Shown here in pieces: positions 1-64,000 of a DNA stretch of 64,000 nt. The DNA comes from Aromatoleum evansii (GTDB lineage Bacteria; Pseudomonadota; Gammaproteobacteria; Burkholderiales; Rhodocyclaceae), in NCBI RefSeq assembly GCF_012910805.1, contig NZ_WTVK01000019.1:1-64000 (forward strand). The letters run 5' to 3'. The notes below the pieces were generated by a model. That model ran no database searches. It was not told the origin of the DNA and saw only the letters and a program-made list of their open reading frames with translations. The first letter of the stretch is position 1. Each line of letters starts with the position of its first letter. The position numbers and the translations under genes were made by a program.

Positions 1-61
1 TCAACTCCTTCTCCCAAGCTAGGACCAGTGCTGTAGCGCTCTTCGCGCTGCGTGCCATCTC

Positions 62-121
62 ATTCCGGGATTTAACGGGCGATTCCGCCTTCAACGGAAA
101 TATTCCGGTCTTTAACGGAAA
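62..121. repeat. Three tandem 20-bp repeats, each an imperfect palindrome
   Basis: Three adjacent 20-bp units begin at 62, 82 and 102. Each has the form ATTCCG, about five variable bases, then a T(T/C)AACGG core. Within a unit TTCCG and CGGAA form an inverted repeat, clearest in units 2 and 3. Such iterons are typical of protein-binding arrays such as operators or recombinase and replication-protein sites. No gene is visible in 1-228, so the array lies upstream of the XRE gene at 229. The function is inferred from form only. Confidence 0.7.
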
Positions 122-228
122 ACGACAGCAGCGGGGGACAGAAAAGCGAATGCGACTATAGGCCACCAAAGCTTCATTGTCACTCATAGAGCGTGGCCGC
201 ATAGTGCTCGAATTCTTAGCATCGGCCG

Positions 229-477
229 ATGCCGTCGACCGTTGCTCTGCCGTCTCGCGATCCCCGCGTTCTGTTTGGACGGCGAGTGGCCACGCTACGC
301 AAGGCCCGAGGCCTCTCGCAGGAGCAGCTTGCGCTCGAAAGTGGACTCGCCCGAAGCTATTTGGGAGGTGTCGAGCGCGGGCAACGTAACATTGCGCTCT
401 TGAACATCGTGCGGTTGGCAGAAGCGCTCGAGTGCCCCCCCTCGGAACTGATGAAGTTCACCACCGAGAGCGAATAA
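229..477 (+). CDS. XRE-family HTH regulator (82 aa)
   Basis: Small cytoplasmic DNA-binding protein made almost entirely of one Cro/C1-type helix-turn-helix. Residues about 15-75 carry the family pattern: LRKARGLSQEQLA, then YLGGVERGQRNIALLNIVRLAEAL. Proteins of this size usually regulate a neighbouring restriction, toxin or mobile-element gene. The iteron array at 62-121 lies just upstream and could be its operator, but this is unproven. No partner enzyme is directly adjacent; the next genes are the 59-aa protein at 635 and an MbcA/ParS-like antitoxin. Start taken at ATG 229. Confidence 0.85.
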   Translation: MPSTVALPSRDPRVLFGRRVATLRKARGLSQEQLALESGLARSYLGGVERGQRNIALLNIVRLAEALECPPSELMKFTTESE

Positions 478-634
478 TCGCACTCGAGCGGTGCGCCCAC
501 ACGCTCGTTGGCTCCGCGGCCGTAGAAGGTGTAGTCCTTCCAAGCTTCCAAAGATGGCGGGTGGGAATCGGCATCCGGCAGAGAAGACTGGTACCATCTT
601 CGTGTGGGACTGGAATCCGAACGGGATCCGCTCG

Positions 635-814
635 ATGAAACTCTGCATTGCCAAGATCGCCAAACAGGAAGCTTCCGACGCGCCGCAAGGCCGGGTGTTT
701 GCGCTGTTGTGCAAACGCGTGCCTGTGATTACGGCCGAAGATCGCGCCCGACTCGAGGCCGCGGCGAAGCGGCTCAACGACAAGGGCAGGTATCCGGTAT
801 TCCGAGAGCCGTGA
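635..814 (+). CDS. Small conserved protein, paralogue of the protein at 57.8 kb (59 aa)
   Basis: Not assigned to a named family. It begins MKLCIAKIAK and ends with the conserved block VPVITAEDRARLEAAAKR followed by a RYPV segment. The same block, with few changes, forms the C-terminus of the minus-strand protein at 57788-57967, which also starts MKL.IAKIAK. This paired conservation is the main reason to call both genes real and to choose ATG 635 over upstream starts. The charged helical C-terminus suggests a small nucleic-acid-binding or adaptor protein. Its stop overlaps a possible GTG start of the next gene at 811. Confidence 0.7.
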   Translation: MKLCIAKIAKQEASDAPQGRVFALLCKRVPVITAEDRARLEAAAKRLNDKGRYPVFREP

Positions 815-828
815 TTGGTCAATCTCCG

Positions 829-1305
829 ATGTCTAGGAGCACCCAGCCAAACCGCCAGGGCAATCGAAAGCAGCACGCGACCGACCTGCAGACCCTGATG
901 GTGATGGATCCGATGGTGAAAATCGAGGCATTGCGTGCCGGAATCGAATCCGTTGTTCTCGTCGAGATCGCCAAGGCGATCGGTCGCTCGACGCTCGAGT
1001 TGATCGAGCTGTTGCAGCTCTCGCGCCACTCACCCGTCGGCGCGATCCGACGAGGTGAGCGGCTCACGACCGAACAAGGCGAACGCGTCCTTGCGTTCCT
1101 CCGGCTGGTTGAGGCCGTGGGTGATATGGTGACGGTCGCAGGTGACGACAAGGCCTTCGACGTGCCGCGTTGGATCGCCGACTGGCTCGCAACGCCCTGT
1201 CCGGCCTTGGGCGGGCGACGTCCTGCGAGCCTCACCGATACGCTCGAGGGATTCCGGGTACTCAACCAACTGCTGTCGCAAATGCAATCCGGCGCCTACG
1301 CATAG
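829..1305 (+). CDS. Xre/MbcA/ParS-like antitoxin (158 aa)
   Basis: Resembles antitoxins of RES-Xre modules. A central helical segment (ALRAGIESVVLVEIAKAIGR) is followed by a helix-turn-helix-like part with RRGERLTTEQGERVLAFLRL and a C-terminal region ending PRWIADWLATPCPALGGRRP, which matches the MbcA/ParS toxin-binding domain. The family normally neutralises a RES-domain NAD-degrading toxin encoded directly downstream, but no RES reading frame is seen after 1305. An alternative GTG start at 811 would overlap the previous stop (GTGA) and couple translation. The antitoxin may be orphaned. Confidence 0.7.
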   Translation: MSRSTQPNRQGNRKQHATDLQTLMVMDPMVKIEALRAGIESVVLVEIAKAIGRSTLELIELLQLSRHSPVGAIRRGERLTTEQGERVLAFLRLVEAVGDMVTVAGDDKAFDVPRWIADWLATPCPALGGRRPASLTDTLEGFRVLNQLLSQMQSGAYA

Positions 1306-1388
1306 GTGGCCATGGATTATCGCGACTCTGCGCTGTTGTGGCTCGTTGGGCCCGCCGTGCGGTCTGGCAAATCGAACCCCACAATGGT

Positions 1389-1595
1389 TTAGCGGTCGAT
1401 GGGCGACTCGGGATCCGGCCCAAAGGAGGACAGCGGACGCGCTCCGGGACCGAATAACTCAACCTGATTGTCCTCCCAGCCCGCAATCCTGCGTCCCGCT
1501 GCGACCGTGTCCCGTGCGGCTCTTTGCGTCGCATCGCGGGCAATCCGCATGATTGTCTCCAAAGGCAAGTCGGCAACGCGCGGCTTCGCTTTCAT
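1389..1595 (-). CDS. Hypothetical small protein coupled to XRE gene (68 aa)
   Basis: Not recognised. The 68-residue product is basic at the N-terminus and ends in a Pro/Gly-rich tail. It is supported mainly by gene arrangement: its ATG overlaps the stop of the upstream XRE gene by four bases (ATGA at 1592-1595, minus strand), a classic translational-coupling overlap. It is therefore probably the second gene of a two-gene operon and a candidate partner of that regulator. Confidence 0.5.
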   Translation of the reverse strand: MKAKPRVADLPLETIMRIARDATQRAARDTVAAGRRIAGWEDNQVELFGPGARPLSSFGPDPESPIDR

Positions 1596-2119
1596 GAGGT
1601 TCTTCCGTTTGATACGTCATCGCTTGAGCAGTTCGTGACCGCGTGGTTAGTCGCCTTTCGACCAGGCTCTGCGCGCGGATCATGCCCCCGATCTTTGGGG
1701 CCGCTCACCGCAATCGCTGTCGCGATTTCATCCAGTGATCGGTCCAAGGCCTGCGCGAGCCTCAGGCACACCGAAAGCCGTGGATCTTCAGCCCCGGCCT
1801 CGAGGCGCGATAGCAGAGCATCGGGAATGGCACTCAATGCGGCCAAGTCCCGCTTTGACAGCCCTCTCTCGAGCCGCATGAAGGTCAAGCTGCCCGGCGT
1901 CGACAGCACGTGCGCCATACGCTTTCTAGCGTTGATCAGGCCTTGTCGCTTCGCTGGATCGGCTTCGATTTCCTTTATCCGGTCACGAACATCCCGCCAA
2001 CCCGGCCGTGCTTGCCGCGTGCTCTCTGTGACAGCTGCCTCGATCGAAACAAGAATCAGAGGAGGCCCCGATGACGTACCGAATCCGTTAGCGTTGCCGA
2101 TAGATCTTATGAAATGCAT
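1592..2119 (-). CDS. XRE-family HTH protein with N-terminal extension (175 aa)
   Basis: A Cro/C1-type helix-turn-helix occupies roughly residues 85-145: LTFMRLERGLSKRDLAAL, then ALLSRLEAGAEDPRLSVCLRLAQAL. The first 85 residues are a non-DNA-binding extension of unknown role. The start at 2119 is chosen because GGAGGG lies five bases upstream; an upstream ATG at 2155 lacks such a site. Its promoter region has been hit by the IS66 element at 2183, inside an interrupted palindrome that could have been its operator. It overlaps the following 68-aa gene. Confidence 0.75.
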   Translation of the reverse strand: MHFIRSIGNANGFGTSSGPPLILVSIEAAVTESTRQARPGWRDVRDRIKEIEADPAKRQGLINARKRMAHVLSTPGSLTFMRLERGLSKRDLAALSAIPDALLSRLEAGAEDPRLSVCLRLAQALDRSLDEIATAIAVSGPKDRGHDPRAEPGRKATNHAVTNCSSDDVSNGRTS

Positions 2120-2265
2120 GAACCCTCCAAGACCGGCCATGTCGCCCGTTGCCATTATTCTCCAACGAACGTCCGGTACAAGGTAAGCGTCCGCCCAGCA
2201 CCGTCTTCCGTCTCTGATTGAGATCGCCCAGAGTGGCGCCCACCAAATATTTGGTGGGGACCACT

Positions 2266-2676
2266 TTGGCTACGAATGGCATCACGCGGGTGACCCGCAA
2301 GGGGCGTCCGAACTATCCGGTCGACGTCAAACGCCACCTCGCCGGTCTCGCGTGCGAGCCGGGGATCTCAGTCGCGAAGCTCGCACTCGAGCACGGCCTT
2401 AACGCCAACCTGCTGTTCAAGTGGCGCCGCTACTACCGCGCCGGACTGTTCGGCAGGCCACAGCCGGAGCATGTAGCTAGGATGCCTGGCAGGAGCATGA
2501 TGCCGACACTGCTGCCGGTGGTGACCTTGTCGCCCACAGCCGGCCAGGACATGGAGGAGGCGAAACAGTCGGCGGCGCTCGAGATCGTTATCGGCAGTGC
2601 GACCGTGCGGGTGCTCGGCGAAGTCAATCGCGAGGCGCTGCGCACGGTCCTCGACTGCCTGGCCGAGCGGACATGA
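2266..2676 (+). CDS. tnpA: IS66 TnpA-type DNA-binding protein (136 aa)
   Basis: First gene of the IS66 operon. The N-terminal part is a Tnp_1/IS3-IS66 orfA-like helix-turn-helix (YPVDVKRHLA, SVAKLALEHGLNANLLFKWR), as in IS66 accessory proteins needed for transposition. No in-frame ATG precedes the domain. A TTG at 2266 gives an N-terminus reading ATNGITRV, whereas a TTG at 2218 would add 16 residues of low-complexity leader. The stop overlaps the tnpB start (ATGA at 2673). Confidence 0.85.
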   Translation: MATNGITRVTRKGRPNYPVDVKRHLAGLACEPGISVAKLALEHGLNANLLFKWRRYYRAGLFGRPQPEHVARMPGRSMMPTLLPVVTLSPTAGQDMEEAKQSAALEIVIGSATVRVLGEVNREALRTVLDCLAERT

Positions 2677-3020
2677 TCGGGCTGCCGGCGGGCACCCGGA
2701 TTTGGCTCGTGGCCGGCGTCACCGACATGCGTCGAGGCATGGACGGTTTGGCTGCGCTGGTGCAAGGTGCGCTGGGCGAGAATCCGTTCTCGGGGCACGT
2801 GTTCATCTTCCGCGGCCGGCGCGGTCACCTGGTGAAGCTCTTGTGGTGGAGCGGCGACGGGGTGTGCCTCTTTACCAAGCGGCTCGAGCACGGCCGCTTC
2901 GTGTGGCCGCAGGCGACTGACGGCGCAGTCCATCTCACCGCGGCGCAATTGTCGATGCTGCTCGAAGGCATCGACTGGCGTCGGCCCCGGCGCAGCTGGC
3001 AGCCCGAATGCGCCGCATAG
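2673..3020 (+). CDS. tnpB: IS66 family accessory protein TnpB (115 aa)
   Basis: Typical IS66 Orf2/TnpB of about 115 residues. The family landmarks GVTDMRRGMDGLAALVQ, NPFSGHVFIFRGRRG, KLLWW.GDGVCLFTKRLE and the final IDWRRP segment are all present. The protein is required for IS66 transposition but its biochemical role is unsettled. It overlaps tnpA by four bases and lies about 50 bases before the transposase gene. Confidence 0.95.
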   Translation: MIGLPAGTRIWLVAGVTDMRRGMDGLAALVQGALGENPFSGHVFIFRGRRGHLVKLLWWSGDGVCLFTKRLEHGRFVWPQATDGAVHLTAAQLSMLLEGIDWRRPRRSWQPECAA

Positions 3021-3071
3021 GAGGGTCGCCGGGGGCTGTTCACACAGGGCTGACTCGCGTAGACTCCCGTC

Positions 3072-4592
3072 ATGGACTCGACCTCACCCCTGCCCGATGA
3101 TGCCGCGCTGCTCAAGGCGATGGTCGCGGCCCAGCAGGTCGAGATCGAGCGACTGAACTTCATCATCGCGAAGCTGCGCCGGGCGCAGTTCGGCCGCCGC
3201 TCCGAGCAACTCGACGAGACGATCGGCCAACTGGAACTCTCGCTCGAAGAGCTCGAGGCGGTGCGCGCCGAGGGCGCCGTCGCCGTTTCCCCGAGCACGC
3301 CCGGTACCGAATCCGAACGCGCCGCGCGCGAGCCGCTGCCGGCGCACCTGCCGCGCGAGCCGCTCGAGCATGCGCCGCAGGCGAGCTGCTGCCCGGACTG
3401 CGGCGGCGCGTTGAAGCGGCTCGGCGAAGACGTGAGCGAAATGCTCGAGTACGTGCCCGACTCCTTCCGGGTGATCCGCCACGTGCGCCCGAAGCTTGCT
3501 TGCGCCCGCTGTGACGCGATCGTCCAGGCGCCGGCACCGAGCCGCCCGATTGCCCGCGGGCGGGCCGGTGCGGGACTGCTCGCCCATGTCCTCACCGCCA
3601 AGTACTGCGACCACCTGCCGCTCTACCGCCAGAGCGACATCTACGCCCGGGCAGGCGTGACGCTCGAACGCTCGACGCTCGCCGACTGGGTGGGCCAGTG
3701 CAGCGCGCTGCTGCGCCCGCTCGTCGAGGCGCTTAACCGATACGTGCTCGCAGCCGCCAAGGTCCACGCCGACGACACCCCGGTGCCCGTGCTGGCGCCG
3801 GGAGAAGGCAAGACCCGCACCGGTCGGCTGTGGACCTACGTGCGCGACGATCGCCCGGCCGGCGACCGCGCGGCGCCCGCCGTGTGGTTCGCCTACTCGC
3901 CGAACCGGCGCGGCGAACATCCCCAGGCGCACCTCAAGGCATACCAAGGCATCCTGCAAGCGGACGCCTTCGCCGGCTACGAGCCGCTGTATGCCGACGG
4001 AGATATCGTCGAGGCCGCCTGTTGGGCGCATGCCCGGCGCAAGTTCTACGAGCTCGCGAAGGCACATGCCTCGCCGATCGCCACCGAGGCGCTCACGCGC
4101 ATCGGCGCGCTCTACGAGATCGAGGCCGCCATCCGCGGGCAGCCGCCCGACGTGCGACGCGAGGTGCGACAGGCGCGCGCCGTGCCGCTGCTCGACGAGC
4201 TCCAGCACTGGCTCGGCGAGACGCTCACCAAGATCTCGAAGCGTTCGGCGCTGGCCGAGGCGATCCGCTATGCGCTCACGCGCTGGCCGGCGCTCACCCG
4301 CTACGCCGCCGACGGGCGTATCGAGATCGACAACAACGCCGCCGAGCGAGCGCTGCGCACCGTGGCGATCGGTCGCAAGAACTACCTCTTTGCCGGCTCG
4401 GATGCCGGGGGCGAGCGCGCCGCCGCGATCTACAGCCTGATCGGCACGGCCAAGCTCAACGACCTGGATCCGGAGGCCTACCTGCGCCACGTGCTCACGC
4501 GCATCGCCGAGCACCCGGTCAACCGCATCGAGGAGTTGCTGCCATGGAACGTCGAACTCGCCCCGGTCGAAGCAAACCAGGAAGCCGCGTAG
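3072..4592 (+). CDS. tnpC: IS66 family transposase TnpC (506 aa)
   Basis: DDE transposase that catalyses movement of the element. An N-terminal coiled-coil/leucine-rich region (residues about 10-60, with [15 protein letters not shown]) is followed by a zinc-finger segment ([25 protein letters not shown]) and the catalytic core. The acidic residues lie in [24 protein letters not shown] and [21 protein letters not shown]. Full length for the family and not visibly damaged, so the element is probably active. Confidence 0.95.
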
Positions 4593-4849
4593 CGCCAGGC
4601 CCGGCGGACGATCCGCTGGCCGGCCTCCCCAACGTCACCACCCTGATCGAGACCGAAGGGCAAATCACCCTCGGGCAGTTGTACCCCGTCGGCTGCGTCG
4701 CCATCGCCAACGACGACCACAACTGCCTGGCTATGCTCCAGCGCCGCGACGACGAAACCCTCTACGAACTCCTGATCCGGCTTGATGCCGCCATCGACCG
4801 CGCATTGCGCGACGGCGAGTTCACCGACGAGATCAACGCATCGGACTGA
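4544..4849 (+). CDS. IS66-associated small protein overlapping tnpC (101 aa)
   Basis: Begins inside the 3' end of the transposase gene in another frame and runs to just before the right inverted repeat. The C-terminal half is well structured ([18 protein letters not shown]) and acidic. Such passenger ORFs are found in some IS66 members. Function unknown. The last 250 bases do not overlap tnpC and keep an open frame, which favours a real gene. The start at ATG 4544 is the first available. Confidence 0.6.
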
Positions 4850-5177
4850 GGGCTGCGCAAGACGGTCAGCACCGGACGCTTACGGTACAAGGTTCGGAGA
4901 ACACGTTGATGCCTATGAAGCAGGCGGTGCGAAGGCGGGTGACCTCGGTCGTCAAGTCGTAAGCCCCCTGATACAGGGTGCGCGGGCAACACTAGGAGTC
5001 GATGTTACACGCCCGGTGCCGGCCTTTTCTTACCGGTAGCATCCGCCGCTCCCTCCGCAGGCAAGACGCAGCACGAGCGGATACGCACCGGAGCAACTGA
5101 TCAAGACGAGTCGAACTCGCTCATCGTCATAGATCACGACAGGGTAGTTGTGTTCAACCGGAATCTGCAACATCTAC

Positions 5178-5624
5178 CTAATCGGACAGCTTCAACACAG
5201 GCGCCCTCGGCTGAAGTTCGTCAAGTCGTGCCTGTGCATCGGCCAGCCGCTCGGTCAATTCAACGATCCGTAGACCGGCGTCTGCGAGCTTCCCAACAGC
5301 GGCATCCCTCTGCTTTTTCAGGTCGGAAATCGTTTCCCGCAGATCGCGGTTCTTGCCGCGCTTCTTGAGCAAGCGCTGTCGCACCGAGGGTGGTTGCTCG
5401 CCCTTGTGGGTTTCGACCCACTCCTGGATCTCTAGGACGACCAACGGAAAGCGGCTCTTGCGCAGGGCGCTCGGATCACATCCCGCTTCCTTGGCCACGT
5501 TGTTCTGACTCACAGGCGTTCCTTTTGGAAGCACCTGCGGCACCCCGAGCTTCAACCGTTCAAAGGCATCCCGAAACCGCTGTTCGGCGCTGGATCCTTC
5601 ACGCTGCTTGTCTGATGTACGCAA
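5178..5624 (-). CDS. Coiled-coil recombinase-associated protein, Srap/TnpC-like (148 aa)
   Basis: Last gene of the recombinase operon. The N-terminal half contains a helix-turn-helix-like part (VSQNNVAKEAGCDPSALRKSRFPLVV). Residues about 80-140 form a long charged coiled coil (ISDLKKQRDAAVGKLADAG and following). Small proteins of this design accompany Tn554-type and SE-type recombinases and assist recombination. Its start lies 26 bases inside the end of the upstream intB-like gene, so translation is coupled. Between 4902 and 5177 no gene is evident. Confidence 0.7.
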   Translation of the reverse strand: MRTSDKQREGSSAEQRFRDAFERLKLGVPQVLPKGTPVSQNNVAKEAGCDPSALRKSRFPLVVLEIQEWVETHKGEQPPSVRQRLLKKRGKNRDLRETISDLKKQRDAAVGKLADAGLRIVELTERLADAQARLDELQPRAPVLKLSD

Positions 5625-7644
5625 AGTAGTTCTCCAATCCTCGCTTCTCAGCCTCGAGGAAGCGATAGCGTGGGGTATCGGGTGGCGTTATCTCCAACTG
5701 CTTGATGACGCCGCCCAGCCGCTTCTGATTCGCGTCAGCGCGGCTGCGGTCGAAGAGAACATTGCTGCACGGGTGCCCATCGCCACCGGCACAATCCCCT
5801 ACCGAGGACACGCAGTCTCCGTCGCACTGACCGTTCTTCATGCAGGCGCCCAAGACCGTCAACCGGAAGCTCATCTGATGATTCCGCGCCGCCTTTTCAT
5901 AGCGCTGCGCATGGCCTTCGCTAATCAGGCTGACCGGCTCCCCGCCGTTTGCGGGGGCGAGCAGCTTCGCCTTGTGTTCGTCACCATACGGACTGACGAA
6001 GCGATCCGTATGCACCTCCGCCAACTGGCGACCCATCGCCTCGTACTGTGCATTTACTAGCAGGACGCGGGCAGCATCGTTGAGTTGCAGCGCCGTGTTG
6101 CCCCGCCCGTAATAGAGGGGTTGCCAGCGCGTCAGGTGCTTCATCTGAAGCTGTATCGAGGAATCGCTGATTTCCCCGGAGGCGAACATATTCACCGCGC
6201 CCGTGCGCCGGAACTGGTGCCACTTCAGGGGCCACGGCTTCCCGACTTGGAATCGCTCCGCATTGAGGCTGGGGCATACGGCCCGCGCGATCTTGATGTC
6301 GTTCTGGGTAATCGTGCGAGCTTCGAGGTCAAACAGTAGTGGATAGATGCGCACCACTTCGCAAAGGGATGCAATTTTGGGCTTCACGCCCGCGCGTTTG
6401 GCCGACGACTTTGTGCCTCTCCATGGCTCAAACGACGCCGTGAGCAGCCCAGGGTTAGCCTCTTCGGACCATCGTCCCATACAGGAAAGCCGTAGCCTTG
6501 CGATGGATTGAAGGACGTGGATCGCTGGCTCGACACTCGGACTGGTAATCCAACGACCCTCATCATCGGGGTCGGTCTTGGTCGTTTCGGCCTCGATCAG
6601 GAGGATGCGGCCAAAGACCGGATCCTTAAACCACGTTAGGCAGTTCCAGCGAACGCTTGCCGCCTCCTCGATTCGCATCAGGGTAAAAGCGGCGATGTCG
6701 GCGAGCGCCGCGTAGCGAACGATGGACAAATAGGCGGTGAATGCTTGTATGGTCTCAACGCCTCCCACCCAACGCTCCAATACTTCCTTGATGCCAAAGC
6801 GCTGCGCGGTGTCGACAAAGGGGCCGTGGTAGGTTATCCCCGAGCGCCTACCGCACCGGCCAGGAGGCGCACTCTGAAACGGCTGGCGCCTTGTACGTCC
6901 GCCTCTTGCTTCCCGATCCTCGGTAACGCCATTGGCGGCATAAGCGTCAACACAGAATGCGAAGCAGTCCTCGATCTGCGTACGGTGCGCGAGATAGTCC
7001 TGCGTGCACTCGGCCACGCGATTGACGACGTAGTTCCAGATGCGCGGTGGAATGTACTCGGTCTGCTCCGGGGTGTGGTCGGGCTGTGCCGCCTTTAGGC
7101 GCTGGATGCCTGCGGCATCGAGGAGTTCGAAGCCCAGGAAGGCCCGTGCATCCCTCAAGCGTTCCAGTTCCGCAACAACGTCCTCGTATGTGCTTGGGGC
7201 CAGGGTGTGTGCAACCTGGTCGATCACCGCCGGATAGCGCGAGAGGTCGGACGCGAGAATCTTGCTCTTGCTGCAAACTTGGACGATTTGCCGAATGGGC
7301 ATTGCGAAATTAGCAAGTAGCGTCCCGACCGCTGATGCGCCACGTGGCCCCCAGCCGCGCCACGCCACCAATTGACGCAGCAGTTCGGCGTTCGCGGGGT
7401 CGATCACGGGCGAGCGGGCGTGAAGTTTGGGGCCATCGCCGAAGGCGAAGGTCGTCGTCTTGCCCACCCATGGCGTGAAGTTAGCGATGTGATCGCCGTA
7501 GCGAGAAACCTCATTGCCCTCCGCGTCTTCGATCCATACCCAGTCCTTCGGGGGCGGCCAACTGGGCGGGCGAAAGGATCGTGCGTTCGGGCGGATGAAC
7601 GGCACATCGATCGCGAGGCCGAAGTGACTCAAGTTGATGCTCAT
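5599..7644 (-). CDS. Tyrosine site-specific recombinase, IntB-like (681 aa)
   Basis: Large tyrosine recombinase. The catalytic pattern is visible: Arg in LMRIEEAASVRWN, HxxR in WHQFRRTGAVNMF, then His and Tyr in MKHLTRWQPLYYGRG. A Cys-rich segment near the C-terminus (GACMKNGQCDGDCVSSVGDC, ending HPCSN) may bind metal. The start at 7644 has a GGAGTCTGACG context upstream and sits three bases after the preceding gene. It matches the third position of an intA-tfp-intB-srap quartet, and its catalytic set is complete. Confidence 0.85.
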   Translation of the reverse strand: MSINLSHFGLAIDVPFIRPNARSFRPPSWPPPKDWVWIEDAEGNEVSRYGDHIANFTPWVGKTTTFAFGDGPKLHARSPVIDPANAELLRQLVAWRGWGPRGASAVGTLLANFAMPIRQIVQVCSKSKILASDLSRYPAVIDQVAHTLAPSTYEDVVAELERLRDARAFLGFELLDAAGIQRLKAAQPDHTPEQTEYIPPRIWNYVVNRVAECTQDYLAHRTQIEDCFAFCVDAYAANGVTEDREARGGRTRRQPFQSAPPGRCGRRSGITYHGPFVDTAQRFGIKEVLERWVGGVETIQAFTAYLSIVRYAALADIAAFTLMRIEEAASVRWNCLTWFKDPVFGRILLIEAETTKTDPDDEGRWITSPSVEPAIHVLQSIARLRLSCMGRWSEEANPGLLTASFEPWRGTKSSAKRAGVKPKIASLCEVVRIYPLLFDLEARTITQNDIKIARAVCPSLNAERFQVGKPWPLKWHQFRRTGAVNMFASGEISDSSIQLQMKHLTRWQPLYYGRGNTALQLNDAARVLLVNAQYEAMGRQLAEVHTDRFVSPYGDEHKAKLLAPANGGEPVSLISEGHAQRYEKAARNHQMSFRLTVLGACMKNGQCDGDCVSSVGDCAGGDGHPCSNVLFDRSRADANQKRLGGVIKQLEITPPDTPRYRFLEAEKRGLENYFAYIRQAA

Positions 7645-7646
7645 CG

Positions 7647-9374
7647 TCAGACTCCTTGTGCGCTTTCGATCAAATAGCGCCAGTGAAGGTGGAAGTCGCC
7701 TTCGTGCAGCTTCTCGTTGGCCTCGTCGACCCACGCTCTGCGCTGCGCGTTCGACTCGCTGAACCATGTGAGCTTCGCCATCAGTACCTCCAGCGTCAGT
7801 TCAACATGCGCCGCCGCATCAGCCTTGCCCTTTGCAGGAGGCCGGAACCGTTGCAGGATGACGCCGTTGAGAAAGCGCATGCTCGCGAGCGACCAAACGT
7901 AGTCTTCGCTGTCGACATCCCGGTGGTGCTCGCAGAAGAGACACCCGGCCGGTTGGGTGCAGTCGGCCTTGGGCGCCTCTGGCGGCAGCCCGGCCAGCGG
8001 CTTAGGCACCCCATCGCACACCCCCAGCGCGGGGCAGGGCGTCGGCTTCCCCGTCAGCCGGGGATCGTTTCTCTGCCAGAACTGGATCAGTTCAACCTGC
8101 GCCACCTGCAGACTCGGCTTTTCATAGACGCGCAGCAGGGTGCGCTGGGTGTGCTGGGCCTGCTCGGCGGTGAGTTCGGGGTTGCGTGACTGACGCAACA
8201 GCCAGTTCACACGGGTATTGCGAAGCATTTGCGGGCCGACAAACGGGATGCCCATCGGGGCGCAGATGTCTTCCCGTAATCGCTTGTAATCAGGGGGGGT
8301 CGAAGCTAAGGCCCCCATTGTGCGAACGAAGGGAAACAGGCGGTCGGAGGTTGCGCCAAACACGGCGTCCCGCCATGCCAAATATTCTTCAAAAACGGCC
8401 TTGTAGTCCCTGTAGATCTCGAACGCCACCTCACCCTTGCGCCGATCCTTGTATTCGCACACTTTGTACCCGTCAATCGAGGACGCGTAGCTGTACTGCG
8501 TGCGCCGCAGTTCGTGGGCTTGCGCGAGGTTCATGCCCGTCTGCCCAATGAACACCATCAACTCCGCCAAGATGCGCAGATTGACCAGCGGGTGGCGGGT
8601 GCGTAGCGTGCGATCCGCCTCGTGGTCAGCACGCGTCTGTAGAGTTGTTCTGGTATGGATCCGGTTCTTGTACCCCGGCTGGAGCGACGCCACGGTGCTT
8701 GGCGCTCGAAGCCCTGACCACTGTTCCAGCATGCGACCATCGCGTAGCCGTAGGGTGACGGGCAGGGGGCCCCAGACGGCTTCCAAGGGCAGGCTGTTGA
8801 TGACGTCGAGGCACAGATGGCCGAACGCGAAGGTGTCGGCGAGGTTCTGCTTATCGGCCGCAACCCCCGCTGCCCGCGCACCGTGGTTTTGCCATCGCAG
8901 ACGGGTGGTTCGGAACAGGGGCTGGCTGCGCTCCAGTGCCTCGTCGAGAATCGTCGCTACGACGTTTCCGCCGGCGCAGGCCGTGCTGTTCTCGATGGCC
9001 TTGAGACGAACACGATTCCGCAGATAGTCCGCCCAATGACGAAAGGTGTTTTCAACGGTTTCAAGCGACACCGCCTGCTCGAACTCGTCGGCCCAGGCGA
9101 AGAATTCTCTCAGATCGCTAAGGCAATTAAACGCCGATGACTTGGCGCCCCCACCCACCAGCCGCGCGGTCATCGCTGCGTGGATCAGTTTCACCAACTC
9201 CAGGCGTTCAACCAGCGGCCTGCCGAAGTCGCCCGCCGCCATCCGGTTGAAGACGGTGCGCACATTCGCTTTGGCCGCCCCCCGGTATAGCAGCACGCGG
9301 AGATCCCAGCGGGTTTCCCGTAGCCCGTACTTCACCATCGGGAAGGTCAGATCGGGAATGACGACGTCACGCAT
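7647..9374 (-). CDS. Tyrosine-recombinase-fold protein, Tfp-like (575 aa)
   Basis: Shares the recombinase fold, but the first catalytic arginine appears lost: the box reads GQTGMNLAQAHELRR where active enzymes have a GLR.SE type motif. The HxxR box is also altered (MLRNTRVNWLL), while the last part AQHTQRTLLRVYEKPS keeps His and Tyr. A Cys-rich stretch (PALGVCDGVP, CTQPAGCLFCEHH) follows. The second member of SE-type quartets is likewise a recombinase-fold protein with incomplete catalytic residues. It lies 14 bases after the IntA-like gene. Confidence 0.8.
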   Translation of the reverse strand: MRDVVIPDLTFPMVKYGLRETRWDLRVLLYRGAAKANVRTVFNRMAAGDFGRPLVERLELVKLIHAAMTARLVGGGAKSSAFNCLSDLREFFAWADEFEQAVSLETVENTFRHWADYLRNRVRLKAIENSTACAGGNVVATILDEALERSQPLFRTTRLRWQNHGARAAGVAADKQNLADTFAFGHLCLDVINSLPLEAVWGPLPVTLRLRDGRMLEQWSGLRAPSTVASLQPGYKNRIHTRTTLQTRADHEADRTLRTRHPLVNLRILAELMVFIGQTGMNLAQAHELRRTQYSYASSIDGYKVCEYKDRRKGEVAFEIYRDYKAVFEEYLAWRDAVFGATSDRLFPFVRTMGALASTPPDYKRLREDICAPMGIPFVGPQMLRNTRVNWLLRQSRNPELTAEQAQHTQRTLLRVYEKPSLQVAQVELIQFWQRNDPRLTGKPTPCPALGVCDGVPKPLAGLPPEAPKADCTQPAGCLFCEHHRDVDSEDYVWSLASMRFLNGVILQRFRPPAKGKADAAAHVELTLEVLMAKLTWFSESNAQRRAWVDEANEKLHEGDFHLHWRYLIESAQGV

Positions 9375-9387
9375 GGGTCATCCCCGA

Positions 9388-10626
9388 TTATCGGGTCTGT
9401 AGCCCGAGGAAGGCTTGCGTGAACGCATTGGCAACCTCGATCTTGGCCTCGGTGTGCTCGATGAAGGTGATGTAGCGAAAGGTTGTGGAGGCGTCTTTGT
9501 GATGCATCGCCCGCTTAACAAACTCGACGGACGCCTTGACCGATGCTTTTTCGAGGCAAATCGTCGCCAGCCAAGTGCCAAAGGTGGCGCGCGTCTGATG
9601 AAACTTGAAGGCTTGAAGAAACTTCAAGCCTGCCGCTTGCCCGGAGCGGCGCAGCGTGACCATTTCCCGGTCGACGGCAGCGACCGAATAAGGGTTGGAA
9701 TGGCGCGTCAGGAAGAGATAGGACATATTTTGGGGTGCTTTAATGACCCGATCCAGGCGACGCGGGGACGCCGCATACTTCTTCAGCATCGTCATCCACT
9801 CGTCTGGGATCATTAAATGCCCTTCGACATCGAATTTGGTGGCAATGCCTGTTCCCGGCCCCACGGGAATCGACCACATGCCCGACACATCTGGATCGCG
9901 TAAAGCATCCTCAAGCGCCTGCACGCGCAGCGTCGTGATCGTGCCAAGCCGCGCTCCAGTGAAGAAGCCGACCATCAGCATCAGGTGCAGTTCTTCGGAG
10001 CAATTCTCCTTGGCGAATTGCAGCAGTTCGGTCATGTGCTGACGCGAGATCGGCAGCAGTCCGTCTTCCAGTCGTAGGCCGGGACGTGCACGATTTGGGA
10101 TGGAGAGATCGGTCGTCAAACGATTCATCGTGCGCTCGAACCCAGCGGTATCGAAATAGCGCACGACCACTGCCTTGTCCTGCCACTTGGGCGCGTCCCT
10201 ACTGATGAATTGGCGACCCGCCGCGTAACGGTAGAAGCGGATTGCAGCGCGCATGCGGGCCGTGGTCGTCGAGGGACGTAAGTAGCCATGATCACGGGAA
10301 TCGACCAACTCACCCCGGTAGCGCTCCAGCACCCGCTCCGCCTTCGTTTGCGGAAAGTGCCGCCAGTCAATCTGCTCCTGCTCCAGCCAGATTGCGTACT
10401 TGTGAAGATGCTCCATGAGGCGGGTTAGCGTCTCGATCTTCACCTCCCGATTGCGCGCCACTTCTAGCGAAAACAGATTGGCTTCGGGCCACGGCTGCCC
10501 GTCATCCCAAAAGATCTGGGGCAAGCGATCCACCGTGCGCACGGACGGCTCCTTTACCCACTCGATGGATCCAGAGGATATGACAGGTCGCTTCGGGCGG
10601 TAACGGATGTACTCAAGTCGTGCCAT
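9388..10626 (-). CDS. Tyrosine site-specific recombinase, IntA-like (412 aa)
   Basis: Tyrosine recombinase with an N-terminal SAM-like DNA-binding region and a catalytic domain from about residue 200. Arg is in GFFTGARLGTITTLRV, HxxR in FHQTRATFGTWLATI, and His and Tyr in MHHKDASTTFRYI. It is the first of three recombinase genes in tandem, all minus strand with minimal spacing. Its ATG overlaps the stop of the upstream small DNA-binding protein (TGATG at 10624-10628). Likely acts with the next two proteins on the element's ends. Confidence 0.85.
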   Translation of the reverse strand: MARLEYIRYRPKRPVISSGSIEWVKEPSVRTVDRLPQIFWDDGQPWPEANLFSLEVARNREVKIETLTRLMEHLHKYAIWLEQEQIDWRHFPQTKAERVLERYRGELVDSRDHGYLRPSTTTARMRAAIRFYRYAAGRQFISRDAPKWQDKAVVVRYFDTAGFERTMNRLTTDLSIPNRARPGLRLEDGLLPISRQHMTELLQFAKENCSEELHLMLMVGFFTGARLGTITTLRVQALEDALRDPDVSGMWSIPVGPGTGIATKFDVEGHLMIPDEWMTMLKKYAASPRRLDRVIKAPQNMSYLFLTRHSNPYSVAAVDREMVTLRRSGQAAGLKFLQAFKFHQTRATFGTWLATICLEKASVKASVEFVKRAMHHKDASTTFRYITFIEHTEAKIEVANAFTQAFLGLQTR

Positions 10627-11051
10627 CAGTTCGAATCCTCATCATGAGCAGAGTGATTTCCGACCGTGCCGGCGGAGTCACTGCGAGGTGCCTCACAGCT
10701 ACGACCAGCCAGGCCGCCTTCTTGGCTCTGGCAGCTAGTTTCGCGCAGCCGACCTAGCCAGCGAGCGATGTCGATGGCGAGCGCAAATCGTCGGCGGCGA
10801 TGAGGAATGTGAATAATCGGTACAGGCAGGCATCCGCGCTTCGCGGCCTGACGAAACGCTTCGCCGCTCGCGTAGCCCAAGAGGCGCCACAGATTGGCTC
10901 CCCCGATGAGCGGTCCATTCCGTGAGGTGAGATCGGAAGCGATTGCCCGTTCAATTTCATTCCTTGCAGTGCTGGTCACGACTTGTTCGCCTTCGACACG
11001 CATCGGCGGCGAGTATCGGGACAGCCACTGCGGGCGTCCATGTGGCACCAT
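10626..11051 (-). CDS. Putative excisionase-like DNA-binding protein (141 aa)
   Basis: First gene of the recombinase operon. The middle carries a MerR/AlpA-like pattern: LIGGANLWRLLGYASGEAFRQA, then RGCLPVPII and RRRRFALAIDIARWLGRL, as in small winged-helix regulators and excisionases. The tail is low complexity. The stop is fused to the start of the IntA-like gene. The start is uncertain (ATG at 11051, 11003 or 11156); none has a strong ribosome-binding site. The opposite gene starts at 11080, so the promoters must overlap. Confidence 0.55.
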   Translation of the reverse strand: MVPHGRPQWLSRYSPPMRVEGEQVVTSTARNEIERAIASDLTSRNGPLIGGANLWRLLGYASGEAFRQAAKRGCLPVPIIHIPHRRRRFALAIDIARWLGRLRETSCQSQEGGLAGRSCEAPRSDSAGTVGNHSAHDEDSN

Positions 11052-11079
11052 CTCTACTAATGTCGTGACACTAACTGAA

Positions 11080-11880
11080 ATGGCATACAAAGACAGCGTA
11101 AGAAGAAGGCCTCCTCGCCACCCAGCCGAGTCTTTCCGGGTCAAGGCCTGGTTCAACGCCGTGGCGCTGCGTTCAGGAAAGACGGCTTATGCGTTGGAGC
11201 TGGAGTTTGCCCGGCCCGAAAGCATCCTGCGGTTCGAGGAGGGCACTGTGCAGCGCCCAAGCCTCTGGGATAAGTACGCGCGCGGCGAGGTTACGCCGGG
11301 AAGGGACAGGCTCACCCTGGACGACCAGAAGCCGAACCTGGTTGACCGGGTGGAAGACCGTTATCCTGGATCGGCATACTGGCTCAGGCACCCGTTCTGG
11401 GCTGCGCTTCAACTGGCTATGGTGCCGATGAAACACTCCGCTCCGTTGGAGACCGTGAACGGATGGATGGAGAAGTTGCATGGCGAGGCCGCGGCCGCGG
11501 CCGCGCTCTTCGCTGATGCTCCGCCGCAGGCAGGGACGCCGTTCCGGCGCCGTGCGGTCGATTTTCATTGCCTCGACCGACTATCCGATCTTGGGACCTT
11601 TGATGGCGCTGCAGCGCTGATGCTGCTGCTGCGCGAGGCGATGTTGTTTCAGGATGCGGAGCGCTACGAGAGGCTTCTCCAGGAAATGCACCATTATGAT
11701 TCCTGGTTTGCTACGTGGCCGGAAACAGCGCCGTTCCATCGCGAGCTCCTCAACTATCTTGACGCTCGCTTCGGTCGGATGTTGCTCCCGGATGGGCGCG
11801 TAGGCTGGAAGTATCTCCGGCGTGACTGGACGCTCCACCAGGAGAACTGGTGGAAGATGCGTCCGCTGCCGCCTGAATGA
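11080..11880 (+). CDS. Hypothetical protein divergent from recombinase operon (266 aa)
   Basis: Not recognised. A basic N-terminus precedes a helical segment (FRVKAWFNAVALRSGKTAYALELEF) and a region reading LWDKYARGEVTPGRD that resembles proteins with a small DNA- or peptide-binding helical start. The C-terminal half is rich in Trp, Leu and Arg. It ends where an ATG in the hsdM frame begins (ATGA at 11877), so it is probably co-transcribed with the R-M genes. There is no Shine-Dalgarno before ATG 11080. Confidence 0.6.
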   Translation: MAYKDSVRRRPPRHPAESFRVKAWFNAVALRSGKTAYALELEFARPESILRFEEGTVQRPSLWDKYARGEVTPGRDRLTLDDQKPNLVDRVEDRYPGSAYWLRHPFWAALQLAMVPMKHSAPLETVNGWMEKLHGEAAAAAALFADAPPQAGTPFRRRAVDFHCLDRLSDLGTFDGAAALMLLLREAMLFQDAERYERLLQEMHHYDSWFATWPETAPFHRELLNYLDARFGRMLLPDGRVGWKYLRRDWTLHQENWWKMRPLPPE

Positions 11881-11996
11881 AACCGCCCGAATGCTCATCC
11901 GAACCGGTAACTGGTAAGAAGGCACGACATTCATGCCCGTGGCGTCCGGGCTCCCATTTCATCACGGGCCGCTGCCCAGAGAAGATTTCAAGGCAT

Positions 11997-14348
11997 ATGG
12001 ATCACTCAGTACACAACAAGATCGTCAGCTTCATCTGGTCAATCGCTGACGACTGCCTCAGGGATGTTTTCGTGCGCGGCAAGTACCGCGATGTCATCCT
12101 GCCGATGTTCGTCCTGCGCCGTCTGGACTGCCTGCTGGAGCCCAGCAAGGAAGCGGTGCTCGAAGAGGTCCGCTTCCAGCGTGAAGACGCGGAAATGGCC
12201 GACCTCGATCCGCATGGACTGCGTGAGGCATCGTGCTACGTGTTCTACAACACCTCCCGCTTCACCCTGAAGTCGCTGCTGGGCAACCCGTCGCAGCTGG
12301 AAGCCAACCTCAAGAACTACCTCGATGGCTTCTCGGACAACGTGAAGGAGATCGTCGAGAAGTTCGACCTGCGCAACCAAATTCGCAAGATGGCGCAGTC
12401 GGACGTGCTGCATGACGTGATCGAGAAGTTCGTTTCCGACGAGATCAACCTCAGCCCCAACGACCGTAAGGGCCCGGATGGGCGCACCCAGCCGGGACTG
12501 TCCAACTTGGGCATGGGCTACGTCTTCGAGGAACTGATCCGCAAGTTCAACGAAGAAAACAACGAAGAGGCCGGTGAGCACTTCACGCCCCGTGAGGTGA
12601 TCAAGCTCATGACCAATCTGGTCTTCATCCCGGCCAAGGATCAACTGCCCAACCCGCTGACCATCTATGACCCGGCTTGCGGCAGCGGCGGCATGCTCAC
12701 CGAGTCGCAGGACTTCATCACCGACCCGGAAGGCGAGATCAAGGCCAAGGTGGGCGTGTTCCTCTACGGCAAGGAAGTGAACCCGGAAACTTACGCCATC
12801 TGCAAGTCAGACATGATGATTAAGGGCAACGACCCGGGGAAAATCAAGTTCGGCTCCACGCTGGCGACCGACGATTTCTCGGGCACTCGCTTCGATTTCA
12901 TGCTGACGAATCCGCCCTACGGCAAGAGCTGGAAGAGCGATCAGAAGAGCATCGTCGATGGCAAGGACGTGATCGACCATCGTTTTCAGGTGAACTTGTC
13001 GGACTACACCGGTGAAATCCACGATTTCTACCCGGCAATCCCCCGTTCGTCCGACGGCCAGCTCCTGTTCATGATGGAGATGGTCAACAAGATGAAGCGA
13101 CGCAGCGACAGCCCGATGGGTTCGCGCATCGCTTCTGTCCACAACGGCTCGGCCCTGTTCACCGGGGACGCTGGCAGCGGTGAGAGCAACATCCGCCGCC
13201 ACATCATCGAGAACGACTACCTCGAAGCCATCATCCAGCTGCCGAACAACCTGTTCTACAACACCGGCATCACCACCTACGTTTGGGTCCTTTCCAACCA
13301 CAAGGCCGACAAGCGCAAGGGTAAGGTGCAGCTGATCGACGCCAGCAACCTGTACCAGAAGCTGCGCAAGAATCTGGGCGAGAAGAACTGCGAGTTCACC
13401 GACGAGCACATCCATCAGATCACCCAGCTGTACCTGGAAATGCCGAACGACGGCATTTCCAAAGTCTTCAACAACCGCGACTTCGGCTACTACAAGGTCA
13501 CGGTGGAGCGCCCGCTGCGACTGGCCGCACAATTCAGCGCCGAGCGCATTGCTACGCTGCGCTTCACGCCGGGCATGCAGGACATCATGGAGTGGGTGTA
13601 CGGCAAGTACGGCGAAGAGGTTTACACCGGCTTGAAGGCGCACACCGAGGCCATCGAAGCCCACCTTGAACGTGAAGAGATCGCCCTCTCACCCAAGAAC
13701 CGTAAGGAACTGCTTTCCGAAGCGACATGGCGCGAGCAACGCGACATCATGCAGGCTGCGCAGCAACTGTCCGAGAAGATCGGCAGCGGCGAATTCCTCG
13801 ACTTCAATCGCTTCGAGGGCATCGTCGATGACACCCTCAAAGCGCTGGGCCTGAAGCTGCCCTCGTCAGCCCGCAAGCAAATCCTCAACGCCGTCAGCTG
13901 GCGCCACGAACGGGCCGAGAAGGTCATCAAGAAAGTCTCCAAGCTTAACGCGGCAAAGCTGGGCGACCTGCTGTTCCAGCTGGGCACGACCAGCGACAAG
14001 CTTGGCGACTATGGCTACATGGCGACACCAACCGGAGAGTACATCGAGTACGAGCCGGACAGCGAATTGCGCGACACCGAAAACGTCCCGCTGGCGCTCG
14101 ACAGCAGCTTGTCCGCGTCCAGCGTGATCCACGACTACTTCATCCGAGAAGTGCGCCCGCATGTGGATGAAGCTTGGATCGCCATCGACAAGACCGTGAT
14201 CGGCTACGAGATCAGCTTCAACAAGTATTTCTACCAGCACAAGCCGCTGCGCAGCCTAGAGGAAGTCACGGCGGAAATCTTGGCGCTGGAAGCTGAAACC
14301 GATGGCCTGCTCAAGCAGTTGGTGACCTTTGTTGGGGGCGCGAAGTAA
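11997..14348 (+). CDS. hsdM: Type I restriction enzyme methylase subunit HsdM (783 aa)
   Basis: N6-adenine methyltransferase subunit that, with HsdS, protects host sites. The N-terminal HsdM helical domain is followed by the SAM-binding motif DPACGSGGM near residue 225 and the catalytic motif TNPPYGKSW near residue 304. The C-terminal third is longer than in classical HsdM and includes a coiled region. The start at 11997 (MDHSVHNKIVSFIW) fits the family; an upstream in-frame ATG at 11877 would add 40 atypical residues. The stop overlaps the hsdS start by one base (TAATG). Confidence 0.95.
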   Translation: MDHSVHNKIVSFIWSIADDCLRDVFVRGKYRDVILPMFVLRRLDCLLEPSKEAVLEEVRFQREDAEMADLDPHGLREASCYVFYNTSRFTLKSLLGNPSQLEANLKNYLDGFSDNVKEIVEKFDLRNQIRKMAQSDVLHDVIEKFVSDEINLSPNDRKGPDGRTQPGLSNLGMGYVFEELIRKFNEENNEEAGEHFTPREVIKLMTNLVFIPAKDQLPNPLTIYDPACGSGGMLTESQDFITDPEGEIKAKVGVFLYGKEVNPETYAICKSDMMIKGNDPGKIKFGSTLATDDFSGTRFDFMLTNPPYGKSWKSDQKSIVDGKDVIDHRFQVNLSDYTGEIHDFYPAIPRSSDGQLLFMMEMVNKMKRRSDSPMGSRIASVHNGSALFTGDAGSGESNIRRHIIENDYLEAIIQLPNNLFYNTGITTYVWVLSNHKADKRKGKVQLIDASNLYQKLRKNLGEKNCEFTDEHIHQITQLYLEMPNDGISKVFNNRDFGYYKVTVERPLRLAAQFSAERIATLRFTPGMQDIMEWVYGKYGEEVYTGLKAHTEAIEAHLEREEIALSPKNRKELLSEATWREQRDIMQAAQQLSEKIGSGEFLDFNRFEGIVDDTLKALGLKLPSSARKQILNAVSWRHERAEKVIKKVSKLNAAKLGDLLFQLGTTSDKLGDYGYMATPTGEYIEYEPDSELRDTENVPLALDSSLSASSVIHDYFIREVRPHVDEAWIAIDKTVIGYEISFNKYFYQHKPLRSLEEVTAEILALEAETDGLLKQLVTFVGGAK

Positions 14349-15637
14349 TGCAGCGCTACGAGAACTACAAGCCGAGTGATGTTGCGTGGTTGGGTGATGT
14401 TCCAACGCATTGGGACGTTCAACCGCTTCGTGCAGTGACCTCACTCAAATCCGACAAGAACAGGCCTGAGCTGCCTGTCTTGTCTGTCTACCGAGAGTAC
14501 GGCGTCATCCTTAAGGACTCTCGTGACGACAACCACAATGCGACTTCACTCGACACGAGCACCTACAAGGTCGTGAAGCCTGGCGATCTTGTCGTCAACA
14601 AGATGAAGGCATGGCAAGGCTCGATGGGTGTGAGTGCGTACGACGGAATTGTCAGCCCAGCGTACATCACCTGCGCAACAAGAGCTGATCGAGTTCGACC
14701 GCAGTATCTTCACTACTTGCTGCGCTCGTCAGCGCTGATCGGTGTTTACAACTCGTTGTCCTACGGCGTGCGAGTCGGGCAGTGGGACATGCACTACGAG
14801 GATTTCAAACAGATTCCGATTCCTTTGCCACCTCAGGAAGAACAAGAACGCATCGTTAGCTTCCTCGACCAGAAAATCGCCGAGATCGATGCCGCAATTG
14901 CGAAGAAAGAGCGTCAGGCTAGCTTACTCAAAGAGCAGCAATTCAAACTCATTAATCTCGCCGTAACCAAGGGGCTAGATCCATGCGCCGCGATGATTTC
15001 AGGGGGTACGGAGTGGATTGACTCCCCCCCTGCGCATTGGCAGCTCATGCGCATTAAGCACGTACTTCATGCCATTGTCGATACAGAGCACAAAACACCG
15101 CCAATGTTCGACGAAGGGCCTGCGTTAATGGTGCGAACAAGCAATGTCAAGAATGGCGAGCTCGTCTTAAATAATGCGAAGTATACGGATGAACAAACCT
15201 ATCGAAGATGGACCCGTCGAGCCGTTCCTGTGCCCGGAGATATCCTTTTCACGCGTGAAGCACCCGCTGGTGAAGCCTGTGTATTGCCTGAAGGAATCAA
15301 GGCTGCAATCGGGCAGAGAATGGTGCTTTTCAAAGTTAATCCGGAACGGCTAGACCCGCACTTCGCAGTCCATTCCATCTATTCAGGGGCTGCCAAGGCA
15401 TTTATCGAGTTGCTCAGCGTTGGCTCAACCGTTGCGCATTTCAATATGTCCGACATTGGAAATATCCCGCTGTTGCTCCCGCCGCTGCAAGAACAAAAAG
15501 CAATCTCACTGAGGATCAAATCAATACAAGATCAGTTTCAGCCTTTGATCAAATCTGTCGAAAGAGGCGTTGAGCGACTTCAAGAGCTGAAGCGCACGAT
15601 GATTGCATCGGTAGTACTTGGTCAAGTCAAGATTTGA
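14348..15637 (+). CDS. hsdS: Type I restriction specificity subunit HsdS (429 aa)
   Basis: DNA-recognition subunit with two target-recognition domains separated by conserved helical spacers. The first TRD ends in the PLPPQEEQERIVSFLD motif and a coiled coil (IAEIDAAIAKKERQASLL). The second begins near WIDSPPAHWQLMRI and ends in the matching LLPPLQEQKAISLRI spacer. Each TRD reads half of a bipartite site, which cannot be predicted here. Directly coupled to hsdM and 12 bases before hsdR. Confidence 0.95.
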   Translation: MQRYENYKPSDVAWLGDVPTHWDVQPLRAVTSLKSDKNRPELPVLSVYREYGVILKDSRDDNHNATSLDTSTYKVVKPGDLVVNKMKAWQGSMGVSAYDGIVSPAYITCATRADRVRPQYLHYLLRSSALIGVYNSLSYGVRVGQWDMHYEDFKQIPIPLPPQEEQERIVSFLDQKIAEIDAAIAKKERQASLLKEQQFKLINLAVTKGLDPCAAMISGGTEWIDSPPAHWQLMRIKHVLHAIVDTEHKTPPMFDEGPALMVRTSNVKNGELVLNNAKYTDEQTYRRWTRRAVPVPGDILFTREAPAGEACVLPEGIKAAIGQRMVLFKVNPERLDPHFAVHSIYSGAAKAFIELLSVGSTVAHFNMSDIGNIPLLLPPLQEQKAISLRIKSIQDQFQPLIKSVERGVERLQELKRTMIASVVLGQVKI

Positions 15638-15649
15638 GGGGGAAGAGGA

Positions 15650-18601
15650 ATGGTCAGCCAAACCAACGAAGCAGCGCTCGAAACGCACATCGAAAACGCC
15701 CTCGCCAAGGACGGCTACTGCATTGGTAATCCGGCTGACTTCGACAGAGAGTTTGCCATCGACGGCAAACTCTTCTGGCAGTTCCTCGAAGCCTCCCAAT
15801 CCAAGGAGTTGGCGAAGCTGAAGGATCGTCCGAACTGGCAGCGCCTGCTACTGGAGCGGCTGAGCAAGAAGATTAAGAAGGACAGCGTGCTGGCTGTCCT
15901 GAAGAAGGGGCTGGACATCGACGATGCCCACTTCGACCTGCTCTACCGGCTGCCCTACAACGACCTGAACCCGGAAGTCGTTGCCAATTTCGAGGCCAAC
16001 GTCTTCAGCGTAACCCGGCAGGTGCATTACAGTGAGTCCGACACCTTCAAGTCGGTGGACATGGTGCTCTTCGTCAATGGCTTGGCAATTGCATCGCTGG
16101 AGCTGAAGAACCCATGGACCGGCCAGAACGTCCACAACGCCATTAAGCAGTACCGTACTGACCGCGACCAACGGGAGCCGTTGTTCGAATTTGGCCGCTG
16201 TCTGGTCCACTTTGCGGTGGACCCAGACGAGGCCTACATGTGTGCTCAGTTGGCCGGAAACGACAGCAATTTCTTGCCGTTCAACAAGGGCTTCAACTTC
16301 GGCAAGGGCAACCCGGTCAACCCGAAAGGCCACAAAACGGCCTACCTCTGGGAAGACATCCTCCCGCGCCGCAGTCTGACCAACATCATCGAGCAGTTCG
16401 CCAAGTTCACTGTCGAGAAGGACAAAAAGACGGGCAAGGAACGTAGGGCGCTGTTCTTCCCCCGCTATCAACAGCTGAACGTGGTGCGCGGCATCCTGGC
16501 TGACGCCAAACAACATGGCATCGGCCAGACTTACCTGATCCAGCACTCGGCAGGCTCGGGTAAGTCCAACTCAATTACGTGGCTGGCCTACCAGCTGGTT
16601 GAGCTGTACGACACGGCAGGCACCGCCAACGTGTTCAATTCCGTGGTCGTCGTGACCGATCGCCGGGTGTTGGACACCCAGCTCAAGGACAACATCAAGC
16701 TTTTCTCAGAGACCAAGAACATCGTTGCCCATGCCGAGAGCGCTGCCGAGCTGAAGGCGCATCTGGAGTTGGGCAAGAAGATCATCATCACCACGGTGCA
16801 GAAATTCCCGTTCATCGTGGATGGCATCGATGATCTGACCGACCGAAACTTTGCCGTCATAATCGACGAGGCACATTCTTCGCAATCAGGCAGCGCCTCC
16901 GACAAGCTGAACATGACGCTGGGAGCGGAAGACGAGGAAGTGCCAGAAGACCTCCAGGACAAGATTCTTGCGGCCATGAAGGGCCGCAAGATGAGCCAGA
17001 ACGCCAGCTACTTCGCCTTCACCGCCACCCCTAAGCCGGCCACGCTGGAGAAGTTCGGGCGGCAAGGCCCAGACGGGAAGTTCTACCCCTTCCACCTGTA
17101 CTCGATGAAGCAAGCCATCGAGGAGAAATTCATCCTCGATGTGCTGGAGAAGTACACGACTTACAAGAGCTACTACGAGGTCCAGAAATCGGTCGAAGAG
17201 AACCCGCTGTTCGACACTGCCAAGGCCCAGAAGAAGCTCAAGGCGTTTGTGGAGGCCAGCCCCCGCACCATCGAGGTGAAGGCCAAGATCATGGTCGATC
17301 ATTTCATGAGCAATGTCTGGCAGGCCAAGAAGCTAAAGGGCAAAGCGAAGGCGATGGTCGTAACGCGCAACATCGAATGCGCGATCCGCTACTTCTTCGC
17401 CATCCGCACCGCCTTGCAGGAGGCCAATGCGCCATTCAAGGCTCTCGTGGCCTTCTCGGGCGAGAAAACCGTCGATGGCATTAAGTACACCGAGGACGGG
17501 CTCAACGGCATTCCGGCCCGCGATCTGCCCGAGGAGTTCGAGAAGGACGATTTCAAGATTCTGGTCGTCGCCAACAAGTACCTGACCGGTTTCGACGAAC
17601 CCATGCTGCACACCATGTACGTGGACAAGAAGCTGCAAGGGGTACTCGCGGTGCAGGCGCTTTCACGCCTGAACCGTTGCAATTGGAAGCTGGGCAAGAC
17701 CGACACCTTCGTCCTCGACTTCTACAATACGGTGGACGACATCAAGGCCGCATTCGACCCGTTCTACACGGCAACGACCCTGAGCGAGCCCACCGACGTC
17801 AACGTGCTGCACGACCTCAAGGATTCGCTGGATAACTTCGGGATTTACGACTGGTCGGAGGTGACGACCTTCAACGAGAAGTTCTTCGCCAGCGCCGAGG
17901 CCGAAGAACTACACCCCATCATTGATACCGTGGTGGCCCGCTTTGATGCCGACCTCGACGACGAGCAGCGCATCGACTTCAAGATCAAGGCCAAGCAGTT
18001 CGTGAAGATTTACGCCCAGGTGGCAGCCATCATCCCGTTCAACAAGGTGAACTGGGAAATGCTGCACTGGTTCCTGAAATTCCTGATTCCTAAATTGAAG
18101 GTGAAGGACCCGGATCAGGACAAGTTGGATGAACTCCTGAACAGCGTCGACCTTTCCACCTACGGGCTGGAAAGGTCACGTCTTGAGGTGACGATCGGTC
18201 TCGATGCTTCGGAAACGGAACTGGAGCCGCAGAACCCGAATGTCCGGGGCGCTCATTTCGGTGACGGCGACAAAGACCCACTCGACGAGATCGTTCGCGC
18301 CTTCAACGAGCGTCACTTTGCTGGCTGGGAGGCCACGCCGGAAGAACAGCGCGTGAAGTTCATCAACATCGCCAAGCATGTGATGAGCCATGCCGACTAC
18401 AAGGTTCAGGTCGAAGACAACCCCGACAGCCAGAACCGGCAGTTGGCGTTGGAGCGTCTGATCCAACAGGCAATCAGCGTCGAGAGGCGGCGGGAGCTTG
18501 ATCTCTACAAGCGGTATGCGTCCGACCCGGATTTCAAGCGGGCGTTTGATGCGAGCGTGTCGAGGCTTTTATCCGCTAAGTCGACAAGCTTGGTCATTTA
18601 A
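15650..18601 (+). CDS. hsdR: Type I restriction endonuclease/translocase HsdR (983 aa)
   Basis: Restriction and motor subunit. The PD-(D/E)xK nuclease region includes IASLELKNPWTGQNV near residue 150. The SF2 helicase has Walker A in SAGSGKSNSITWLAYQL near residue 300 and a DEAH box (VIIDEAHSSQSG) near 405; further motifs include FTATPKP and a motif VI-like ALSRLNRCNW. All key residues are intact, so the system should be functional. Last of the hsdMSR operon; the AlbA_2 gene follows after 11 bases. Confidence 0.95.
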   Translation: MVSQTNEAALETHIENALAKDGYCIGNPADFDREFAIDGKLFWQFLEASQSKELAKLKDRPNWQRLLLERLSKKIKKDSVLAVLKKGLDIDDAHFDLLYRLPYNDLNPEVVANFEANVFSVTRQVHYSESDTFKSVDMVLFVNGLAIASLELKNPWTGQNVHNAIKQYRTDRDQREPLFEFGRCLVHFAVDPDEAYMCAQLAGNDSNFLPFNKGFNFGKGNPVNPKGHKTAYLWEDILPRRSLTNIIEQFAKFTVEKDKKTGKERRALFFPRYQQLNVVRGILADAKQHGIGQTYLIQHSAGSGKSNSITWLAYQLVELYDTAGTANVFNSVVVVTDRRVLDTQLKDNIKLFSETKNIVAHAESAAELKAHLELGKKIIITTVQKFPFIVDGIDDLTDRNFAVIIDEAHSSQSGSASDKLNMTLGAEDEEVPEDLQDKILAAMKGRKMSQNASYFAFTATPKPATLEKFGRQGPDGKFYPFHLYSMKQAIEEKFILDVLEKYTTYKSYYEVQKSVEENPLFDTAKAQKKLKAFVEASPRTIEVKAKIMVDHFMSNVWQAKKLKGKAKAMVVTRNIECAIRYFFAIRTALQEANAPFKALVAFSGEKTVDGIKYTEDGLNGIPARDLPEEFEKDDFKILVVANKYLTGFDEPMLHTMYVDKKLQGVLAVQALSRLNRCNWKLGKTDTFVLDFYNTVDDIKAAFDPFYTATTLSEPTDVNVLHDLKDSLDNFGIYDWSEVTTFNEKFFASAEAEELHPIIDTVVARFDADLDDEQRIDFKIKAKQFVKIYAQVAAIIPFNKVNWEMLHWFLKFLIPKLKVKDPDQDKLDELLNSVDLSTYGLERSRLEVTIGLDASETELEPQNPNVRGAHFGDGDKDPLDEIVRAFNERHFAGWEATPEEQRVKFINIAKHVMSHADYKVQVEDNPDSQNRQLALERLIQQAISVERRRELDLYKRYASDPDFKRAFDASVSRLLSAKSTSLVI

Positions 18602-18612
18602 GGAAAATAAAA

Positions 18613-19941
18613 TTGGCGAAGCCACGAAGAACTGCTGATATTGCACAGTATGCAAGCGAGCCATTTTCCGATCAGAACTTAGCAACAATTTTCAGATTTC
18701 ATACTGAGAACCCCCATCGCTTGATAACTCGAGAGAGCGGTTGGATTGAATTCAAGCAGACGTTTTCTTGGGGGAATAGGGCTGAGTATGCAAAAACAAT
18801 CGCCGCATTCGCAAATAGCCGGGGTGGTTACTTCGTATTTGGGGTAAAAGATCGGCCACGTGATGTAGTGGGTACTGATCTTGCCAAATGGGAGGCTACT
18901 GACCCGACAACGATTTCCGAGTTCCTAAACCAGTCACTTGGAGTTGAAATTGAGTGGGAAGGCCATGTCGTTGAAGTGCGGGGGCTAAAGGTCGTCGTAT
19001 TGTACATACGAGAGGCTCGTCGTAAGCCGGTCATAGCAGCGCAGTCTCACAAGAGCCATTTGGTTGAAGGGGAAATTTACTATCGTTACCGAGGGCGTTC
19101 GCAGCGGATACGATATTCCGATCTCCAGAACCTTCTAGACGAGCAAAGAAGGGATGACCAGGCGGCCTGGCTGAGAGTATTCAGGCAAATTGCCAAGACG
19201 GGGATAGAAAACACTGCGCTCATCGACTTGGCAACAGGCCACGGCCTCGGGCCCGGTTCAAAATTCTACATTGATCAGGAATCTCTTTCGCATCTCAAAT
19301 TTATTCGAGAGGGGCACTTTACAGAAAAAGGAGGCGCGCCTGCACTTCGACTAGTAGGAGATGCAGCAATTGTTCCTGGCGCCCTTATCCAGCCAGAAAG
19401 GAAGGTTCTGGTTGTTCGTAATATTCACCTTCCAGAAATCATTGAAGGATTTCTGAATCGAACCCAAGTCGAGAACCCTCTCCAGTTCATCAAGCAGGTC
19501 TGCTTTGAAACGTCAGCGTATCTGCCGATCTACTACTATGCGAACCTTGCTGGCTTAGATACGCTTGAAAAGATCGCGAAAGTTGTTGAGGGTGTAAATA
19601 CGACGTCCAGCAGTCGAAAGATTCTTTTGCAGAGGCTAGTGGGGCAAGACGATCTCTCCAGCCCTATTCCGGGAGCGAACAGCAGAGAAGCTGGTAAGCG
19701 GCGAAGAGAAAAACTTCAGGCCCTGCTAAATTTGGAACTGAGCGGCGGCGATGACAGTGAGACGGTATCATCCGCCCTAGAGGCAATACGTTGCCTCACC
19801 CTCGAGCAGATTGATGAGGGTTATCTAAACCCGTTGTTGCTGCAGTGGTTTGGAAAATACTATACGCAAGAAGGTTTTCCCGATAGGTTTCGGAGGGCTA
19901 TCGCCCATCTTGATCGCTTGCGATATCGCCCTCGCGAATGA
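18613..19941 (+). CDS. AlbA_2 (Schlafen-type) domain protein linked to type I R-M (442 aa)
   Basis: The N-terminal 150 residues match the AlbA_2/Schlafen ATP- or nucleic-acid-binding domain: GWIEFKQTFSWGNRAEYAKTIAAFANSRGGYFVFGVKD (quoted in parts: IEFKQTFSW, IAAFANSRGGYFVFGV). The rest is a helical, uncharacterised region. The TTG start at 18613 is chosen because AAGGAAA lies just upstream and no ATG fits. With 11 bases to hsdR it is probably in the R-M operon. Composition is more AT-rich than flanking genes. It may be an auxiliary defence protein. Confidence 0.75.
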   Translation: MAKPRRTADIAQYASEPFSDQNLATIFRFHTENPHRLITRESGWIEFKQTFSWGNRAEYAKTIAAFANSRGGYFVFGVKDRPRDVVGTDLAKWEATDPTTISEFLNQSLGVEIEWEGHVVEVRGLKVVVLYIREARRKPVIAAQSHKSHLVEGEIYYRYRGRSQRIRYSDLQNLLDEQRRDDQAAWLRVFRQIAKTGIENTALIDLATGHGLGPGSKFYIDQESLSHLKFIREGHFTEKGGAPALRLVGDAAIVPGALIQPERKVLVVRNIHLPEIIEGFLNRTQVENPLQFIKQVCFETSAYLPIYYYANLAGLDTLEKIAKVVEGVNTTSSSRKILLQRLVGQDDLSSPIPGANSREAGKRRREKLQALLNLELSGGDDSETVSSALEAIRCLTLEQIDEGYLNPLLLQWFGKYYTQEGFPDRFRRAIAHLDRLRYRPRE

Positions 19942-19978
19942 GTCACTAGACAAGTGCAGCGACATTGCGACATTTGTA

Positions 19979-21619
19979 TCAACGAAAAAGCCAACCTCCA
20001 GCGGTTGGCTTTTTCGTGCTGGGCGTGCAGTCGAAGCGCTTGTATTGACTGTCCACACCAGTAGTTTGTGTACTTATGCGCCCCCAGTCCCCAACACGTA
20101 CGTAGTGTTGCAGATGCTGATACTCCTCGATGTGCGATTCCGCCTCGAAATCGAGAAAGAGCAGCGCCCCTTCCTGATCGAACTGGAACCCCTCTTCTTC
20201 CACGATCCCCTCCCAAGCCGTCACCACACTGCTCTTGCCGTACTCGGTGACACCGATGCAGGTTTCGAGCATCGACGCTGCGTACGGGTCAAGCAGGCCT
20301 GCGGCGTGCGTCTTGGCGGCCATCGTCCAGTCATCTCCCACCGGCAGAAACTGCGGCGCCGGCAGATCGACCTTCGGAAACGGCTCCACCACAGGGACGG
20401 GATACCGGATGCCCTTCTCGTGGATGTCGAGAAAGTCTTGCAGCGCCGCAAAGCCGTCCCAATGGCCGTTTAGGGACCAATGAGCGTCAATGGCGAACAT
20501 CTGCTCCAGCGTGACGAGCTGAAACCGCGGCTCGTTCAGTCCTGCAATGCGCGAAGCCTCGAACTCCTCCGCGTCGAGCGTGACCGCCATACGGAAGAGA
20601 TCGCGCAGTTTGCGCGGGCTGTAGACATCGGGCCGGATCGCAACGTGGCCCTTCTCGATCGTCCGGCCAACCCAAAGGCGATTCTCCAGGTCGTAGTCCG
20701 TATCGATGAGGTACTGACGCAGTGCCGCCACCCCTTTCAGGAAGGCGTACTCGGGCTTGTCGAGCATCGCTGTCATGCTGGCGTCGGTGCGAACCTGCAT
20801 GCAGAGCATGCAACCGAACCGGGCACCACAGCCGCCCTTGCGAGGCGCACCTTCGGTGAGCGAGTCGTTGATCACCGCGCAGGACGTGGGCCCGGCGTCG
20901 GCGTAAGCGTCTCTCACGGCCACGCCGTCCGTGTAGGACTCGAGCAAGCCGCTTGTCAGCAGACCGATGAGCTCCCACACATTTTCCGTCGTCCAATGTG
21001 CGATCGGCGACAGCACCAGCTCGCCCATCTTGTTGCGCACCGGCGCCAGGTCCGAATCGCCGCGCTTGCGCATCTTCTGCCCCCGCGCTTCGCTTTCGCT
21101 GAAGCGCGTTCCGGTAAGGGTGCAGACTTCGCGCCCTTGCCCCCAATCGGGCAGCAGCTTTTCGCGCAGCCGCATCATCGGCGCGACCTTCCAATCCGTG
21201 CTGCAATCGCCTTGGCGCTCGGGCACGCTCGGCAGCGCACGGCCACCGAGAATGCGAACCGCCCAGGTGTCGAGCAGCTTGGGTTGCGATACTGCCACCT
21301 CAAGCTCCACGCCCAACTTCTTCGCGTAGGCTTGCATGCGACCAAGTTCCGCAAACGCTACAGCGCTGATTAGCGGATTTTCGATTTGCGTGTTGGCATG
21401 AAGAACCAGCATCCGAGGACGAATCCCCTCAGCCAGCACCCGCGCGACGGCCATGAACCACACGACCATCAGCGCGAGTGAATCCTTCCCGCCGCTAAAT
21501 GCTGCTGCCAGAGGCACGCCATCCCGCATCAACTGCGCGAGGGTCGCCACTGTCCTTTCGAGGCGTAATTCGAGCGGTTCCTCGACCACTCGCACCTCCT
21601 GCGGTACGAACAGATCCAT
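19979..21619 (-). CDS. PP-loop ATPase, PAPS-reductase/DndC-like (546 aa)
   Basis: Member of the adenine-nucleotide alpha-hydrolase superfamily. The PP-loop AAAFSGGKDSLALMV is near residue 42, followed by LVLHANTQIENPL and a CSTDWKVAPM segment as in PAPS reductase-type and DndC-type enzymes. A Cys cluster (GGCGARFGCMLCMQV) could bind iron-sulfur or zinc. Relatives activate substrates by adenylation, including sulfur transfer to DNA in Dnd systems; the substrate here is unknown. Preceded by its own structured leader (21620-21678). The last residues are encoded through the terminator. Confidence 0.8.
   Translation of the reverse strand: MDLFVPQEVRVVEEPLELRLERTVATLAQLMRDGVPLAAAFSGGKDSLALMVVWFMAVARVLAEGIRPRMLVLHANTQIENPLISAVAFAELGRMQAYAKKLGVELEVAVSQPKLLDTWAVRILGGRALPSVPERQGDCSTDWKVAPMMRLREKLLPDWGQGREVCTLTGTRFSESEARGQKMRKRGDSDLAPVRNKMGELVLSPIAHWTTENVWELIGLLTSGLLESYTDGVAVRDAYADAGPTSCAVINDSLTEGAPRKGGCGARFGCMLCMQVRTDASMTAMLDKPEYAFLKGVAALRQYLIDTDYDLENRLWVGRTIEKGHVAIRPDVYSPRKLRDLFRMAVTLDAEEFEASRIAGLNEPRFQLVTLEQMFAIDAHWSLNGHWDGFAALQDFLDIHEKGIRYPVPVVEPFPKVDLPAPQFLPVGDDWTMAAKTHAAGLLDPYAASMLETCIGVTEYGKSSVVTAWEGIVEEEGFQFDQEGALLFLDFEAESHIEEYQHLQHYVRVGDWGRISTQTTGVDSQYKRFDCTPSTKKPTAGGWLFR
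19983..20016. terminator. Bidirectional rho-independent terminator
   Basis: A perfect 14-bp stem, CGAAAAAGCCAACC paired with GGTTGGCTTTTTCG, closes a six-base loop. It has T runs on both strands and lies between the convergent AlbA_2 gene and the PP-loop gene. The stop codon of the latter (19979-19981) lies beyond the hairpin, so its last codons are in the terminator. Confidence 0.9.
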
Positions 21620-21678
21620 GTCAGGCTCCTGATTGACGCGGAGCCTGCCCCCCTGCGGGAGACAGCCCCGCATGGGTT
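21620..21678 (-). promoter_or_regulatory. Structured 5' leader, copy 1
   Basis: Hairpin sequestering the Shine-Dalgarno: AGGCUCC (21640-21646) pairs with GGAGCCU (21623-21629). Upstream, UGCGGG can pair with CCCGCA, and that second arm can instead pair with the following GGG, giving two exclusive folds. Begins with AACCC. Confidence 0.75.
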
Positions 21679-21694
21679 GGTGGATTGCTTCGTT

Positions 21695-22231
21695 CTACGC
21701 CGCAAGCGGCGTCTGCTCTTGCGTCTGGCCGGGCGCGGTGAGCGACCTGACCATCCAGCGCGCCGCCTCCATGGCTTCCGCGTGACGGAACTGTTCGGTT
21801 CCGTCGGTGATGACCACGAACGCCTTTCCCTGCCTTGTGAGGCGCACGGTGCGACCCTTGCACTGCACCCTGGCCTCACCGGCGCGTTTCGCGCTCACTG
21901 CCACTTCCAGCGCGAGCGATTCGGTCGCGAGCCAGATCGCCCCGGCCATCTCTTCGGCCAGTTTCTGCCGGCGCAGCGCGAGATTGCGCTCCTCGGTGAT
22001 GCGGGCCGTTTCCGCCCACGCCTCACCGACGTCGACCGCATCGATCTCGACGAAGCAACCTGGATACCAGGCCACGTCGTTCGGGATCGCGCTATGCCCG
22101 GATTCAAGCGGCACCCATTGCAAGCGGTATTCCGGCAGGATGTTTCGCGGGCTTTGCCCCGGCCTCATCGGATAGGGGATCAGGACGAACCCCGTCCATT
22201 CCTGGAGGAAAATCGTCATCTTGGTGTGCAT
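21695..22231 (-). CDS. Hypothetical protein (178 aa)
   Basis: Not recognised. Begins MHTKMTIFLQEWTGFVLIPY. A long alpha-helical middle (RITEERNLALRRQKLAEEMAG) is followed by a short beta segment (ARVQCKGRTVRLTRQGKAFVV) that looks like a small barrel. No signal peptide or membrane segment, so probably cytoplasmic. It has its own leader and lies 75 bases before the PP-loop gene, which also has one; the two could be co-transcribed but separately controlled at translation. Confidence 0.65.
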   Translation of the reverse strand: MHTKMTIFLQEWTGFVLIPYPMRPGQSPRNILPEYRLQWVPLESGHSAIPNDVAWYPGCFVEIDAVDVGEAWAETARITEERNLALRRQKLAEEMAGAIWLATESLALEVAVSAKRAGEARVQCKGRTVRLTRQGKAFVVITDGTEQFRHAEAMEAARWMVRSLTAPGQTQEQTPLAA

Positions 22232-22285
22232 GGTTGGCTCCTTTGTGACGCGGAGCCCTTCCCGACGGGAAAGCCCCGCCAGGGT
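22232..22285 (-). promoter_or_regulatory. Structured 5' leader, copy 2
   Basis: SD hairpin GGCUCC (22252-22257) with GGAGCC (22236-22241). Upstream, UUCCCG pairs with CGGGAA; the alternative is GCGGG with CCCGU, sharing the CCCG arm. Confidence 0.75.
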
Positions 22286-22300
22286 AATGAATCTTGAAAG

Positions 22301-22711
22301 TCAGTCCGCTGCGATGGTTTCGGACGCCGAAATCACTTCGGACAGAAACACCTCGGCCAATCCGTCGCCACAGTCCAGCACGATGATCGTCTCGCCGTGC
22401 AGACCTTCAACCGCACCCGTCTCGGACACGATGCGCACGACGCGACAGACGCCCGAGGACAGTCCATTGTCGGGATCGGTCCAGAAAACCTCGTCGTCCG
22501 GCTGCAGGGTGTAGAGACCTTCGTAGCGGGGATCGAAATCCCCGAATTCCTGCGCGCGTTCGAGTGACCAGACTTCGGCCTCGGGATTGACGGCGAGGAA
22601 CTGTGCAGCGTCCTGTGCGGACGCCAAGCGTGAGGCGGAAGCCAGATCGAAGCACCAGCCCGAATCGGTCCAGTAGCCGGCTTCCTTGCGAGAGGCGATG
22701 ACGTGAGGCAT
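22301..22711 (-). CDS. Hypothetical acidic protein (136 aa)
   Basis: Not recognised. An acidic protein with a helical N-terminal half (SASRLASAQDAAQFLA) and a C-terminal half containing DDEVFWTDPDNGLSSGVCRVV, which looks like a small SH3-like or barrel fold. The start at 22711 follows a CCGGAG ribosome-binding site embedded in leader copy 3; an upstream ATG at 22834 would extend through the leader. First gene of the minus-strand run that ends with the PP-loop gene. Confidence 0.6.
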   Translation of the reverse strand: MPHVIASRKEAGYWTDSGWCFDLASASRLASAQDAAQFLAVNPEAEVWSLERAQEFGDFDPRYEGLYTLQPDDEVFWTDPDNGLSSGVCRVVRIVSETGAVEGLHGETIIVLDCGDGLAEVFLSEVISASETIAAD

Positions 22712-22780
22712 GTTTTTCTCCGGTTGTGCGGAGGCCTCACGCACCCCGCCTGGGTTCGTGAGAACCCCGCGAGGCATGTT
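22712..22780 (-). promoter_or_regulatory. Structured 5' leader, copy 3
   Basis: SD hairpin CUCC (22730-22733) with GGAG (22718-22721). Upstream a larger stem CUCACG with CGUGAG encloses ACCC and GGGGU. A GCGGGGU element lies 5' of it, with the CUUUCAAC motif at the far end. The remaining 22781-23012 holds the divergent promoter region of the next plus-strand gene and no visible ORF of note. Confidence 0.65.
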
Positions 22781-23012
22781 GAAAGTCTGGTTGCGGGCCC
22801 AGCGTGCCCATGACGATCCACGATGGATCGACAATTACGATGAGTCTAGCATGCGCCTTCGGTATCTGCGCAAAACCCATCTTGCAACGGCAGCTAAACG
22901 TGTTGAACTGAATCCATCGCGGCAAACGACGCTTTATCAGCCTTTTAGCGCGCCGTCTCGTATCCGCGAACCCGCTACTATCGCGGGCTGCACATGCTGT
23001 CATGGAGATTTT

Positions 23013-23927
23013 ATGCATCGCTCCCTCGCTCTCGCCTCGCTTGCCGCTTATGCCGTCGCCGCGCCGGCCGCGCCGGATGTCGGGCAGATGAATCTCCTGA
23101 GCGCTCCGGGCACCCCGTTCCATGCGGAGTTCCCGCTCCTGCCACGCTCGCCCGCCGATCTCGCAAACTTGCAGGCAGGCCTCATGACGCGCGGGGCTCA
23201 GAAGGGGAGCGCGATGCGCGAATGGGAGCGCGGCCTGACCTTCAGGCTCGATAATCGAGATTGGCGCCACGTGCTCGTGGCGCGAGCCGCGGCGCCGCTG
23301 CAAGACGAGTTGATCGACTTGACGCTTGGCTTGGACAGTCCAACCGGCAGCATTACCCGCGACTACGCGCTGACCTTTCGCGATGGCGCATGGGTGCCGG
23401 TGCCTGTGGGCGCAGACCTTCGCACGGTGGCCGTGCAGAGCAACACTCATGGCGAGCGGCCAGCTGGCGAGAGTGGAATGCGTCTATCGTCCGGACTGAG
23501 CTTCGTGATCCCGTTCGCCGACGGGCGTGTGAGCCTTGGCCCGAAGGGGCGTGCCGCCGTGGCCGAACTTGTTGAGGCGGCCGGCGATTCCGAGCGCATC
23601 CACGTGAAGGGATGGGCCGGATCGCAAGCGGTCGATCGAGAGCAGATGGCCTTCAATCGGGCCTACACGGTGCAGTACAACCTGCGCCAACACGGCATTG
23701 CCGAGGATCGCATCCGGATCGTGTCGCCGAGCATTGCCTTGTCCGAATTGGATGCCGTGGGGGATGCGGCGCCGCGGGTCGTTGCGACGCTGCTTGCAGC
23801 CCGTGGCAATGACGAGATCGCTCACGTTGATCGTTTGCGCGACCTCCGCGCCGACCACGGCGCCTCTCGCATCGACGCGCCTGTGCAACTCGCCATGAGC
23901 CAGACGCTCACCGGGGCGCGGCAATAA
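23013..23927 (+). CDS. Exported FimV-N-like / OmpA-C-like protein (304 aa)
   Basis: Signal peptide of about 20 residues (LALASLAAYAVAAPAAP). The mature N-terminus GQMNLLSAPGTPFHAEFPLL resembles the FimV N-terminal domain. The C-terminal 110 residues match the OmpA peptidoglycan-binding fold (SFVIPFADGRVSLGPKGRAA, then VKGWAGSQ and RAYTVQYNLRQHGIAEDRI). Predicted periplasmic or outer-membrane linked. ATG 23013 has GGAG eight bases upstream. Followed by a membrane protein (TAATG overlap) and an RTX protein, suggesting one envelope or adhesion operon. Confidence 0.75.
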   Translation: MHRSLALASLAAYAVAAPAAPDVGQMNLLSAPGTPFHAEFPLLPRSPADLANLQAGLMTRGAQKGSAMREWERGLTFRLDNRDWRHVLVARAAAPLQDELIDLTLGLDSPTGSITRDYALTFRDGAWVPVPVGADLRTVAVQSNTHGERPAGESGMRLSSGLSFVIPFADGRVSLGPKGRAAVAELVEAAGDSERIHVKGWAGSQAVDREQMAFNRAYTVQYNLRQHGIAEDRIRIVSPSIALSELDAVGDAAPRVVATLLAARGNDEIAHVDRLRDLRADHGASRIDAPVQLAMSQTLTGARQ

Positions 23928-24145
23928 TGAGTTGGCAATGGATTGGCCTAGAAATCGGCACCCTCGCGGCGTCGATCCTCGTATGGCTCGGCTTCATGCT
24001 CTTGCTCGCGCCGCTTTATGGCGCCCCCCCGATTACCGAGAACCCCGCCTACTACCTGAGTTCGCTGGTGGTCGGCCTGTTTCTTCATGCCGTATGGCGC
24101 TACTGGCGCCGTCGCGCGCACGCCAAGACACACACTGAGGATTGA
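23927..24145 (+). CDS. Small two-helix inner-membrane protein (72 aa)
   Basis: Two predicted transmembrane segments (residues about 8-31 and 43-58) and a basic C-terminal tail (RYWRRRAHAK). No family recognised. Its start overlaps the previous stop (TAATG), and its stop lies five bases before the ATG of the RTX gene, so it is the middle gene of a tricistron. It may anchor or help export its neighbours. Confidence 0.75.
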   Translation: MSWQWIGLEIGTLAASILVWLGFMLLLAPLYGAPPITENPAYYLSSLVVGLFLHAVWRYWRRRAHAKTHTED

Positions 24146-24150
24146 CCATC

Positions 24151-25611
24151 ATGCCCACCTTCACAAACGTCACCAGCACTTCGGCTACCCCGGAACCGGG
24201 TTTTCTCTATAGCGCTTACGCCGGCCAGATTACCGATGCGCTCGACTCGATCCGGCAGGCGGCTCTGACGGTCGCCACGGCCGATCCTTGGTCCCAGAAC
24301 ATCACGGCCAGCGTCGCCCAATTCGGCTACGCCAACGGCACTGAACTCGATGCGCAGATTGCATCGCGCACTGCAACCTCGGTCGTTTTCAGCCGGGCCG
24401 AGATCACGGCGGCCGACGGGTCGAGCATCGACCTTACCGGAAGCGCCAAGATGTCACTGAGCAAGAGCGGCGACATCGTGGCGGCACCGGCCAAACTCAC
24501 GCGCCTCGACTACGGCAACGAGGAGGCAATGCAAATCCTCAATGGTGCGCTGAAGCTCGACCCGAACACGGGAGTGCTGACTGGCCGCCTGACTTCCATC
24601 ACCCTCGCTTTCAGCAACGACAACCCCGCCACCTCGGCCCATGAATGGGACTATGTGACATTGACCGGTCGCGTGGGTCTGTCGGGCAACCTGACCAACG
24701 GATTGCAGTCGCTCACCGGCAAATTCGCAGGCGTGGATTGGGGCACGATGAGCACCACAGCGAACGGAGCGACCTCTTTCAGCTCCGAAGGCGCGGTGAG
24801 TGGCCTCAAGATCGATGCTGCCACCCTCTTGAGCGGCCTGCAAAGCAGCGGGTTCGACGCCCTCAAGGCAGGCCTCTATAGCGGCAACGACACCATCGAC
24901 GGCACCGCCGGCGCCGACCTCCTCGATGCCGGAACCGGCAACGACAAGGTGTATGGCGAAGACGGCGACGACACGATTCGTGGCGGCGCGGGCAATGACC
25001 AACTGTTTGGCGGCGCGGGCAACGACATCATCGATGGTGGAGCGGGCAACGACAAGATCACGGACGATGCCGGGCACAACACGATCACCGACCTCGAAGG
25101 CAATGCGAATATCGTCACCGGCGGCGGCAACGACACCATCACCACGGGCGCGGGCAACGACAAGATCGCCGCGGGCGACGGCGCGAATGTCATCCGTTCA
25201 GGTGCGGGCAACGACACGATCATCACTGGCGGCGGCGCCGACTGGATCAACGGCGGCCAGGGCGCGGACAAACTGACCGGCGGAGGCGGCGCCGATGTGT
25301 TCGTATTCGACAACCTTGCTGTCGGTGGCAAGGACGCGATCATGGACTTCAATGCGTCCGAGGACGTCTTTGCCTTTGATACGGGCGTTTTCACCAAGCT
25401 CGCCGGCGGCATCAGCGCCGAGAATTTCGTCATCGGCAAGGTGGCGCTTGACGCCGATGACTACCTGATCTTCGACACCAGCGGCGGCAAGCTCTACTAC
25501 GACGCCGACGGCAGCGGCGGCGGCGCAGCCATCCAGATCGCAGGCGTGAAGGGCGCGCTCGCCGGGCTGAGCGCCGACAGCTTTGCCGACGCCGACCTCA
25601 TGCTCGCCTGA
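24151..25611 (+). CDS. RTX-type calcium-binding repeat protein (486 aa)
   Basis: Secreted-type protein. Residues 1-245 form a heptad-free, Ser/Thr-rich beta domain. Residues about 250-375 hold glycine-rich nonapeptides (GGAGNDQLFGGAGNDII and similar) that form a calcium-dependent beta roll. The C-terminal segment VFVFDNLAVGGKDAIMDF is the usual end of type I secretion substrates. No signal peptide and no type I secretion genes nearby, so a host exporter would be needed. ATG 24151 is preferred to TTG 24142 because GAGG is correctly spaced. Followed by a strong terminator. Confidence 0.85.
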   Translation: MPTFTNVTSTSATPEPGFLYSAYAGQITDALDSIRQAALTVATADPWSQNITASVAQFGYANGTELDAQIASRTATSVVFSRAEITAADGSSIDLTGSAKMSLSKSGDIVAAPAKLTRLDYGNEEAMQILNGALKLDPNTGVLTGRLTSITLAFSNDNPATSAHEWDYVTLTGRVGLSGNLTNGLQSLTGKFAGVDWGTMSTTANGATSFSSEGAVSGLKIDAATLLSGLQSSGFDALKAGLYSGNDTIDGTAGADLLDAGTGNDKVYGEDGDDTIRGGAGNDQLFGGAGNDIIDGGAGNDKITDDAGHNTITDLEGNANIVTGGGNDTITTGAGNDKIAAGDGANVIRSGAGNDTIITGGGADWINGGQGADKLTGGGGADVFVFDNLAVGGKDAIMDFNASEDVFAFDTGVFTKLAGGISAENFVIGKVALDADDYLIFDTSGGKLYYDADGSGGGAAIQIAGVKGALAGLSADSFADADLMLA

Positions 25612-25623
25612 CCATCCACAAAC

Positions 25624-25666
25624 AAAAACCCCCGACGGGCTCACGAAGCCGGTCGGGGGTTTTTTC
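25624..25666 (+). terminator. Rho-independent terminator after RTX gene
   Basis: CCCCCGAC (25629-25636) pairs with GTCGGGGG (25652-25659) and is followed by a run of six T. Upstream A residues let it act on the convergent minus-strand transcript too. Confidence 0.9.
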
Positions 25667-25698
25667 TTTCCATCGCCGGCACAGGGCCGGCTTTGCGG

Positions 25699-26172
25699 CT
25701 AGGCCGCCATGGGCAATGCGTCGCGTTCGTGCAGGAACTCCTGGAACGTGATCTCGCCCCGATTGTGTCGCGCACACAGCTCGTTGAAAGCGATGCCGCG
25801 CTGCCACAGCGCCGTTTGCGAGAGGCGATCCAGCACCCCAATCACCTGGCGCGAATAGCCGCACAGGAACGCATCGTCGAGGGCCTTCTTCGCAGTGCTG
25901 TAGAGGCAATGCCCCGAAAAGCCCCGCGGATCGAAGAACGTCAAGCGCGCCCGACCAGAATCGTCAGGCTCCTGCGAGATGAGCGCGTACAGTCCTTCGC
26001 GCAGTTCGAGCTCGACCCCGAGCGGCTCCCCCTGCGTCGCCGCAAGGATGGCCGCTTTGCGCCGGTCCGATTGCTGCAGCTTGCGCAGCTCGATCGTTAA
26101 TTGCGCGGCGTGGCTACGGTCGCCACCCGTTTTGGCGGCAGCGATCGCCGTCTTGAGAAGGTCGTCGATCAT
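25699..26172 (-). CDS. Hypothetical protein (157 aa)
   Basis: Not recognised. The helical N-terminus (LLKTAIAAAKTGGDRSHAAQL) is followed by a compact beta-rich middle (LREGLYALISQEPDDSGRARL) and a helical C-terminus. Its ATG overlaps the stop of the upstream 75-aa gene (ATGA at 26169-26172), so the two are translationally coupled. Last gene of the minus-strand operon that starts at 26899. Confidence 0.7.
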   Translation of the reverse strand: MIDDLLKTAIAAAKTGGDRSHAAQLTIELRKLQQSDRRKAAILAATQGEPLGVELELREGLYALISQEPDDSGRARLTFFDPRGFSGHCLYSTAKKALDDAFLCGYSRQVIGVLDRLSQTALWQRGIAFNELCARHNRGEITFQEFLHERDALPMAA

Positions 26173-26396
26173 GATACGAGCGCCTCCATGACGGACTGCG
26201 ACTCGAACCCGTCGCGCAGCATGCGGGTTGCCACGACGCCGAGCTCGATCGGTGTGAGCCGGCGAGCGATGCGGTGGCAGGCATTGATGCGACCTTCACG
26301 AAGGGTGCGTTCGATCGCCCTCGTGGTGGTCACGAGAGCTTCAAGGTGGGCGACCGGGCGTGCGCCGGCGCCGCCACCGCGGATCACGGTAAGCAT
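26169..26396 (-). CDS. Hypothetical basic helical protein (75 aa)
   Basis: Not recognised. Rich in Arg and Ala (ALVTTTRAIERTLREGR, ACHRIARRLTPIELGVVA), likely all helical; it could bind nucleic acid. Coupled to the following 157-aa gene by a four-base overlap and preceded by a divergent version of the leader. AGGAG lies ten bases before its ATG. Confidence 0.65.
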   Translation of the reverse strand: MLTVIRGGGAGARPVAHLEALVTTTRAIERTLREGRINACHRIARRLTPIELGVVATRMLRDGFESQSVMEALVS

Positions 26397-26455
26397 GGCT
26401 TGACTCCTGGATGGTGCGGGCGGGCAGGACGTGCCTGCCGTTCCGCGAGAGAGAG
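26397..26455 (-). promoter_or_regulatory. Possible variant 5' leader, copy 4
   Basis: GGCAGG (26423-26428) pairs with CCUGCC (26434-26439) next to an AGGAGUC Shine-Dalgarno. The position and general form match the other leaders, but the SD-sequestering stem is not clear, so it is the weakest member. Confidence 0.35.
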
Positions 26456-26483
26456 GGCGAGCGGTCCGAATTGGGCCGTTCTT

Positions 26484-26663
26484 CTAGCGTGCAAGCACGC
26501 GATCGAGTTGCTGTTTGCGATCCTTGAAACACCGCTCGGCACGCGTATGGCAACGCTTGCCCTGCGGTGAATCGTCATCTTCAAAGCGCCGCATCTGCGC
26601 CTGGAAGTGATCCATCTCCCGGACGAGCCTCCCGATCTTCTGCTGACGGTTGTGCGGGTTCAT
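26484..26663 (-). CDS. Hypothetical charged protein (59 aa)
   Basis: Not recognised. Very charged and helical (RLVREMDHFQAQMRRFED), with two Cys in RCHTRAERCF. The ATG at 26663 overlaps the stop of the upstream 79-aa gene (26660-26663), which supports both. Probably a small adaptor or DNA-binding peptide within the same operon. Confidence 0.6.
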   Translation of the reverse strand: MNPHNRQQKIGRLVREMDHFQAQMRRFEDDDSPQGKRCHTRAERCFKDRKQQLDRVLAR

Positions 26664-26899
26664 GGATGCTCCATGAGGCCCGTTGCGTCCGCTTCGGACA
26701 GCTCGTAGCGGCGCAGCGCAATCCGGTGGCACGAGAACCGCACCATCGGCTCCACCGTCTGGCCGTAAGCCTTCGAGTAGTGATCGAGATAGCTGTCAAG
26801 CTTCGCAATCGTCCGGTTGCCAAGGCCCTGCGCTTCGAGGTATTCGAGCGCGCAGCGGGCCGGTATCGGCAGGTTGTGCTGCGGAATGGCATCAGGCAT
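26660..26899 (-). CDS. Hypothetical protein (79 aa)
   Basis: Not recognised. Starts MPDAIPQHNLPIPARCALEY and contains a helical stretch (RTIAKLDSYLDHYSKAYGQ). The start at 26899 directly follows leader copy 5 and its GGAGUC ribosome-binding site. First gene of the minus-strand operon 26899-25699. Confidence 0.65.
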   Translation of the reverse strand: MPDAIPQHNLPIPARCALEYLEAQGLGNRTIAKLDSYLDHYSKAYGQTVEPMVRFSCHRIALRRYELSEADATGLMEHP

Positions 26900-26961
26900 T
26901 TTCGACTCCTTCGTTGGAGGGAGTCCGATCCCCGCAGGGAGTCGGAACCCCCTCGGGTTGA
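26900..26961 (-). promoter_or_regulatory. Structured 5' leader, copy 5
   Basis: SD hairpin GACUCC (26920-26925) with GGAGUC (26904-26909), a compensatory variant of the GGCUCC/GGAGCC stem. Upstream stem UCCGA with UCGGA encloses CUCCC and GGGG. Confidence 0.8.
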
Positions 26962-26976
26962 ATTGGTGCGCGCCGC

Positions 26977-28398
26977 TTACAGCCCCAGCGTGCACATCGG
27001 GCAGGCAATGTGCCGTTCATCCACCTCCAGTTCGCCCTCCTCTTTCACGACGGGGACGTACCTGGACAGGTGCAAGACCTCACCGGTTGGCCCGGTGATG
27101 TTGGACAGCGCCTTTTCTGACGATTCCAGTTGCTCATACCCCCACGTCCAGGGACGATCCCGGTAGCGTTCGTATTGAGCAATCTCCTGCCGCAGCCCTT
27201 CGGCGTGCAGCGACCGCGTGGCCCAGCCAGTCAGATGCCTGATCTGCTGGTACGACTCGCCCTCGGACCAGGTGTAGAGGTTCTCGCCGGGCAACGCCTT
27301 GAGCTTGGAGGTGTCCACCTGATCGGCCGGGAGGTCGATGCAGGCGATCACCAGCCGGCATTCATTTGCCATCTCGTCCTGGGTGAGCCCGTGGGCCTCA
27401 CTGGTCAGAAGTCTGTGCACCCAATGGTTATCCAACTGCTTCTTGAGCGAGGCCAGTTCCCTGGAATAACTCACGAAACGCTGCCACCAGACGCCCGTAG
27501 CCGGGTGCCAGAACAGCTCGTAAGCGGCGAACAGCGTCGTGCGCGCGCCCTCGGTGAAGAGGCTGAGGCTGTCGTTGCGGGGTTTGCGCCCGCGCATCTC
27601 GACCACCTCCCCTTCGCCTGCGTCAAGGTCGGACGGCAGCGGGAACGTCACCCAATTTGCACCGATCTTGGCTTCTTCCCAGAGGGGCGTGGCGGGAGTG
27701 TGCCGTTGCACGAATCGAACCGGGACTTTCTCGCACTGCATCCCGCGATTGAATCCTTCCGGGCGCTCGAGCATCAGGCCGATGAGTTCCGTGCGACGTT
27801 GGAAGAAGCACGTTTCACAGCCACTGCGGGAACGCCGGCGGTAGTACGCAGGCACCCCGATCGACTCCTCGAGCACGCGCATGATGTCGCCGCGGCGAAG
27901 ATCGAGGTCGATGAAGGGCAGATGCGTCTCGATCACCGGGGAGGTGAAAGCCAATCGGGTCGCCTCATCGGCACGAATGCCGATGTAAGCGTGGATCAGC
28001 TCGTCGCCCTGCCGGGCCTCTTTCATGAACCGCTCGAACGGCAGCGTCTTGAGTTGCTTCGTGCAGTAGCGCGAATTCGGACCGGGAAGGAATCCCCCCC
28101 AGTCTTCGATCAATTGGAACAGGTCTCGCTCCGCTTTGATGCGAATGATCTTGCGCCCGGTGAACTGCTCCACCTTGTCGAGCGTCTCGTAGCAGCCCTG
28201 TTCGTCGGCCGCCGTATCGGTGAAGATGAGTTGAAACGGGACATCGGGGAAGAGTGCGGTCATGACGATCGCCAATGCCGCCGAGTCTGCCCCACCGCTT
28301 TGCGGAATCCAGTGCTGATCCCGCGGGCCGCCCGGTAATTGAAACCGGCCGGCAAGATGTGCGAAGCGCGTTCGCACGAAGTCGGGTATTGCTCCCAT
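26977..28398 (-). CDS. PP-loop ATPase, PAPS-reductase-like (473 aa)
   Basis: Second adenine-nucleotide alpha-hydrolase protein of the window. The PP-loop WIPQSGGADSAALAIVM is near residue 34, FTDTAADEQGCYETL follows as in PAPS-reductase-type enzymes, and NSRYCTKQLKTLPFERF supplies a family-type Cys motif. A Cys pair near CETCFF and the C-terminal CPMC suggest metal or cluster binding. Only about family-level similarity to the protein at 19979-21619. Own leader and own transcription unit. Substrate unknown; sulfur or base modification is possible. Confidence 0.8.
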   Translation of the reverse strand: MGAIPDFVRTRFAHLAGRFQLPGGPRDQHWIPQSGGADSAALAIVMTALFPDVPFQLIFTDTAADEQGCYETLDKVEQFTGRKIIRIKAERDLFQLIEDWGGFLPGPNSRYCTKQLKTLPFERFMKEARQGDELIHAYIGIRADEATRLAFTSPVIETHLPFIDLDLRRGDIMRVLEESIGVPAYYRRRSRSGCETCFFQRRTELIGLMLERPEGFNRGMQCEKVPVRFVQRHTPATPLWEEAKIGANWVTFPLPSDLDAGEGEVVEMRGRKPRNDSLSLFTEGARTTLFAAYELFWHPATGVWWQRFVSYSRELASLKKQLDNHWVHRLLTSEAHGLTQDEMANECRLVIACIDLPADQVDTSKLKALPGENLYTWSEGESYQQIRHLTGWATRSLHAEGLRQEIAQYERYRDRPWTWGYEQLESSEKALSNITGPTGEVLHLSRYVPVVKEEGELEVDERHIACPMCTLGL

Positions 28399-28459
28399 GT
28401 TTGGCTCCACGTGGAGCCGGAGTGCGTCCCCAACCGGGGCGCAGACCCCGGCGGGTTGA
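28399..28459 (-). promoter_or_regulatory. Structured 5' leader, copy 6
   Basis: SD hairpin GGCUCC (28413-28418) with GGAGCC (28403-28408) and a four-base loop. Upstream, CCGGGG pairs with CCCCGG, or that CCCC pairs with the next GGGG. Starts with CAACCC. Confidence 0.8.
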
Positions 28460-28567
28460 TGATGGCTGGCTTCGGTCAGCGACCCGGTATCCCAGCTACC
28501 GTTTCTGGCGAGACCGCCAAGAAATACGCCTTGCCGCTGCGCTCACGTGAAGCACAGGGGCAAGGCG

Positions 28568-28601
28568 CCGCACGGGGAGGGATAACCCCTCGACCGTGCG
28601 G
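28568..28601 (-). terminator. Hairpin downstream of the 92-aa gene
   Basis: CCGCACGG (28568-28575) pairs with CCGTGCGG (28594-28601), with an inner GAGGG/CCCCTC match. It lies nine bases after the stop at 28610. No clear U run, so it may be a terminator or a processing/stability hairpin. Confidence 0.55.
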
Positions 28602-28609
28602 AACATTGC

Positions 28610-28888
28610 TTACAGCTGAACGCTGGGTTCGTAGATCCGCACCACCCCGTACTGCGGGTGATGGCAGACCGGCCCAAACTCATCGAAGCCCGTCACACGG
28701 CTCTCGTGCATCGACGGGTCGGGGCGTGAGGCGGTGACGTACTGAATCCCGCGCATCACACCCATCCACCCATCGCCACGCAGATAGCGACGTGCGGTCT
28801 CCTCGCTGATGCGTTGGATGAACGATCCATCGCGCATGCGCAGCCGGTAGATGATTGGCTGCTCCGGGGTCGGTTGCTTCTCGCTCAT
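28610..28888 (-). CDS. Hypothetical protein (92 aa)
   Basis: Not recognised. Contains a beta-type start (PIIYRLRMRDGSFIQRISEE), a Trp-rich loop, and ends in FGPVCHHPQYGVVRIYEPSVQ. No signal or membrane segment. It lies ten bases after the 220-aa gene with a GAGGAG site and no leader of its own, so it is the second gene of that operon. Confidence 0.65.
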   Translation of the reverse strand: MSEKQPTPEQPIIYRLRMRDGSFIQRISEETARRYLRGDGWMGVMRGIQYVTASRPDPSMHESRVTGFDEFGPVCHHPQYGVVRIYEPSVQL

Positions 28889-28898
28889 GGCCGACTCC

Positions 28899-29561
28899 TC
28901 ACGCCACCAGTCTTTCAGCGGTTGAGAAGCGTGCCGCCGCGAGCGCAGCCTTCAAGGAACACACATCAAAGCGGTGCGTGCCCAGATGCTGCGCCAGGAC
29001 ACGAAACACCTGGAACGGCACTTCCCGAACGAGAGTCGCTTCCGCGAACACCTCTCCGTCATGAGTGAGCCACCCGCTGTAGGAGCGCTCCGGTTGGCCC
29101 GGCAACGATGCCCGAGCCACCATATCGGCTGCCACGTTTGGACCGATGCGACCGGTCAGTTCCAGCGCAAACGTCTCCGCCCAAGTCGTCTCACCGCAAC
29201 GGAAATCGACCTGCACCGTGAAGTGCGCGGACGGTTCCGTCTTGGCAAGCTGCCCCTCGGTACAATCGAAGACGCGAAGCGCTTTACTGCCGCTTCCGAC
29301 GATCTCGCACCAGTGCGCTTCCGACGACCAGATGAAGTTGCCACCGAAGGCGTACCGTGTCGTGCCTCGAAGCGGTTCGGGCATCGCCACAAGTTCGGCC
29401 ATGCCGCTGCGCGCGAGGTAGAGCGCCGGCATCTGCACGTTCGGCTCGACCAACTGCGGCACCGCGTCACCGATCAACACCACCGTGTCGAAACGGTTCG
29501 AAATACCTGTGCTTCCCGCGAGCGACGAGCGGAAGACTTGGACGGGTAATCCCTTCTGCAT
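28899..29561 (-). CDS. Hypothetical protein (220 aa)
   Basis: Not recognised. Mostly beta-sheet sequence (TTRYAFGGNFIWSSEAHWCE, HFTVQVDFRCGETTW, SYSGWLTHDGEVF). No signal peptide, membrane segment or catalytic signature. It carries leader copy 7 and is followed by the 92-aa gene. Probably cytoplasmic. Confidence 0.65.
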   Translation of the reverse strand: MQKGLPVQVFRSSLAGSTGISNRFDTVVLIGDAVPQLVEPNVQMPALYLARSGMAELVAMPEPLRGTTRYAFGGNFIWSSEAHWCEIVGSGSKALRVFDCTEGQLAKTEPSAHFTVQVDFRCGETTWAETFALELTGRIGPNVAADMVARASLPGQPERSYSGWLTHDGEVFAEATLVREVPFQVFRVLAQHLGTHRFDVCSLKAALAAARFSTAERLVA

Positions 29562-29632
29562 GGTGACCTCCTGAATGATGATGCGGAGTCACCAGATGCC
29601 CCTGCCGGGATCTAGCGACCCCGCGGGGATTG
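29562..29632 (-). promoter_or_regulatory. Structured 5' leader, copy 7
   Basis: SD hairpin GGUGACUCC (29585-29593) with GGAGGUCACC (29562-29571), a nine-pair stem with one bulge. Upstream CCCCGCGGGG, and a CCC with GGG pair around GGCA. Confidence 0.8.
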
Positions 29633-29673
29633 AAATGTCAAAGGTATGAACTTGCTGGGCGATTGATGCGAGT

Positions 29674-29689
29674 GGCGCCCGAAGGCGCC
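29674..29689 (-). terminator. UUCG-capped hairpin after SlyB-like gene
   Basis: GGCGCC, tetraloop UUCG, GGCGCC on the minus strand, 16 bases after the stop at 29706. A very stable hairpin without a U tract; likely a terminator or 3' protection element. Confidence 0.6.
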
Positions 29690-29705
29690 CCCTGTTGCGG
29701 GCTGA

Positions 29706-30296
29706 TCAGAAGTAGCCGACCTGCCCGCCACCCTGTTGCTGCATTTGCGGCTGCACAGGACGTGCTGCCGAGCGGTGACGTGCGACACGGGTGAGCTGCC
29801 CATCGACCAAGCGCACCGTCTCGCCCACGTGGAGCGATGCGGCTTGCGAGTCGACGGCTTGCGTTACCGCGACCATCTCGCCGTTGGGAAACTCCACGAC
29901 GATTTCGAGCGCGGTTTCTTCCACCGTGTCGATGGCTTCGGCAGCACGCGAACCGCCCCAAGCGCCCAAGGCACCGAGAACGAGTTGCGCCGCCTGTTGG
30001 CCGGTGCCTTCACCGACACGCTGGCCGGCAAGCGCACCAAGCGCTGCGCCGAGCCCCGCACCGATGAACTCCCCTGCTCCACCTTGACGACGCGAGGACA
30101 CGCGGACCTCACGAATGTCGACGATGGTGCCGAGTTGCACCGCCTGACGATGACGCGCTTCGCCACCCCGATAATCCGATCCCGTGTTGGGGCCGTTGTA
30201 ATCGCCTCCACCCCATCCGAAGAACTGCGCATGGGCGGCGCTGCCGCCGAACATCAGGACGAGAGCGGTAAAGAGGGAAAAAATTGCGTTTTGCAT
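29706..30296 (-). CDS. SlyB-like glycine-zipper envelope protein (196 aa)
   Basis: Signal peptide MQNAIFSLFTALVLMFGGSAAHA. The central glycine-zipper membrane region (GEFIGAGLGAALGALAGQ) and a C-terminal beta part (ALEIVVEFPNGEMVAVTQ) are as in SlyB/Rcp-type outer-membrane proteins. No lipobox Cys, so exported rather than a classical lipoprotein. Ends in a Gln-rich tail. Own leader upstream and hairpin downstream, so probably monocistronic. Confidence 0.8.
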   Translation of the reverse strand: MQNAIFSLFTALVLMFGGSAAHAQFFGWGGGDYNGPNTGSDYRGGEARHRQAVQLGTIVDIREVRVSSRRQGGAGEFIGAGLGAALGALAGQRVGEGTGQQAAQLVLGALGAWGGSRAAEAIDTVEETALEIVVEFPNGEMVAVTQAVDSQAASLHVGETVRLVDGQLTRVARHRSAARPVQPQMQQQGGGQVGYF

Positions 30297-30371
30297 GATG
30301 CGCTCCTCAAAGGGAATTGCGGAGCGCCTGTCCCCTGCGGGGATAGGACCCCGCGGGTTTGTGAAAGGCTG
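30297..30371 (-). promoter_or_regulatory. Structured 5' leader, copy 8
   Basis: SD hairpin GCGCUCC (30321-30327) with GGAGCGC (30300-30306), fully compensatory. Upstream GCGGGG pairs with CCCCGC, or CCCC with the next GGGG. The AGCCUUUCA motif lies at its 5' end. Confidence 0.85.
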
Positions 30372-30476
30372 CATGATGTTGCCCGACGCGATGTCGGCAT
30401 GGTCGCTGCAGCGACGTCCATGAATTTCCGAGGCCACAATGGCACCCGAGAAAACCGGCAGGAGGACTTTCGCCCA

Positions 30477-30509
30477 CCTTGCCCAAAGCTTGCTGTGCCT
30501 TGGGCAAGG
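30477..30509 (-). terminator. Hairpin after ART-like gene
   Basis: Ten-base perfect stem CCTTGCCCAA with TTGGGCAAGG, downstream of the stop at 30543 on the minus strand. No long U tract. Confidence 0.55.
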
Positions 30510-30542
30510 CGCCCCTTGCGGGGGGCCTGCCTGTTGCGAACA

Positions 30543-31547
30543 TTATGCCGCACGCTTTTCTTGCTGTGCGAGGAATTCGCGCAGCGCGTGCCGCATCTTC
30601 TTGGCGTTCTTCCGCCCGCACAGGAGCGCATCCAGGATGCCGACCCGCTGTGGATTGGGAATGGACACCATGTCGAGGTCGTAGAGGGAACGGTCGATCA
30701 TCGCGTCGTACTCTGCATCCGACATGACCACTGCCTCACCCCGCCGTAACGAAGCCGCCTTGCACAGCAGCGGATCATGCGTCTGTCGCCCCAGCCAGTC
30801 GAGATACTCGGGCGTATCCAACACGTCCGTCAGCGCGGTGCGGAAGTTGGGCCAATCGAAATGACAAGCCTCGATCCGCGTAAAGCGCAGCTTCGGAATG
30901 GCTGCGGTGAAGAAGCCGACCGACTCGTGGCCGACAGTGCCCCAAGTTTCCGACTGTGTGAAATCGTGGATCCGAATGCCATCCCAGCCTTCGTCCTCGA
31001 GACGGCGAAAAAGGCCAAGACGATTGTAGTCGGGGCTCTGCAAGTCCCCTTCTCGTCCGGTCACGAAATCGTAGATGCGCAGTGATTCCGCGCCCTCCAC
31101 AATCCACAACCAGCCGGCGGCCGCATTGCTCGCGGCGGCGAACACATGGGCATCGCGCACAGTGTCGTAGCGCAGCAGTTTCAGCCACGTCCGACCGTCC
31201 TGCACTTCATACCCAAGCTCGTCGCGCATGTACGCTTCAACTTCGCCGTAGGTCGGCCAGCCCTCGGGGATCACCCACGAACGCGCCCGGCCAGAACTGT
31301 CCCATTCAATGTGCGGAACTTCCTTGCCCATGTGGGACACGGCCACCGAGTACGCCGGATCGCCCTTCACGGGCCAGACCCGTTCGTGCGCAAGCTGTTG
31401 CCCCTGCTGCCACAACATCGTGGACGTCGACGCCGGGATGTAGGTTTGCGCCACCGCGGACGAGCCAGCCGTCCAGAAGACGCGATCGAACCCTCCCACT
31501 GCGGGCGACTCGAAGTCTTTGACTGTACCGTGGAATAGTCGCTGCAT
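30543..31547 (-). CDS. Putative ADP-ribosyltransferase-fold protein (334 aa)
   Basis: The N-terminus RLFHGTVKDFESP, then VFWTAGSSAVAQTYI, resembles the HGT and ST-type strands of ART-like barrels. Later, DEGWDGIRIHDFTQSETWG and GHESVGFFTAAIPKLRF match the conserved DGI and final strand of that fold. Assignment to a family is not certain. The C-terminal 90 residues are a separate helical region. If active it would modify protein or nucleic acid with ADP-ribose; a NADAR-domain protein, which can remove such marks, is encoded 2 kb away. Confidence 0.5.
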   Translation of the reverse strand: MQRLFHGTVKDFESPAVGGFDRVFWTAGSSAVAQTYIPASTSTMLWQQGQQLAHERVWPVKGDPAYSVAVSHMGKEVPHIEWDSSGRARSWVIPEGWPTYGEVEAYMRDELGYEVQDGRTWLKLLRYDTVRDAHVFAAASNAAAGWLWIVEGAESLRIYDFVTGREGDLQSPDYNRLGLFRRLEDEGWDGIRIHDFTQSETWGTVGHESVGFFTAAIPKLRFTRIEACHFDWPNFRTALTDVLDTPEYLDWLGRQTHDPLLCKAASLRRGEAVVMSDAEYDAMIDRSLYDLDMVSIPNPQRVGILDALLCGRKNAKKMRHALREFLAQQEKRAA

Positions 31548-31606
31548 GTCTTTGCTCCTGGTGATGCCCGGAGCCTCCCCACCGGGGAGGAATCCCCGGG
31601 CGGGTG
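31548..31606 (-). promoter_or_regulatory. Structured 5' leader, copy 9
   Basis: SD hairpin GCUCC (31570-31574) with GGAGC (31554-31558). Upstream CCUCCCC pairs with GGGGAGG; the alternative is CCGGGG with CCCCGG. Confidence 0.8.
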
Positions 31607-31645
31607 ATGGATGAGTCGCTGATCACGACTCGACTTGCGCCAGCC

Positions 31646-31819
31646 TCAGATGGGCCAGGCGCGCACGTTTTCGGCAGGGACGAGCTTGCGGGTCCCATCC
31701 AAAGTGACTATCGAGAAACCGATGCCGGTCACGGTTTTAGCCACCGTCCCTTCACGAATCACGCCATCGTCAAGTTGGTATTGAACTCGCATGCCAGCCG
31801 GCAGCTTTCTGGTTGCCAT
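31646..31819 (-). CDS. Small SH3-like hypothetical protein (57 aa)
   Basis: A short, beta-rich sequence (MRVQYQLDDGVIREGTVAKT, LDGTRKLVPAENV) resembling small SH3/KOW-type barrels. AAGGAGCC lies just before ATG 31819. The upstream region has no full leader. Probably nucleic-acid or protein binding. Confidence 0.6.
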   Translation of the reverse strand: MATRKLPAGMRVQYQLDDGVIREGTVAKTVTGIGFSIVTLDGTRKLVPAENVRAWPI

Positions 31820-31892
31820 GTTGGCTCCTTGGTTCTGCGCAACGTCGCCCGCGTTGGGGTCGATGTCGCGCGGTTTATGTACTGCAGATCGC

Positions 31893-32129
31893 TTATTCCA
31901 AGCGCTCGAGCGTGAACTCGAAGCGCCCGGTGCGAAACCGCAGATTTCCGTCCCTCTCGTCGAGGATTTCGCTACCACGCGGCAACGCCACGTGGTCTTT
32001 GGCACCCTCCATGGCCGTCAGCACCACCACATTGGCTTCGTGGTGATCGACGGTCTGCACGGATTCGGATGCAGGGCGCACACCATTGATCTGGCTGACA
32101 GTGGTGCGCCACGATTTGTCGCCTCGCAC
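31893..32129 (-). CDS. Hypothetical small protein (78 aa)
   Basis: Not recognised. Beta-type C-terminus (DGNLRFRTGRFEFTLERLE). Needs a GTG start at 32129 or a later ATG; no clear ribosome-binding site. It is oriented with the 57-aa gene 70 bases downstream. Weak call based on coding-like composition. Confidence 0.35.
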   Translation of the reverse strand: MRGDKSWRTTVSQINGVRPASESVQTVDHHEANVVVLTAMEGAKDHVALPRGSEILDERDGNLRFRTGRFEFTLERLE

Positions 32130-32212
32130 TGATTGGGTCTTGCAATGGATGCTGGCTGTGGTAAATCTTGAATCACAGGCTTCCAGCCTCCATCACAAGG
32201 GACTTGAATATC

Positions 32213-32428
32213 GTGTTCGCGTGGCTTCGCAATTTGTTCAATCGCAACGGCACCCCCGCGGCCCGCCTTGATGTCATCAAGGGCGGCCGCGAAGAGCTTG
32301 CACGCGAAGCCGCTCGGGCGATGTTCACGGACTTTCACAGTCCGCGAACCGCCGAGCTTTTCGAGAAGCTCGAAGCTGCTCAGCGCAAGCCGAACCGCTT
32401 CAACACCTCTCTGCGCCGAGTCAAGTAG
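32213..32428 (+). CDS. Hypothetical small protein (71 aa)
   Basis: Not recognised. FAWLRNLFNRNGTPAARLDV is followed by a helical, charged region (GREELAREAARAMFTDF). The GTG start at 32213 has AAGGGA about ten bases upstream; a TTG at 32204 is an alternative. It converges on and overlaps by eight bases the minus-strand gene ending at 32421. Confidence 0.45.
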   Translation: MFAWLRNLFNRNGTPAARLDVIKGGREELAREAARAMFTDFHSPRTAELFEKLEAAQRKPNRFNTSLRRVK

Positions 32429-32813
32429 CCCCGGCTTGCAGATCCCGGTCCGCACTGCGCGCCTTCATCTCTTCGAGAATCAGCGTCGCGAAGCGATCGA
32501 GCTCCTCCACGGCCGCAGCCATCCCGACGAACTCCATGCGCAGCATTCCGACGCGCTTGAGCCCCTTCTGGAGATCCGCATCGGGCGCCGCGCGCACCCA
32601 CTTGTTCGTGCAGGTGAGGTTGAACCCCTCGGCCGTCGCACGCGCATCAGCAAGTGAGCCACGCCCCCACAGCATCGAGCGCGTGCCGTTGATGGTGACG
32701 TACTCGATGGCGAACAGGGTGCCTATTTGTGCCAATCGCATGTTGCCGAGCCAGGTAATGTCTGCGTAACCGCTCAGACGGGCGAGTGCGAGAAAGACAT
32801 TGAACATCTGCAT
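32421..32813 (-). CDS. Hypothetical protein (130 aa)
   Basis: Not recognised. N-terminal hydrophobic stretch (MFNVFLALARLSGYADITWL) is followed by a mixed fold with RSMLWGRGSLADARATAEGF and a helical C-terminus (MAAAVEELDRFATLILEEM). GGAGGAAAA lies before ATG 32813. Last gene of a three- or four-gene minus-strand operon with those at 32823, 33032 and 33447. Confidence 0.6.
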   Translation of the reverse strand: MQMFNVFLALARLSGYADITWLGNMRLAQIGTLFAIEYVTINGTRSMLWGRGSLADARATAEGFNLTCTNKWVRAAPDADLQKGLKRVGMLRMEFVGMAAAVEELDRFATLILEEMKARSADRDLQAGAT

Positions 32814-32822
32814 TTTCCTCCT

Positions 32823-33035
32823 TCAGAACAACTCGGCGAGATCGAAGTCGTCGCATCGTTGCGGGGATTGGATGGGCGAGGACACCGCGAACTCCTTGCA
32901 GGCCTGACGCGAAACGCTGACGTATTGCCAGCGCGGTCGCATCGAGCACAGAAAGAAGCCGTGCGCCATCAATTCTTGGGTGCGGTGATCTTCCGATTCG
33001 CACACGAGTCGCTTGCACTGACCACAGCAAGTCAT
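32823..33035 (-). CDS. Cys-rich small protein, probable zinc binding (70 aa)
   Basis: Starts MTCCGQCKRLVCESEDHRTQ, giving CxxC plus a nearby Cys and His that could bind zinc; further Cys follow. The ATG at 33035 overlaps the previous stop (33032-33035). Not otherwise recognised. Confidence 0.6.
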   Translation of the reverse strand: MTCCGQCKRLVCESEDHRTQELMAHGFFLCSMRPRWQYVSVSRQACKEFAVSSPIQSPQRCDDFDLAELF

Positions 33036-33442
33036 TTGGCCGCTCCTTTGAGCGCCAGAGCGCGGGCAGCCTCCCACGACCGAACATCCTCCTCGTAGGG
33101 GATAACGGCAGCAGAGGATTCCCACATTGCACGCTCGGGATTGAACTCCCACAAGACCGGATGGCGCAGACCGGCCGGGTGGCGGGTCTGTTCGGTTTCG
33201 AGCCAGGCAAGGTGCGCCCGGATCTGTTCCGTCGTCGGGTTGTCGCCCAGAACAGTCCCGCGCCAGGCGCGAGGATCGTCTGGGGCAAGCAGGATGCCCC
33301 GGTGCGGCGGCATCCAGTTGCCCGGATGCCCTCCGACGTAGGGCCAGCGTCCCGCTCCGACTGCCATGCCGACCTGCAGACTTACGGGCTTGGGTGCAGC
33401 GAGGATGTCCTCGAGCGACCCGAACAGGTCGAAGCTCTCCAT
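33032..33442 (-). CDS. Hypothetical protein (136 aa)
   Basis: Not recognised. A Gly/Pro/Trp-rich middle (GRWPYVGGHPGNWMPPHRG) is followed by RGTVLGDNPTTEQIRAHLAW and a helical end. It starts five bases after the 44-aa membrane protein gene and overlaps the next gene by four bases, so it is in that operon. Confidence 0.65.
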   Translation of the reverse strand: MESFDLFGSLEDILAAPKPVSLQVGMAVGAGRWPYVGGHPGNWMPPHRGILLAPDDPRAWRGTVLGDNPTTEQIRAHLAWLETEQTRHPAGLRHPVLWEFNPERAMWESSAAVIPYEEDVRSWEAARALALKGAAK

Positions 33443-33446
33443 GACG

Positions 33447-33581
33447 TTACCGGATGGCCGGTCCCGTTACGTGGAGCACGACCATGACCAGCACGCCGAT
33501 GGCCACCGCGACCCCGATGAACAACTCGGGGTTGTACTCCTGATGCTCGAAATTGACGATTTGACGCAGACGATTGCGCAT
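33447..33581 (-). CDS. Very small single-pass membrane protein (44 aa)
   Basis: A 44-residue ORF starting MRNRLRQIVNFEHQEYNPEL, with one transmembrane helix (FIGVAVAIGVLVMVVLHVT). It is called because it sits precisely behind leader copy 10 and its GGAGUC site, and because the next gene starts five bases after its stop. First gene of the operon 33581-32421. Function unknown. Confidence 0.7.
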   Translation of the reverse strand: MRNRLRQIVNFEHQEYNPELFIGVAVAIGVLVMVVLHVTGPAIR

Positions 33582-33683
33582 GATGGACTCCAGAAAAAAG
33601 CGGAGCCATCACACCCCTGCGGGGCATGAAGACCCCGCGGGTGAAGAACGAACGGCCAGAAGCCGTCCTTGTTGAAAGGCTGA
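33582..33683 (-). promoter_or_regulatory. Structured 5' leader, copy 10, with extra 5' hairpin
   Basis: SD hairpin GAUGGCUCC (33602-33610) with GGAGUCCAUC (33582-33591), bulged U. GCGGGG with CCCCGC, or CCCC with GGGG. A further hairpin ACGGC/GCCGU and the CAGCCUUUCAAC motif lie 5'. Joined to the duplicated operator region. Confidence 0.85.
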
Positions 33684-33729
33684 TTGGCCGTCAGCTCGGC
33701 ATCTTGCTCGTCACAATGACGAGCGGAAG
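33671..33729. repeat. 59-bp duplicated intergenic element, copy A
   Basis: Nearly identical (one clear mismatch and one indel) to 49430-49488. Contains the 19-bp palindrome GCTCGTCACAATGACGAGC at 33706-33724. Lies between divergent genes 33581 (minus) and 33818 (plus), a typical operator location. Confidence 0.85.
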
Positions 33730-33817
33730 GTGGAAGAAAAATACGCTTTCCCGCGCACGGCGTCAAATTCCTCGGGTCGCAGTCGGAATATGACGGGATA
33801 ACCGCCATTTTGCTCGC

Positions 33818-34723
33818 TTGCCGAATGCCGCTTGGCTGGCATGCTTACGACTATCCTCCGTTCTGGCTGCCCTCTTTGCGATGCTGCCCTCGCTATCGCC
33901 CGACGACTTGATGCCGTTTCCGACGTACCGCACACCGCAGATCGACGTGCGGACGGCATTCGATGGCACCCGCCCGGAACTACCCCCGACGGTCGAGCAC
34001 TTCTTCCAGTCCGAGCGCTTTCGTACAACCGATGAGGCCCTGCGCCGGGCGATTCTCGACGCCAACTCGGCCCGCGAGGCGCGCAAACTTGCGCAGCGCA
34101 AATCCGCGGTCGAACGGCCGAACTGGACGACCTTGCAGGAACGGGTCATGGAGACCGGACTCTGGATGAAACTGCGCGAGCACCCGCAGTACGCCCAGGC
34201 TCTGGCGCGACACCCGGAGATTGCAGACAACGCCTACCCGTATCGGGATCACTTCTGGGGCGGTCACCGTGAAGGCGTTTCGGAAAACCGCTATCGCGCC
34301 CTGTTGCTACGCATGCGCGATAAGCTGCTCGCCCGCAACTTGGTGCGGGTCGCCATCACGGGAAGCTCGTCGTTCGCCAACGAGTTTCTGATGTCGAGCA
34401 AGCTCACTCTGCTCTTTCGCAGGACTCCGCCCGATCTTGTCCTGATCGGATGCAGACGAGGCGCGGACGATCTGGCCGAACGATGGGCCATCGAACAAGC
34501 CTTGCCTGTGCGCCATATCCCCTATCGCGGCCGGCGCAGCAGCAGCGAGCGGGAGCGCCATGGTCGGGCACTGCTCGGCAAGGCCACCCATCTCGTCGCG
34601 TTCTCCGATGGAGACAGCGAAACGGAACTACTCAAGTCCCTGGCCAAGCAATTCGGATGCGCCACGAGGATCTTACCGACCTCGCCCCGCCCCACGACGG
34701 GGCCGCGCCCTAACTCGCGGTGA
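33818..34723 (+). CDS. NADAR (YbiA-like) - SLOG/DUF2493 fusion protein (301 aa)
   Basis: Residues about 45-165 match the NADAR fold: LPPTVEHFFQSERF, ARKLAQRKSAVERPNW and HFWGGHREGVSENRYRALLL. NADAR proteins remove ADP-ribose-type adducts. Residues about 170-290 match DUF2493/SLOG nucleotide-binding: VRVAITGSSSF, LVLIGCRRGADDLAERWA, ATHLVAFSDGDSET. The N-terminus before residue 32 is doubtful; a start at ATG 33911 (MPFPTYRTP) would remove it. The FSNF-type start of typical YbiA is absent. Possible roles: nucleotide or ADP-ribose sensing or repair. Confidence 0.75.
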   Translation: MPNAAWLACLRLSSVLAALFAMLPSLSPDDLMPFPTYRTPQIDVRTAFDGTRPELPPTVEHFFQSERFRTTDEALRRAILDANSAREARKLAQRKSAVERPNWTTLQERVMETGLWMKLREHPQYAQALARHPEIADNAYPYRDHFWGGHREGVSENRYRALLLRMRDKLLARNLVRVAITGSSSFANEFLMSSKLTLLFRRTPPDLVLIGCRRGADDLAERWAIEQALPVRHIPYRGRRSSSERERHGRALLGKATHLVAFSDGDSETELLKSLAKQFGCATRILPTSPRPTTGPRPNSR

Positions 34724-34788
34724 GTGGGCAGCGTCCTGCCTGTGCACCGTTTCTCAATTTCACCCCGACCAAGGAGACTTCCCAAGAT

Positions 34789-35517
34789 ATGCAACTCAAA
34801 CCTTTTTGCGCTGCCGGATGGAGCGCGCTTGCGGCCGCAGTATTGCTGAGCGGCTGCGCCAACCCGCAACTCGCAGAGTCCATGCAAACGCTGCAGTCGT
34901 CGATGCAAACGGCGGTACAGTCGATTTCCAACCAGGTCACGCGCACCCCCGATAACAGCGGCAAGACGCCTTCGATCAAGGACACGCAACTGGCAGGCAT
35001 TTTTGAACAGCATCCTTACGACACCAGCGTCGACTTCAAGAAGCAATTCCCGCGCGTGGCACTGAAAGTCACGCAAAGCCCGCCGCAGAAGGTGCGCCAG
35101 ACGCTGGAAGGGGTCATCTACCTCCGGAACAACGTGCTTCCCGAAGGCTGCTGGACGGTAGAAGGGACGCTCTGGCGCAGCCGAAACAAATCCGAGCCGG
35201 TGGCCCCGTTCTATCTGTGCAGCCCGCGCGATATGGCCTACGACATTCCCCTTCGCGACGGCAAAGATTGGTTCTTGTCGACCCCTATTTTCGCTGCAAC
35301 GCAGGAGACGACCGGCACACGTCGAACGACCGGCCCGGTGCCGCCCACCGATCCCCTGCCGCAGGATCTCAAGCACAAGAAATTCTACGGCTCGGACTTT
35401 CTCGGTAGCCTGCAAGGCCTGATGATGATCAGCCTGCTCTACCAGATGGGGTTCGATTGGTCCGTCCATGAAGACCGTCGCGTGTGGTTCACACAGTTCG
35501 ATACGAACACCCCCTAA
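34789..35517 (+). CDS. Outer-membrane-type lipoprotein, unknown function (242 aa)
   Basis: Signal peptide with lipobox AAAVLLSGC, so lipid-anchored at Cys after about 20 residues. The rest is a beta-rich domain (VALKVTQSPPQKVRQTLEGV, GCWTVEGTLWRSRNKSEPVA) with no recognised family. AAGGAG lies about 12 bases before ATG 34789. Followed by the RDD gene on the same strand. Confidence 0.8.
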   Translation: MQLKPFCAAGWSALAAAVLLSGCANPQLAESMQTLQSSMQTAVQSISNQVTRTPDNSGKTPSIKDTQLAGIFEQHPYDTSVDFKKQFPRVALKVTQSPPQKVRQTLEGVIYLRNNVLPEGCWTVEGTLWRSRNKSEPVAPFYLCSPRDMAYDIPLRDGKDWFLSTPIFAATQETTGTRRTTGPVPPTDPLPQDLKHKKFYGSDFLGSLQGLMMISLLYQMGFDWSVHEDRRVWFTQFDTNTP

Positions 35518-35582
35518 CTGCTGCCGTAATCGCGCGCCCGCGCCGCGCCCATTGGGATGCGGCTCTAACCAAAGGCAACTTC

Positions 35583-36023
35583 ATGACCTGGACCGACCGC
35601 CGTTACGCGAGCTTCCTTACCCGAGTCGCAGCCTCCCTACTCGACTCGATCTGGCTGACCGCTTTTTCGTCCGTGCTGGGCTTCGGTCTCTATGCCGCCA
35701 TGGGGATGCCCACCCCAGTCGCCCAGGACTTCAACGCGGTGGAGCTCGTCGCCTCGTTCCTCGCGCCGCTCGTGCTGGTGATTGCGGTCTGGCGACTCAA
35801 GCAGACCACGCCCGGCAAAGCCATTTTCCGGTGCCGCATCGTGGACGCGGCGACGGGCGCCGCGCCATCCACCGGCCAATGCATCCTCCGCTACCTTGGC
35901 TACCTGCCTGCCATCTTTCCGTTTGGCCTTGGCCTGCTGTGGGTGGCGATCGACCCCCGGCGACAAGGCTGGCATGACAAACTCGCGCGCACCGTGGTCG
36001 TTCAGGACACTGACGAAGCATAA
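35583..36023 (+). CDS. RDD-family membrane protein (146 aa)
   Basis: Several hydrophobic segments. The family residues are visible: Arg in TRVAASLLDSIWL with Asp nearby, and the C-terminal AIDPRRQGWHDKLARTVVV. RDD proteins are small inner-membrane proteins of mostly unknown role; some have been linked to ion exchange. Co-directional with the lipoprotein gene. Confidence 0.8.
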   Translation: MTWTDRRYASFLTRVAASLLDSIWLTAFSSVLGFGLYAAMGMPTPVAQDFNAVELVASFLAPLVLVIAVWRLKQTTPGKAIFRCRIVDAATGAAPSTGQCILRYLGYLPAIFPFGLGLLWVAIDPRRQGWHDKLARTVVVQDTDEA

Positions 36024-36049
36024 GGTTCGCGCGCTTGGGGCTTTGGGAA

Positions 36050-36149
36050 CTCAATCCCCGTCTGGATTGCACAATCCACAAATCAGGGGTTGAAACGGGA
36101 GAGACCTCCGGCAAGCTGGTTCCATCGACTCAACGAGGAGCCAGCCGTC
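36050..36149 (+). promoter_or_regulatory. Structured 5' leader, copy 11 (plus strand)
   Basis: The only clear plus-strand copy. SD hairpin GCUGGUUCC (36115-36123) with GGAGCCAGC (36137-36145). Upstream AUCCCCGU and GGGGUUG segments can pair at longer range. Precedes the DUF4942 and methylase-helicase pair. Confidence 0.65.
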
Positions 36150-36932
36150 ATGCCTATCGTCACCCCCGAATTGCTCACCGAACTGACCGCTCTGCATGCG
36201 CAGACAGTCGCAGCATACCGGACGCTCGGCGCAGCCTTGACCTCGGCCCGCGATCGCGAAAAGACGCTCTTTGCGCTCCATGAATCCTACGACCTGTTGT
36301 CGGTGCCCGACACCGACAAGCAGATCAGCGATCTGACCTGGCGCTTCCGCGAACGGCTGCTGCGTATAGCCGAGGAGCAGTTCACTCCGTCGCGTTCGGC
36401 TCGCTTTTCCATTCCGCGAGCCGACATCGCCAATGCATTTCCTGACTGCGCCACGTTCGACGCGGAGGCGTTCTGGGCGCACCTCGAGGCGACCTACAAG
36501 CCGGGCGCCGCGAAAGTTGCCTTTGCCGGCGTGGCGCGCGATCTGGTCGATGCGTTCAATCTGGAGCGCAACCCCAACATCGAGCGCAAGGGCAACCTCC
36601 TCGTCCTGAATAAGTGGGTTTCCTGCGAGAAAACCTATTCCGGCCGTATGGAACTCAGCTATCACTCGGCCGATTCCGTGGCCAATGGGCTTCGTACGCT
36701 CGCCGCCTTTGCCGATTGGGCGAATCTTCCCGGGGTGGCCGCGAGCATCCGGCGCCATCTCAACCACACTCATTTCCACCACATGGAGATCGTGAGCCGG
36801 CAGCGCATCACGATTGCGGCGGGCGAACTCGAACTGATCACCTTCCAGACCCGCTTCGAGTTCCGCTTCGGCGGCGAGATGGCCAAGCAGTTGCCGCTGT
36901 TCATCGGGCAATACGCCCGAAAGGCGGCCTGA
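36150..36932 (+). CDS. DUF4942-like protein (260 aa)
   Basis: Resembles DUF4942 proteins encoded beside phage or plasmid DNA methyltransferases, with a helical N-terminus and a C-terminal region containing GNLLVLNKWVSCEKTYSGRM and ITIAAGELELITFQTRFEFR. ATG 36150 is preceded by GAGGAG inside leader copy 11. It ends two bases before the start of the methylase-helicase gene, so the two are one operon and probably act together. Confidence 0.6.
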   Translation: MPIVTPELLTELTALHAQTVAAYRTLGAALTSARDREKTLFALHESYDLLSVPDTDKQISDLTWRFRERLLRIAEEQFTPSRSARFSIPRADIANAFPDCATFDAEAFWAHLEATYKPGAAKVAFAGVARDLVDAFNLERNPNIERKGNLLVLNKWVSCEKTYSGRMELSYHSADSVANGLRTLAAFADWANLPGVAASIRRHLNHTHFHHMEIVSRQRITIAAGELELITFQTRFEFRFGGEMAKQLPLFIGQYARKAA

Positions 36933-36934
36933 CC

Positions 36935-39900
36935 ATGGATTGGTACGCACCGCTGGCCGCGCGGCAGGGGCGAGGCGCCACCGCCGCCCGGCCAGGCTCC
37001 CTCGCGGGGCTGGCCGCTGCGCGCAAGGAGCATCAGGGGCAATTCTTCACCCCGGCACCGGTCGCGCGCCTCATGTGGGAGATCGCGCAACCGGTCTTCG
37101 AGGCCTGCGCGCAATACCACCGCAGCGCCCGAATCCTCGACAACTCCGTGGGCAGTGGCCGCCTGCTGCGTTTCGCCTCGGCCGATCGCCACGCTCTGTT
37201 CGGTGTGGACACGGACGGCGAGGCGGTCGCTGCCCTGAGTGCGGCGGCCGCGGCTGCAGGATTCGAGTATGAGTTCCTTACCTGCGGGATGCAGGACATC
37301 ACCCCCAAGGACTTTGACTGCGCCTTTATCAACCCGCCTTTCAGCCTGACCCTGCAATCGCCGTGGCTGAGCCCCTATTCGTGCACGGCCTACGGCAAAT
37401 TCGGGCCGAACACGAACGCGCTGTCCCACGCCTATGCACTGGCCCAGGCCCTCGATGCGGCGCGCGTGGTTGTGGCGCTGCTGCCGACGAGCTTCACCGA
37501 GGAGGTCGCCACTGATCCCGCCTACAACGAACGGCTGCAGGCGATCTACCATCTTCCGGCGGGCGCTTTCCGCGAGGAGAACACCGAAGTCCGCACCAGC
37601 ATCCTCGTGTTCGGCCCGCTCGGCGCGACCGCGCCGATGCACTGCCTGACCCTAGCCAATCTGGATGCGGGGCCGCTGCCGCCGGTGAGTGCGCGCGCCG
37701 GTCTCTTCGCCTCCGCCCCGAAGGCCCGACTCAACGCGCGACACATCGAGAGCGGCGCTCCGACGATCACCCTACCGGTGACGGGCGACACGTCCGTGCG
37801 CGTCTCCCACGACGGGCGGCGCGTGCGGCTCGGGTTCGGCTGCGGGCTCACGCAAGCGATGGTGCTCAATACCATCCTGCGCGAACCGGTCGGGCACTAC
37901 CAGCCCGACGGCACCGACCGCCACCGCTATCCGCAAGGCATCCGCTACACCGGACAGGGCGCGCTCGATCTCGAGGTGCACCTGACGCAAGACGATCCGC
38001 TTGCCTCCTTCGAGGCCTTCCTCGCCGAAATTCGGGACGCCGGCGGCACGCCCCTGGTTCAGCCTGGCGTGCGCGAACATCTCGCGCGCCGTCATCGCCG
38101 CTCGCTGCGCCAGCGCACCCCCCTCGCCCACACCGTCTATTTCCCGGGCGGACACGTTCGGCCCGCGGATGATCTGGTGTTGGGGATCGCCCGCACGACC
38201 CACCAGATCGACCCGAATTCGTGGTTCTCGCCGGTGATCGAGATGGGCGCCGAAGTGAGCTTCACCCGCGAGGGCGGCGACTGCTATGTGGCCGAGATCG
38301 ACGGCGAACGTCTGTCGCTCACCGCCGCCGAGTTGCAGGCCCGCTTCGAGACCGCCACTGAGGCCACCACCGAAGGCGAGTGGCGGCAGATCCACGCGGG
38401 ACTGGCCGCTGCCTACCCGGACTTGGCCGCAAACTACCGCGCCCGCGCTCGCGCGCTCGGTGTCGACAAGTGGCTGTCGTGGGACTTCCAGCTGGAAGAC
38501 GCGATTGAATGCCTGATGAAACCAAACGGCTGTGTCATCGCGTGGGAGCAAGCGCTCGGCAAGGCCCGCTTGGCGGCCGCGCTGATCCTGCTGTCGGGGG
38601 TGAAACACGGCATCCTCGCCGTCGAGCCTTATCTCGTCCCGGAAATGGAAGCTGAACTTCGCGGGCTCCCCATCCCGCCCGAGGCGTGGCAGGTCATCAC
38701 GAAGCCCGCGCACGCCCGCGCCCTGCGGACCATCAATATCATCACCTACGACCGCCTGCGCTCCAAGCTCGCCGACGCGAAGCACCAGACATACGCCAAG
38801 CTGCTTCGCCGCCGCGCGGGGCTGCTCGTCGCCGACGAAGGCGAAGTGCTGTGCAACATGGGCAGCCTGCAGACGCGGGCCCTGTGGCAACTTGCCACAA
38901 AGCGCAAATTCGTCCTCACCGGCACCCCGATTGCAAACTATCCCAGAGACGCCCTGCCCCTTCTGAACTTCTGCGCCGGTGACGGCACCGCTGCACAGCC
39001 CTATGGCGTGCGTGGCCTCTTCATGGATGAGCGCCTTCGCACTTCCATGGCTTTCGTGGAACGGGGCATTGATCGTTTCCGCGACGACTTTGTGACCACG
39101 GAGTGGGTGACGCCCGAATTCAGCGACACACTTTCGCAAGGGGCCAAGCGCGAGATCCCGAAGATTGCGAATCTGGATCGCTACCGCGCGATGCTCGCGC
39201 CTCACGTGAAGCGCCGCCTCGTGAAAGAGCCGGCGGTGGCCAAGTTCCTGAAGTTGCCCGAGCCAACAGAGCAGGTTCGCACACTCGGATGGGATGATGC
39301 CCACCTTTTCCACTACCTTCGCGTCGCCGAGGATTTCTCCGAGTGGTATCTCCAGCAGCGGGGCGACGAGCGGCGCGGGAGCAACCTGGTCGCCTTGCTC
39401 GCGCGCATCCAGGCCGTCGAGATCGCAGCCAACTTTCCCCAGCACGAGGGGCAGAAGTTCGGTCGTTACCTGCCGCTCACGAGCAAGCAACGCTTCGCCA
39501 TCGAGCGATTGGCCGAACACTCGCGCGCCGGGCACAAGTCGATCCTCTATGCGCACCACCCCGGACTGCTCGACCTCTTGGCCCGGGAGCTCGAGGCGCA
39601 GCACGGCATCCGCGGCGTGGTCTTCCATGGCGGCACGAGCATCAAGGCGCGAACCCAACTCCTCAACGACGAATTCCGCTACGGCGACTCACCTGTCCTA
39701 TTCGCCAATATCTCGATCGCGCAAGCCGGGCTGAACTTGCCCCAAGCGGACACTGTGTTTTTCTACGATCGCGACTGGGCGTTCAAGGCCGAGGATCAGG
39801 CCGGAAAACGCGTGCTGCGCGTGCAGCAGAAAAACGCTGTCCTGCACGAGCGCTGGCATCTGGACGGCGGTATTGATGTCTACCAGGACCAACTGGTCGC

Positions 39901-40063
39901 CTTCAAGCGCGATGCCTTCCGCTCCGGTCTGGATTGGGCCACCCCGGAGACGGATGACGTCGAATTCCTGCATCTGGATACCATCCTCACGCGCTTTGCC
40001 GAGGCGGTTGCGGCGCGGCGCGGGGTCAAGAGCCATGAACTGCGTCATGCGCTCGCGGCTTAA
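36935..40063 (+). CDS. Adenine methyltransferase - SNF2-type helicase fusion (1042 aa)
   Basis: Residues about 30-330 form a class I methyltransferase with SAM motif ILDNSVGSGRLLR and catalytic INPPF (residue about 132), as in N6-adenine methylases. Residues about 520-980 form an SF2/SNF2-like helicase: WEQALGKARLAAALI replaces the usual GLGKT Walker A, and LVADEGEVLC is a DEG-type box near residue 632. Later motifs are LTGTPIANYPRDALPLL and ANISIAQAGLNLPQADTVFF. The loss of the Walker A Thr may weaken ATPase activity. Fusions like this (for example phage anti-restriction DarB-type proteins) protect incoming DNA. Confidence 0.75.
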   Translation: MDWYAPLAARQGRGATAARPGSLAGLAAARKEHQGQFFTPAPVARLMWEIAQPVFEACAQYHRSARILDNSVGSGRLLRFASADRHALFGVDTDGEAVAALSAAAAAAGFEYEFLTCGMQDITPKDFDCAFINPPFSLTLQSPWLSPYSCTAYGKFGPNTNALSHAYALAQALDAARVVVALLPTSFTEEVATDPAYNERLQAIYHLPAGAFREENTEVRTSILVFGPLGATAPMHCLTLANLDAGPLPPVSARAGLFASAPKARLNARHIESGAPTITLPVTGDTSVRVSHDGRRVRLGFGCGLTQAMVLNTILREPVGHYQPDGTDRHRYPQGIRYTGQGALDLEVHLTQDDPLASFEAFLAEIRDAGGTPLVQPGVREHLARRHRRSLRQRTPLAHTVYFPGGHVRPADDLVLGIARTTHQIDPNSWFSPVIEMGAEVSFTREGGDCYVAEIDGERLSLTAAELQARFETATEATTEGEWRQIHAGLAAAYPDLAANYRARARALGVDKWLSWDFQLEDAIECLMKPNGCVIAWEQALGKARLAAALILLSGVKHGILAVEPYLVPEMEAELRGLPIPPEAWQVITKPAHARALRTINIITYDRLRSKLADAKHQTYAKLLRRRAGLLVADEGEVLCNMGSLQTRALWQLATKRKFVLTGTPIANYPRDALPLLNFCAGDGTAAQPYGVRGLFMDERLRTSMAFVERGIDRFRDDFVTTEWVTPEFSDTLSQGAKREIPKIANLDRYRAMLAPHVKRRLVKEPAVAKFLKLPEPTEQVRTLGWDDAHLFHYLRVAEDFSEWYLQQRGDERRGSNLVALLARIQAVEIAANFPQHEGQKFGRYLPLTSKQRFAIERLAEHSRAGHKSILYAHHPGLLDLLARELEAQHGIRGVVFHGGTSIKARTQLLNDEFRYGDSPVLFANISIAQAGLNLPQADTVFFYDRDWAFKAEDQAGKRVLRVQQKNAVLHERWHLDGGIDVYQDQLVAFKRDAFRSGLDWATPETDDVEFLHLDTILTRFAEAVAARRGVKSHELRHALAA

Positions 40064-40200
40064 AGAGGGGGCTTGCGAGCGCGCGCGGGCATGGGAAGAT
40101 GAATCCATCGATGCGAGGATCGCCGGAAGCCCCCAACAGCTTCCCAAGCTCCTAACGGAGTCGTTTCAACGGTTCGGCCCAGCGGCCGTCTCATCGGTTT

Positions 40201-40277
40201 CGGGGCGTAGCGCAGTCCGGTAGCGCGCTTGCTTTGGGAGCAAGATGTCGGGGGTTCGAATCCCTCCGTCCCGACCA
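40201..40277 (+). tRNA. tRNA-Pro(UGG)
   Basis: Cloverleaf with acceptor CGGGGCG / CGTCCCG, discriminator A and encoded CCA (40275-40277), anticodon stem CTTGC/GCAAG with loop TTTGGGA (anticodon TGG), and T-arm GGGGGTTCGAATCCC. It is the only tRNA in the window and lies in the middle of accessory genes. Confidence 0.95.
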
Positions 40278-40449
40278 ATTTATCAGTTCCGGCCGCGACC
40301 GCACGCACTGCGCGTCGGAACTATAGCCAGGCTGTGACGCCCGCCGGATCGTGCGGTGAGGGCGATGCGGGCACAGTCAGATCCGGGCGGGGAGTCCGGA
40401 CAGGCCGGTGAAAGTCCAGCTCCCCTATTCCAACCGAGGACCGCCGAGC

Positions 40450-40692
40450 ATGAGCATCATCACCCTGGACACCGAAATCACGGTCGGCGAGGGGGTCGTC
40501 GTCATCCGACAGCAGAATTCATCCAAGGCCACAGTCGCCCACATCCTGGGCGAACGCGTACGCGATGGCGTGCGGTACCTCTATCTTGATCGCCTTGTCC
40601 ATTTCCGACGCGGTTCGCAGCTTGTCGGTTGGCAGGCAAGCGGCGCCATCAGCACGATCCTCTCGCGCCCGGAGACGGCCGAGGCGGAATAA
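40450..40692 (+). CDS. Hypothetical small protein (80 aa)
   Basis: Not recognised. Starts MSIITLDTEITVGEGVVVIR and looks beta-rich in the first half. It lies about 170 bases after the tRNA. The upstream stretch (40380-40440) has a potential hairpin GGGGAG/CTCCCC that could be a leader of a different kind. GAGGA is near the start. Confidence 0.6.
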   Translation: MSIITLDTEITVGEGVVVIRQQNSSKATVAHILGERVRDGVRYLYLDRLVHFRRGSQLVGWQASGAISTILSRPETAEAE

Positions 40693-40779
40693 GGTGGGGT
40701 TTTGCCCGGTTTGCGCGATTGAACGCGCGCCGGTTTGCCATCACCCTAGAATCTGAACTCCCTACGACTTCGGCACCCC

Positions 40780-41589
40780 ATGCGCGACTACCTCATCCCG
40801 AACTTTCAGCCCATTCTGGACACCCATGGCACCGTGCATGCGTATGAAGCGTTCATGCGCTTGAAAGGTGACGACTCTGGAACTGCGGGCTTCATTCCCC
40901 GCTGGGAGCGTAGTCGGCTGATCAGCACCGCGGACAACTCGATGATCGATCAGGTCGGCGCTCTGTCCTGCCAAAGCGCCTATCGTGGGAGCCTGCGCTT
41001 CAACCTCAACATCTCGACCGTCAGCATCGATTCCGACTCGCGCTCGCTCGCCGCGAAGCTCGGTGAGGTGCGCCCGCTCACGCGCGGACTCACCGTCGAA
41101 TTGCCGCATCTGGCCGTCCAGCACAACTATCAACGGCTGCTCGAATTCACCCATCTGTGCAAGTTTCACCAGATCGACATTGCCCTTGAAGGCGCTGAAC
41201 TTGGCATGGCTTTCACGAGTCGGCGCTTCCTGGAGACGCTGCACCCGAACTTCATCAAGATCGACAGCAGGTACTTGATGGAATTGCGCGGCACACCGCA
41301 GTATGCCGAGATGCTCAAGGCGATAGACATGGCACGCACCCTTGGCATCCACGCCATCGTCAAGAACATCGACAGCGCGGACGGACACAAGGCGGCGACC
41401 CTCTCGGGTGCACGATATTTCCAAGGCCGATTCTTCGCGTCTGAAAGCGCGACTGTGCCGCCGCCGGATCAGACCCATCGCCTCACCATCCGACCGCGCG
41501 GCATCCACCTTGCCGGCAACGGCCGACTTGCGCGGGTCATCGGACCGGTACGCCGTCTCTTTGGCGCACACGGCGAAGAGGCCGCTTGA
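40780..41589 (+). CDS. Degenerate EAL-domain protein (269 aa)
   Basis: EAL fold: PNFQPILDTHGTVHAYEAFM has the signature Glu, RFNLNIST the Asn, TVELPH the Glu, PNFIKIDSRY the Lys, and ARYFQGRFFA the QG. The metal-binding DD box reads IDIALEGAELG and the usual EGVE reads KNIDS, so phosphodiesterase activity is probably lost. It may bind c-di-GMP or signal through another partner. Compare the better preserved EAL protein at 43589. Confidence 0.8.
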   Translation: MRDYLIPNFQPILDTHGTVHAYEAFMRLKGDDSGTAGFIPRWERSRLISTADNSMIDQVGALSCQSAYRGSLRFNLNISTVSIDSDSRSLAAKLGEVRPLTRGLTVELPHLAVQHNYQRLLEFTHLCKFHQIDIALEGAELGMAFTSRRFLETLHPNFIKIDSRYLMELRGTPQYAEMLKAIDMARTLGIHAIVKNIDSADGHKAATLSGARYFQGRFFASESATVPPPDQTHRLTIRPRGIHLAGNGRLARVIGPVRRLFGAHGEEAA

Positions 41590-41641
41590 AGCACAGAGGG
41601 ATCGTGCGATGCTGGTTGAACATCCCCCTTTCGAGCTCGTC

Positions 41642-42121
41642 ATGCGAATCCGATACGCCCTCGCCCTTGCCCTTGCCCTTGCCTCTTGTAGCCTGACCCT
41701 TCCCGCCGTCGCCGCGTCGTTTTCCGGCACCACGGTGGCCGTCGCCGATGGCGACACCCTCACCGTCCTCAAAGGACGCGAAGAGGTGCGAGTTCGGCTC
41801 GCCGAGATTGATGCCCCGGAGAAAAGGATGGACTTCGGGCAGGTCTCCAAGCGATCCCTCTCCGACCTGTGCTACCGCAAGCGCACCGAGGTCCATGTGC
41901 AGGACGTCGACCGCTATGGTCGCGTCGTCGGGCGCGTGACGTGCGAGGGCATCGATGCCAACCGCAACCAGGTACGCAACGGCATGGCGTGGGTCTATGA
42001 CCGCTACGCACGCGACCGTAGCCTCTACACATTGCAAGCTGAGGCCCAGCAAGCGCGCCGCGGCCTCTGGAATGCGCCATCGCCCATCAAGCCGTGGGAT
42101 TGGCGACAGGCTAATCGCTGA
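41642..42121 (+). CDS. Exported thermonuclease (SNase-family) (159 aa)
   Basis: Signal peptide MRIRYALALALALASC with cleavage near PAVAA; a Cys in it is not in a lipobox context. The SNase core follows: VADGDTLTVL, VRVRLAEIDAPEKR, DRYGRVVGRVTCEG and NGMAWVYDRYARDRS, including the catalytic Arg/Glu/Arg positions. Single-domain Ca-dependent nuclease, probably secreted or periplasmic. An upstream ATG at 41609 is an alternative start but would bury the signal. Confidence 0.85.
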   Translation: MRIRYALALALALASCSLTLPAVAASFSGTTVAVADGDTLTVLKGREEVRVRLAEIDAPEKRMDFGQVSKRSLSDLCYRKRTEVHVQDVDRYGRVVGRVTCEGIDANRNQVRNGMAWVYDRYARDRSLYTLQAEAQQARRGLWNAPSPIKPWDWRQANR

Positions 42122-42135
42122 ACGCGCAGTCCGCG

Positions 42136-43392
42136 CTATAACGTCGCGGCCCAGGCAAAGAACCCACGCGCCAAGAGCCTTGCCGCCTCGCCCGCGTCCC
42201 CGTTACATGAAGCGGGCGCGTAGAGTTCGACCCTCATCCCCTGTGCCATCAGCGCCTCAGCCGCCGCCTGTTTGCCGGGCAGATCCTCCTGCGACGTCAC
42301 CATAAGCGCCCCAAACTCCCGTTCGCCGCACGTCACCACAAAGTGCGGCTGCGCCGCGCCTCCACCTAGCACGCGGCGGACATGAAAGCGTCGCTCCGAC
42401 TGGCGCTCGTCTCGACTCGCAGCCCACTGCAGCAACCCTGCCATCTCGCGCAACCCTTCGGAGGCGAGCGGCACCACGCCGCGCTGAGGCCGCGCGACGA
42501 TACAGGCGCTGGCCGCGTCGAATCGCGCATGTACCTCATCCCATCGCAGCGCCACGAGGGCGAGCAGCGGTCCATGCTTGGCGAGCACCTCTACGTGTCC
42601 ATGAACGGTCAATGTCCCGGTGAGCGTCTCCAGTCGGTTACCCGTCACCGAGCGCACGAGTACGGCCAAGTACCCCTGCATGGGCAACCGGCGTGGCCAG
42701 CGCTCCTTCAGCAACGCTTGCGCGGCGCGCGAGGCCCATCCAGAGAAATACCACTGCTCGTGCGTCCAGAATACGTCCGCGAGCGTGAGATCATCGATGA
42801 GCGGGACGCTCCGGGCACACTCGCGCAGCAGACGCATCTGCTCCTGCACGCCATGACGGCTCAGGGGGTGGATCTCGACGCACCCTGCATGCGCGGCCAA
42901 CCATTCGAGGCGTTGCCGGAGGGGAGACCCCGCATCGGGCGATCCCCCCGAGCGCACTTTAGCCCCTTGGGCGCCCTGGACGCCCACCTCCGGCTCCGGA
43001 CGAAAGAGCAGGAAGTCGGGCACATACGCGACGTCGCTTTGTTGCCTGCGTCGCGTGCGGACAAGAAGGCTGCGACCGGCTTGAGCCCCCTCCTCCCAAT
43101 GAAACGAGCACTGAGGCGCATGCTCGCCGTGGTCGAACGAACGGCGCAGCGCGTAACGGCCGGAGGCGAGCCGCACCACATAGATCACCGGTCGCACATC
43201 GGGGCGACAACCGCATGCAATCCAGCGATGCGCCTCATGCAAGCCCTCAAGCGCCTGCTGCACGCTTGCGGCGGCGGCATCGCCAGTCTCGGCGCGGGAG
43301 AAGCCCTCCCGCCACTGAGCCTGCAACTGGCGCACGACGCTGGGCTCGAGCGGATACGCTTTGCCCTGGTCGGTTCGATCAATGCTCCACAC
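42136..43392 (-). CDS. DUF1173-like protein (418 aa)
   Basis: Resembles DUF1173 proteins of plasmids and integrative elements: RWIACGCRPDVRPVIYVVRL and GRYALRRSFDHGEHAPQC, with Cys/His residues that could bind zinc. The C-terminal half has a nuclease-like feel (QMRLLRECARSVPLIDDLTL; ERRFHVRRVLGGGA) but no catalytic signature I can name. GTG start at 43392 chosen for the AGGTGG site six bases upstream. Monocistronic and convergent with the thermonuclease gene. Confidence 0.55.
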   Translation of the reverse strand: MWSIDRTDQGKAYPLEPSVVRQLQAQWREGFSRAETGDAAAASVQQALEGLHEAHRWIACGCRPDVRPVIYVVRLASGRYALRRSFDHGEHAPQCSFHWEEGAQAGRSLLVRTRRRQQSDVAYVPDFLLFRPEPEVGVQGAQGAKVRSGGSPDAGSPLRQRLEWLAAHAGCVEIHPLSRHGVQEQMRLLRECARSVPLIDDLTLADVFWTHEQWYFSGWASRAAQALLKERWPRRLPMQGYLAVLVRSVTGNRLETLTGTLTVHGHVEVLAKHGPLLALVALRWDEVHARFDAASACIVARPQRGVVPLASEGLREMAGLLQWAASRDERQSERRFHVRRVLGGGAAQPHFVVTCGEREFGALMVTSQEDLPGKQAAAEALMAQGMRVELYAPASCNGDAGEAARLLARGFFAWAATL

Positions 43393-43588
43393 AGCCCCAC
43401 CTGTATCGCGGTTGTCCCGTGAGAACACTAGCGGGGATCTCCAACACGCACACGGTGAGAAAAGTCCGATTTCACGTTGTTTGACGAACGGGGGCCGTAA
43501 ATGGTGGGGGTAAAGGCTATTTGGCTCCCTTCCCCCCCGCGATAAATCTCCTACCCTAGCGTCACCAACGTCAAAAGGGACGCATCGG

Positions 43589-44557
43589 ATGGATGCCCGC
43601 GGCTTGCCCCAACATATGACCCCAGAGATGCTCGACCGACTCAAGGTCGCCGAGCATCTGTGCCCGGTCTTCCAGCCCTTGTTCGATCGCCACTTGCGCG
43701 TAATGACCTACGAAGCACTTATGCGGGTCATCGATGCTGACGGGCAAATACTATCCCTGCCGCACTACGTGGAACAGATGGAGGCGCACGGCCTGATCTC
43801 GCTGGCCGACATCACGATGGTGAATCAGGTGCGTGATGTTACGAGTTGCGTGCGCCTGCATTCTGTCGCCGTCAACGCCTCGCTCAAGACGCTCGAGCAT
43901 CGCTTTCCGACCTATGTCGCCGCGCTATCCAAACTCCGTGCCGCTGATATTGAAGTCATCGTAGAGATCACCGAAACAGTACCGATTTTTGACACCGGCC
44001 GGCTTCGCGCCTGCGTAGATGGACTGCGGGCCGAGGGTTTCGTGGTCGCCCTCGATGACGCCAAGCTCGATCACGCCTTCGGGCACCCGGAATTGCTGCA
44101 CGCGGTCAATCCCGACATCGTGAAGATCGACGGGCCGTTTTTTCACGACGCGCTACGCGACGACGCCACGCGGCGTCATCTGGAGGGCTTGGTCAATGCT
44201 GCCCACGCAATCGGGGCGACGGTCGTCTTCGAGTGGGTCGACACCCCGGAGCGCTTTGAACGTGCGTTGGACATGGGTGCCGATTGGGTGCAGGGGTTCC
44301 TGTTTGGCAGGCCGAAGAGCCTGTGGCCATCGTCGCTGCGCCGTGACGGACCGCGCCGTCCGTGCGGCCATGCACATTGCCCGCTGGATCGGGCCGAAGC
44401 TCGGATCGAAGATCAGACCGAAGATCAAACCGTAGATCAGCCGCTTTCGCCCACGCGATGGGGCAACCGTCTATCGAGCGGCGCGAGGAAGATCGATTCG
44501 AGCTGCGGTGACCGGAACTCGGTAAAGAATGGCCAAATACCGCCAAGCGCGAGCTGA
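43589..44557 (+). CDS. EAL-domain c-di-GMP phosphodiesterase-like protein (322 aa)
   Basis: EAL fold with most key residues: FQPLFDRHLRVMTYEALMR (Glu), VAVNASL (Asn), IEVIVEITET (Glu), VVALDDAKLD (DD), DIVKIDGPF (Lys), VFEWVDTPE and ADWVQGFLFGRP. It may be an active phosphodiesterase, though the EGVE box is changed to FEWVD. The tail after residue 260 is low complexity and overlaps a minus-strand ORF. No membrane segment. Confidence 0.8.
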   Translation: MDARGLPQHMTPEMLDRLKVAEHLCPVFQPLFDRHLRVMTYEALMRVIDADGQILSLPHYVEQMEAHGLISLADITMVNQVRDVTSCVRLHSVAVNASLKTLEHRFPTYVAALSKLRAADIEVIVEITETVPIFDTGRLRACVDGLRAEGFVVALDDAKLDHAFGHPELLHAVNPDIVKIDGPFFHDALRDDATRRHLEGLVNAAHAIGATVVFEWVDTPERFERALDMGADWVQGFLFGRPKSLWPSSLRRDGPRRPCGHAHCPLDRAEARIEDQTEDQTVDQPLSPTRWGNRLSSGARKIDSSCGDRNSVKNGQIPPSAS

Positions 44558-44802
44558 CAGCGGAAGCGCACTTCGCGTGAATTCAGATCCGCTCTTGCGA
44601 CCACAGGGCCGTCGCACTTGACCATCGCATCAACGGCCGCAAACCCTGCTCCGAGCGCGCCATGGATGACGCCGGAACCACCACGCCACAGGTAGGCATC
44701 CACCGCGGCGGCGGCAACCCAGAATGCGACGATCGCCAGCACTCGAATCAACCAGGCTGAAACTCCGGGCACGGCCAACTCCGGTCGTTGTCGTACCCGC
44801 AT
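44437..44802 (-). CDS. Small membrane-anchored hypothetical protein (121 aa)
   Basis: One or two hydrophobic segments near the N-terminus (WLIRVLAIVAFWVAAAAVDAY) followed by a soluble part (REVRFRCQLALGGIWPFFTE). It overlaps the 3' end of the EAL gene on the other strand by 120 bases, so one C-terminus may be miscalled. No clear ribosome-binding site. Confidence 0.5.
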   Translation of the reverse strand: MRVRQRPELAVPGVSAWLIRVLAIVAFWVAAAAVDAYLWRGGSGVIHGALGAGFAAVDAMVKCDGPVVARADLNSREVRFRCQLALGGIWPFFTEFRSPQLESIFLAPLDRRLPHRVGESG

Positions 44803-44851
44803 GATTACATGGCGGCAGGGCGAGGAGCTGTGAAATCCCCCCTTTGCACCG

Positions 44852-45280
44852 TCAGTCGACGATGAAACCGAACTGCGCGAGCCGTGTCCTGTACGCGTCG
44901 CGAAGGCACTTCACGTTCGTGCACGCATCACGCACGCGGCGCTGCCACTGTTCGTGTTCTTGCTGCGCTGCCCGCCGGCCCGCGTCGGCGACCATCCCGT
45001 TCAGGCGTGCCGCGAACATCTGTTCTGCGAGCAGATCGAGAGAGGCCAGTTCCTGCGTGCTGCAGGTCAGTCGCCGCGCCCCGGATACCGTTTCGTCGCA
45101 CAGCGCCGTTGGCATCACACTCGCAGCCTTGTGCGCAGCCGGCTCCGCCGGTCGCCAGCCCTGGGCGCCGGGGCGCATCACATCCGCCGCGAGGACGGAT
45201 ACGACGCCAGCCATCATCCCCGCTGCAACCAGCCCATAGCGACCCCACCGCTTCACTTGCCGCCCGTCCTGCAACGACAT
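44852..45280 (-). CDS. LprI-like (DUF1311) exported protein (142 aa)
   Basis: N-terminal signal or anchor (GLVAAGMMAGVVSVLAADV). The C-terminal region contains LDLLAEQMFAARL, WQRRVRDACTNVKCLRDAYR and TRLAQFG, with paired Cys as in lysozyme-inhibitor LprI-type domains. Probably periplasmic. It lies 61 bases after the HU gene. Confidence 0.75.
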   Translation of the reverse strand: MSLQDGRQVKRWGRYGLVAAGMMAGVVSVLAADVMRPGAQGWRPAEPAAHKAASVMPTALCDETVSGARRLTCSTQELASLDLLAEQMFAARLNGMVADAGRRAAQQEHEQWQRRVRDACTNVKCLRDAYRTRLAQFGFIVD

Positions 45281-45341
45281 CCGGGGCCGCCGTTATCGCA
45301 CGGTTGCGGACTCGGCGATGGATCCTGCGCGGACGCGTTCA

Positions 45342-45626
45342 TCACTTCGCCGCCTCGGTGACGCGCTGCTTGAAAGTTGCGCCGGCGGAGAATTTGGGGC
45401 GATAGCCGCCGTCGAGCTTCAACAAGGCACCGGTTTGCGGATTGCGCCCGACGCGCGGCTTGACCTCCATGCGCTCGAAAACCCCAAAACCCATGATCGC
45501 CGCCTTGTCGCCGGCCGCCACGACTTCCTGAATGATGTCGGTGCACGCTGTCAGCATTTCCTCGACCTTGTTCTTGCTCTGCGAGGTCCTGTCCGCAATT
45601 GCTGCGATGAGTTCGCTCTTGTTCAT
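45342..45626 (-). CDS. HU-family DNA-binding protein (94 aa)
   Basis: Classical HU/IHF fold: NKSELIAAIADRTSQSKNKV, GDKAAIMGFGVFERME and the DNA-contacting arm KPRVGRNPQTGALLKL. Binds and bends DNA; on mobile elements HU proteins serve in recombination or chromatin-like control. AAGGAG before ATG 45626; gap to the upstream gene is three bases, so it is probably in operon with it. Confidence 0.95.
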   Translation of the reverse strand: MNKSELIAAIADRTSQSKNKVEEMLTACTDIIQEVVAAGDKAAIMGFGVFERMEVKPRVGRNPQTGALLKLDGGYRPKFSAGATFKQRVTEAAK

Positions 45627-45629
45627 GTT

Positions 45630-45938
45630 TCACTCCTTGATTGATTTGTCACTACAAGATTCCGGCTCTGCTGCAGTCTGGAACCGCCTGATCGTCATTG
45701 CGGCGAGCGCCCTTCGCCCATTGAAATCTGACCGCTCAGCCATCGCCTGGATGAACTCCGCGAGCCACGGCATCGTCGCCTTCGTTGTCTTCCAATTTTG
45801 CAGGGCCTGGTCTTGCTCTTCGTCAGTGAGAGGGGCCATATCCGCCGCAATCCGCGCCTGACGCACGGCCAACTGCTCCGAGGCCTCCGGGCGCTCGTCA
45901 CGCCCCTTGGCTTGGGCATAAGAGCCTTTCCGGCTCAC
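45630..45938 (-). CDS. Hypothetical charged protein (102 aa)
   Basis: Not recognised. Highly charged with a helical middle (RQARIAADMAPLTDEEQDQA) and TMPWLAEFIQAMAERSDF. The start at 45938 overlaps the stop of the CBS gene by four bases, so it is coupled to it, and HU follows directly. Confidence 0.65.
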   Translation of the reverse strand: MSRKGSYAQAKGRDERPEASEQLAVRQARIAADMAPLTDEEQDQALQNWKTTKATMPWLAEFIQAMAERSDFNGRRALAAMTIRRFQTAAEPESCSDKSIKE

Positions 45939-46447
45939 GCCCGACGCGCTCCGGCGTTGCGAATCGAGATGCAGGTACTGCAGAGCAGATCGTAGAGGTC
46001 GTTACGCGAGATGACCCCGACGAGCGCTCCATCGGCGTCGACGATGATCAGGTGGCGAATGCCTGATCTTGCCATCGACAGCGCCGCCTCATGTACGCTC
46101 GCCGTTGATCGGATGGTGGTCAGTTGCTTGGTCATGACCGTGCTGATCGGGGCATTCTTGTCGATGTCCGGGATGGCCACCCGCAACAACACGTCTTGCA
46201 GGGTCAGCACTCCAACCGGCCGACGGCCGACGCGCTCCATCACGATGACGGATCCGATCTTGTGCCGCGCCATCAAGGACAACGCCACCTGGATCGTGGC
46301 GCTCGGCGCGACCGTGATGGGGTTCGGTCGGGCCACCTCGGCAACGGTGCCGCCCCCAAGTCGGTGCTGCGCGATGCCGCTGTTCATGCGGACGAACGGG
46401 CGTGGCGCTTCAGGCTGCGCGGTGTGGCCCGCAGGCTTTGGGGTCAT
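45935..46447 (-). CDS. CBS-domain pair protein (170 aa)
   Basis: Two CBS domains: residues about 35-95 (VAPSATIQVALSLMARHKIG, VGVLTLQDVLLRV) and 100-160 (MTKQLTTIRSTASVHEAAL, LIIVDADGALVGVISRNDL). Such pairs sense adenosyl nucleotides. A start at ATG 46447 is consistent with the domain; upstream residues look like readthrough. It is 2 bases after RdgC. Confidence 0.85.
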   Translation of the reverse strand: MTPKPAGHTAQPEAPRPFVRMNSGIAQHRLGGGTVAEVARPNPITVAPSATIQVALSLMARHKIGSVIVMERVGRRPVGVLTLQDVLLRVAIPDIDKNAPISTVMTKQLTTIRSTASVHEAALSMARSGIRHLIIVDADGALVGVISRNDLYDLLCSTCISIRNAGARRA

Positions 46448-46449
46448 GA

Positions 46450-47379
46450 TCAGGCCGCCTTGAGTTCCGCCGCGGGCGAAGGATCGCCGCAGCTGCCGGC
46501 GACCTCGCCCCCGCACACCTCAAGCAGCGCGTCCAACACGCGGCGCACCACGCCCGCCCGGATAACGAGGCTCGCCTTGAAATCCTCGACCTGATCACCG
46601 CTAATCGCCTGCTGTTCTTCCTCGGAGGTCTTTTCAAGGAACGAGAGCGCACGCATATCGTCGATCGCCATCAACCGGAACGACACCTCTTCGCCCATGT
46701 TGATCTCCAGGTTCACGGGCACCATTCCGGCTTCAAGGTGCTTGCGCACTTCGTCGAACGGCAACTCCTGCCCAGCATACCGGACACTCCCCTGCCCTTT
46801 CAGATGCAAGGTATCGCCCATCTCGAACCCCCCGCTCGCTTCCTCACCGAGCAGCCATTCGCGCATGACCCCAGCCAGCGGATTCACCGTCGCAACTGAG
46901 CGTACGGGCAGATTGGGAATGCAATGACGCAGATTCTCCAGCACTGTGTCCGACACAGCGTCGGACGAGGTGCCCACGAGCAGCCAACGGCCCATCGTGT
47001 CGAAGATCACCTCGGCGTCGTGATCCTTCGGGAAGGCCTTGGGCAGCATCTCCATCAGCACCATCTCGCTGAGCTCGGCGCGCTGCTTGCGGCCCGGACG
47101 GAAACCCTGAGTCTGTTCAAGCTGCGCCGCCCGCTCATCGACCGCACGGCGCAGCGCATCCCCCGGCACCTTCCGGGTCTCGGTCCGCAGCTTGCAGTAG
47201 AGGTACTCCCCGCACGCCATCACGAGCGCCCCTTCATTTCCCACTTCTGCCCATCCCGCGCGCGATGCCTCCTGCGAGCCACAGGGCGCGAATCGGCGGC
47301 TCGCCAATTGAGCGGCAAGTCCCTCGGCATCGGTGAGCCCCTGCGGCTCCAAGCGATAGACACGAACATTACGCAGCAT
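46450..47379 (-). CDS. rdgC: Recombination-associated protein RdgC (309 aa)
   Basis: Full-length RdgC (family about 300 aa). The N-terminus MLRNVRVYRLEPQGL, then RRFAPCGSQEASRAGW and KVPGDALRRAVDERAAQLE, and the C-terminal half with MREWLLGEEASGGFEMGD are typical. RdgC forms a ring on DNA and limits RecA activity. ATG 47379 chosen because AGGGAG is nine bases upstream; ATG 47403 also possible. Found on several mobile elements. Confidence 0.9.
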   Translation of the reverse strand: MLRNVRVYRLEPQGLTDAEGLAAQLASRRFAPCGSQEASRAGWAEVGNEGALVMACGEYLYCKLRTETRKVPGDALRRAVDERAAQLEQTQGFRPGRKQRAELSEMVLMEMLPKAFPKDHDAEVIFDTMGRWLLVGTSSDAVSDTVLENLRHCIPNLPVRSVATVNPLAGVMREWLLGEEASGGFEMGDTLHLKGQGSVRYAGQELPFDEVRKHLEAGMVPVNLEINMGEEVSFRLMAIDDMRALSFLEKTSEEEQQAISGDQVEDFKASLVIRAGVVRRVLDALLEVCGGEVAGSCGDPSPAAELKAA

Positions 47380-47503
47380 GCGACTGATCTCCCTGGTTGC
47401 CATTGCGTCCATTAGATCAAGGCCGTTCGCCCATTGCATGCGCCCAAAAGGCTGATAACCCGCCATTTGTCCCGGTTATGCGCTTTGCGTCCGTAAACGA
47501 CGA

Positions 47504-47534
47504 AGCCCCCGGCCGCATGATGCGACAGGGGGCT
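47504..47534 (-). terminator. Terminator after 95-aa membrane gene
   Basis: AGCCCCC (47504-47510) pairs with GGGGGCT (47528-47534), 12 bases beyond the stop at 47546 on the minus strand. Confidence 0.65.
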
Positions 47535-47545
47535 AGGTCTTTCGG

Positions 47546-47833
47546 TCAGCCGTACACGAGGTTGAGCATGTACGCGAGCGCAACTGCACCGACGATGAAA
47601 GGCAACGTGCCCGGTGCGAGCTTGCGCCAGAACGTCGTCGGGTAGCGGCGACTCTGGGCGATCTCGGCGTAGACCACCCGCTTCATCAGCCAAAATTCGG
47701 TCATGGAAGCGAGACTGAGCAACCATACCTTTTGCGCCATCGACAGACCTCCCATGAGCACGGCAATCGCGATCAGCGCGATGCCAAGCAGGAATAGGCC
47801 CACATCCAGACTCTCTTTCAGTTTTTGGAACAT
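47546..47833 (-). CDS. Small inner-membrane protein (95 aa)
   Basis: Two to three transmembrane segments (DVGLFLLGIALIAIAVLMGG, KVWLLSLASMTEFWL, TLPFIVGAVALAYMLNLV). No family recognised. AAGGAG before the ATG. Flanked by a leader upstream and a terminator downstream, so monocistronic. Confidence 0.75.
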   Translation of the reverse strand: MFQKLKESLDVGLFLLGIALIAIAVLMGGLSMAQKVWLLSLASMTEFWLMKRVVYAEIAQSRRYPTTFWRKLAPGTLPFIVGAVALAYMLNLVYG

Positions 47834-47895
47834 CTTCTTTCTCCTTTACGGACATTGACGGCGCCAAAGGGGAATCCCGGCGCCTTTCGTTGAGA
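47834..47895 (-). promoter_or_regulatory. Variant 5' leader, copy 12
   Basis: Self-complementary GGCGCC blocks (47860-47865 and 47879-47884) can pair with each other; AAAGG and CCUUU can pair as an alternative. The SD hairpin is not obvious. Position and motif order match the family. Confidence 0.5.
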
Positions 47896-47903
47896 ACGAC
47901 CGC

Positions 47904-48224
47904 TCAAGCGGCCTGCAACTGCTCGAAGGCTGCGAACACAGCCCGGCGCAAGTCCGGCTCATCCGGCACACCGCTAGCGTCGAGCGCCGCGTGGAACCGG
48001 ATGTCCCGGCGCAAACCCACCTTGGCGGCCTCCACCCTGTCGCGAATGCGCGGGTGGATTTCGTAGGTCAGCGCGACATCGGGCGAACTCGTGACGATCG
48101 CCGTGGCGCTCCTGCCCGCGGATTGCACGGACTCCAACGCGGCCCTCGCCTCGGCTTCGGGGCAAAAGCGGTGCTGCGCCTTCCCGTGTTCCTCGAACAC
48201 GAGGATCGTGTTTACATCGTTCAT
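47904..48224 (-). CDS. Hypothetical protein (106 aa)
   Basis: Not recognised. Starts MNDVNTILVFEEHGKAQHRF, with a helical C-terminus (DLRRAVFAAFEQLQAA). GGAGAAAG in leader copy 13 lies before ATG 48224. Monocistronic. Confidence 0.65.
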   Translation of the reverse strand: MNDVNTILVFEEHGKAQHRFCPEAEARAALESVQSAGRSATAIVTSSPDVALTYEIHPRIRDRVEAAKVGLRRDIRFHAALDASGVPDEPDLRRAVFAAFEQLQAA

Positions 48225-48285
48225 TTCTTTCTCCTGGTTGTGCCCGGGAGAGCCGCCCGCGAGGGCGAACCCTGTGGGCGTGAAT
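48225..48285 (-). promoter_or_regulatory. Structured 5' leader, copy 13
   Basis: SD hairpin UCUCC (48247-48251) with GGAGA (48230-48234). Upstream GCCC with GGGC, or AGGG with CCCU sharing the middle CCC. Confidence 0.75.
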
Positions 48286-48309
48286 GAAATCGACGGCAGT
48301 TGCGCCGCC

Positions 48310-48636
48310 TCAAAGGTCGAGGATGCAGCCCCCGACCACGGCGAACTCTTCGCCCGAGAATCGCAGCTTCTGCAGCTGGTCGAAGTTCTCGTCACGTCGT
48401 GCATCGACGTGGGCGAAACTCATTCCGGTGTCAGCCTCCACGATCCCCGTGGTGAGGCAGGGATAGCTGACCCCTGCCCGTTCGCCCGACATGTAGCGGG
48501 CGAAACTGCGGCAATCCGAACTGCGATCCAGCCGGTAGCCGAGATCCGCCAAACGGCGCTTCACGGCGTCGAGCGTGACCTGCTCCTGCCCCTGACTTTT
48601 TCGGAATCCGATTTCCACCTGTAGGAACATTTCCAT
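48310..48636 (-). CDS. Hypothetical protein (108 aa)
   Basis: Not recognised. FLQVEIGFRKSQGQEQVTLD is followed by a helix and SFARYMSGERAGVSYPC. GGAGAAAGCAGC precedes ATG 48636. Monocistronic with its own leader. Confidence 0.65.
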   Translation of the reverse strand: MEMFLQVEIGFRKSQGQEQVTLDAVKRRLADLGYRLDRSSDCRSFARYMSGERAGVSYPCLTTGIVEADTGMSFAHVDARRDENFDQLQKLRFSGEEFAVVGGCILDL

Positions 48637-48705
48637 GCTGCTTTCTCCTTCAGCGATGCCGACGGAGACGCCCCCACGGAGGGCGTCTCCCTCCTGGGCA
48701 ATTGA
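48637..48705 (-). promoter_or_regulatory. Structured 5' leader, copy 14
   Basis: SD hairpin UCUCC (48664-48668) with GGAGA (48644-48648). Upstream GACGCCC with GGGCGUC (48667-48673 and 48681-48687), competing with GGAGGG paired to CCCUCC. The lower stem and the SD stem share bases, so they are exclusive. Confidence 0.75.
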
Positions 48706-48725
48706 TGGAACCGGCCAGGCCGGTC

Positions 48726-49337
48726 TCAGTTGACGACGCGACGCTCCGTCACGAGACATTCCAGAACGTCGAGTGCGTGGCGAGCCTTGCCGCTCGCACG
48801 CAATCCGATGTCCTCGCGGTCGACGCGTCGGATCAGCTGGTGCCGCCGATCCGTCACGAGGCCTCCCACCACCACGGGGGCCTTGCGGCCATCGAAGTAG
48901 CGGAACAGGTAGGCCCAGCCGCCGGGAAAGCCCGCACTTTCCGGCTTCGCCAGTTGGTGCAGGTAACTGAACACGCCGCGCCCACCTTTGGTGCAGCACA
49001 TCGTGCCCACATCGGACATGAAGAGTGCCTGCGGATCGAACTCGAATCCGTTGCAGGTCTGCTCTTGCGTCGAGCGCAGGCAATTGGAGAACTGCGTCGT
49101 ACCCCAGACGTTGCCCATGCCGAGATACTCGGATTGACGATCGAAGGTTGCGAGTTCCGTTTGCGGCTTGCCCGTCCAGAGTCGGCAGGACTCGAACGTG
49201 ACCCCTGACTTGGGTTCCAGCGACTGCAGCACTTCATCGCGGGTCCGCTCGTCGACGTAGGCGAGATATTCCGTGACCTCCTCGCGGCGGACACGAATCC
49301 CGTGACTGATTTCGAGACCCGGTATTTGCGTGCTCAT
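48726..49337 (-). CDS. Hypothetical protein (203 aa)
   Basis: Not recognised. A helical start (SLEPKSGVTFESC) precedes a core with QFSNCLRSTQEQTCNGFEFD and a Cys-containing SDVGTMCCTKGGRGV, and a basic C-terminal helix. The start at 49337 is inside the end of leader copy 15 (GGAGUUCACC). The divergent gene at 49579 shares the duplicated operator region. Confidence 0.65.
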   Translation of the reverse strand: MSTQIPGLEISHGIRVRREEVTEYLAYVDERTRDEVLQSLEPKSGVTFESCRLWTGKPQTELATFDRQSEYLGMGNVWGTTQFSNCLRSTQEQTCNGFEFDPQALFMSDVGTMCCTKGGRGVFSYLHQLAKPESAGFPGGWAYLFRYFDGRKAPVVVGGLVTDRRHQLIRRVDREDIGLRASGKARHALDVLECLVTERRVVN

Positions 49338-49441
49338 TGGTGAACTCCTCGGTAATGCGGAGGACACCAGAGACCCCTACGGGGCTGGCGTACCCCGCGG
49401 GTTGAGATGAACGACCTCGCGTCGTTCGTGTTGAAAGGCTG
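49338..49441 (-). promoter_or_regulatory. Structured 5' leader, copy 15, with extra 5' hairpin
   Basis: SD hairpin GGUGUCCUCC (49359-49368) with GGAGUUCACC (49339-49348), two central mismatches. GCGGGG with CCCCG, or CCCC with GGGG. A 7-bp hairpin GAACGAC/GUCGUUC and the CAGCCUUUCAAC motif lie 5'. Confidence 0.85.
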
Positions 49442-49488
49442 ATTGACCGTCAGCTCGGCATCTTGCTCGTCACAATGACGAGCGGGAA
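49430..49488. repeat. 59-bp duplicated intergenic element, copy B
   Basis: Repeat of 33671-33729. The 19-bp palindrome GCTCGTCACAATGACGAGC is at 49465-49483, and a half-site TGACGAGC recurs at 49513. Lies between the divergent genes 49337 (minus) and 49579 (plus). Confidence 0.85.
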
Positions 49489-49578
49489 GATGCGCGTACG
49501 ATACGTCCACGATGACGAGCCTGTCAAACGATGCAACGACCCTCTTTCGAACCTATTGTCATGTGATACTTTCGTCGC

Positions 49579-51711
49579 ATGGACTCGACTGCCAGCATTC
49601 CTGCGCCCCCTCCGATAGCTATTGTCAAGCGGGGCCGACCACTCCTCTCGGACCGCGCAAAGTTGCGTGCCGCCCAGATCAAGGCGGCGCGAACAAAAGT
49701 CCTGATAACGCCCAGTCAGATCGCCGAGCGGCTTGGCATTCCCTTGCCTCGCTACAGGCATCTGGAAAAGCAATGCAGCGACGCCGCATGGGCGCAATAT
49801 GGCGAGGCGATCGCTCGTATTCTGCGCACGACCACTGCAGCGCTGGAAGACCTCCAGATCCCCACTGAACTCGACGACAGCACGAATACCTGTGATCCTC
49901 AAACAGCCGAGGAGATCGCCGCCCGATTGGCGACCCACGCAGCGAACCGCCGGCACGAGCTCAAACTCTCCATTGCTCAAGTCGCCCGCGACGTTGGGGT
50001 TACACGTCTGACGCTCGCAAAATGGGAAGCAAAATTCCCATTGCGGACATCGACTCAGCGACTGGAACGGTGGGCACATGCCCTGCAAGTTCCGGCCGGC
50101 TGGCTTACCGATACCGATGCTCCCTCGCCATCACCCAGCCTCCCCGAGCCGGTGAAGCTCCGCACCGACTCGCATCAAACGGTCAGCGACGAAATTCTGG
50201 ATATTGCCGCGTGGCTCGCAGAGTCGAACCAAAGGAGGCGCCAAGCCGACTGGAGCACACTGCGGCCTGCGGCTGCCCGAAATGCAGAGATCTTCGCATT
50301 ACGCTACGGTCGCGAGGGGGAAGCTCGCACTCTCGACTGCATCGGACAGCGATTCAACATTACTCGCGAACGGACCCGGCAGATTTGCGCCACGATGCTT
50401 GCGCGCACCAGGGGCCAGCAATTCGCAACTCCGGTTCTCGCCTCGCTCATTGTGGATTTGCAGGCACACCTACCTGCCCCCATCGCCGAACTCGAAAGTC
50501 GCTTCCGCGACCGACTCGGGCCTAGCCAATCGTTGCGTGGCGTCTACGAATTTGCGACCGAAATCCTTGCAACACGGACCTTCGAAATTCGTCAGAACGT
50601 AACTGGTCACCAACTGCTCCGGGATGAACCGATCGCTTGTCGCGTCGGTGATGACCAGTCCGAGATCGGCCGCGTCCTGTACGACGCTTCCTGCAGAATG
50701 ATTCGTGTGAGTGGCGCCGCACAAGTCCAGTTTGTGTTTGGCGTATGCGCGCAGGAAGGTCTTACGCTGCCCTATCCCGACTATATGAAACTTGTCATGA
50801 CACTGCCCGGTTTCGAGTGGCTTGAGGAGCGGACCGGTTGGTATTGGCTGGGCGGTTTCGGGCCGGCTGACAACCGCGCGCTCTTCGTGGCTCGAAAGAT
50901 CCTTGCAGTCTCGCCTCGCCGCGTTGACGTAGCTGAGATTGTCTCCGCCCTAGCCCGCGGGCGCCGGCGCCATAACGTACAAAAACCTGACGCATTTGAA
51001 CTCGAGGTCGATGCGCCCCGCGACGCAATTCTCGGAGTTCTCCGACGCTCGCCCGGCATTGAGGTGCTTCAGCATGACGACTTGAAAAGCAGCACTCGCT
51101 TTCACATCGAGGATGAATTGTCGGCAACGGAGATAATGTTCTACAAGACACTCCACGAACGCGGAGGGCTGGCAAGTTGGAGCGAGCTGAAATCTGCGCT
51201 TTGCGATCGCGGCGGCATACAGCCGGTGACGTTCCATATGACCCTGCACACATCGCCCATTTTGCAGGCGGTCGACTTCGGCCTCTACAAACTGATCGGC
51301 TACTCGCTGTGCTCCGACAAGGCCATCGAATCCCTGTCGTCTTGGCGGGAGCGGCTTGGAGCGACGCGTGCAATGGGCGCGGCTTATGAGGTGCTCGGGT
51401 CTCATGCGGAGGCATCCGAACCGATCTCGGTTGTTGTTCGCCTTGGATCGTCCATCTACCGTGGTGGATACTTCGATTCCCCCGCTGCGCTTAAGCCCTA
51501 TCTCAAGATGGATCAATCCTATTCTGTGGCAGGTTTTCCTAATCCGATTAGGGTGTGGACATCTACGCAAAGACATAACAAGCAACTCGTCCGTCTCCAG
51601 GGAATGCCACAGGTTTTCAAATCCATGGGTCTTAGACCCGGGACCCAAGTAACAATCACCTTGAATCCGGCGGATCGTCGCTTTGAAGTGGCTCCGTTCA
51701 CGCCGGAGTGA
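49579..51711 (+). CDS. Large multi-HTH regulator with sigma-region-4-like domain (710 aa)
   Basis: N-terminal HTH-like segment (LITPSQIAERLGIPLPRYR, residues about 40-65), then an XRE-like segment (LKLSIAQVARDVGVTRLTLA, about 128-150), then a region-4-like segment (LDCIGQRFNITRERTRQIC, about 250-275) close to sigma-70 region 4. The remaining 430 residues are of unknown fold, with a winged-helix-like section (YPDYMKLVMTLPGFEWLE). It resembles no standard sigma factor because regions 2 and 3 are absent. The upstream palindromic repeat, shared with another divergent promoter, is a candidate target. Confidence 0.75.
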   Translation: MDSTASIPAPPPIAIVKRGRPLLSDRAKLRAAQIKAARTKVLITPSQIAERLGIPLPRYRHLEKQCSDAAWAQYGEAIARILRTTTAALEDLQIPTELDDSTNTCDPQTAEEIAARLATHAANRRHELKLSIAQVARDVGVTRLTLAKWEAKFPLRTSTQRLERWAHALQVPAGWLTDTDAPSPSPSLPEPVKLRTDSHQTVSDEILDIAAWLAESNQRRRQADWSTLRPAAARNAEIFALRYGREGEARTLDCIGQRFNITRERTRQICATMLARTRGQQFATPVLASLIVDLQAHLPAPIAELESRFRDRLGPSQSLRGVYEFATEILATRTFEIRQNVTGHQLLRDEPIACRVGDDQSEIGRVLYDASCRMIRVSGAAQVQFVFGVCAQEGLTLPYPDYMKLVMTLPGFEWLEERTGWYWLGGFGPADNRALFVARKILAVSPRRVDVAEIVSALARGRRRHNVQKPDAFELEVDAPRDAILGVLRRSPGIEVLQHDDLKSSTRFHIEDELSATEIMFYKTLHERGGLASWSELKSALCDRGGIQPVTFHMTLHTSPILQAVDFGLYKLIGYSLCSDKAIESLSSWRERLGATRAMGAAYEVLGSHAEASEPISVVVRLGSSIYRGGYFDSPAALKPYLKMDQSYSVAGFPNPIRVWTSTQRHNKQLVRLQGMPQVFKSMGLRPGTQVTITLNPADRRFEVAPFTPE

Positions 51712-51758
51712 TGTAGCGCCACTCACATCATTGTTCCGGTGTAGCGCGAAACAAGAAA

Positions 51759-51786
51759 AGGCCCACGCGCATCGCGACGTGGGCCT
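51759..51786. terminator. Bidirectional terminator
   Basis: AGGCCCACG (51759-51767) pairs with CGTGGGCCT (51778-51786) between the convergent regulator and DpdA-like genes. An A-rich stretch on the left gives a U run for the minus-strand transcript. Confidence 0.75.
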
Positions 51787-51805
51787 AGTGTTGAATAGAC
51801 TGCCG

Positions 51806-53008
51806 TCAGGCAGCCATGGGCATCGGTGTCCGGCTACGACTCAGCCGGGCGCCCGATTTCTCGATAGTCGAAACCACCTCGATGGCACATTGTCGCGCGT
51901 GTGCGAACTGGCGCTGTAGCTCGTCGGCCAAATCGTGCATCTCCTCGAACACGACGCCCCGCTCGTACCAGTAGCGCGCGATCGCCGCTCGCTCCTCGGG
52001 GGTCGCCCCAGGAGCAAGCCACTCCACGAACCATTCGAGCTCGTCCAGCGAATACGCTCCCGGAATCATCAGATTGCCGATGATCTCGGTTTCGTCGTCG
52101 CCATAGCCGAACTCCTGACCGAAGCACTGCGCGGCCCGCATGAGTTCTGCGGGATCGCACCACAAGCGGTTTAAGAGCGGCCGGATGTCGCCCAGCTCGC
52201 GCTGTGCCCTCGCCCGGATGGCTCGGGTGGCCACCGTCACCGGCGCCGCCTCGCCCACCATGGCGCGAATGCGGCAGCTATCGGCCGTCAGCACGGTTGC
52301 CGGCGACGGCATACTGACGGCTGACGCCAAGGCGAAGAGCTTCTTGCGATCAGCACCGACGCCCAGCAGATGTACGCGGGCCGGCTGGCGTTCGCGCATC
52401 AACTGCCGGATCTCGGCAAGATCGAAGCTGTGCCTCTTGCACGGCAGGCCGAGGATGAACGCATCACCAAGCCCCACCGCCTCACGCACTGCGTCGTAAC
52501 CGGACACGATGCTGTCTGCGCCCCGCTGCAGCGGCACGATCAACTGTGCGCCCGTCCGATGCAGGGCGGCAATCTGCGCGCGATGCGCCCGAAGCAAGTC
52601 GAGCGTCGTCGCGAACTCACCGGGTTTGTCCGGCATCACCAGCATCAGCGCAGCCGGGGTGCGGACGGAGGCAACCAGTTGTCGGTAGCGCGACATCACA
52701 TCGCCAAAGTCGACCTGCTTCGCCTCGCCCGAGGAATACACCCCGGAATCGACGAACACCATGCCGCCCTCACTATCGACGTGCTGCCGCAGGCGCTCCC
52801 GCATCGGACCCGACAGCAGTCCGATCACGACACCCACCGGCTCGCCTGCCGCCGCGTAACCGTTAAACTCGGCCGGGTTGGAGGCCCCGGAGCGGAATAC
52901 CATCACCTCGCCGAGCAACTCCTCCGGCGGCGCGACCAATAATTGCTGCCGGTCATCCGCGCGCCTCACCTCGAAACCGGGAAAAAGGCTTTCGTCCATC
53001 TCAAACAT
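51806..53008 (-). CDS. DpdA-like (TGT-fold) DNA-modification protein (400 aa)
   Basis: Resembles DpdA and phage TGT-like enzymes that put 7-deazaguanine bases into DNA: GGMVFVDSGVYSSGEAKQV, VMPDKPGEFATTLDLL, QLIVPLQRGADSIVSGYD, GLGDAFILGLPCKRHSF and RVHLLGVGADRKKLF are in TIM-barrel order. The C-terminal 130 residues are helical. The family assignment is by pattern only; the substrate is unknown. Leader copy 16 precedes it and the DUF6884-like gene lies directly upstream, so the two form a pair. Confidence 0.6.
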   Translation of the reverse strand: MFEMDESLFPGFEVRRADDRQQLLVAPPEELLGEVMVFRSGASNPAEFNGYAAAGEPVGVVIGLLSGPMRERLRQHVDSEGGMVFVDSGVYSSGEAKQVDFGDVMSRYRQLVASVRTPAALMLVMPDKPGEFATTLDLLRAHRAQIAALHRTGAQLIVPLQRGADSIVSGYDAVREAVGLGDAFILGLPCKRHSFDLAEIRQLMRERQPARVHLLGVGADRKKLFALASAVSMPSPATVLTADSCRIRAMVGEAAPVTVATRAIRARAQRELGDIRPLLNRLWCDPAELMRAAQCFGQEFGYGDDETEIIGNLMIPGAYSLDELEWFVEWLAPGATPEERAAIARYWYERGVVFEEMHDLADELQRQFAHARQCAIEVVSTIEKSGARLSRSRTPMPMAA

Positions 53009-53072
53009 TTGCGTCTCCTAGTGCTACGGAAGACGCCGCCCACGAGGGACAGCATCCCCCGTGGGTTGAAAA
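53009..53072 (-). promoter_or_regulatory. Structured 5' leader, copy 16
   Basis: SD hairpin GCGUCUUCC (53028-53036) with GGAGACGC (53011-53018), one unpaired U. The upstream CCACGGGGG and CCCUCGUGG segments pair at longer range. Confidence 0.8.
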
Positions 53073-53084
53073 ATCTGCGCAGCC

Positions 53085-53492
53085 CTACGGCCGCGCGTTT
53101 TGCTGCGTGAGCCAAGCCAGTTGCCGACCTATCCCCATGCCTTGCAGCGGTCGCTTCACGTCGAGGCCCGTGAGCCCCGCGCAGTAGCGCTCCCCTGCGA
53201 GAACGATGAAACGCTCCGCCGCGAACGGCTCAAGCTGCTCGCGCACGCGCCGCGCCCAGGCCCGCCGATCCGCCGCGCTCATGGCATTGAGCGTGACGTC
53301 GTAAGTCTCGATCTCCTGGCTCGGGGCCAGCAGACCGAATTTCGCCGACAGGATGAACCACTGCGAACAATGGGCCATGACCCATGTGCGCGACTTACGG
53401 AACAGCGAGGACACGTAGATGTCCTGCGCGGGGTGCCGCCCTTCGAGTTTCTGGCCGCAGCAGGCGACCAAGCCGATGCATTCCCGAACCAT
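53085..53492 (-). CDS. DUF6884 / YaaA-like protein (135 aa)
   Basis: Matches DUF6884-type proteins: LVACCGQKL, AQDIYVSSLFRKSRTWVM, WFILSAKFGLLAPSQEIETY, WARRVREQLEPF, IVLAGERYCAGL and a C-terminal PLQGMGIGRQL. These often neighbour base-modification genes and resemble YaaA. The start at 53492 lies after leader copy 17. Located just upstream of the DpdA-like gene on the same strand. Confidence 0.65.
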   Translation of the reverse strand: MVRECIGLVACCGQKLEGRHPAQDIYVSSLFRKSRTWVMAHCSQWFILSAKFGLLAPSQEIETYDVTLNAMSAADRRAWARRVREQLEPFAAERFIVLAGERYCAGLTGLDVKRPLQGMGIGRQLAWLTQQNARP

Positions 53493-53555
53493 ACTTTTCC
53501 CCGGCAAGGGGGTCGCGAACGCCCTTGAAGGGCATCCGCGACCTGGGTTGTGGGT
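53493..53555 (-). promoter_or_regulatory. Structured 5' leader, copy 17
   Basis: Short SD hairpin CCCC with GGGG (53499-53511). Upstream stem GGUCGCG with CGCGACC (53511-53517 and 53537-53543) capped by GCCC/GGGC. The two share a base at 53511. Confidence 0.6.
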
Positions 53556-53660
53556 CACTTCGGGCGATCCGGGTTGGATGCCTCCAGTGCCGCGATCTCC
53601 GCCTCCAGTTTCCGCTTCTCGCGCTGGAGCGGTGCCTGCCTCCGAGAGTGGGCTGCTGTC

Positions 53661-54134
53661 CTAAACGGACTGTGCGGCAACGGCTTCATCCTGCTTGGTG
53701 ATCGCCGCTTTCGACGGCACACCATAGAAGCCCTCGACATCGATGCGATCGAGATCGGCCTCCTGGGCGTGCTCTGCGATCACCTGATACGGGCGATAGC
53801 CCTGCGCGATGCACTGCGCGACGATCGACTCGTCACACAGATGCGTGTCACCCAGTTCCAGCCCATAGTGGCGTTGGAGGAGGCTTGCCGCGATGCGCTG
53901 GAAGCGCTGCACGGTCATCGCCGGCGCTGCTGCCCCACGCTCGCGCACCAGGTCGACGAGTTCGGTGAAGCTCTTGCTCCCCACCTGGTCGGCCGCACGA
54001 TGAAAGGCGCTCCCGATTCTCCGGAACGCCGCATCGAGTAGTTCGACCTTGCGGGCGGTGATGCGCACGGCGGTAACGCCGACGATTTGTGCCTGATAGT
54101 TGGGGGGCACGATAAGGGTTGCGTTGCTCATCAT
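53661..54134 (-). CDS. Hypothetical protein (157 aa)
   Basis: Not recognised. Starts MMSNATLIVPPNYQAQIVGV. A helical core (ARKVELLDAAFRRIGSAFHR, SFTELVDLVRERG) is followed by FYGVPSKAAITKQDE. AGGAGUC before ATG 54134, inside leader copy 18. Monocistronic. An open frame at 53555-53740 on the same strand overlaps its end and is probably not a gene. Confidence 0.65.
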   Translation of the reverse strand: MMSNATLIVPPNYQAQIVGVTAVRITARKVELLDAAFRRIGSAFHRAADQVGSKSFTELVDLVRERGAAAPAMTVQRFQRIAASLLQRHYGLELGDTHLCDESIVAQCIAQGYRPYQVIAEHAQEADLDRIDVEGFYGVPSKAAITKQDEAVAAQSV

Positions 54135-54200
54135 GTCTGACTCCTTGAGGTGATGCCGGAGCCCGCCCCAACCGGGGCGAGAACCCCGGCGGGTGATGAA
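54135..54200 (-). promoter_or_regulatory. Structured 5' leader, copy 18
   Basis: SD hairpin GGCUCC (54158-54163) with GGAGUC (54139-54144). Upstream CCGGGG with CCCCGG, or CGCCCC with GGGGCG sharing the CCCC. Confidence 0.85.
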
Positions 54201-54204
54201 TGAC

Positions 54205-54498
54205 TCAACAGGCCCGATGCGCATGGCAGATGCTGCGAAATCCCGCGATCTGCAACATGCGACGGATGTGGCGCTGGATGGCCGAGCGCGTCCCACGCCA
54301 CGGGGCATAGAACGGCGCATTGAACACCTTCACGCCGGCGCGGCGGTTAATGCGCTCGTGGATGGACCCCGAGTGCATCTCTTCCAGCCACCGGTGACGC
54401 ACGCGCTCGTGGCTCACGAGACGCAGACCGTCGAACTCCACCGGCTTCGGTGCGCGCAATGCGAAGTCACGCAGCTCGTTGGAATGGAAGGGGCCCAT
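54205..54498 (-). CDS. Hypothetical protein (97 aa)
   Basis: Not recognised. Basic, Arg/His-rich protein (VEFDGLRLVSHERVRHRWLE, RRMLQIAGFRSICHAHRA) with Cys/His near the end. It starts four bases after the 112-aa gene, so it is its operon partner. Confidence 0.6.
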   Translation of the reverse strand: MGPFHSNELRDFALRAPKPVEFDGLRLVSHERVRHRWLEEMHSGSIHERINRRAGVKVFNAPFYAPWRGTRSAIQRHIRRMLQIAGFRSICHAHRAC

Positions 54499-54502
54499 GG
54501 CT

Positions 54503-54841
54503 TCACCCCTGCTCGCCGTCGATCTGCCGGATGAGGGCGAAAACATCGGTGCGGTCGGTGCCGCAGTGACTGCACACCCCTTCCTGCACGGCGGAGAGGC
54601 CGTTGATTTCCACCGGACCGGCCTGGTAATCGGCGGTTGAGCCGCAGCAGCGGCAGAACTCGACGCTTTCGGAGACGATGTTGACCTCCGATTGCATGTC
54701 GACCAGTTCCGCTTCGGTGTTGCCGGTGATCAGGCCGTGTGCGCGTGCCGCATTGATGAGCTGCTGCACGTTGGCGAGCAGCAGTTCATCGTCGGTGCCG
54801 TTGAGCTCGACGTCGATGGACAGTAATGCACGGATCTTCAT
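54503..54841 (-). CDS. Probable zinc-ribbon protein (112 aa)
   Basis: The C-terminal half carries CRCCGSTADYQ and CSHCGTDRTD, consistent with a four-Cys zinc site. The N-terminal half is a helical region (ELLLANVQQLINAARAHGL). Leader copy 19 precedes ATG 54841, and the 97-aa gene follows. Confidence 0.7.
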   Translation of the reverse strand: MKIRALLSIDVELNGTDDELLLANVQQLINAARAHGLITGNTEAELVDMQSEVNIVSESVEFCRCCGSTADYQAGPVEINGLSAVQEGVCSHCGTDRTDVFALIRQIDGEQG

Positions 54842-54919
54842 GTGGTGACTCCTTGGAAATACGGAGCCACCTGATGCCCCATCGGGATCAGAATGACCCC
54901 GTGGGTTGATGAAAGGCTG
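54842..54919 (-). promoter_or_regulatory. Structured 5' leader, copy 19
   Basis: SD hairpin GGUGGCUCC (54863-54871) with GGAGUCACC (54844-54852), one G-U pair. Upstream GUGGGUU, CCCC and GGGG segments; the AGCCUUUCA motif lies at the 5' end. The last copy seen on the right side. Confidence 0.8.
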
Positions 54920-54927
54920 GATTCGGC

Positions 54928-55527
54928 TTACGCCCGGTCTTGCCAGCTACCGGCTCGATGCCTTGCGGCACCATGAGATGCTGGAATCCTAGCACAGTGA
55001 CACGAATTACGGAGCGATTGCCTGCGCGCGTTCCTGCCGTTGGATTTTCCCCCCGCCTTGCGACGCCACTCCTGCTCGAATCGCTCGCGAATCGCAGCCG
55101 CCTCAGCCACCTTGGCGCCGAGCCGCGCCTCGTAGTTGAGTTCAGTCCCGACGTAGAGCACGCGCGCCGGGCCGTCCTTCGAGGGCCGTGGGATCAGCAG
55201 CTGTACTTCCCGCACCCGTCGCCCTTTGCGCTGCTTGAACTGGACATACACCCCCACCACGCCAGTCGGAATCTGCTTGCTGGCGAACTCCCTGCTGCGC
55301 AGTGGGCTGACGGACTCGGGCGTTCCGATCTTCCGAAGAAATGCCTGAGCGGCGGAGAAGGATGCGATGGGATCGCCGAGCACGCCATCCGCGAACCAAC
55401 GCGTTTTCTTGCCCGGGGGACGGGCCTGCCAGCCCGGCCCACGTCCGGTGTCAATCCGCACCAGATAAGCCGGCAACTCAAAGGTGCCGTAGCCGTCGAT
55501 CTCTACGCTTCTATGTGCCGACCTCAT
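54928..55527 (-). CDS. Hypothetical protein (199 aa)
   Basis: Not recognised. Beta-rich N-terminus (SVEIDGYGTFELPAYLVRID) and a C-terminal basic tail. Contains ARVLYVGTELNYEARLGAKV, and RPPGKKTRWFADGVLGDP. No leader in front; follows the lipoprotein gene by 8 bases. The tail after residue 170 is low complexity. Confidence 0.6.
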   Translation of the reverse strand: MRSAHRSVEIDGYGTFELPAYLVRIDTGRGPGWQARPPGKKTRWFADGVLGDPIASFSAAQAFLRKIGTPESVSPLRSREFASKQIPTGVVGVYVQFKQRKGRRVREVQLLIPRPSKDGPARVLYVGTELNYEARLGAKVAEAAAIRERFEQEWRRKAGGKSNGRNARRQSLRNSCHCARIPASHGAARHRAGSWQDRA

Positions 55528-55535
55528 CGTTGCCT

Positions 55536-56432
55536 CTATCGCTGCATCGCATACACCTTCCCGTTCCGGAGATAGACGTATCTGTCATTCGAATACACCC
55601 ACTGCTCGTCCTCCCCCCAAACCCCTACCGTTTCGTTCACGTCTCGTGGCGCCCCCATGGCCGCGCGAAGCTGTTCGCTGTTCATTCCGATAACCGGGGC
55701 TCCCCGTTTGATACCGTCGACCACGCGCTTACTCCAACCGCGCGACGGATCCTTGGTGGAGAAGAGCATGTTGAAATAGAGTTCGAGCTCCCCCGCGCTG
55801 CCCGGCACGGAATACGACAAGAGAACCTCCGCCTCACCACCACCATCGAGCTTCCCGATAAGGAAGACCTCTCTCTTGCGTTTTTCCGTCTTCGTAAAAG
55901 TGATCCGAGTAAGCCCAGACAGACTCCGGTAGGGCACCCGCAGCCATAGCGCCTTGCCCGGCTTTACCCCCAGATCGGCCAGGAACTGATCGACCTTCGC
56001 TGCCTCGGCGGCTTCCACTTCTACAAGCTTCCTCGCCCTCAGCTCCTCGAAGGCTTTCTGTCTCTCTGCTGCGGCCTGCTTTTCCCGTTCCCTCGCAATC
56101 GCAGGATCCTCGATGCTGTAATCGGACTCATTGAAGGGATTCGCGTACAGGTATCCTTTCTCAACCCCGAACTCCACCTCATAGGCCGGAACATCCCCGA
56201 TCGTCACCACGCGACGGATCGTGAATGCGGCATCCTTAGGGCGGATGCGCCATGTCAATCCGTTGTATCCATTCTCGTAAATGGAAGTGAATTCGCGCAG
56301 ATAGTAGGTTTTTCCTACCCGTGCTGCGAGGGATTGATACAGCTGAGGGTTGGTGTCCGCAAGAGGTTTGTACGTAGAGCAGCCTGCTGACAGCAGAGCC
56401 GTTGTGACAAGAACGGCGGCAACAATTCGCAA
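55536..56432 (-). CDS. Lipoprotein with BamE/SmpA-like C-terminus (298 aa)
   Basis: Signal with lipobox VTTALLSAGC. The TTG start at 56432 is preferred because AAGGAG is seven bases upstream and it gives a 16-residue signal; ATGs at 56483 and 56519 would place an odd long leader before it. A central coiled coil (REREKQAAAERQKAFEELRA) and a C-terminal GMNSEQLRAAMGAPRDVNET with YVYLRNGKVYAM match the BamE/SmpA style fold. Envelope-located; role unknown. Confidence 0.75.
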   Translation of the reverse strand: MRIVAAVLVTTALLSAGCSTYKPLADTNPQLYQSLAARVGKTYYLREFTSIYENGYNGLTWRIRPKDAAFTIRRVVTIGDVPAYEVEFGVEKGYLYANPFNESDYSIEDPAIAREREKQAAAERQKAFEELRARKLVEVEAAEAAKVDQFLADLGVKPGKALWLRVPYRSLSGLTRITFTKTEKRKREVFLIGKLDGGGEAEVLLSYSVPGSAGELELYFNMLFSTKDPSRGWSKRVVDGIKRGAPVIGMNSEQLRAAMGAPRDVNETVGVWGEDEQWVYSNDRYVYLRNGKVYAMQR

Positions 56433-56539
56433 ATCCAGACTCCTTACCAATCGACCGATGGCGCAGGCATCTTCGCTTGTCATTCGCAAGCGAGTCCCCG
56501 CTTTCTTCAACCCGGGCATTTTAATCGTTTAGCGCCTAC

Positions 56540-57364
56540 TCACGCCGCCACCGGATACGGCAGTGCAGGCGCAAACGTGGCTTGAGCGGCATGACGCCGG
56601 CGGCGATCGCCTACGGCCAGTACATAGGCGTAATTGCCCGGATGCTGAATGGAACGAAACGTGCCAGATTGAAGGGCTCGTTGCACGTACTCATCAGGTG
56701 CCTCGCCGAAGGCCCGTTCGGGCGCCCCGTAACCGAACAACAGCCGGTATGCAGCGTCCGCACCACGTTCGCCGTTGCGTAGCTTGGAAAGCGTCCGCTC
56801 GCTCACCACGCGCCCATCCGGGGCCAGCACCAACTTCCGGGAGCGCGAGCGGCCCACATGCCGGGCGTTCAGCGCCCGATAGATGATCCCCACATGGCCT
56901 GGCATCACGACGGCACCATCGCTACGGGCCCGAGCCACAGGATCGGCGTAGCTCACCACCGCCTGCACAGTCAGTTCCTGTGCAGCAAGCCGCAGGGCGC
57001 GCGCGCCGAAGAAACTTTCCCCGTTGCCCGGCACGGCATCCAAGAGCACGAAGCGCCCGAGTTCCACCCCCTGATCGGGCGCGCATCCGGCGTATTTCGG
57101 CACAACCGATTGGTTGCACGGCACGCTGAAGACCGCGACGCCGCACAGCACCGCCTGGGGCCCGAACAAGCCAACCGAGAGGCGCGCAGCGGGCATCGAG
57201 GCCGAGTAATGATGCGCCTGCACGAAGACGCGAGCATCGCGTTCGCTTAGGACATCAACGCCGTAGATCGACGGATCGAACGTCTCGCCGATGCCCCGGT
57301 ACAGATCCTTACGGTCGCGCCAGCGCTGGCAGCGGACTTCGCGAAGAGGAGAGGACGACGACAT
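56540..57364 (-). CDS. Mom-like DNA modification protein (274 aa)
   Basis: Resembles the phage Mu Mom family of GNAT-like enzymes that turn adenine in DNA into a modified base: ARVFVQAHHYSASMPAARLS, CGVAVFSVPCNQSVV, GVELGRFVLLDAVPGNGESF and AVVSYADPVARARSDGAVV. Based on pattern; not confirmed. Followed after 100 bases by the lipoprotein gene. Such modification would protect element DNA from restriction enzymes. Confidence 0.55.
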   Translation of the reverse strand: MSSSSPLREVRCQRWRDRKDLYRGIGETFDPSIYGVDVLSERDARVFVQAHHYSASMPAARLSVGLFGPQAVLCGVAVFSVPCNQSVVPKYAGCAPDQGVELGRFVLLDAVPGNGESFFGARALRLAAQELTVQAVVSYADPVARARSDGAVVMPGHVGIIYRALNARHVGRSRSRKLVLAPDGRVVSERTLSKLRNGERGADAAYRLLFGYGAPERAFGEAPDEYVQRALQSGTFRSIQHPGNYAYVLAVGDRRRRHAAQATFAPALPYPVAA

Positions 57365-57468
57365 GGAGCCTCCGGCAAATCAACATAGTGCCGACCATGC
57401 TGTCAGTGCGAAGACCCAATTCAAGGGGGTATTTGCGGGACGTGCAATACCAACTCGAGAAAGGCGCG

Positions 57469-57687
57469 TTACAGATCAACCCCTATCGGGAGGATGACAA
57501 GGCGATCAGGAACCTGAGGCACAAGCCGACGGGCGGCGGCGATCAGATCCTCGTTCCCAAAATGCTCGGCGATCGGCTCCGAAACCAGCACACGCCCCTT
57601 CCGTCCAGTTTCGGGGTTGTAGTCGACGATCGCGGCGACCATAGGCAGTGGACGTCGTTTCACCAAGAACATAGCCTTTTTTTTCAT
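57469..57687 (-). CDS. Hypothetical basic protein (72 aa)
   Basis: Not recognised. Starts MKKKAMFLVKRRPLPMVAAI; ends with AARRLVPQVPDRLVILPIGV. AGAGGAG precedes the start. ATG 57690 directly before it is an alternative. About 100 bases upstream of the Mom-like gene, same strand. Confidence 0.6.
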   Translation of the reverse strand: MKKKAMFLVKRRPLPMVAAIVDYNPETGRKGRVLVSEPIAEHFGNEDLIAAARRLVPQVPDRLVILPIGVDL

Positions 57688-57787
57688 CATGCTCCTCTGG
57701 ATCCCCCAAACGGCGCACTCGCCGACAGGCTGCTGGGAGTGAGGCCCCAACACACAACGGCCGGGGATTCCCGGCCGTGTCACGAAC

Positions 57788-57967
57788 TCAAGCTTCAAGA
57801 AGCACTGGATACCTTCGCTTGTCGTTGCGCCGCTTGGCGGCCGCCTCCAAGCGCGCACGATCCTCCGCAGTGATCACCGGCACCTGCTTCATCGACACAG
57901 TAAACACACGTCCGCCCTTGGCGTTCGCCTTGGGTTTCTTGGCGATTTTGGCGATACTCAGTTTCAT
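57788..57967 (-). CDS. Small conserved protein, paralogue of the protein at 0.6 kb (59 aa)
   Basis: Shares the block QVPVITAEDRARLEAAAKR and a C-terminal RYPV with the protein at 635-814, plus the MKL.IAKIAK start. Function unknown. It lies between the 72-aa gene and the 246-aa gene. Both copies are 59 residues, which supports the start choice. Confidence 0.75.
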   Translation of the reverse strand: MKLSIAKIAKKPKANAKGGRVFTVSMKQVPVITAEDRARLEAAAKRRNDKRRYPVLLEA

Positions 57968-57974
57968 GTCGACC

Positions 57975-58715
57975 TCAAAACTCACCCTTGCTGTCTAGAT
58001 AGGATAGCAACTTTCGCCACGATCTACTATCGGCCGCCAGATCAAAGCGCATAAGGCGCTGCGACCCATTGCCCTCCCACCACGTCGGGTCAATGGCAAG
58101 CACCTCCTGGACGGTCTGGCAATGCGCCAGATTCGGCGCTCCTGCAACCTCTTCCGGTTCGACCGGCGCATCGAAACCGAGTTTCGGCCAAACCTTGAAC
58201 CCATGGTGTGCACGGCTATAACCCACTCCTCCCGCTGCGATCAGTTCTATCCAACGGATCCCGAGCAAGAACGCAGTGATTGCGCTCAAGGCAAAGGTGA
58301 TGGTGCCGAGCAATGGTGGAGTCTTTCGTCCGTTCAGAAAAATGTGGTCCACAAACATCTCCCCGACAAACATATCGAGACCGCCCTCAGTTTGGGCGAT
58401 ACCGATCCGGTTCTTATGCTGATTCTGGATCAGGTGTGTGTGGATCACCGTGTAGTAGAGACCGGGAGGAGCATCGTCGAGGCTCGTGCGCGACTCACGC
58501 TGTCGATGAACCCGACTGCCGTTAAAGACTCCGAACAAGTGGGCAAACCCGAGCGTATCGAGTGACACATCCGGGAAAACCTCCACCTGATCCTCTGGCT
58601 GCAATCGCGCCCCATCCAGTCTCAAGTCCTCGCCCGAAAGGTGACGCACCGCCACGTCATGATTAATTAGCGCCAGATGATATGCCTGCAGCGTTTGGCC
58701 GTAGAACTCGTCCAT
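57975..58715 (-). CDS. Hypothetical membrane-associated protein (246 aa)
   Basis: Not recognised. One hydrophobic segment (ITFALSAITAFLLGIRWIEL) flanked by soluble parts (LYYTVIHTHLIQNQHKNRIG, LPDLMF-like regions absent). ATG 58715 preferred: GGAA eight bases upstream; 58721 is too close. Last 30 residues are helical. It is followed eight bases later by the 59-aa paralogue gene. Confidence 0.6.
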   Translation of the reverse strand: MDEFYGQTLQAYHLALINHDVAVRHLSGEDLRLDGARLQPEDQVEVFPDVSLDTLGFAHLFGVFNGSRVHRQRESRTSLDDAPPGLYYTVIHTHLIQNQHKNRIGIAQTEGGLDMFVGEMFVDHIFLNGRKTPPLLGTITFALSAITAFLLGIRWIELIAAGGVGYSRAHHGFKVWPKLGFDAPVEPEEVAGAPNLAHCQTVQEVLAIDPTWWEGNGSQRLMRFDLAADSRSWRKLLSYLDSKGEF

Positions 58716-58833
58716 GCACATCGTTCCGTATGAGACTGGATAAATCGGATTCTCGCATTATCTTCCGTTCAAGCCCCTGATCGCGGCGGGATGCGCCGTC
58801 GTATAAAAGCGATGAGCGAAAGATGCCGATGCG

Positions 58834-59193
58834 CTAAGTAGCATGCTGCCGCAAGTGTTCGTCGAGCAGCCGGTGCGCTTCCTCGACTGCAGCTCGGGCT
58901 TTCGCCAAGGACTGGAAGCTCCCAACCGAACTCTCCTTGACGCCCATCACTCGGGCCGCTGAGCGTTCGGGAAAAGCGAGGGGGAACCATACGAAGCCCT
59001 TGATTCTGACATTCCACTGTCGTCGCCCACCCGCCCCAACAGGCCGAATCACGGCAAACTCGCGCCCTCCAGCAAGCACGACTTGGCCACCGATGCCGCC
59101 AGTAGTCCGAGGTAGCCACGCGAGGTCGCCGGCCTGCGTGTTTGTCGGGGTGACGGTATCGAGCCAACGGCCGAGGGAGGGCTCGTCGATCAT
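58834..59193 (-). CDS. Hypothetical protein (119 aa)
   Basis: Not recognised. Starts MIDEPSLGRWLDTVTPTNTQ, with a beta-rich centre (QWNVRIKGFVWFPLAF) and helical end (SLAKARAAVEEAHRLLDEHL). Probably in one transcription unit with the next upstream genes. Region 58716-58833 holds no clear feature. Confidence 0.6.
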   Translation of the reverse strand: MIDEPSLGRWLDTVTPTNTQAGDLAWLPRTTGGIGGQVVLAGGREFAVIRPVGAGGRRQWNVRIKGFVWFPLAFPERSAARVMGVKESSVGSFQSLAKARAAVEEAHRLLDEHLRQHAT

Positions 59194-59209
59194 GACACTT
59201 TTGTCTCGG

Positions 59210-59443
59210 TTATTCGCCGCGGTCTCCGCGCGCTTCCCACACCATCCAGGCCATCATCGGCAGGACAAGACACAGCAGCCCCGTCAGCACACGAAACACA
59301 TGGATGTATCCGTCTCGCGCTTGGGCAGAGTTGACACTGACCGCTCGCAGCGTATCGACGAGCAGGTATCCGAGCGGGTAGCTGAGCGCAATCACCACAA
59401 GGGCCGCAAGTGCGAGCTGCCAAATCTGCAAATCGTTCCGCAT
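59210..59443 (-). CDS. Small membrane protein (77 aa)
   Basis: Two transmembrane segments (IWQLALAALVVIALSYPLGY and VLTGLLCLVLPMMAWMVWE). Start ATG 59443. No family recognised. Short gaps on both sides suggest an operon. Confidence 0.6.
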   Translation of the reverse strand: MRNDLQIWQLALAALVVIALSYPLGYLLVDTLRAVSVNSAQARDGYIHVFRVLTGLLCLVLPMMAWMVWEARGDRGE

Positions 59444-59499
59444 GCAAATACTTCCCTGTTTAGCTGGCTTCGTACCAGACGCGGACACCCTTTCCCTTG

Positions 59500-59709
59500 T
59501 CAGTCGGTGCTTTGGCGCACCGCGTAACCGGAGGCATAAATGGGCGCAGGTTGGCCTCGAACGACGGTCGGCCGGAAGCGAGAAAGCACCTTCCCGTCGG
59601 CATCGAGTTCGTAGCGAAAGCCATCTCCAGCACCGGCTTCGAGGAAGCGAGCAGATGCCTGTTGCTGGCCGGCCGCAGTAAGTTCATCAAAAGGGTATGA
59701 GCGAGCCAT
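59500..59709 (-). CDS. Hypothetical protein (69 aa)
   Basis: Not recognised. Acidic with a helical start (FDELTAAGQQQASARFLEA) and a short beta part. Sixteen bases after the 67-aa membrane gene. No signal. Confidence 0.55.
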   Translation of the reverse strand: MARSYPFDELTAAGQQQASARFLEAGAGDGFRYELDADGKVLSRFRPTVVRGQPAPIYASGYAVRQSTD

Positions 59710-59724
59710 GGTCTTTCCCGTGGT

Positions 59725-59928
59725 CTATTCGAAGGGTGGAATGTAGCGTTTCGCAGCCACATAAAAGCGCTCGCCGGAGAGCACGAAGGCCGCCCCCATG
59801 AGCGGCATGACACAACCGATAATGGTTAGCACCAGAAACCAACCGGAACGCCAATTTGCAGGCTCCCACAGCGACCAGAGGAAGGGGGTCAAAACCAGCA
59901 GCGCCACTCCGTAAATCCGATAAAGCAT
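59725..59928 (-). CDS. Small membrane protein (67 aa)
   Basis: Two transmembrane segments (YGVALLVLTPFLWSLW and FLVLTIIGCVMPLMGAAFVL). AGGAA-type site before the ATG. Function unknown. Same-strand cluster of small genes. Confidence 0.6.
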   Translation of the reverse strand: MLYRIYGVALLVLTPFLWSLWEPANWRSGWFLVLTIIGCVMPLMGAAFVLSGERFYVAAKRYIPPFE

Positions 59929-59950
59929 CTGAATTCCTTATTCTTGTTCG

Positions 59951-60259
59951 TTACGCCTTCCGCGCCGTAGACGCACGCGAAATGGAATCGATGATGCTTT
60001 CGTCGGGGCGCGTCAAAACGGCATGCTCGAAGAACGATCCGTCGAGTTCTTCGACGTCATCTTCCACTCGCCCAGCCTTGGCGAGGACCCCCTGCACGGC
60101 GTCAGCGGCCTTCTGCTGGCGCGGAGACCCGCAATTGCCAAACGCCGCATACATCTCTTCCAGCGCCGACAGCAGCTCGCTATAGGTCGGCAGGGCGGCG
60201 TTGTTCGCGTAGGCGTCAGCCTGGGCAATGGCTTCGATTTGGTGCGCGTTCATGGTCAT
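59951..60259 (-). CDS. Hypothetical helical protein (102 aa)
   Basis: Not recognised. Mostly helical and acidic (HQIEAIAQADAYANNAALPT, KAADAVQGVLAKAGRVEDD). Starts by a four-base overlap (60256-60259) with the upstream transglutaminase-fold gene. Confidence 0.65.
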   Translation of the reverse strand: MTMNAHQIEAIAQADAYANNAALPTYSELLSALEEMYAAFGNCGSPRQQKAADAVQGVLAKAGRVEDDVEELDGSFFEHAVLTRPDESIIDSISRASTARKA

Positions 60260-60825
60260 TTACCATCAAGTCGAATTGTCCGTCTTGTAGAGCCGTACTT
60301 CTTTTCAACGCCAGAGAATGTCAAATCGATATCTATGCGACCAGCAAATGCCACAACTAATATCCAGATATCTAGTTCTGGTTGGACGGCGGCATATTCG
60401 CTGAAGGTTGCTGAAGCTACTTGCATTGCTTCCGGGCCGAAGCCATGCCCACTTTCTATCCCGTATATCAGCCCTGTTTTTTGATTCGTCTCCAAGTCGA
60501 TTGACGCAAAAACTGGGCCGCCCACATGTTCCCCGCCGGCCTGGGGAAGACTTACTGCTGCATCGAAAATCAAGCCATCAACCTCTACCCAGGAATGATC
60601 AAAGACTCCGACAGGCGACCTTACTTCTCCGATGTTCAAGGTTGGAGACAGCCCCAGCTCAGAGAACAGCATGTAAAGCACTGCCGATGTGTCATGACAA
60701 GCGCCAGCGTAATCGTGCTCCCAGATGAACCGAAGAACCACTTCCCACGCTTTGATGATCTTCTGGCCATCAGCAATACCGTCTGATGCTTTACGCCCCC
60801 TGTTGAGCCAAGTTGCTACTTTCAT
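60256..60825 (-). CDS. Transglutaminase-fold protein (189 aa)
   Basis: The order Cys, His, Asp of a transglutaminase/papain-type triad is visible: DYAGACHDTSAVLYMLF, GVFDHSWVEVDGLIFDAAVS. The C-terminus is beta-rich (DIWILVVAFAGRIDIDLTF). No signal peptide, so cytoplasmic; substrate unknown. ATG 60825 is the first Met with a consistent N-terminus. Linked to the 102-aa gene. Confidence 0.65.
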   Translation of the reverse strand: MKVATWLNRGRKASDGIADGQKIIKAWEVVLRFIWEHDYAGACHDTSAVLYMLFSELGLSPTLNIGEVRSPVGVFDHSWVEVDGLIFDAAVSLPQAGGEHVGGPVFASIDLETNQKTGLIYGIESGHGFGPEAMQVASATFSEYAAVQPELDIWILVVAFAGRIDIDLTFSGVEKKYGSTRRTIRLDGK

Positions 60826-60860
60826 TTTCTGGGTCTTTTCCAATGCTTTACGTTTTTTTA

Positions 60861-61361
60861 TCAGTCGCTTGTCGGCTCGATGAAGGTCGCGCCCGTTTTC
60901 GTAGCTACCAGCTTCACCCCTGGCGGCCAACGCTCCCCCACGTTGCGGTCCCAAATAAGAAACGGCATTTCATGGTGCATCCTGAGGTCCAACAACCCAA
61001 GGGCGATCAACGCAATTTCGGCAAGCCGCCGACGAGGCCCTGATCGCGTGCATCGCCACTCGCACGTGACCTCCGTTGTCGATGCCACAAGTCTCTTATT
61101 TGGGACCGGCTCTCGATGAATGGTCAGCAGTAATGATCGACCTTCGAACACGCGAACTATTGAGATTGACGTGTCCGCAGGATCAATTTCAATCCGAAAT
61201 CGACCTGCAACGAGCGGCTCTGGATGTGGACTTCTGTCCGGCGCGAGCAGCAGCACTTCGTCAATCAACCTAAAAGCCTTTACGACGTCATCCTTCTCCA
61301 AGTCAGAAAGGAGCGACAACATCGAATTAGCGCGACCAACAAGGGACTTCGCTCTCCGCAC
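60861..61361 (-). CDS. Hypothetical protein (166 aa)
   Basis: Not recognised. Helical start (SMLSLLSDLEKDDVVKAFRL) and beta-rich centre (GRFRIEIDPADTSISIVRVF). The start may be 61361 or the later Met at 61322. Composition is slightly less GC-rich than elsewhere in the window. Confidence 0.55.
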   Translation of the reverse strand: MRRAKSLVGRANSMLSLLSDLEKDDVVKAFRLIDEVLLLAPDRSPHPEPLVAGRFRIEIDPADTSISIVRVFEGRSLLLTIHREPVPNKRLVASTTEVTCEWRCTRSGPRRRLAEIALIALGLLDLRMHHEMPFLIWDRNVGERWPPGVKLVATKTGATFIEPTSD

Positions 61362-61378
61362 GATTTAAAGTCCATTCC

Positions 61379-61675
61379 TTATGCATCACCACCTGTTGCG
61401 GTGGTCGTCGGCGGCCACATTGAAGCCCCTACCATGACAATCAACGCCACCAACGCTAGAACAGCCAATAAGACCGCTCCATTGGCGAGACCAACCACTA
61501 TCTCCATCTCTTGGTTGTGGCGAATCACCAGCCCACATGCCGGGGCACCAACGTATAACGGCGCCGGAATGGCAAAGCGAACCGCCCGATCCTGGTGCGA
61601 GCCATAGCCGGTGAACGTCAGCAACAGTGCGATGCCAAATGCTATGCCGCCTGAAATGTATGCAATTAGCTCCAT
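61379..61675 (-). CDS. Small membrane protein (98 aa)
   Basis: N-terminal segment ISGGIAFGIALLLTFTGYG and C-terminal segment VLLAVLALVALIVMVGASM are predicted membrane helices. Function unknown. Nine bases after the zinc-ribbon gene. Confidence 0.6.
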   Translation of the reverse strand: MELIAYISGGIAFGIALLLTFTGYGSHQDRAVRFAIPAPLYVGAPACGLVIRHNQEMEIVVGLANGAVLLAVLALVALIVMVGASMWPPTTTATGGDA

Positions 61676-61684
61676 GGTCTTTTC

Positions 61685-62212
61685 CTATGTACCAGATCGA
61701 AAGCTGAACTCCTGCCCGCAAGATATGCACTGATGAGTGTGCTCGGCGCCGGACGCATACGCGTCTTCCGCGATCTCATTTTGCGTGCCGCAGTGGGAGC
61801 ACTCTGCATACCACTTAGTCTCGCCCCATGCGAGCGACGGACGCTTGTCGCGGTCTTTATCAAAACGAGCAAGCAATTCCTGATAGGCATGGCAGAGAGC
61901 ATCCATATGCTTCCATGCTGCTACCAGAGCCTCCTGATGGCCGGTTGAAATCCGGCGAAAAGCCTCTTCTGAGGCTCCTCGGGAATGCCCGCTCGTCCGA
62001 AATGACTCAATGAGCGTCGCATGGCTCTGGAGTACCCCAGCCCACGCAATTTGTTCGTGCGCAGCCGTCTCTCGGGCGACATTCCATGCTTCTAATGCAT
62101 TGTCCAAGTCTGATTTCGTGACGGGGCCGCCTTGGGAAGGCTTGGACTGGACGATGGGTTCCGCCAGAAGTCTATCCAGAAGCTCATTGTGGTTCGCTTG
62201 TGCGTCATCCAT
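61685..62212 (-). CDS. Helical protein with C-terminal zinc ribbon (175 aa)
   Basis: Residues 1-130 form a long helical region (LDNALEAWNVARETAAHEQ, ALVAAWKHMDALCHAYQEL). The C-terminus CSHCGTQN and CISCGQEF gives a four-Cys zinc ribbon. Start ATG 62212 (MDDAQANHNE). Confidence 0.65.
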   Translation of the reverse strand: MDDAQANHNELLDRLLAEPIVQSKPSQGGPVTKSDLDNALEAWNVARETAAHEQIAWAGVLQSHATLIESFRTSGHSRGASEEAFRRISTGHQEALVAAWKHMDALCHAYQELLARFDKDRDKRPSLAWGETKWYAECSHCGTQNEIAEDAYASGAEHTHQCISCGQEFSFRSGT

Positions 62213-62241
62213 GACCGGTATCCTTTTCCCTTGTCTTCGCG

Positions 62242-62589
62242 TTACCGTTCCACCAATACTGCATCGCATGGGCGCGACAGTCGCACGCTCTGTGTCACAG
62301 ATTCCACGACTTTGTCTAAGAGCGCCTGTACTTTCTTGCTAGTACGTCCGCCGCTGTAGCGGTATTGCCCGTTCAGCGGGCGCGACTCTTCCGCCATCTC
62401 GCTCACCAAGCGCTGCTCGGCGGTGAGCGCGACCTTGAAGGCCGTCAAGACGGAATCCTTGAATGCGTAGCTATCAGTGCGAGCCACTTCCTTGGTTGCA
62501 TCCCCTCCCCATGAAAAGCCAATGCAAATCTCCATGATTTGGCCGTTGCTAGGGATTTCGATGTCAAAAAAAGCGGGCTGGATGCTCAT
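62242..62589 (-). CDS. Hypothetical protein (115 aa)
   Basis: Not recognised. Beta-rich start (PAFFDIEIPSNGQIMEICIG) and helical end. A 21-bp operator copy (62626-62646) lies 37 bases before its start, so it is probably controlled by the HTH protein encoded at 62648. Confidence 0.65.
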   Translation of the reverse strand: MSIQPAFFDIEIPSNGQIMEICIGFSWGGDATKEVARTDSYAFKDSVLTAFKVALTAEQRLVSEMAEESRPLNGQYRYSGGRTSKKVQALLDKVVESVTQSVRLSRPCDAVLVER

Positions 62590-62625
62590 GTTTCTTTTCC
62601 GTAAGTCTCAAATCCATGGTTTCTT

Positions 62626-62646
62626 ATGGTACGTATTGCGTACCAT
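62626..62646. promoter_or_regulatory. Palindromic operator, copy 1 (21 bp)
   Basis: Perfect palindrome arms ATGGTACG and CGTACCAT around five bases, differing only at three central positions from 62890-62910. Placed before the 115-aa gene. Confidence 0.75.
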
Positions 62647-62647
62647 G

Positions 62648-62878
62648 TCAAGCGCCTTTTAATGCCTTGCGCATCTTCTTCTGGTGGTCGGCAAGCAACC
62701 GGTCGATGGCGCTGCGAGCAAGTGGCGGGAGGGCGCGGAAATCCTTGGAGGTACTGGGCATTCGATAAGTCTTGAATGCCCGAGGCTTGATGCCCGCCTG
62801 CTCTGCAAAGTCGTCCCACTCCAAGCCGAGTGCGGCCTTCGCAGCTTTCAGATATTCCTGCTGGGTCTGTTCTGTCAT
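62648..62878 (-). CDS. Small HTH regulator flanked by its putative operators (76 aa)
   Basis: Helix-turn-helix type core GLEWDDFAEQAGIKPRAFKT, with a positively charged end (DRLLADHQKKMRKALKG). One operator copy lies 11 bases before its start and one 1 base after its stop, ahead of the next gene, which fits autoregulation. It follows the integrase gene. Confidence 0.65.
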   Translation of the reverse strand: MTEQTQQEYLKAAKAALGLEWDDFAEQAGIKPRAFKTYRMPSTSKDFRALPPLARSAIDRLLADHQKKMRKALKGA

Positions 62879-62889
62879 AGCAATGCGTG

Positions 62890-62910
62890 ATGGTACTCAA
62901 TGCGTACCAT
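62890..62910. promoter_or_regulatory. Palindromic operator, copy 2 (21 bp)
   Basis: ATGGTAC and GTACCAT arms, same centre length as 62626-62646, in the gap between the integrase stop and the HTH start. Confidence 0.75.
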
Positions 62911-63584
62911 CATAGCACTACCTCGAACATCTCGCGCAAGGTGTCCTCGCTGACTTCCAGGTAGGGCATCACATGGTCGAGGTCGGCATGACCTAGAAGG
63001 GTTTGGACGGTCTCCAACGATTCACCGGCCGCAAGCAGCCGCGAGGCGAACGTGCGCCGTCCGCTATGGCTGGACGCCAGGTGCAAGCCTGCCGCTCGGT
63101 ATAAGCCCTTGATGTACGCCTGCAGGCTGTCTGCTGCGCGGTACTCGATGGCCTCTCCGGCTGAATTGACGGCTCGCTTGGTGTTCAGCTCATAGGGGCC
63201 GCCCTTCCACGTGAGAATCAAGCGTGTCGCCGGGCTCAGCCCTCGATACTGCCGGTCGTTGAAGGTGCAGCCGAACCGCCTTGCCTTTCGCCACTGGATG
63301 TAGCGTTCCAGGGCCGCGACGAGCTTCGGATGCGTCAGGTAGGCCAAGCGTTGCCGGCATCCCTTCGTGATTTCGGCCCGCAAGCTGATTTCGCTCTTCA
63401 AGCGGCCGGAGGGTAGCAGCACGTCGGCGACGGTCAGGCGAGCGGTCTCGGTCACGCGGAGGCCGCAGGAGAAGCCGAGCCAGAGGATGAGCACGTCGCG
63501 CTCAGGATGGCGGCTGGTGGCCTCGGTGACGCGAAGAAGGTGGCGAAGTTGGGAGGGAAGAAGAACAGCGGCGCGCTTGGTCAT
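62910..63584 (-). CDS. Tyrosine integrase, short form (224 aa)
   Basis: The catalytic set is complete: GFSCGLRVTETARL (Arg), SLRAEITKGCRQ (Lys), SSHSGRRTFASRLL (HxxR), LLGHADLDHVMPYLEV (His and Tyr). It lacks a typical N-terminal arm-binding domain, so it is shorter than most integrases (about 300 aa or more). Just upstream is an 11-bp inverted repeat. It may be the integrase of a small element or a resolvase. Confidence 0.85.
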   Translation of the reverse strand: MTKRAAVLLPSQLRHLLRVTEATSRHPERDVLILWLGFSCGLRVTETARLTVADVLLPSGRLKSEISLRAEITKGCRQRLAYLTHPKLVAALERYIQWRKARRFGCTFNDRQYRGLSPATRLILTWKGGPYELNTKRAVNSAGEAIEYRAADSLQAYIKGLYRAAGLHLASSHSGRRTFASRLLAAGESLETVQTLLGHADLDHVMPYLEVSEDTLREMFEVVL

Positions 63585-63594
63585 GTTGGCAGTC

Positions 63595-63630
63595 CTCGTA
63601 ACGCGGTTGGAAAATGGTGCGCGTTACGAG
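63595..63630. repeat. Inverted repeat upstream of integrase
   Basis: CTCGTAACGCG (63595-63605) and CGCGTTACGAG (63620-63630) form perfect 11-bp arms separated by 14 bases. Either an operator of the integrase or a recombination core site. Confidence 0.8.
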
Positions 63631-63782
63631 CGAATGACGTTGGGCTCGTTTGACAAGAGTACAACATCATGAAGCCGCGCGGGCGTTCGCATCCTCGGAA
63701 AGACCGGAAGTTACGAGAGCGGGCGGTGGACGTGAAAACGCCCCGGCCGTCAGAGACGGACGCGGGGCGTGAATTGAGTCGG

Positions 63783-64000
63783 CTACATCCCGAGACGGGG
63801 TGCGCCTTTCAGCTTACCTATCGAAGCGGGGCACTCCTTGTTAGCGAGCCAGGCATACAACTCCTGGTCGGAGGTTCCTTTTGCAAAGGGAATCCTGTTC
63901 AGCGATTCACTCGGGCAGTCTTGGTAGCTGAAACAGAAGCTGATTAGCTCCAGTCTCGGGTCATAGTCCGCAGGCTCGCGCAAGATGTCCCATACCGCCC
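63783..64000 (-). CDS. Partial hypothetical protein, 3' part of a gene cut by the window edge
   Basis: An open frame enters from the right edge. The visible part includes VWDILREPADYDPRLELISF and KGTSDQELYAWLANKECPAS. No family can be assigned from this fragment. Confidence 0.5.
   Translation of the reverse strand, partial: AVWDILREPADYDPRLELISFCFSYQDCPSESLNRIPFAKGTSDQELYAWLANKECPASIGKLKGAPRLGM

Follow-up and report, generated by a model that had tools for sequence, protein, structure and literature searches.

Our analysis of the window, a 64,000-nt stretch of Aromatoleum evansii (contig NZ_WTVK01000019.1) to which all coordinates, folds and genes of the window copies refer, revealed a family of short leaders directly before genes of a plasmid-like element. 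All 12 listed copies were confirmed on the minus strand, and every one of them ends at ATG. The copy at 54839-54910 (E 1.2e-9 with our model R2, as for the other copies) precedes a gene for 112 aa (54503-54841) whose sole match is a weak one to a rubredoxin domain (E 0.004), and that at 54132-54198 (E 2.3e-7) precedes a gene for 157 aa (53661-54134) with a C-terminal match to CbtA_toxin (PF06755; Pfam E 2.2e-7). PAPS reductase domains were found behind the copies at 28396-28460 (E 6.4e-7; gene 26977-28398, 473 aa, Pfam E 4.5e-6) and 21617-21681 (E 2.7e-9; gene 19979-21619, 546 aa, Pfam E 8.3e-8). Most of the window genes under the module gave no match in the Pfam search, namely those behind the copies at 53006-53070 (E 5.3e-6; gene 51806-53008, 400 aa), 49335-49406 (E 2.7e-11; 48726-49337, 203 aa), 33579-33646 (E 8.2e-14; 33447-33581, 44 aa), 31545-31609 (E 4e-6; 30543-31547, 334 aa), 30294-30362 (E 2e-12; 29706-30296, 196 aa), 29559-29633 (E 2.4e-8; 28899-29561, 220 aa), 26897-26962 (E 6.9e-5; 26660-26899, 79 aa) and 22229-22288 (E 1.1e-5; 21695-22231, 178 aa).

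Two covariance models were used. R1 was seeded with three window copies picked by eye; R2 (113 rows) was trained stepwise from three eye-chosen seeds and then from R1 matches at E≤0.03, and only set A8, pLM6 and pBB2 are independent of it. R1 recovered 12/12 window copies at E≤0.045, plus one false match at 48436 (E 0.039). With R2, 22 matches were found in the window. The 12 copies (E 8.2e-14 to 6.9e-5) are all the matches below E 1e-4, and those beyond them have E≥0.084, several being antisense mirrors of true copies. A post hoc descriptor found 13 sites on the minus strand, none on the plus strand and none in reversed controls, with a mean of 0.005 sites in 200 first-order Markov shuffles of the window. 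The initial annotation had proposed about 19 structured leaders before unrelated genes. The family is real, as its 12 strongest copies are the 12 R2 matches at E<1e-4; the number is too high for the window. Two or three weaker copies are plausible, all on the minus strand. The marginal copy at 48634-48703 (R2 E 0.089; gene 48310-48636) matches the descriptor, and its minimum free energy (MFE) fold is a single long hairpin resembling state B (see below). A probable divergent copy at 48222-48279 (gene 47904-48224) is absent from the R2 list at E≤10 and was recognised by descriptor, fold (z −2.3) and eye, its MFE showing P1-like and Shine-Dalgarno (SD) hairpins. The third, at 22709-22783 (R2 E 0.22; gene 22301-22711), is a doubtful shortened copy whose fold (z −0.5) is no better than those of shuffles.

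Searches with the models built from the copies, as the initial annotation had advised, found the module of about 70 nt clustered in other proteobacterial elements, named plasmids included. The A. evansii genome has 38 copies at E<0.1 on 4 of 330 contigs, and 10 copies at E<0.1 lie on the window contig outside the window (both counts from 150 of 2239 first-look candidates scored). R1 at E≤0.1 matched 71/297 family genomes; this and the other large-sample searches (module, radC, DUF3085, R3) used stricter filters, by which weak matches were lost. In a set of 150 copies, 141 end at ATG or GTG, a figure to be read with the fact that the model itself ends in CAUG, and 123 of these 141 open a frame of at least 40 aa. 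Against independent annotation, 25 of 32 sense matches in three named plasmids end exactly at an annotated start codon, and in pSTJ2 three annotated start codons fall inside the leader. The 150-copy set stands before 131 proteins in 58 families. In other elements these include RadC, ArdC N-domain, RecT, SSB, ParB and N6-MTase/SNF2 proteins, without a common pathway. That the module simply tracks RadC or PRTRC genes was rejected, since R2 at E≤0.05 found none in four RadC- or ParB-bearing plasmids (EbN1 plasmid 1, pTTS12, pPNAP01 and a Klebsiella plasmid). When public genomes were scanned for the exact pattern, a single match appeared, in an actinobacterial MAG, and was taken as chance; the same scan of viral sequences gave none, nor did megablast of window positions 26800-35600 against plasmids. 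No Rfam family for the module was found in the loci scanned, and no publication on it was met in those parts of the open-licence literature on radC, DUF3085, element leaders and metastable RNAs that our survey covered.

The consensus is roughly YUCAACCC-n-GCGGGG-(loop L1)-CCCCGC-nn-GGG-(linker)-CUCCGC-(U-rich loop)-GGAG-n-AUG. We propose that the leader would act as a two-state translational switch of about 70 nt ending at the start codon. In state A, ACCC-n-GCGGGG would form hairpin P1 with CCCCGC-nn-GGG, and GGAG and the bases after it would be paired to the linker and CUCC, hiding the SD. The CCCC/GGGG blocks described in the initial annotation are present and are to be understood as the arms of P1, of which the G-rich arm can re-pair with the anti-SD strand. 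In 146 distinct sequences, 92.0% of the state-A cells are paired vs 78.8% in shuffled ones, and covariation is 0.335 vs 0.121, a value that 0 of 500 shuffles reached. Double changes occur in 14/18 state-A pairs. They cover 6/6 inner P1 pairs and 8/9 pairs of the SD stem, bearing out the annotated covariation of a stem whose 3′ arm is the SD; the three outer P1 pairs (CCC/GGG) show none. In 52 independent sequences outside the model, state-A covariation is 0.434 vs 0.161. An R-scape-like test placed state-A pairs in all of the top 8 of 2346 column pairs, three of them at E<0.05; these three are the only significant pairs, and none belongs to state B. Sequence statistics thus establish state A, which is the best-supported structure.

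What is new here is that an SD-freeing fold, mutually exclusive with state A, also bears a signal of selection in the sequences. In this state B, the GCGGGG arm would quit P1 and pair with CUCCGC, L1 would pair with the linker, and CCCC would pair with the 3′ GGG, leaving GGAG and the 5′ YUCAACCC single-stranded. The duplex of L1 with its own linker has −5.30 kcal/mol vs −3.51±0.14 kcal/mol with partners permuted inside the element (0/2000, z −12.6). The same holds in the window contig alone (n=20; 0/2000, z −7.8), in 15 non-redundant copies (0/5000) and among 51 independent sequences (z −7.3, 0/5000). The pairs 13-89 and 14-88, whose columns have no partner relation in state A, form in 209/292 cells vs 186.5±4.1 (0/5000), and shifted controls gave z 0.2 and −0.3. 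These statistics show selected L1:linker complementarity and B-specific outer pairs. Taken singly, one of six elements (L075, 524/2000) fails the within-element L1:linker test, and three of them (L071, L075, L079) fail a linker:post-SD test. The control L1:post-SD is slightly low within elements (81/2000) but not in the non-redundant or independent sets. The best B pair in the R-scape-like test, 13-89, has E 31. Statistics and energy models together indicate two mutually exclusive conserved folds governing SD access, with B below significance in that test.

Folding models suggest how the two states would follow each other. Full-length leaders are predicted to form P1 in 126/146 cases with a mean SD unpaired probability of 0.10, and 18/146 prefer B; the full-length MFE of the window module at 29559 stays in B. 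When the RNA ends just before the SD, state B is predicted in 122-123/146, and likewise in 122/146 when the SD is occupied. This pre-SD preference drops from 123/146 to 66-76 on L1 exchange, to 60-66 on L1 shuffling and to 44-66/146 on exchange of the linker block; in the independent set it is seen in 37/51 vs 11-19 across 20 exchanges. For the module at 54839 the predicted path runs from P1 to state B and then to state A. On these energy models, the growing RNA would prefer B once the anti-SD is made, and A would win after the SD and a few more bases. With its pairs forced, B lies on average about 10 kcal/mol above A, some copies being unable to form all forced pairs, and path barriers, as upper bounds only, have medians of 16 kcal/mol for B to A and 24 kcal/mol for A to B. 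The two states should therefore not exchange freely, which calls for a helper or for a kinetic role.

On the best reading of these results, which sequence statistics and folding models make probable, the leaders share a two-state switch of translation that controls a regulon of the mobile element, with A as the off and B as the on state. The mRNA would be translated while B is held by the first ribosome on the SD, by a factor keeping YUCAACCC single-stranded, or by both; without such holding, the leader would close into A. The same RNA also occurs upstream of genes in other mobile elements of bacteria and so may turn protein synthesis on and off across a whole element. With a single module placed in front of many of its genes, an element would gain a regulon that acts on the mRNA and covers genes for DNA handling and anti-restriction.

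YUCAACCC could also be covered by the ribosome that ends the upstream gene, which would shift the leader to B and let the next gene be translated. Such coupling would suit the 57/150 copies that follow the stop codon of an ORF (at least 90 aa) at a distance of no more than 40 nt, mostly 5-20 nt, and removal of YUCAACCC is predicted to move 83/146 leaders to B. Yet 93/150 copies have no such upstream ORF, many having instead a long 5′ region with a structured 5′ domain, and holding YUCAACCC open, with B predicted in 82/146, frees the SD (>0.5) in just 31/146. We regard coupling as an unlikely explanation. The predominance of A in full leaders, its better support and the insignificance of the B pairs in the R-scape-like test would also fit simple SD-hiding hairpins that lower or insulate translation, P1 giving stability or spacing and the alternative fold being incidental. 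But L1, which is partnerless in A, complements its own linker far beyond permuted partners, also in the independent set; the B-only pairs are in excess; and about half of the copies no longer prefer B before the SD is made once L1 has been exchanged. State A on its own is thus quite unlikely to be the whole account.

Several 5′ domains adjoin the module. Two DUF3085 RNAs (RF02959; gathering score 40.6) were found on the minus strand of the window, a pseudoknot-like one at 54897-54952 (46.3 bits) before the module at 54839 and one at 28447-28501 (44.7 bits) before that at 28396, both overlapping the first bases of the module with their 3′ ends. The gathering score is reached 5′ of these 2 of the 12 firm window modules and not at the other 10. 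Pseudoknot candidates were seen by eye on the minus strand at 30364-30417 (loop CUGCA/UGCAG), before the module at 30294, and at 33675-33702 and 49434-49461 (both GCUGA/UCAGC), before those at 33579 and 49335; neither Rfam nor R3, our model of a 35-nt pseudoknot, matched these three. This 35-nt pseudoknot is conserved in related elements, where it precedes many promoter-proximal copies. R3 at E≤1 found no match in the window or in L063-L067, so the layout they share (GGUAGCUGG...CCAGC), rather than any match to the model, is what speaks for its kinship to the DUF3085-type domains of the window. The GGTAGCYG pseudoknot core lies upstream of 28/93 promoter-proximal vs 2/57 intra-operon copies; with 30/150 overall, a conserved aptamer is not found in every member. 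The leaders were also suspected to be radC RNA (RF01754). This identity was rejected: the Rfam radC model gave no match at E≤10 in window positions 21000-64000, and in the A. evansii genome five weak matches (13.6-17.5 bits, E 1.0 to 8.1), all on other contigs, so that none reached 40 bits in either. The suspicion was right insofar as radC RNA adjoins the module in two other genomes, directly 5′ of it in 7/8 copies, some marginal.

These domains (small pseudoknot, DUF3085 RNA, radC RNA), mostly promoter-proximal, probably serve the first module as sensors or stabilise it. They might go further and bind a small ligand, the module being the expression platform of a riboswitch. In favour of this, 21/35 positions of the 35-nt pseudoknot are invariant in 16 sequences, unpaired A residues among them, and three S1 pairs show double changes. 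A module follows within 0-300 nt in 46/56 R3 matches (within 70 nt in 40), and DUF3085 RNA lies directly 5′ of it in 12/13 copies, some marginal. Ten of the 56 R3 matches lack an R2 module inside 300 nt; of 8 printed, 5-6 show a module-like hairpin pair by eye. Against it, most modules have no such domain, the downstream genes share no pathway, and S2 of the pseudoknot is invariant in set A9, so that covariation there says nothing on it. A riboswitch is improbable as the explanation. An SD held in a stem before the start codon, as in these leaders, is also the usual anatomy of an RNA thermometer, which was rejected as extremely improbable on energies since the SD stem is not predicted to melt in the physiological range (exposure ≤0.02 up to 42 °C in 9/12 window copies and, when the temperature is raised to 60 °C, still ≤0.03 in 8/12; the three copies outside the 9 have reached 0.26-0.42 by 42 °C).

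The radC RNA motif is listed in a table of PMC2864571. Like our module, it is a leader RNA of proteobacterial mobile-element genes, and the module, too, stands before DNA-interacting and anti-restriction genes in other elements. It is a different RNA, with 149 positions and a separate set of hairpins; it stops short of the module or just at its first bases, and is much rarer in the samples searched (1/274 class genomes). The DUF3085 RNA motif reportedly comes from a survey of candidate RNAs published in 2017. The module begins with the last 12 or so positions of its model (AACCC..CGGG), but the Rfam model goes no further and includes neither the remainder of P1 nor the anti-SD or the SD, and it is rarer (4/249 family genomes, two over the cut-off, vs 71/297 for R1). 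As in translational riboswitch platforms with anti-SD and anti-anti-SD, one strand with two partners would hide or free the SD; the module differs in that a single element carries it in front of many unrelated genes, most copies having no recognisable sensor domain. Metastable co-transcriptional structures are described in PMC6733600 for aapA3, a type I toxin mRNA of H. pylori. As in plasmid hok and aapA3, fold changes during transcription would decide SD access, but there transient hairpins silence the nascent RNA, whereas the module is predicted to be open in its transient fold, and the genes under it are not one toxin family.

The two-state switch could reach further. We consider it possible, though only tentatively, that it is a stand-alone element-wide device over dozens of DNA-handling and anti-restriction genes, with one trigger reading the exposed YUCAACCC or the open fold and with pseudoknot, DUF3085 RNA or radC RNA as plug-in 5′ sensors on first cistrons. 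Nascent transcripts, such as those made once the element has entered a new cell, would then be open to translation, and older ones shut. If so, radC and DUF3085 RNA, both orphan motifs, would be add-on domains of this switch; both gain a common context here. Gene control in plasmids and integrative elements is usually described at transcription, and this leader family would add translation-level master control of replication, recombination and anti-restriction genes, with up to about twenty uses per element, across Pseudomonadota. Clear predictions for the bench follow from it (two folds, an exchange of strands, the order of folding during transcription), and the covariance model offers a means of finding such elements and of correcting start codons misplaced inside the leader, as in pSTJ2. 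No candidate was identified for the shared trans factor (ligand, protein or RNA) that the initial annotation had suggested. Scanned for GGGTTGAR, the complement of YUCAACCC, the window showed it twice, both times on the minus strand (offsets 7487 and 7833, counted on that strand).

The 12 leaders that the initial annotation had ranked strongest were all present in the window; they lie on its minus strand, and each ends at a start codon. Its figure of about 19 copies is too high: 12 are firm and two or three further ones plausible. Each copy is a module of about 70 nt with YUCAACCC, a hairpin (P1, loop L1), a linker, the anti-Shine-Dalgarno (anti-SD) block CUCCGC and the SD GGAG. R1, a covariance model seeded with three of the 12 leaders, recovered 12/12 at E≤0.045, plus one false match. 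With R2, the model of 113 aligned rows, the 12 leaders scored E 8.2e-14 to 6.9e-5, and the other ten matches in the window E≥0.084. A simple descriptor composed post hoc hit 13 sites on the minus strand and none on the plus strand; reversed DNA gave 0 sites, and 200 Markov shuffles a mean of 0.005. Two copies, named 33579 and 49335 by window coordinate, have a long near-identical stretch in common upstream of their modules (33647-33740 and 49407-49500). It holds a GCTCGTCA..TGACGAGC hairpin together with the same pseudoknot core, and looks as if promoter and leader had been duplicated.

In the fold that hides the SD (state A), P1 is formed by ACCC-n-GCGGGG pairing with CCCCGC-nn-GGG, and the SD hairpin by linker-CUCC pairing with GGAG plus the bases after it. 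The initial annotation's claim that the stem hiding the SD covaries was borne out. Among 146 distinct sequences, state A covariation was 0.335 versus 0.121 in shuffled data (0/500 shuffles), paired cells amounted to 92.0% versus 78.8%, and 14 of 18 pairs showed double changes; sliding the partners by 1-3 columns left a covariation of only 0.015-0.054. Our own imitation of the R-scape test, run on 145 sequences over 69 columns with 200 alignments simulated on a FastTree tree, placed state A pairs in the top eight of 2346 column pairs, three of them at E<0.05. The corresponding covariation in 52 distinct sequences from an independent set was 0.434 versus 0.161.

Complementarity also exists between the G-rich P1 arm and CUCCGC and between L1 and the linker; the alternative fold built from it, state B, leaves the SD free. 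As the alignment (A6) was fitted to state A, state B complementarity was not built into it. State B as a whole structure had 75.5% of cells paired versus 71.2% in shuffled data, and a covariation of 0.187 versus 0.130 (0/500). The L1:linker duplex was stronger than with partners permuted within elements (z −12.6, 0/2000), also in the window's contig alone (n=20, z −7.8) and in the independent set (z −7.3, 0/5000); among six elements tested singly, the signal was absent in one, L075. Two pairs found only in state B (13-89 and 14-88) were formed in 209/292 cells versus 186.5 expected (0/5000), and shifted-column controls for them were null. No state B pair was directly supported in the R-scape-like test (best E 31). 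Both folds are shown to be conserved at the level of sequence.

Energy modelling of the 146 leaders predicted P1 in 126 of the full leaders, with the SD unpaired 10% on average. State B was predicted in 122/146 when the leader ended before the SD, in 122/146 when the SD was occupied, and in 82/146 when YUCAACCC was kept single-stranded. The pre-SD state B count of 123 fell to 66-76 when L1 was swapped between copies of one element, to 60-66 when L1 was shuffled and to 44-66 when the linker block was swapped. Five window copies were tracked base by base by MFE as the RNA lengthened. P1 formed first, followed by state B once the anti-SD was present, at about 44-50 nt; in four of the five, state A replaced it at the SD plus a few more bases (about 58-65 nt), and copy 29559 remained in state B. 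By the same model 103/146 copies count as bistable in this strict sense. Direct-path barriers, which are upper bounds, had medians of 16 kcal/mol for B to A and 24 for A to B. Temperature is predicted to barely raise SD exposure in 9/12 window copies.

From sequence and folding energies, we take the module to be a putative two-state translational switch deployed element-wide, in which state A would be off and state B on. The folding order suggests that the SDs would be open on nascent RNA, closing later unless held. This order is the reverse of the hok/aapA3 arrangement (aapA3: PMC6733600). YUCAA is unpaired in both states and yet conserved, which hints at a binding partner; no gene for such a partner was found in an unsystematic search.

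The covariance models built from the copies, as the initial annotation had proposed, showed that the module recurs beyond the window in the same genome, the family, the phylum and named plasmids. R2 gave 38 matches at E<0.1 in the same genome, confined to 4 of 330 contigs: 22 on C110, which contains the window (12 inside it and 10 beyond), 12 on C319, three on C275 and one on C198, and 37 of the 38 had minus orientation in their contig. R1 matched 71/297 genomes of the family at E≤0.1; at E≤1e-3 R2 matched 14/398 genomes sampled across the phylum, belonging to several orders and classes. Matches were clustered, with 187 (R2, E≤0.01) within 33 sources totalling 435 kb. Sense R2 matches numbered 15 in a 40-kb stretch of Sulfuricystis multivorans pSTJ2, 12 in 16 kb of Methylomonas koyamae pLM6 and five in 32 kb of Cupriavidus necator pBB2. 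For 25 of the 32, the end coincides exactly with an annotated start codon. For three more, in pSTJ2 (L117; 8716, 19932 and 22559, RadC being one), the annotated CDS start falls within the leader or upstream of it and shares the reading frame of the start codon that ends the module; these look like start-site misannotations. Stretches of EbN1 plasmid 1, pTTS12, pPNAP01 and a Klebsiella plasmid had no R2 match at E≤0.05. PRTRC cassette genes (ParB family, protein E) stand under modules in element C319 (L066 10161-13173); related cassettes have modules nearby in pBB2 (L121), while none was found for those in EbN1 plasmid 1 (L118).

In 57 of 150 copies an upstream ORF (at least 90 aa) stops no more than 40 nt before the module; the other 93 have no such ORF. 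GGUAGCYG occurs upstream of 28 of these 93 versus 2 of the 57, against 2.7 expected in the whole set of 150. The motif forms the loop in a predicted pseudoknot of the H type, with stems S1 (GCGG/CCGC or AAGG/CCUU) and S2 (GCUG/CAGC) and an A-rich third loop. R3, a model of this 35-nt element, had 56 matches at E≤0.01 across 41 sources, 46 of them with a module 0-300 nt downstream; only 1/299 phylum genomes matched at E≤1e-3. R3 found nothing in the window, where two DUF3085 RNAs (RF02959) and, by eye, three look-alikes occupy the position. A module directly follows the DUF3085 RNA in 12/13 copies (9/9 above the Rfam cut-off; L111, separated by a 37-nt gap, is marginal and L107 partial), an adjacency partly by construction, as the Rfam model end overlaps the module's first bases. 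A module also directly follows 7/8 radC RNAs (RF01754; one at E 0.11, two overlapping), and in the eighth (L079:128-270) a CGGTAGCTGG pseudoknot core comes next in place of the module. The sole DUF3085-like match without an adjoining module, in L106 and below cut-off, has a Group II intron D1-D4-7 RNA (RF02012, 120.7 bits) just downstream (1294-1447, minus strand); an insertion may have separated the match from a module. Downstream of two pseudoknot matches (L117 3254-3288, L051 2320-2354) stands a different hairpin, GCCCAACCC...GGGC, with no close start codon; it is possibly a third type of downstream part.

In the window and the other scanned loci the module is covered by no Rfam family at gathering score, its only overlaps being with the ends of the DUF3085 and radC models, and the open-licence literature searched had nothing on it. 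The DUF3085 RNA was reportedly named in a 2017 survey. Anti-SD exchange is a known principle; applying it repeatedly across one element, with 5′ domains that are interchangeable, is to our knowledge a new form of it.

The 150 copies precede 131 proteins of at least 35 aa, which fell into 58 BLASTP families, 39 of them singletons. Pfam matches were found in 9 of 10 family representatives scanned: RadC, an N6-MTase/SNF2-like protein (1666 aa), ArdC N-domain, RecT, PRTRC protein E, ParB, DUF3577, DUF3799 and SSB. Most window genes under modules had no Pfam match; two were PAPS-reductase-like and one CbtA-like. The window's contig encodes ParA, ParB, a weak RepM-like match, a phage-type integrase, RdgC, an IS66 transposase and HsdM/S/R-like genes, and is therefore plasmid-like or an integrated element. 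The transposase, the integrase (9388-10626) and the HsdM/S/R-like set all lie within window 3072-18601, and two large ORFs beside the integrase (575 and 722 aa) had no family matches. Near the leader cluster, a 274-aa protein (56540-57364, minus strand) strongly matches Mom, a DNA-modification family (PF25680, E 1.8e-19). A 489-aa ORF (24142-25611, plus strand) has repeated GGxGNDxI-like codons, RTX-like by eye, and has a strong terminator-like hairpin after it, near 25625-25670.
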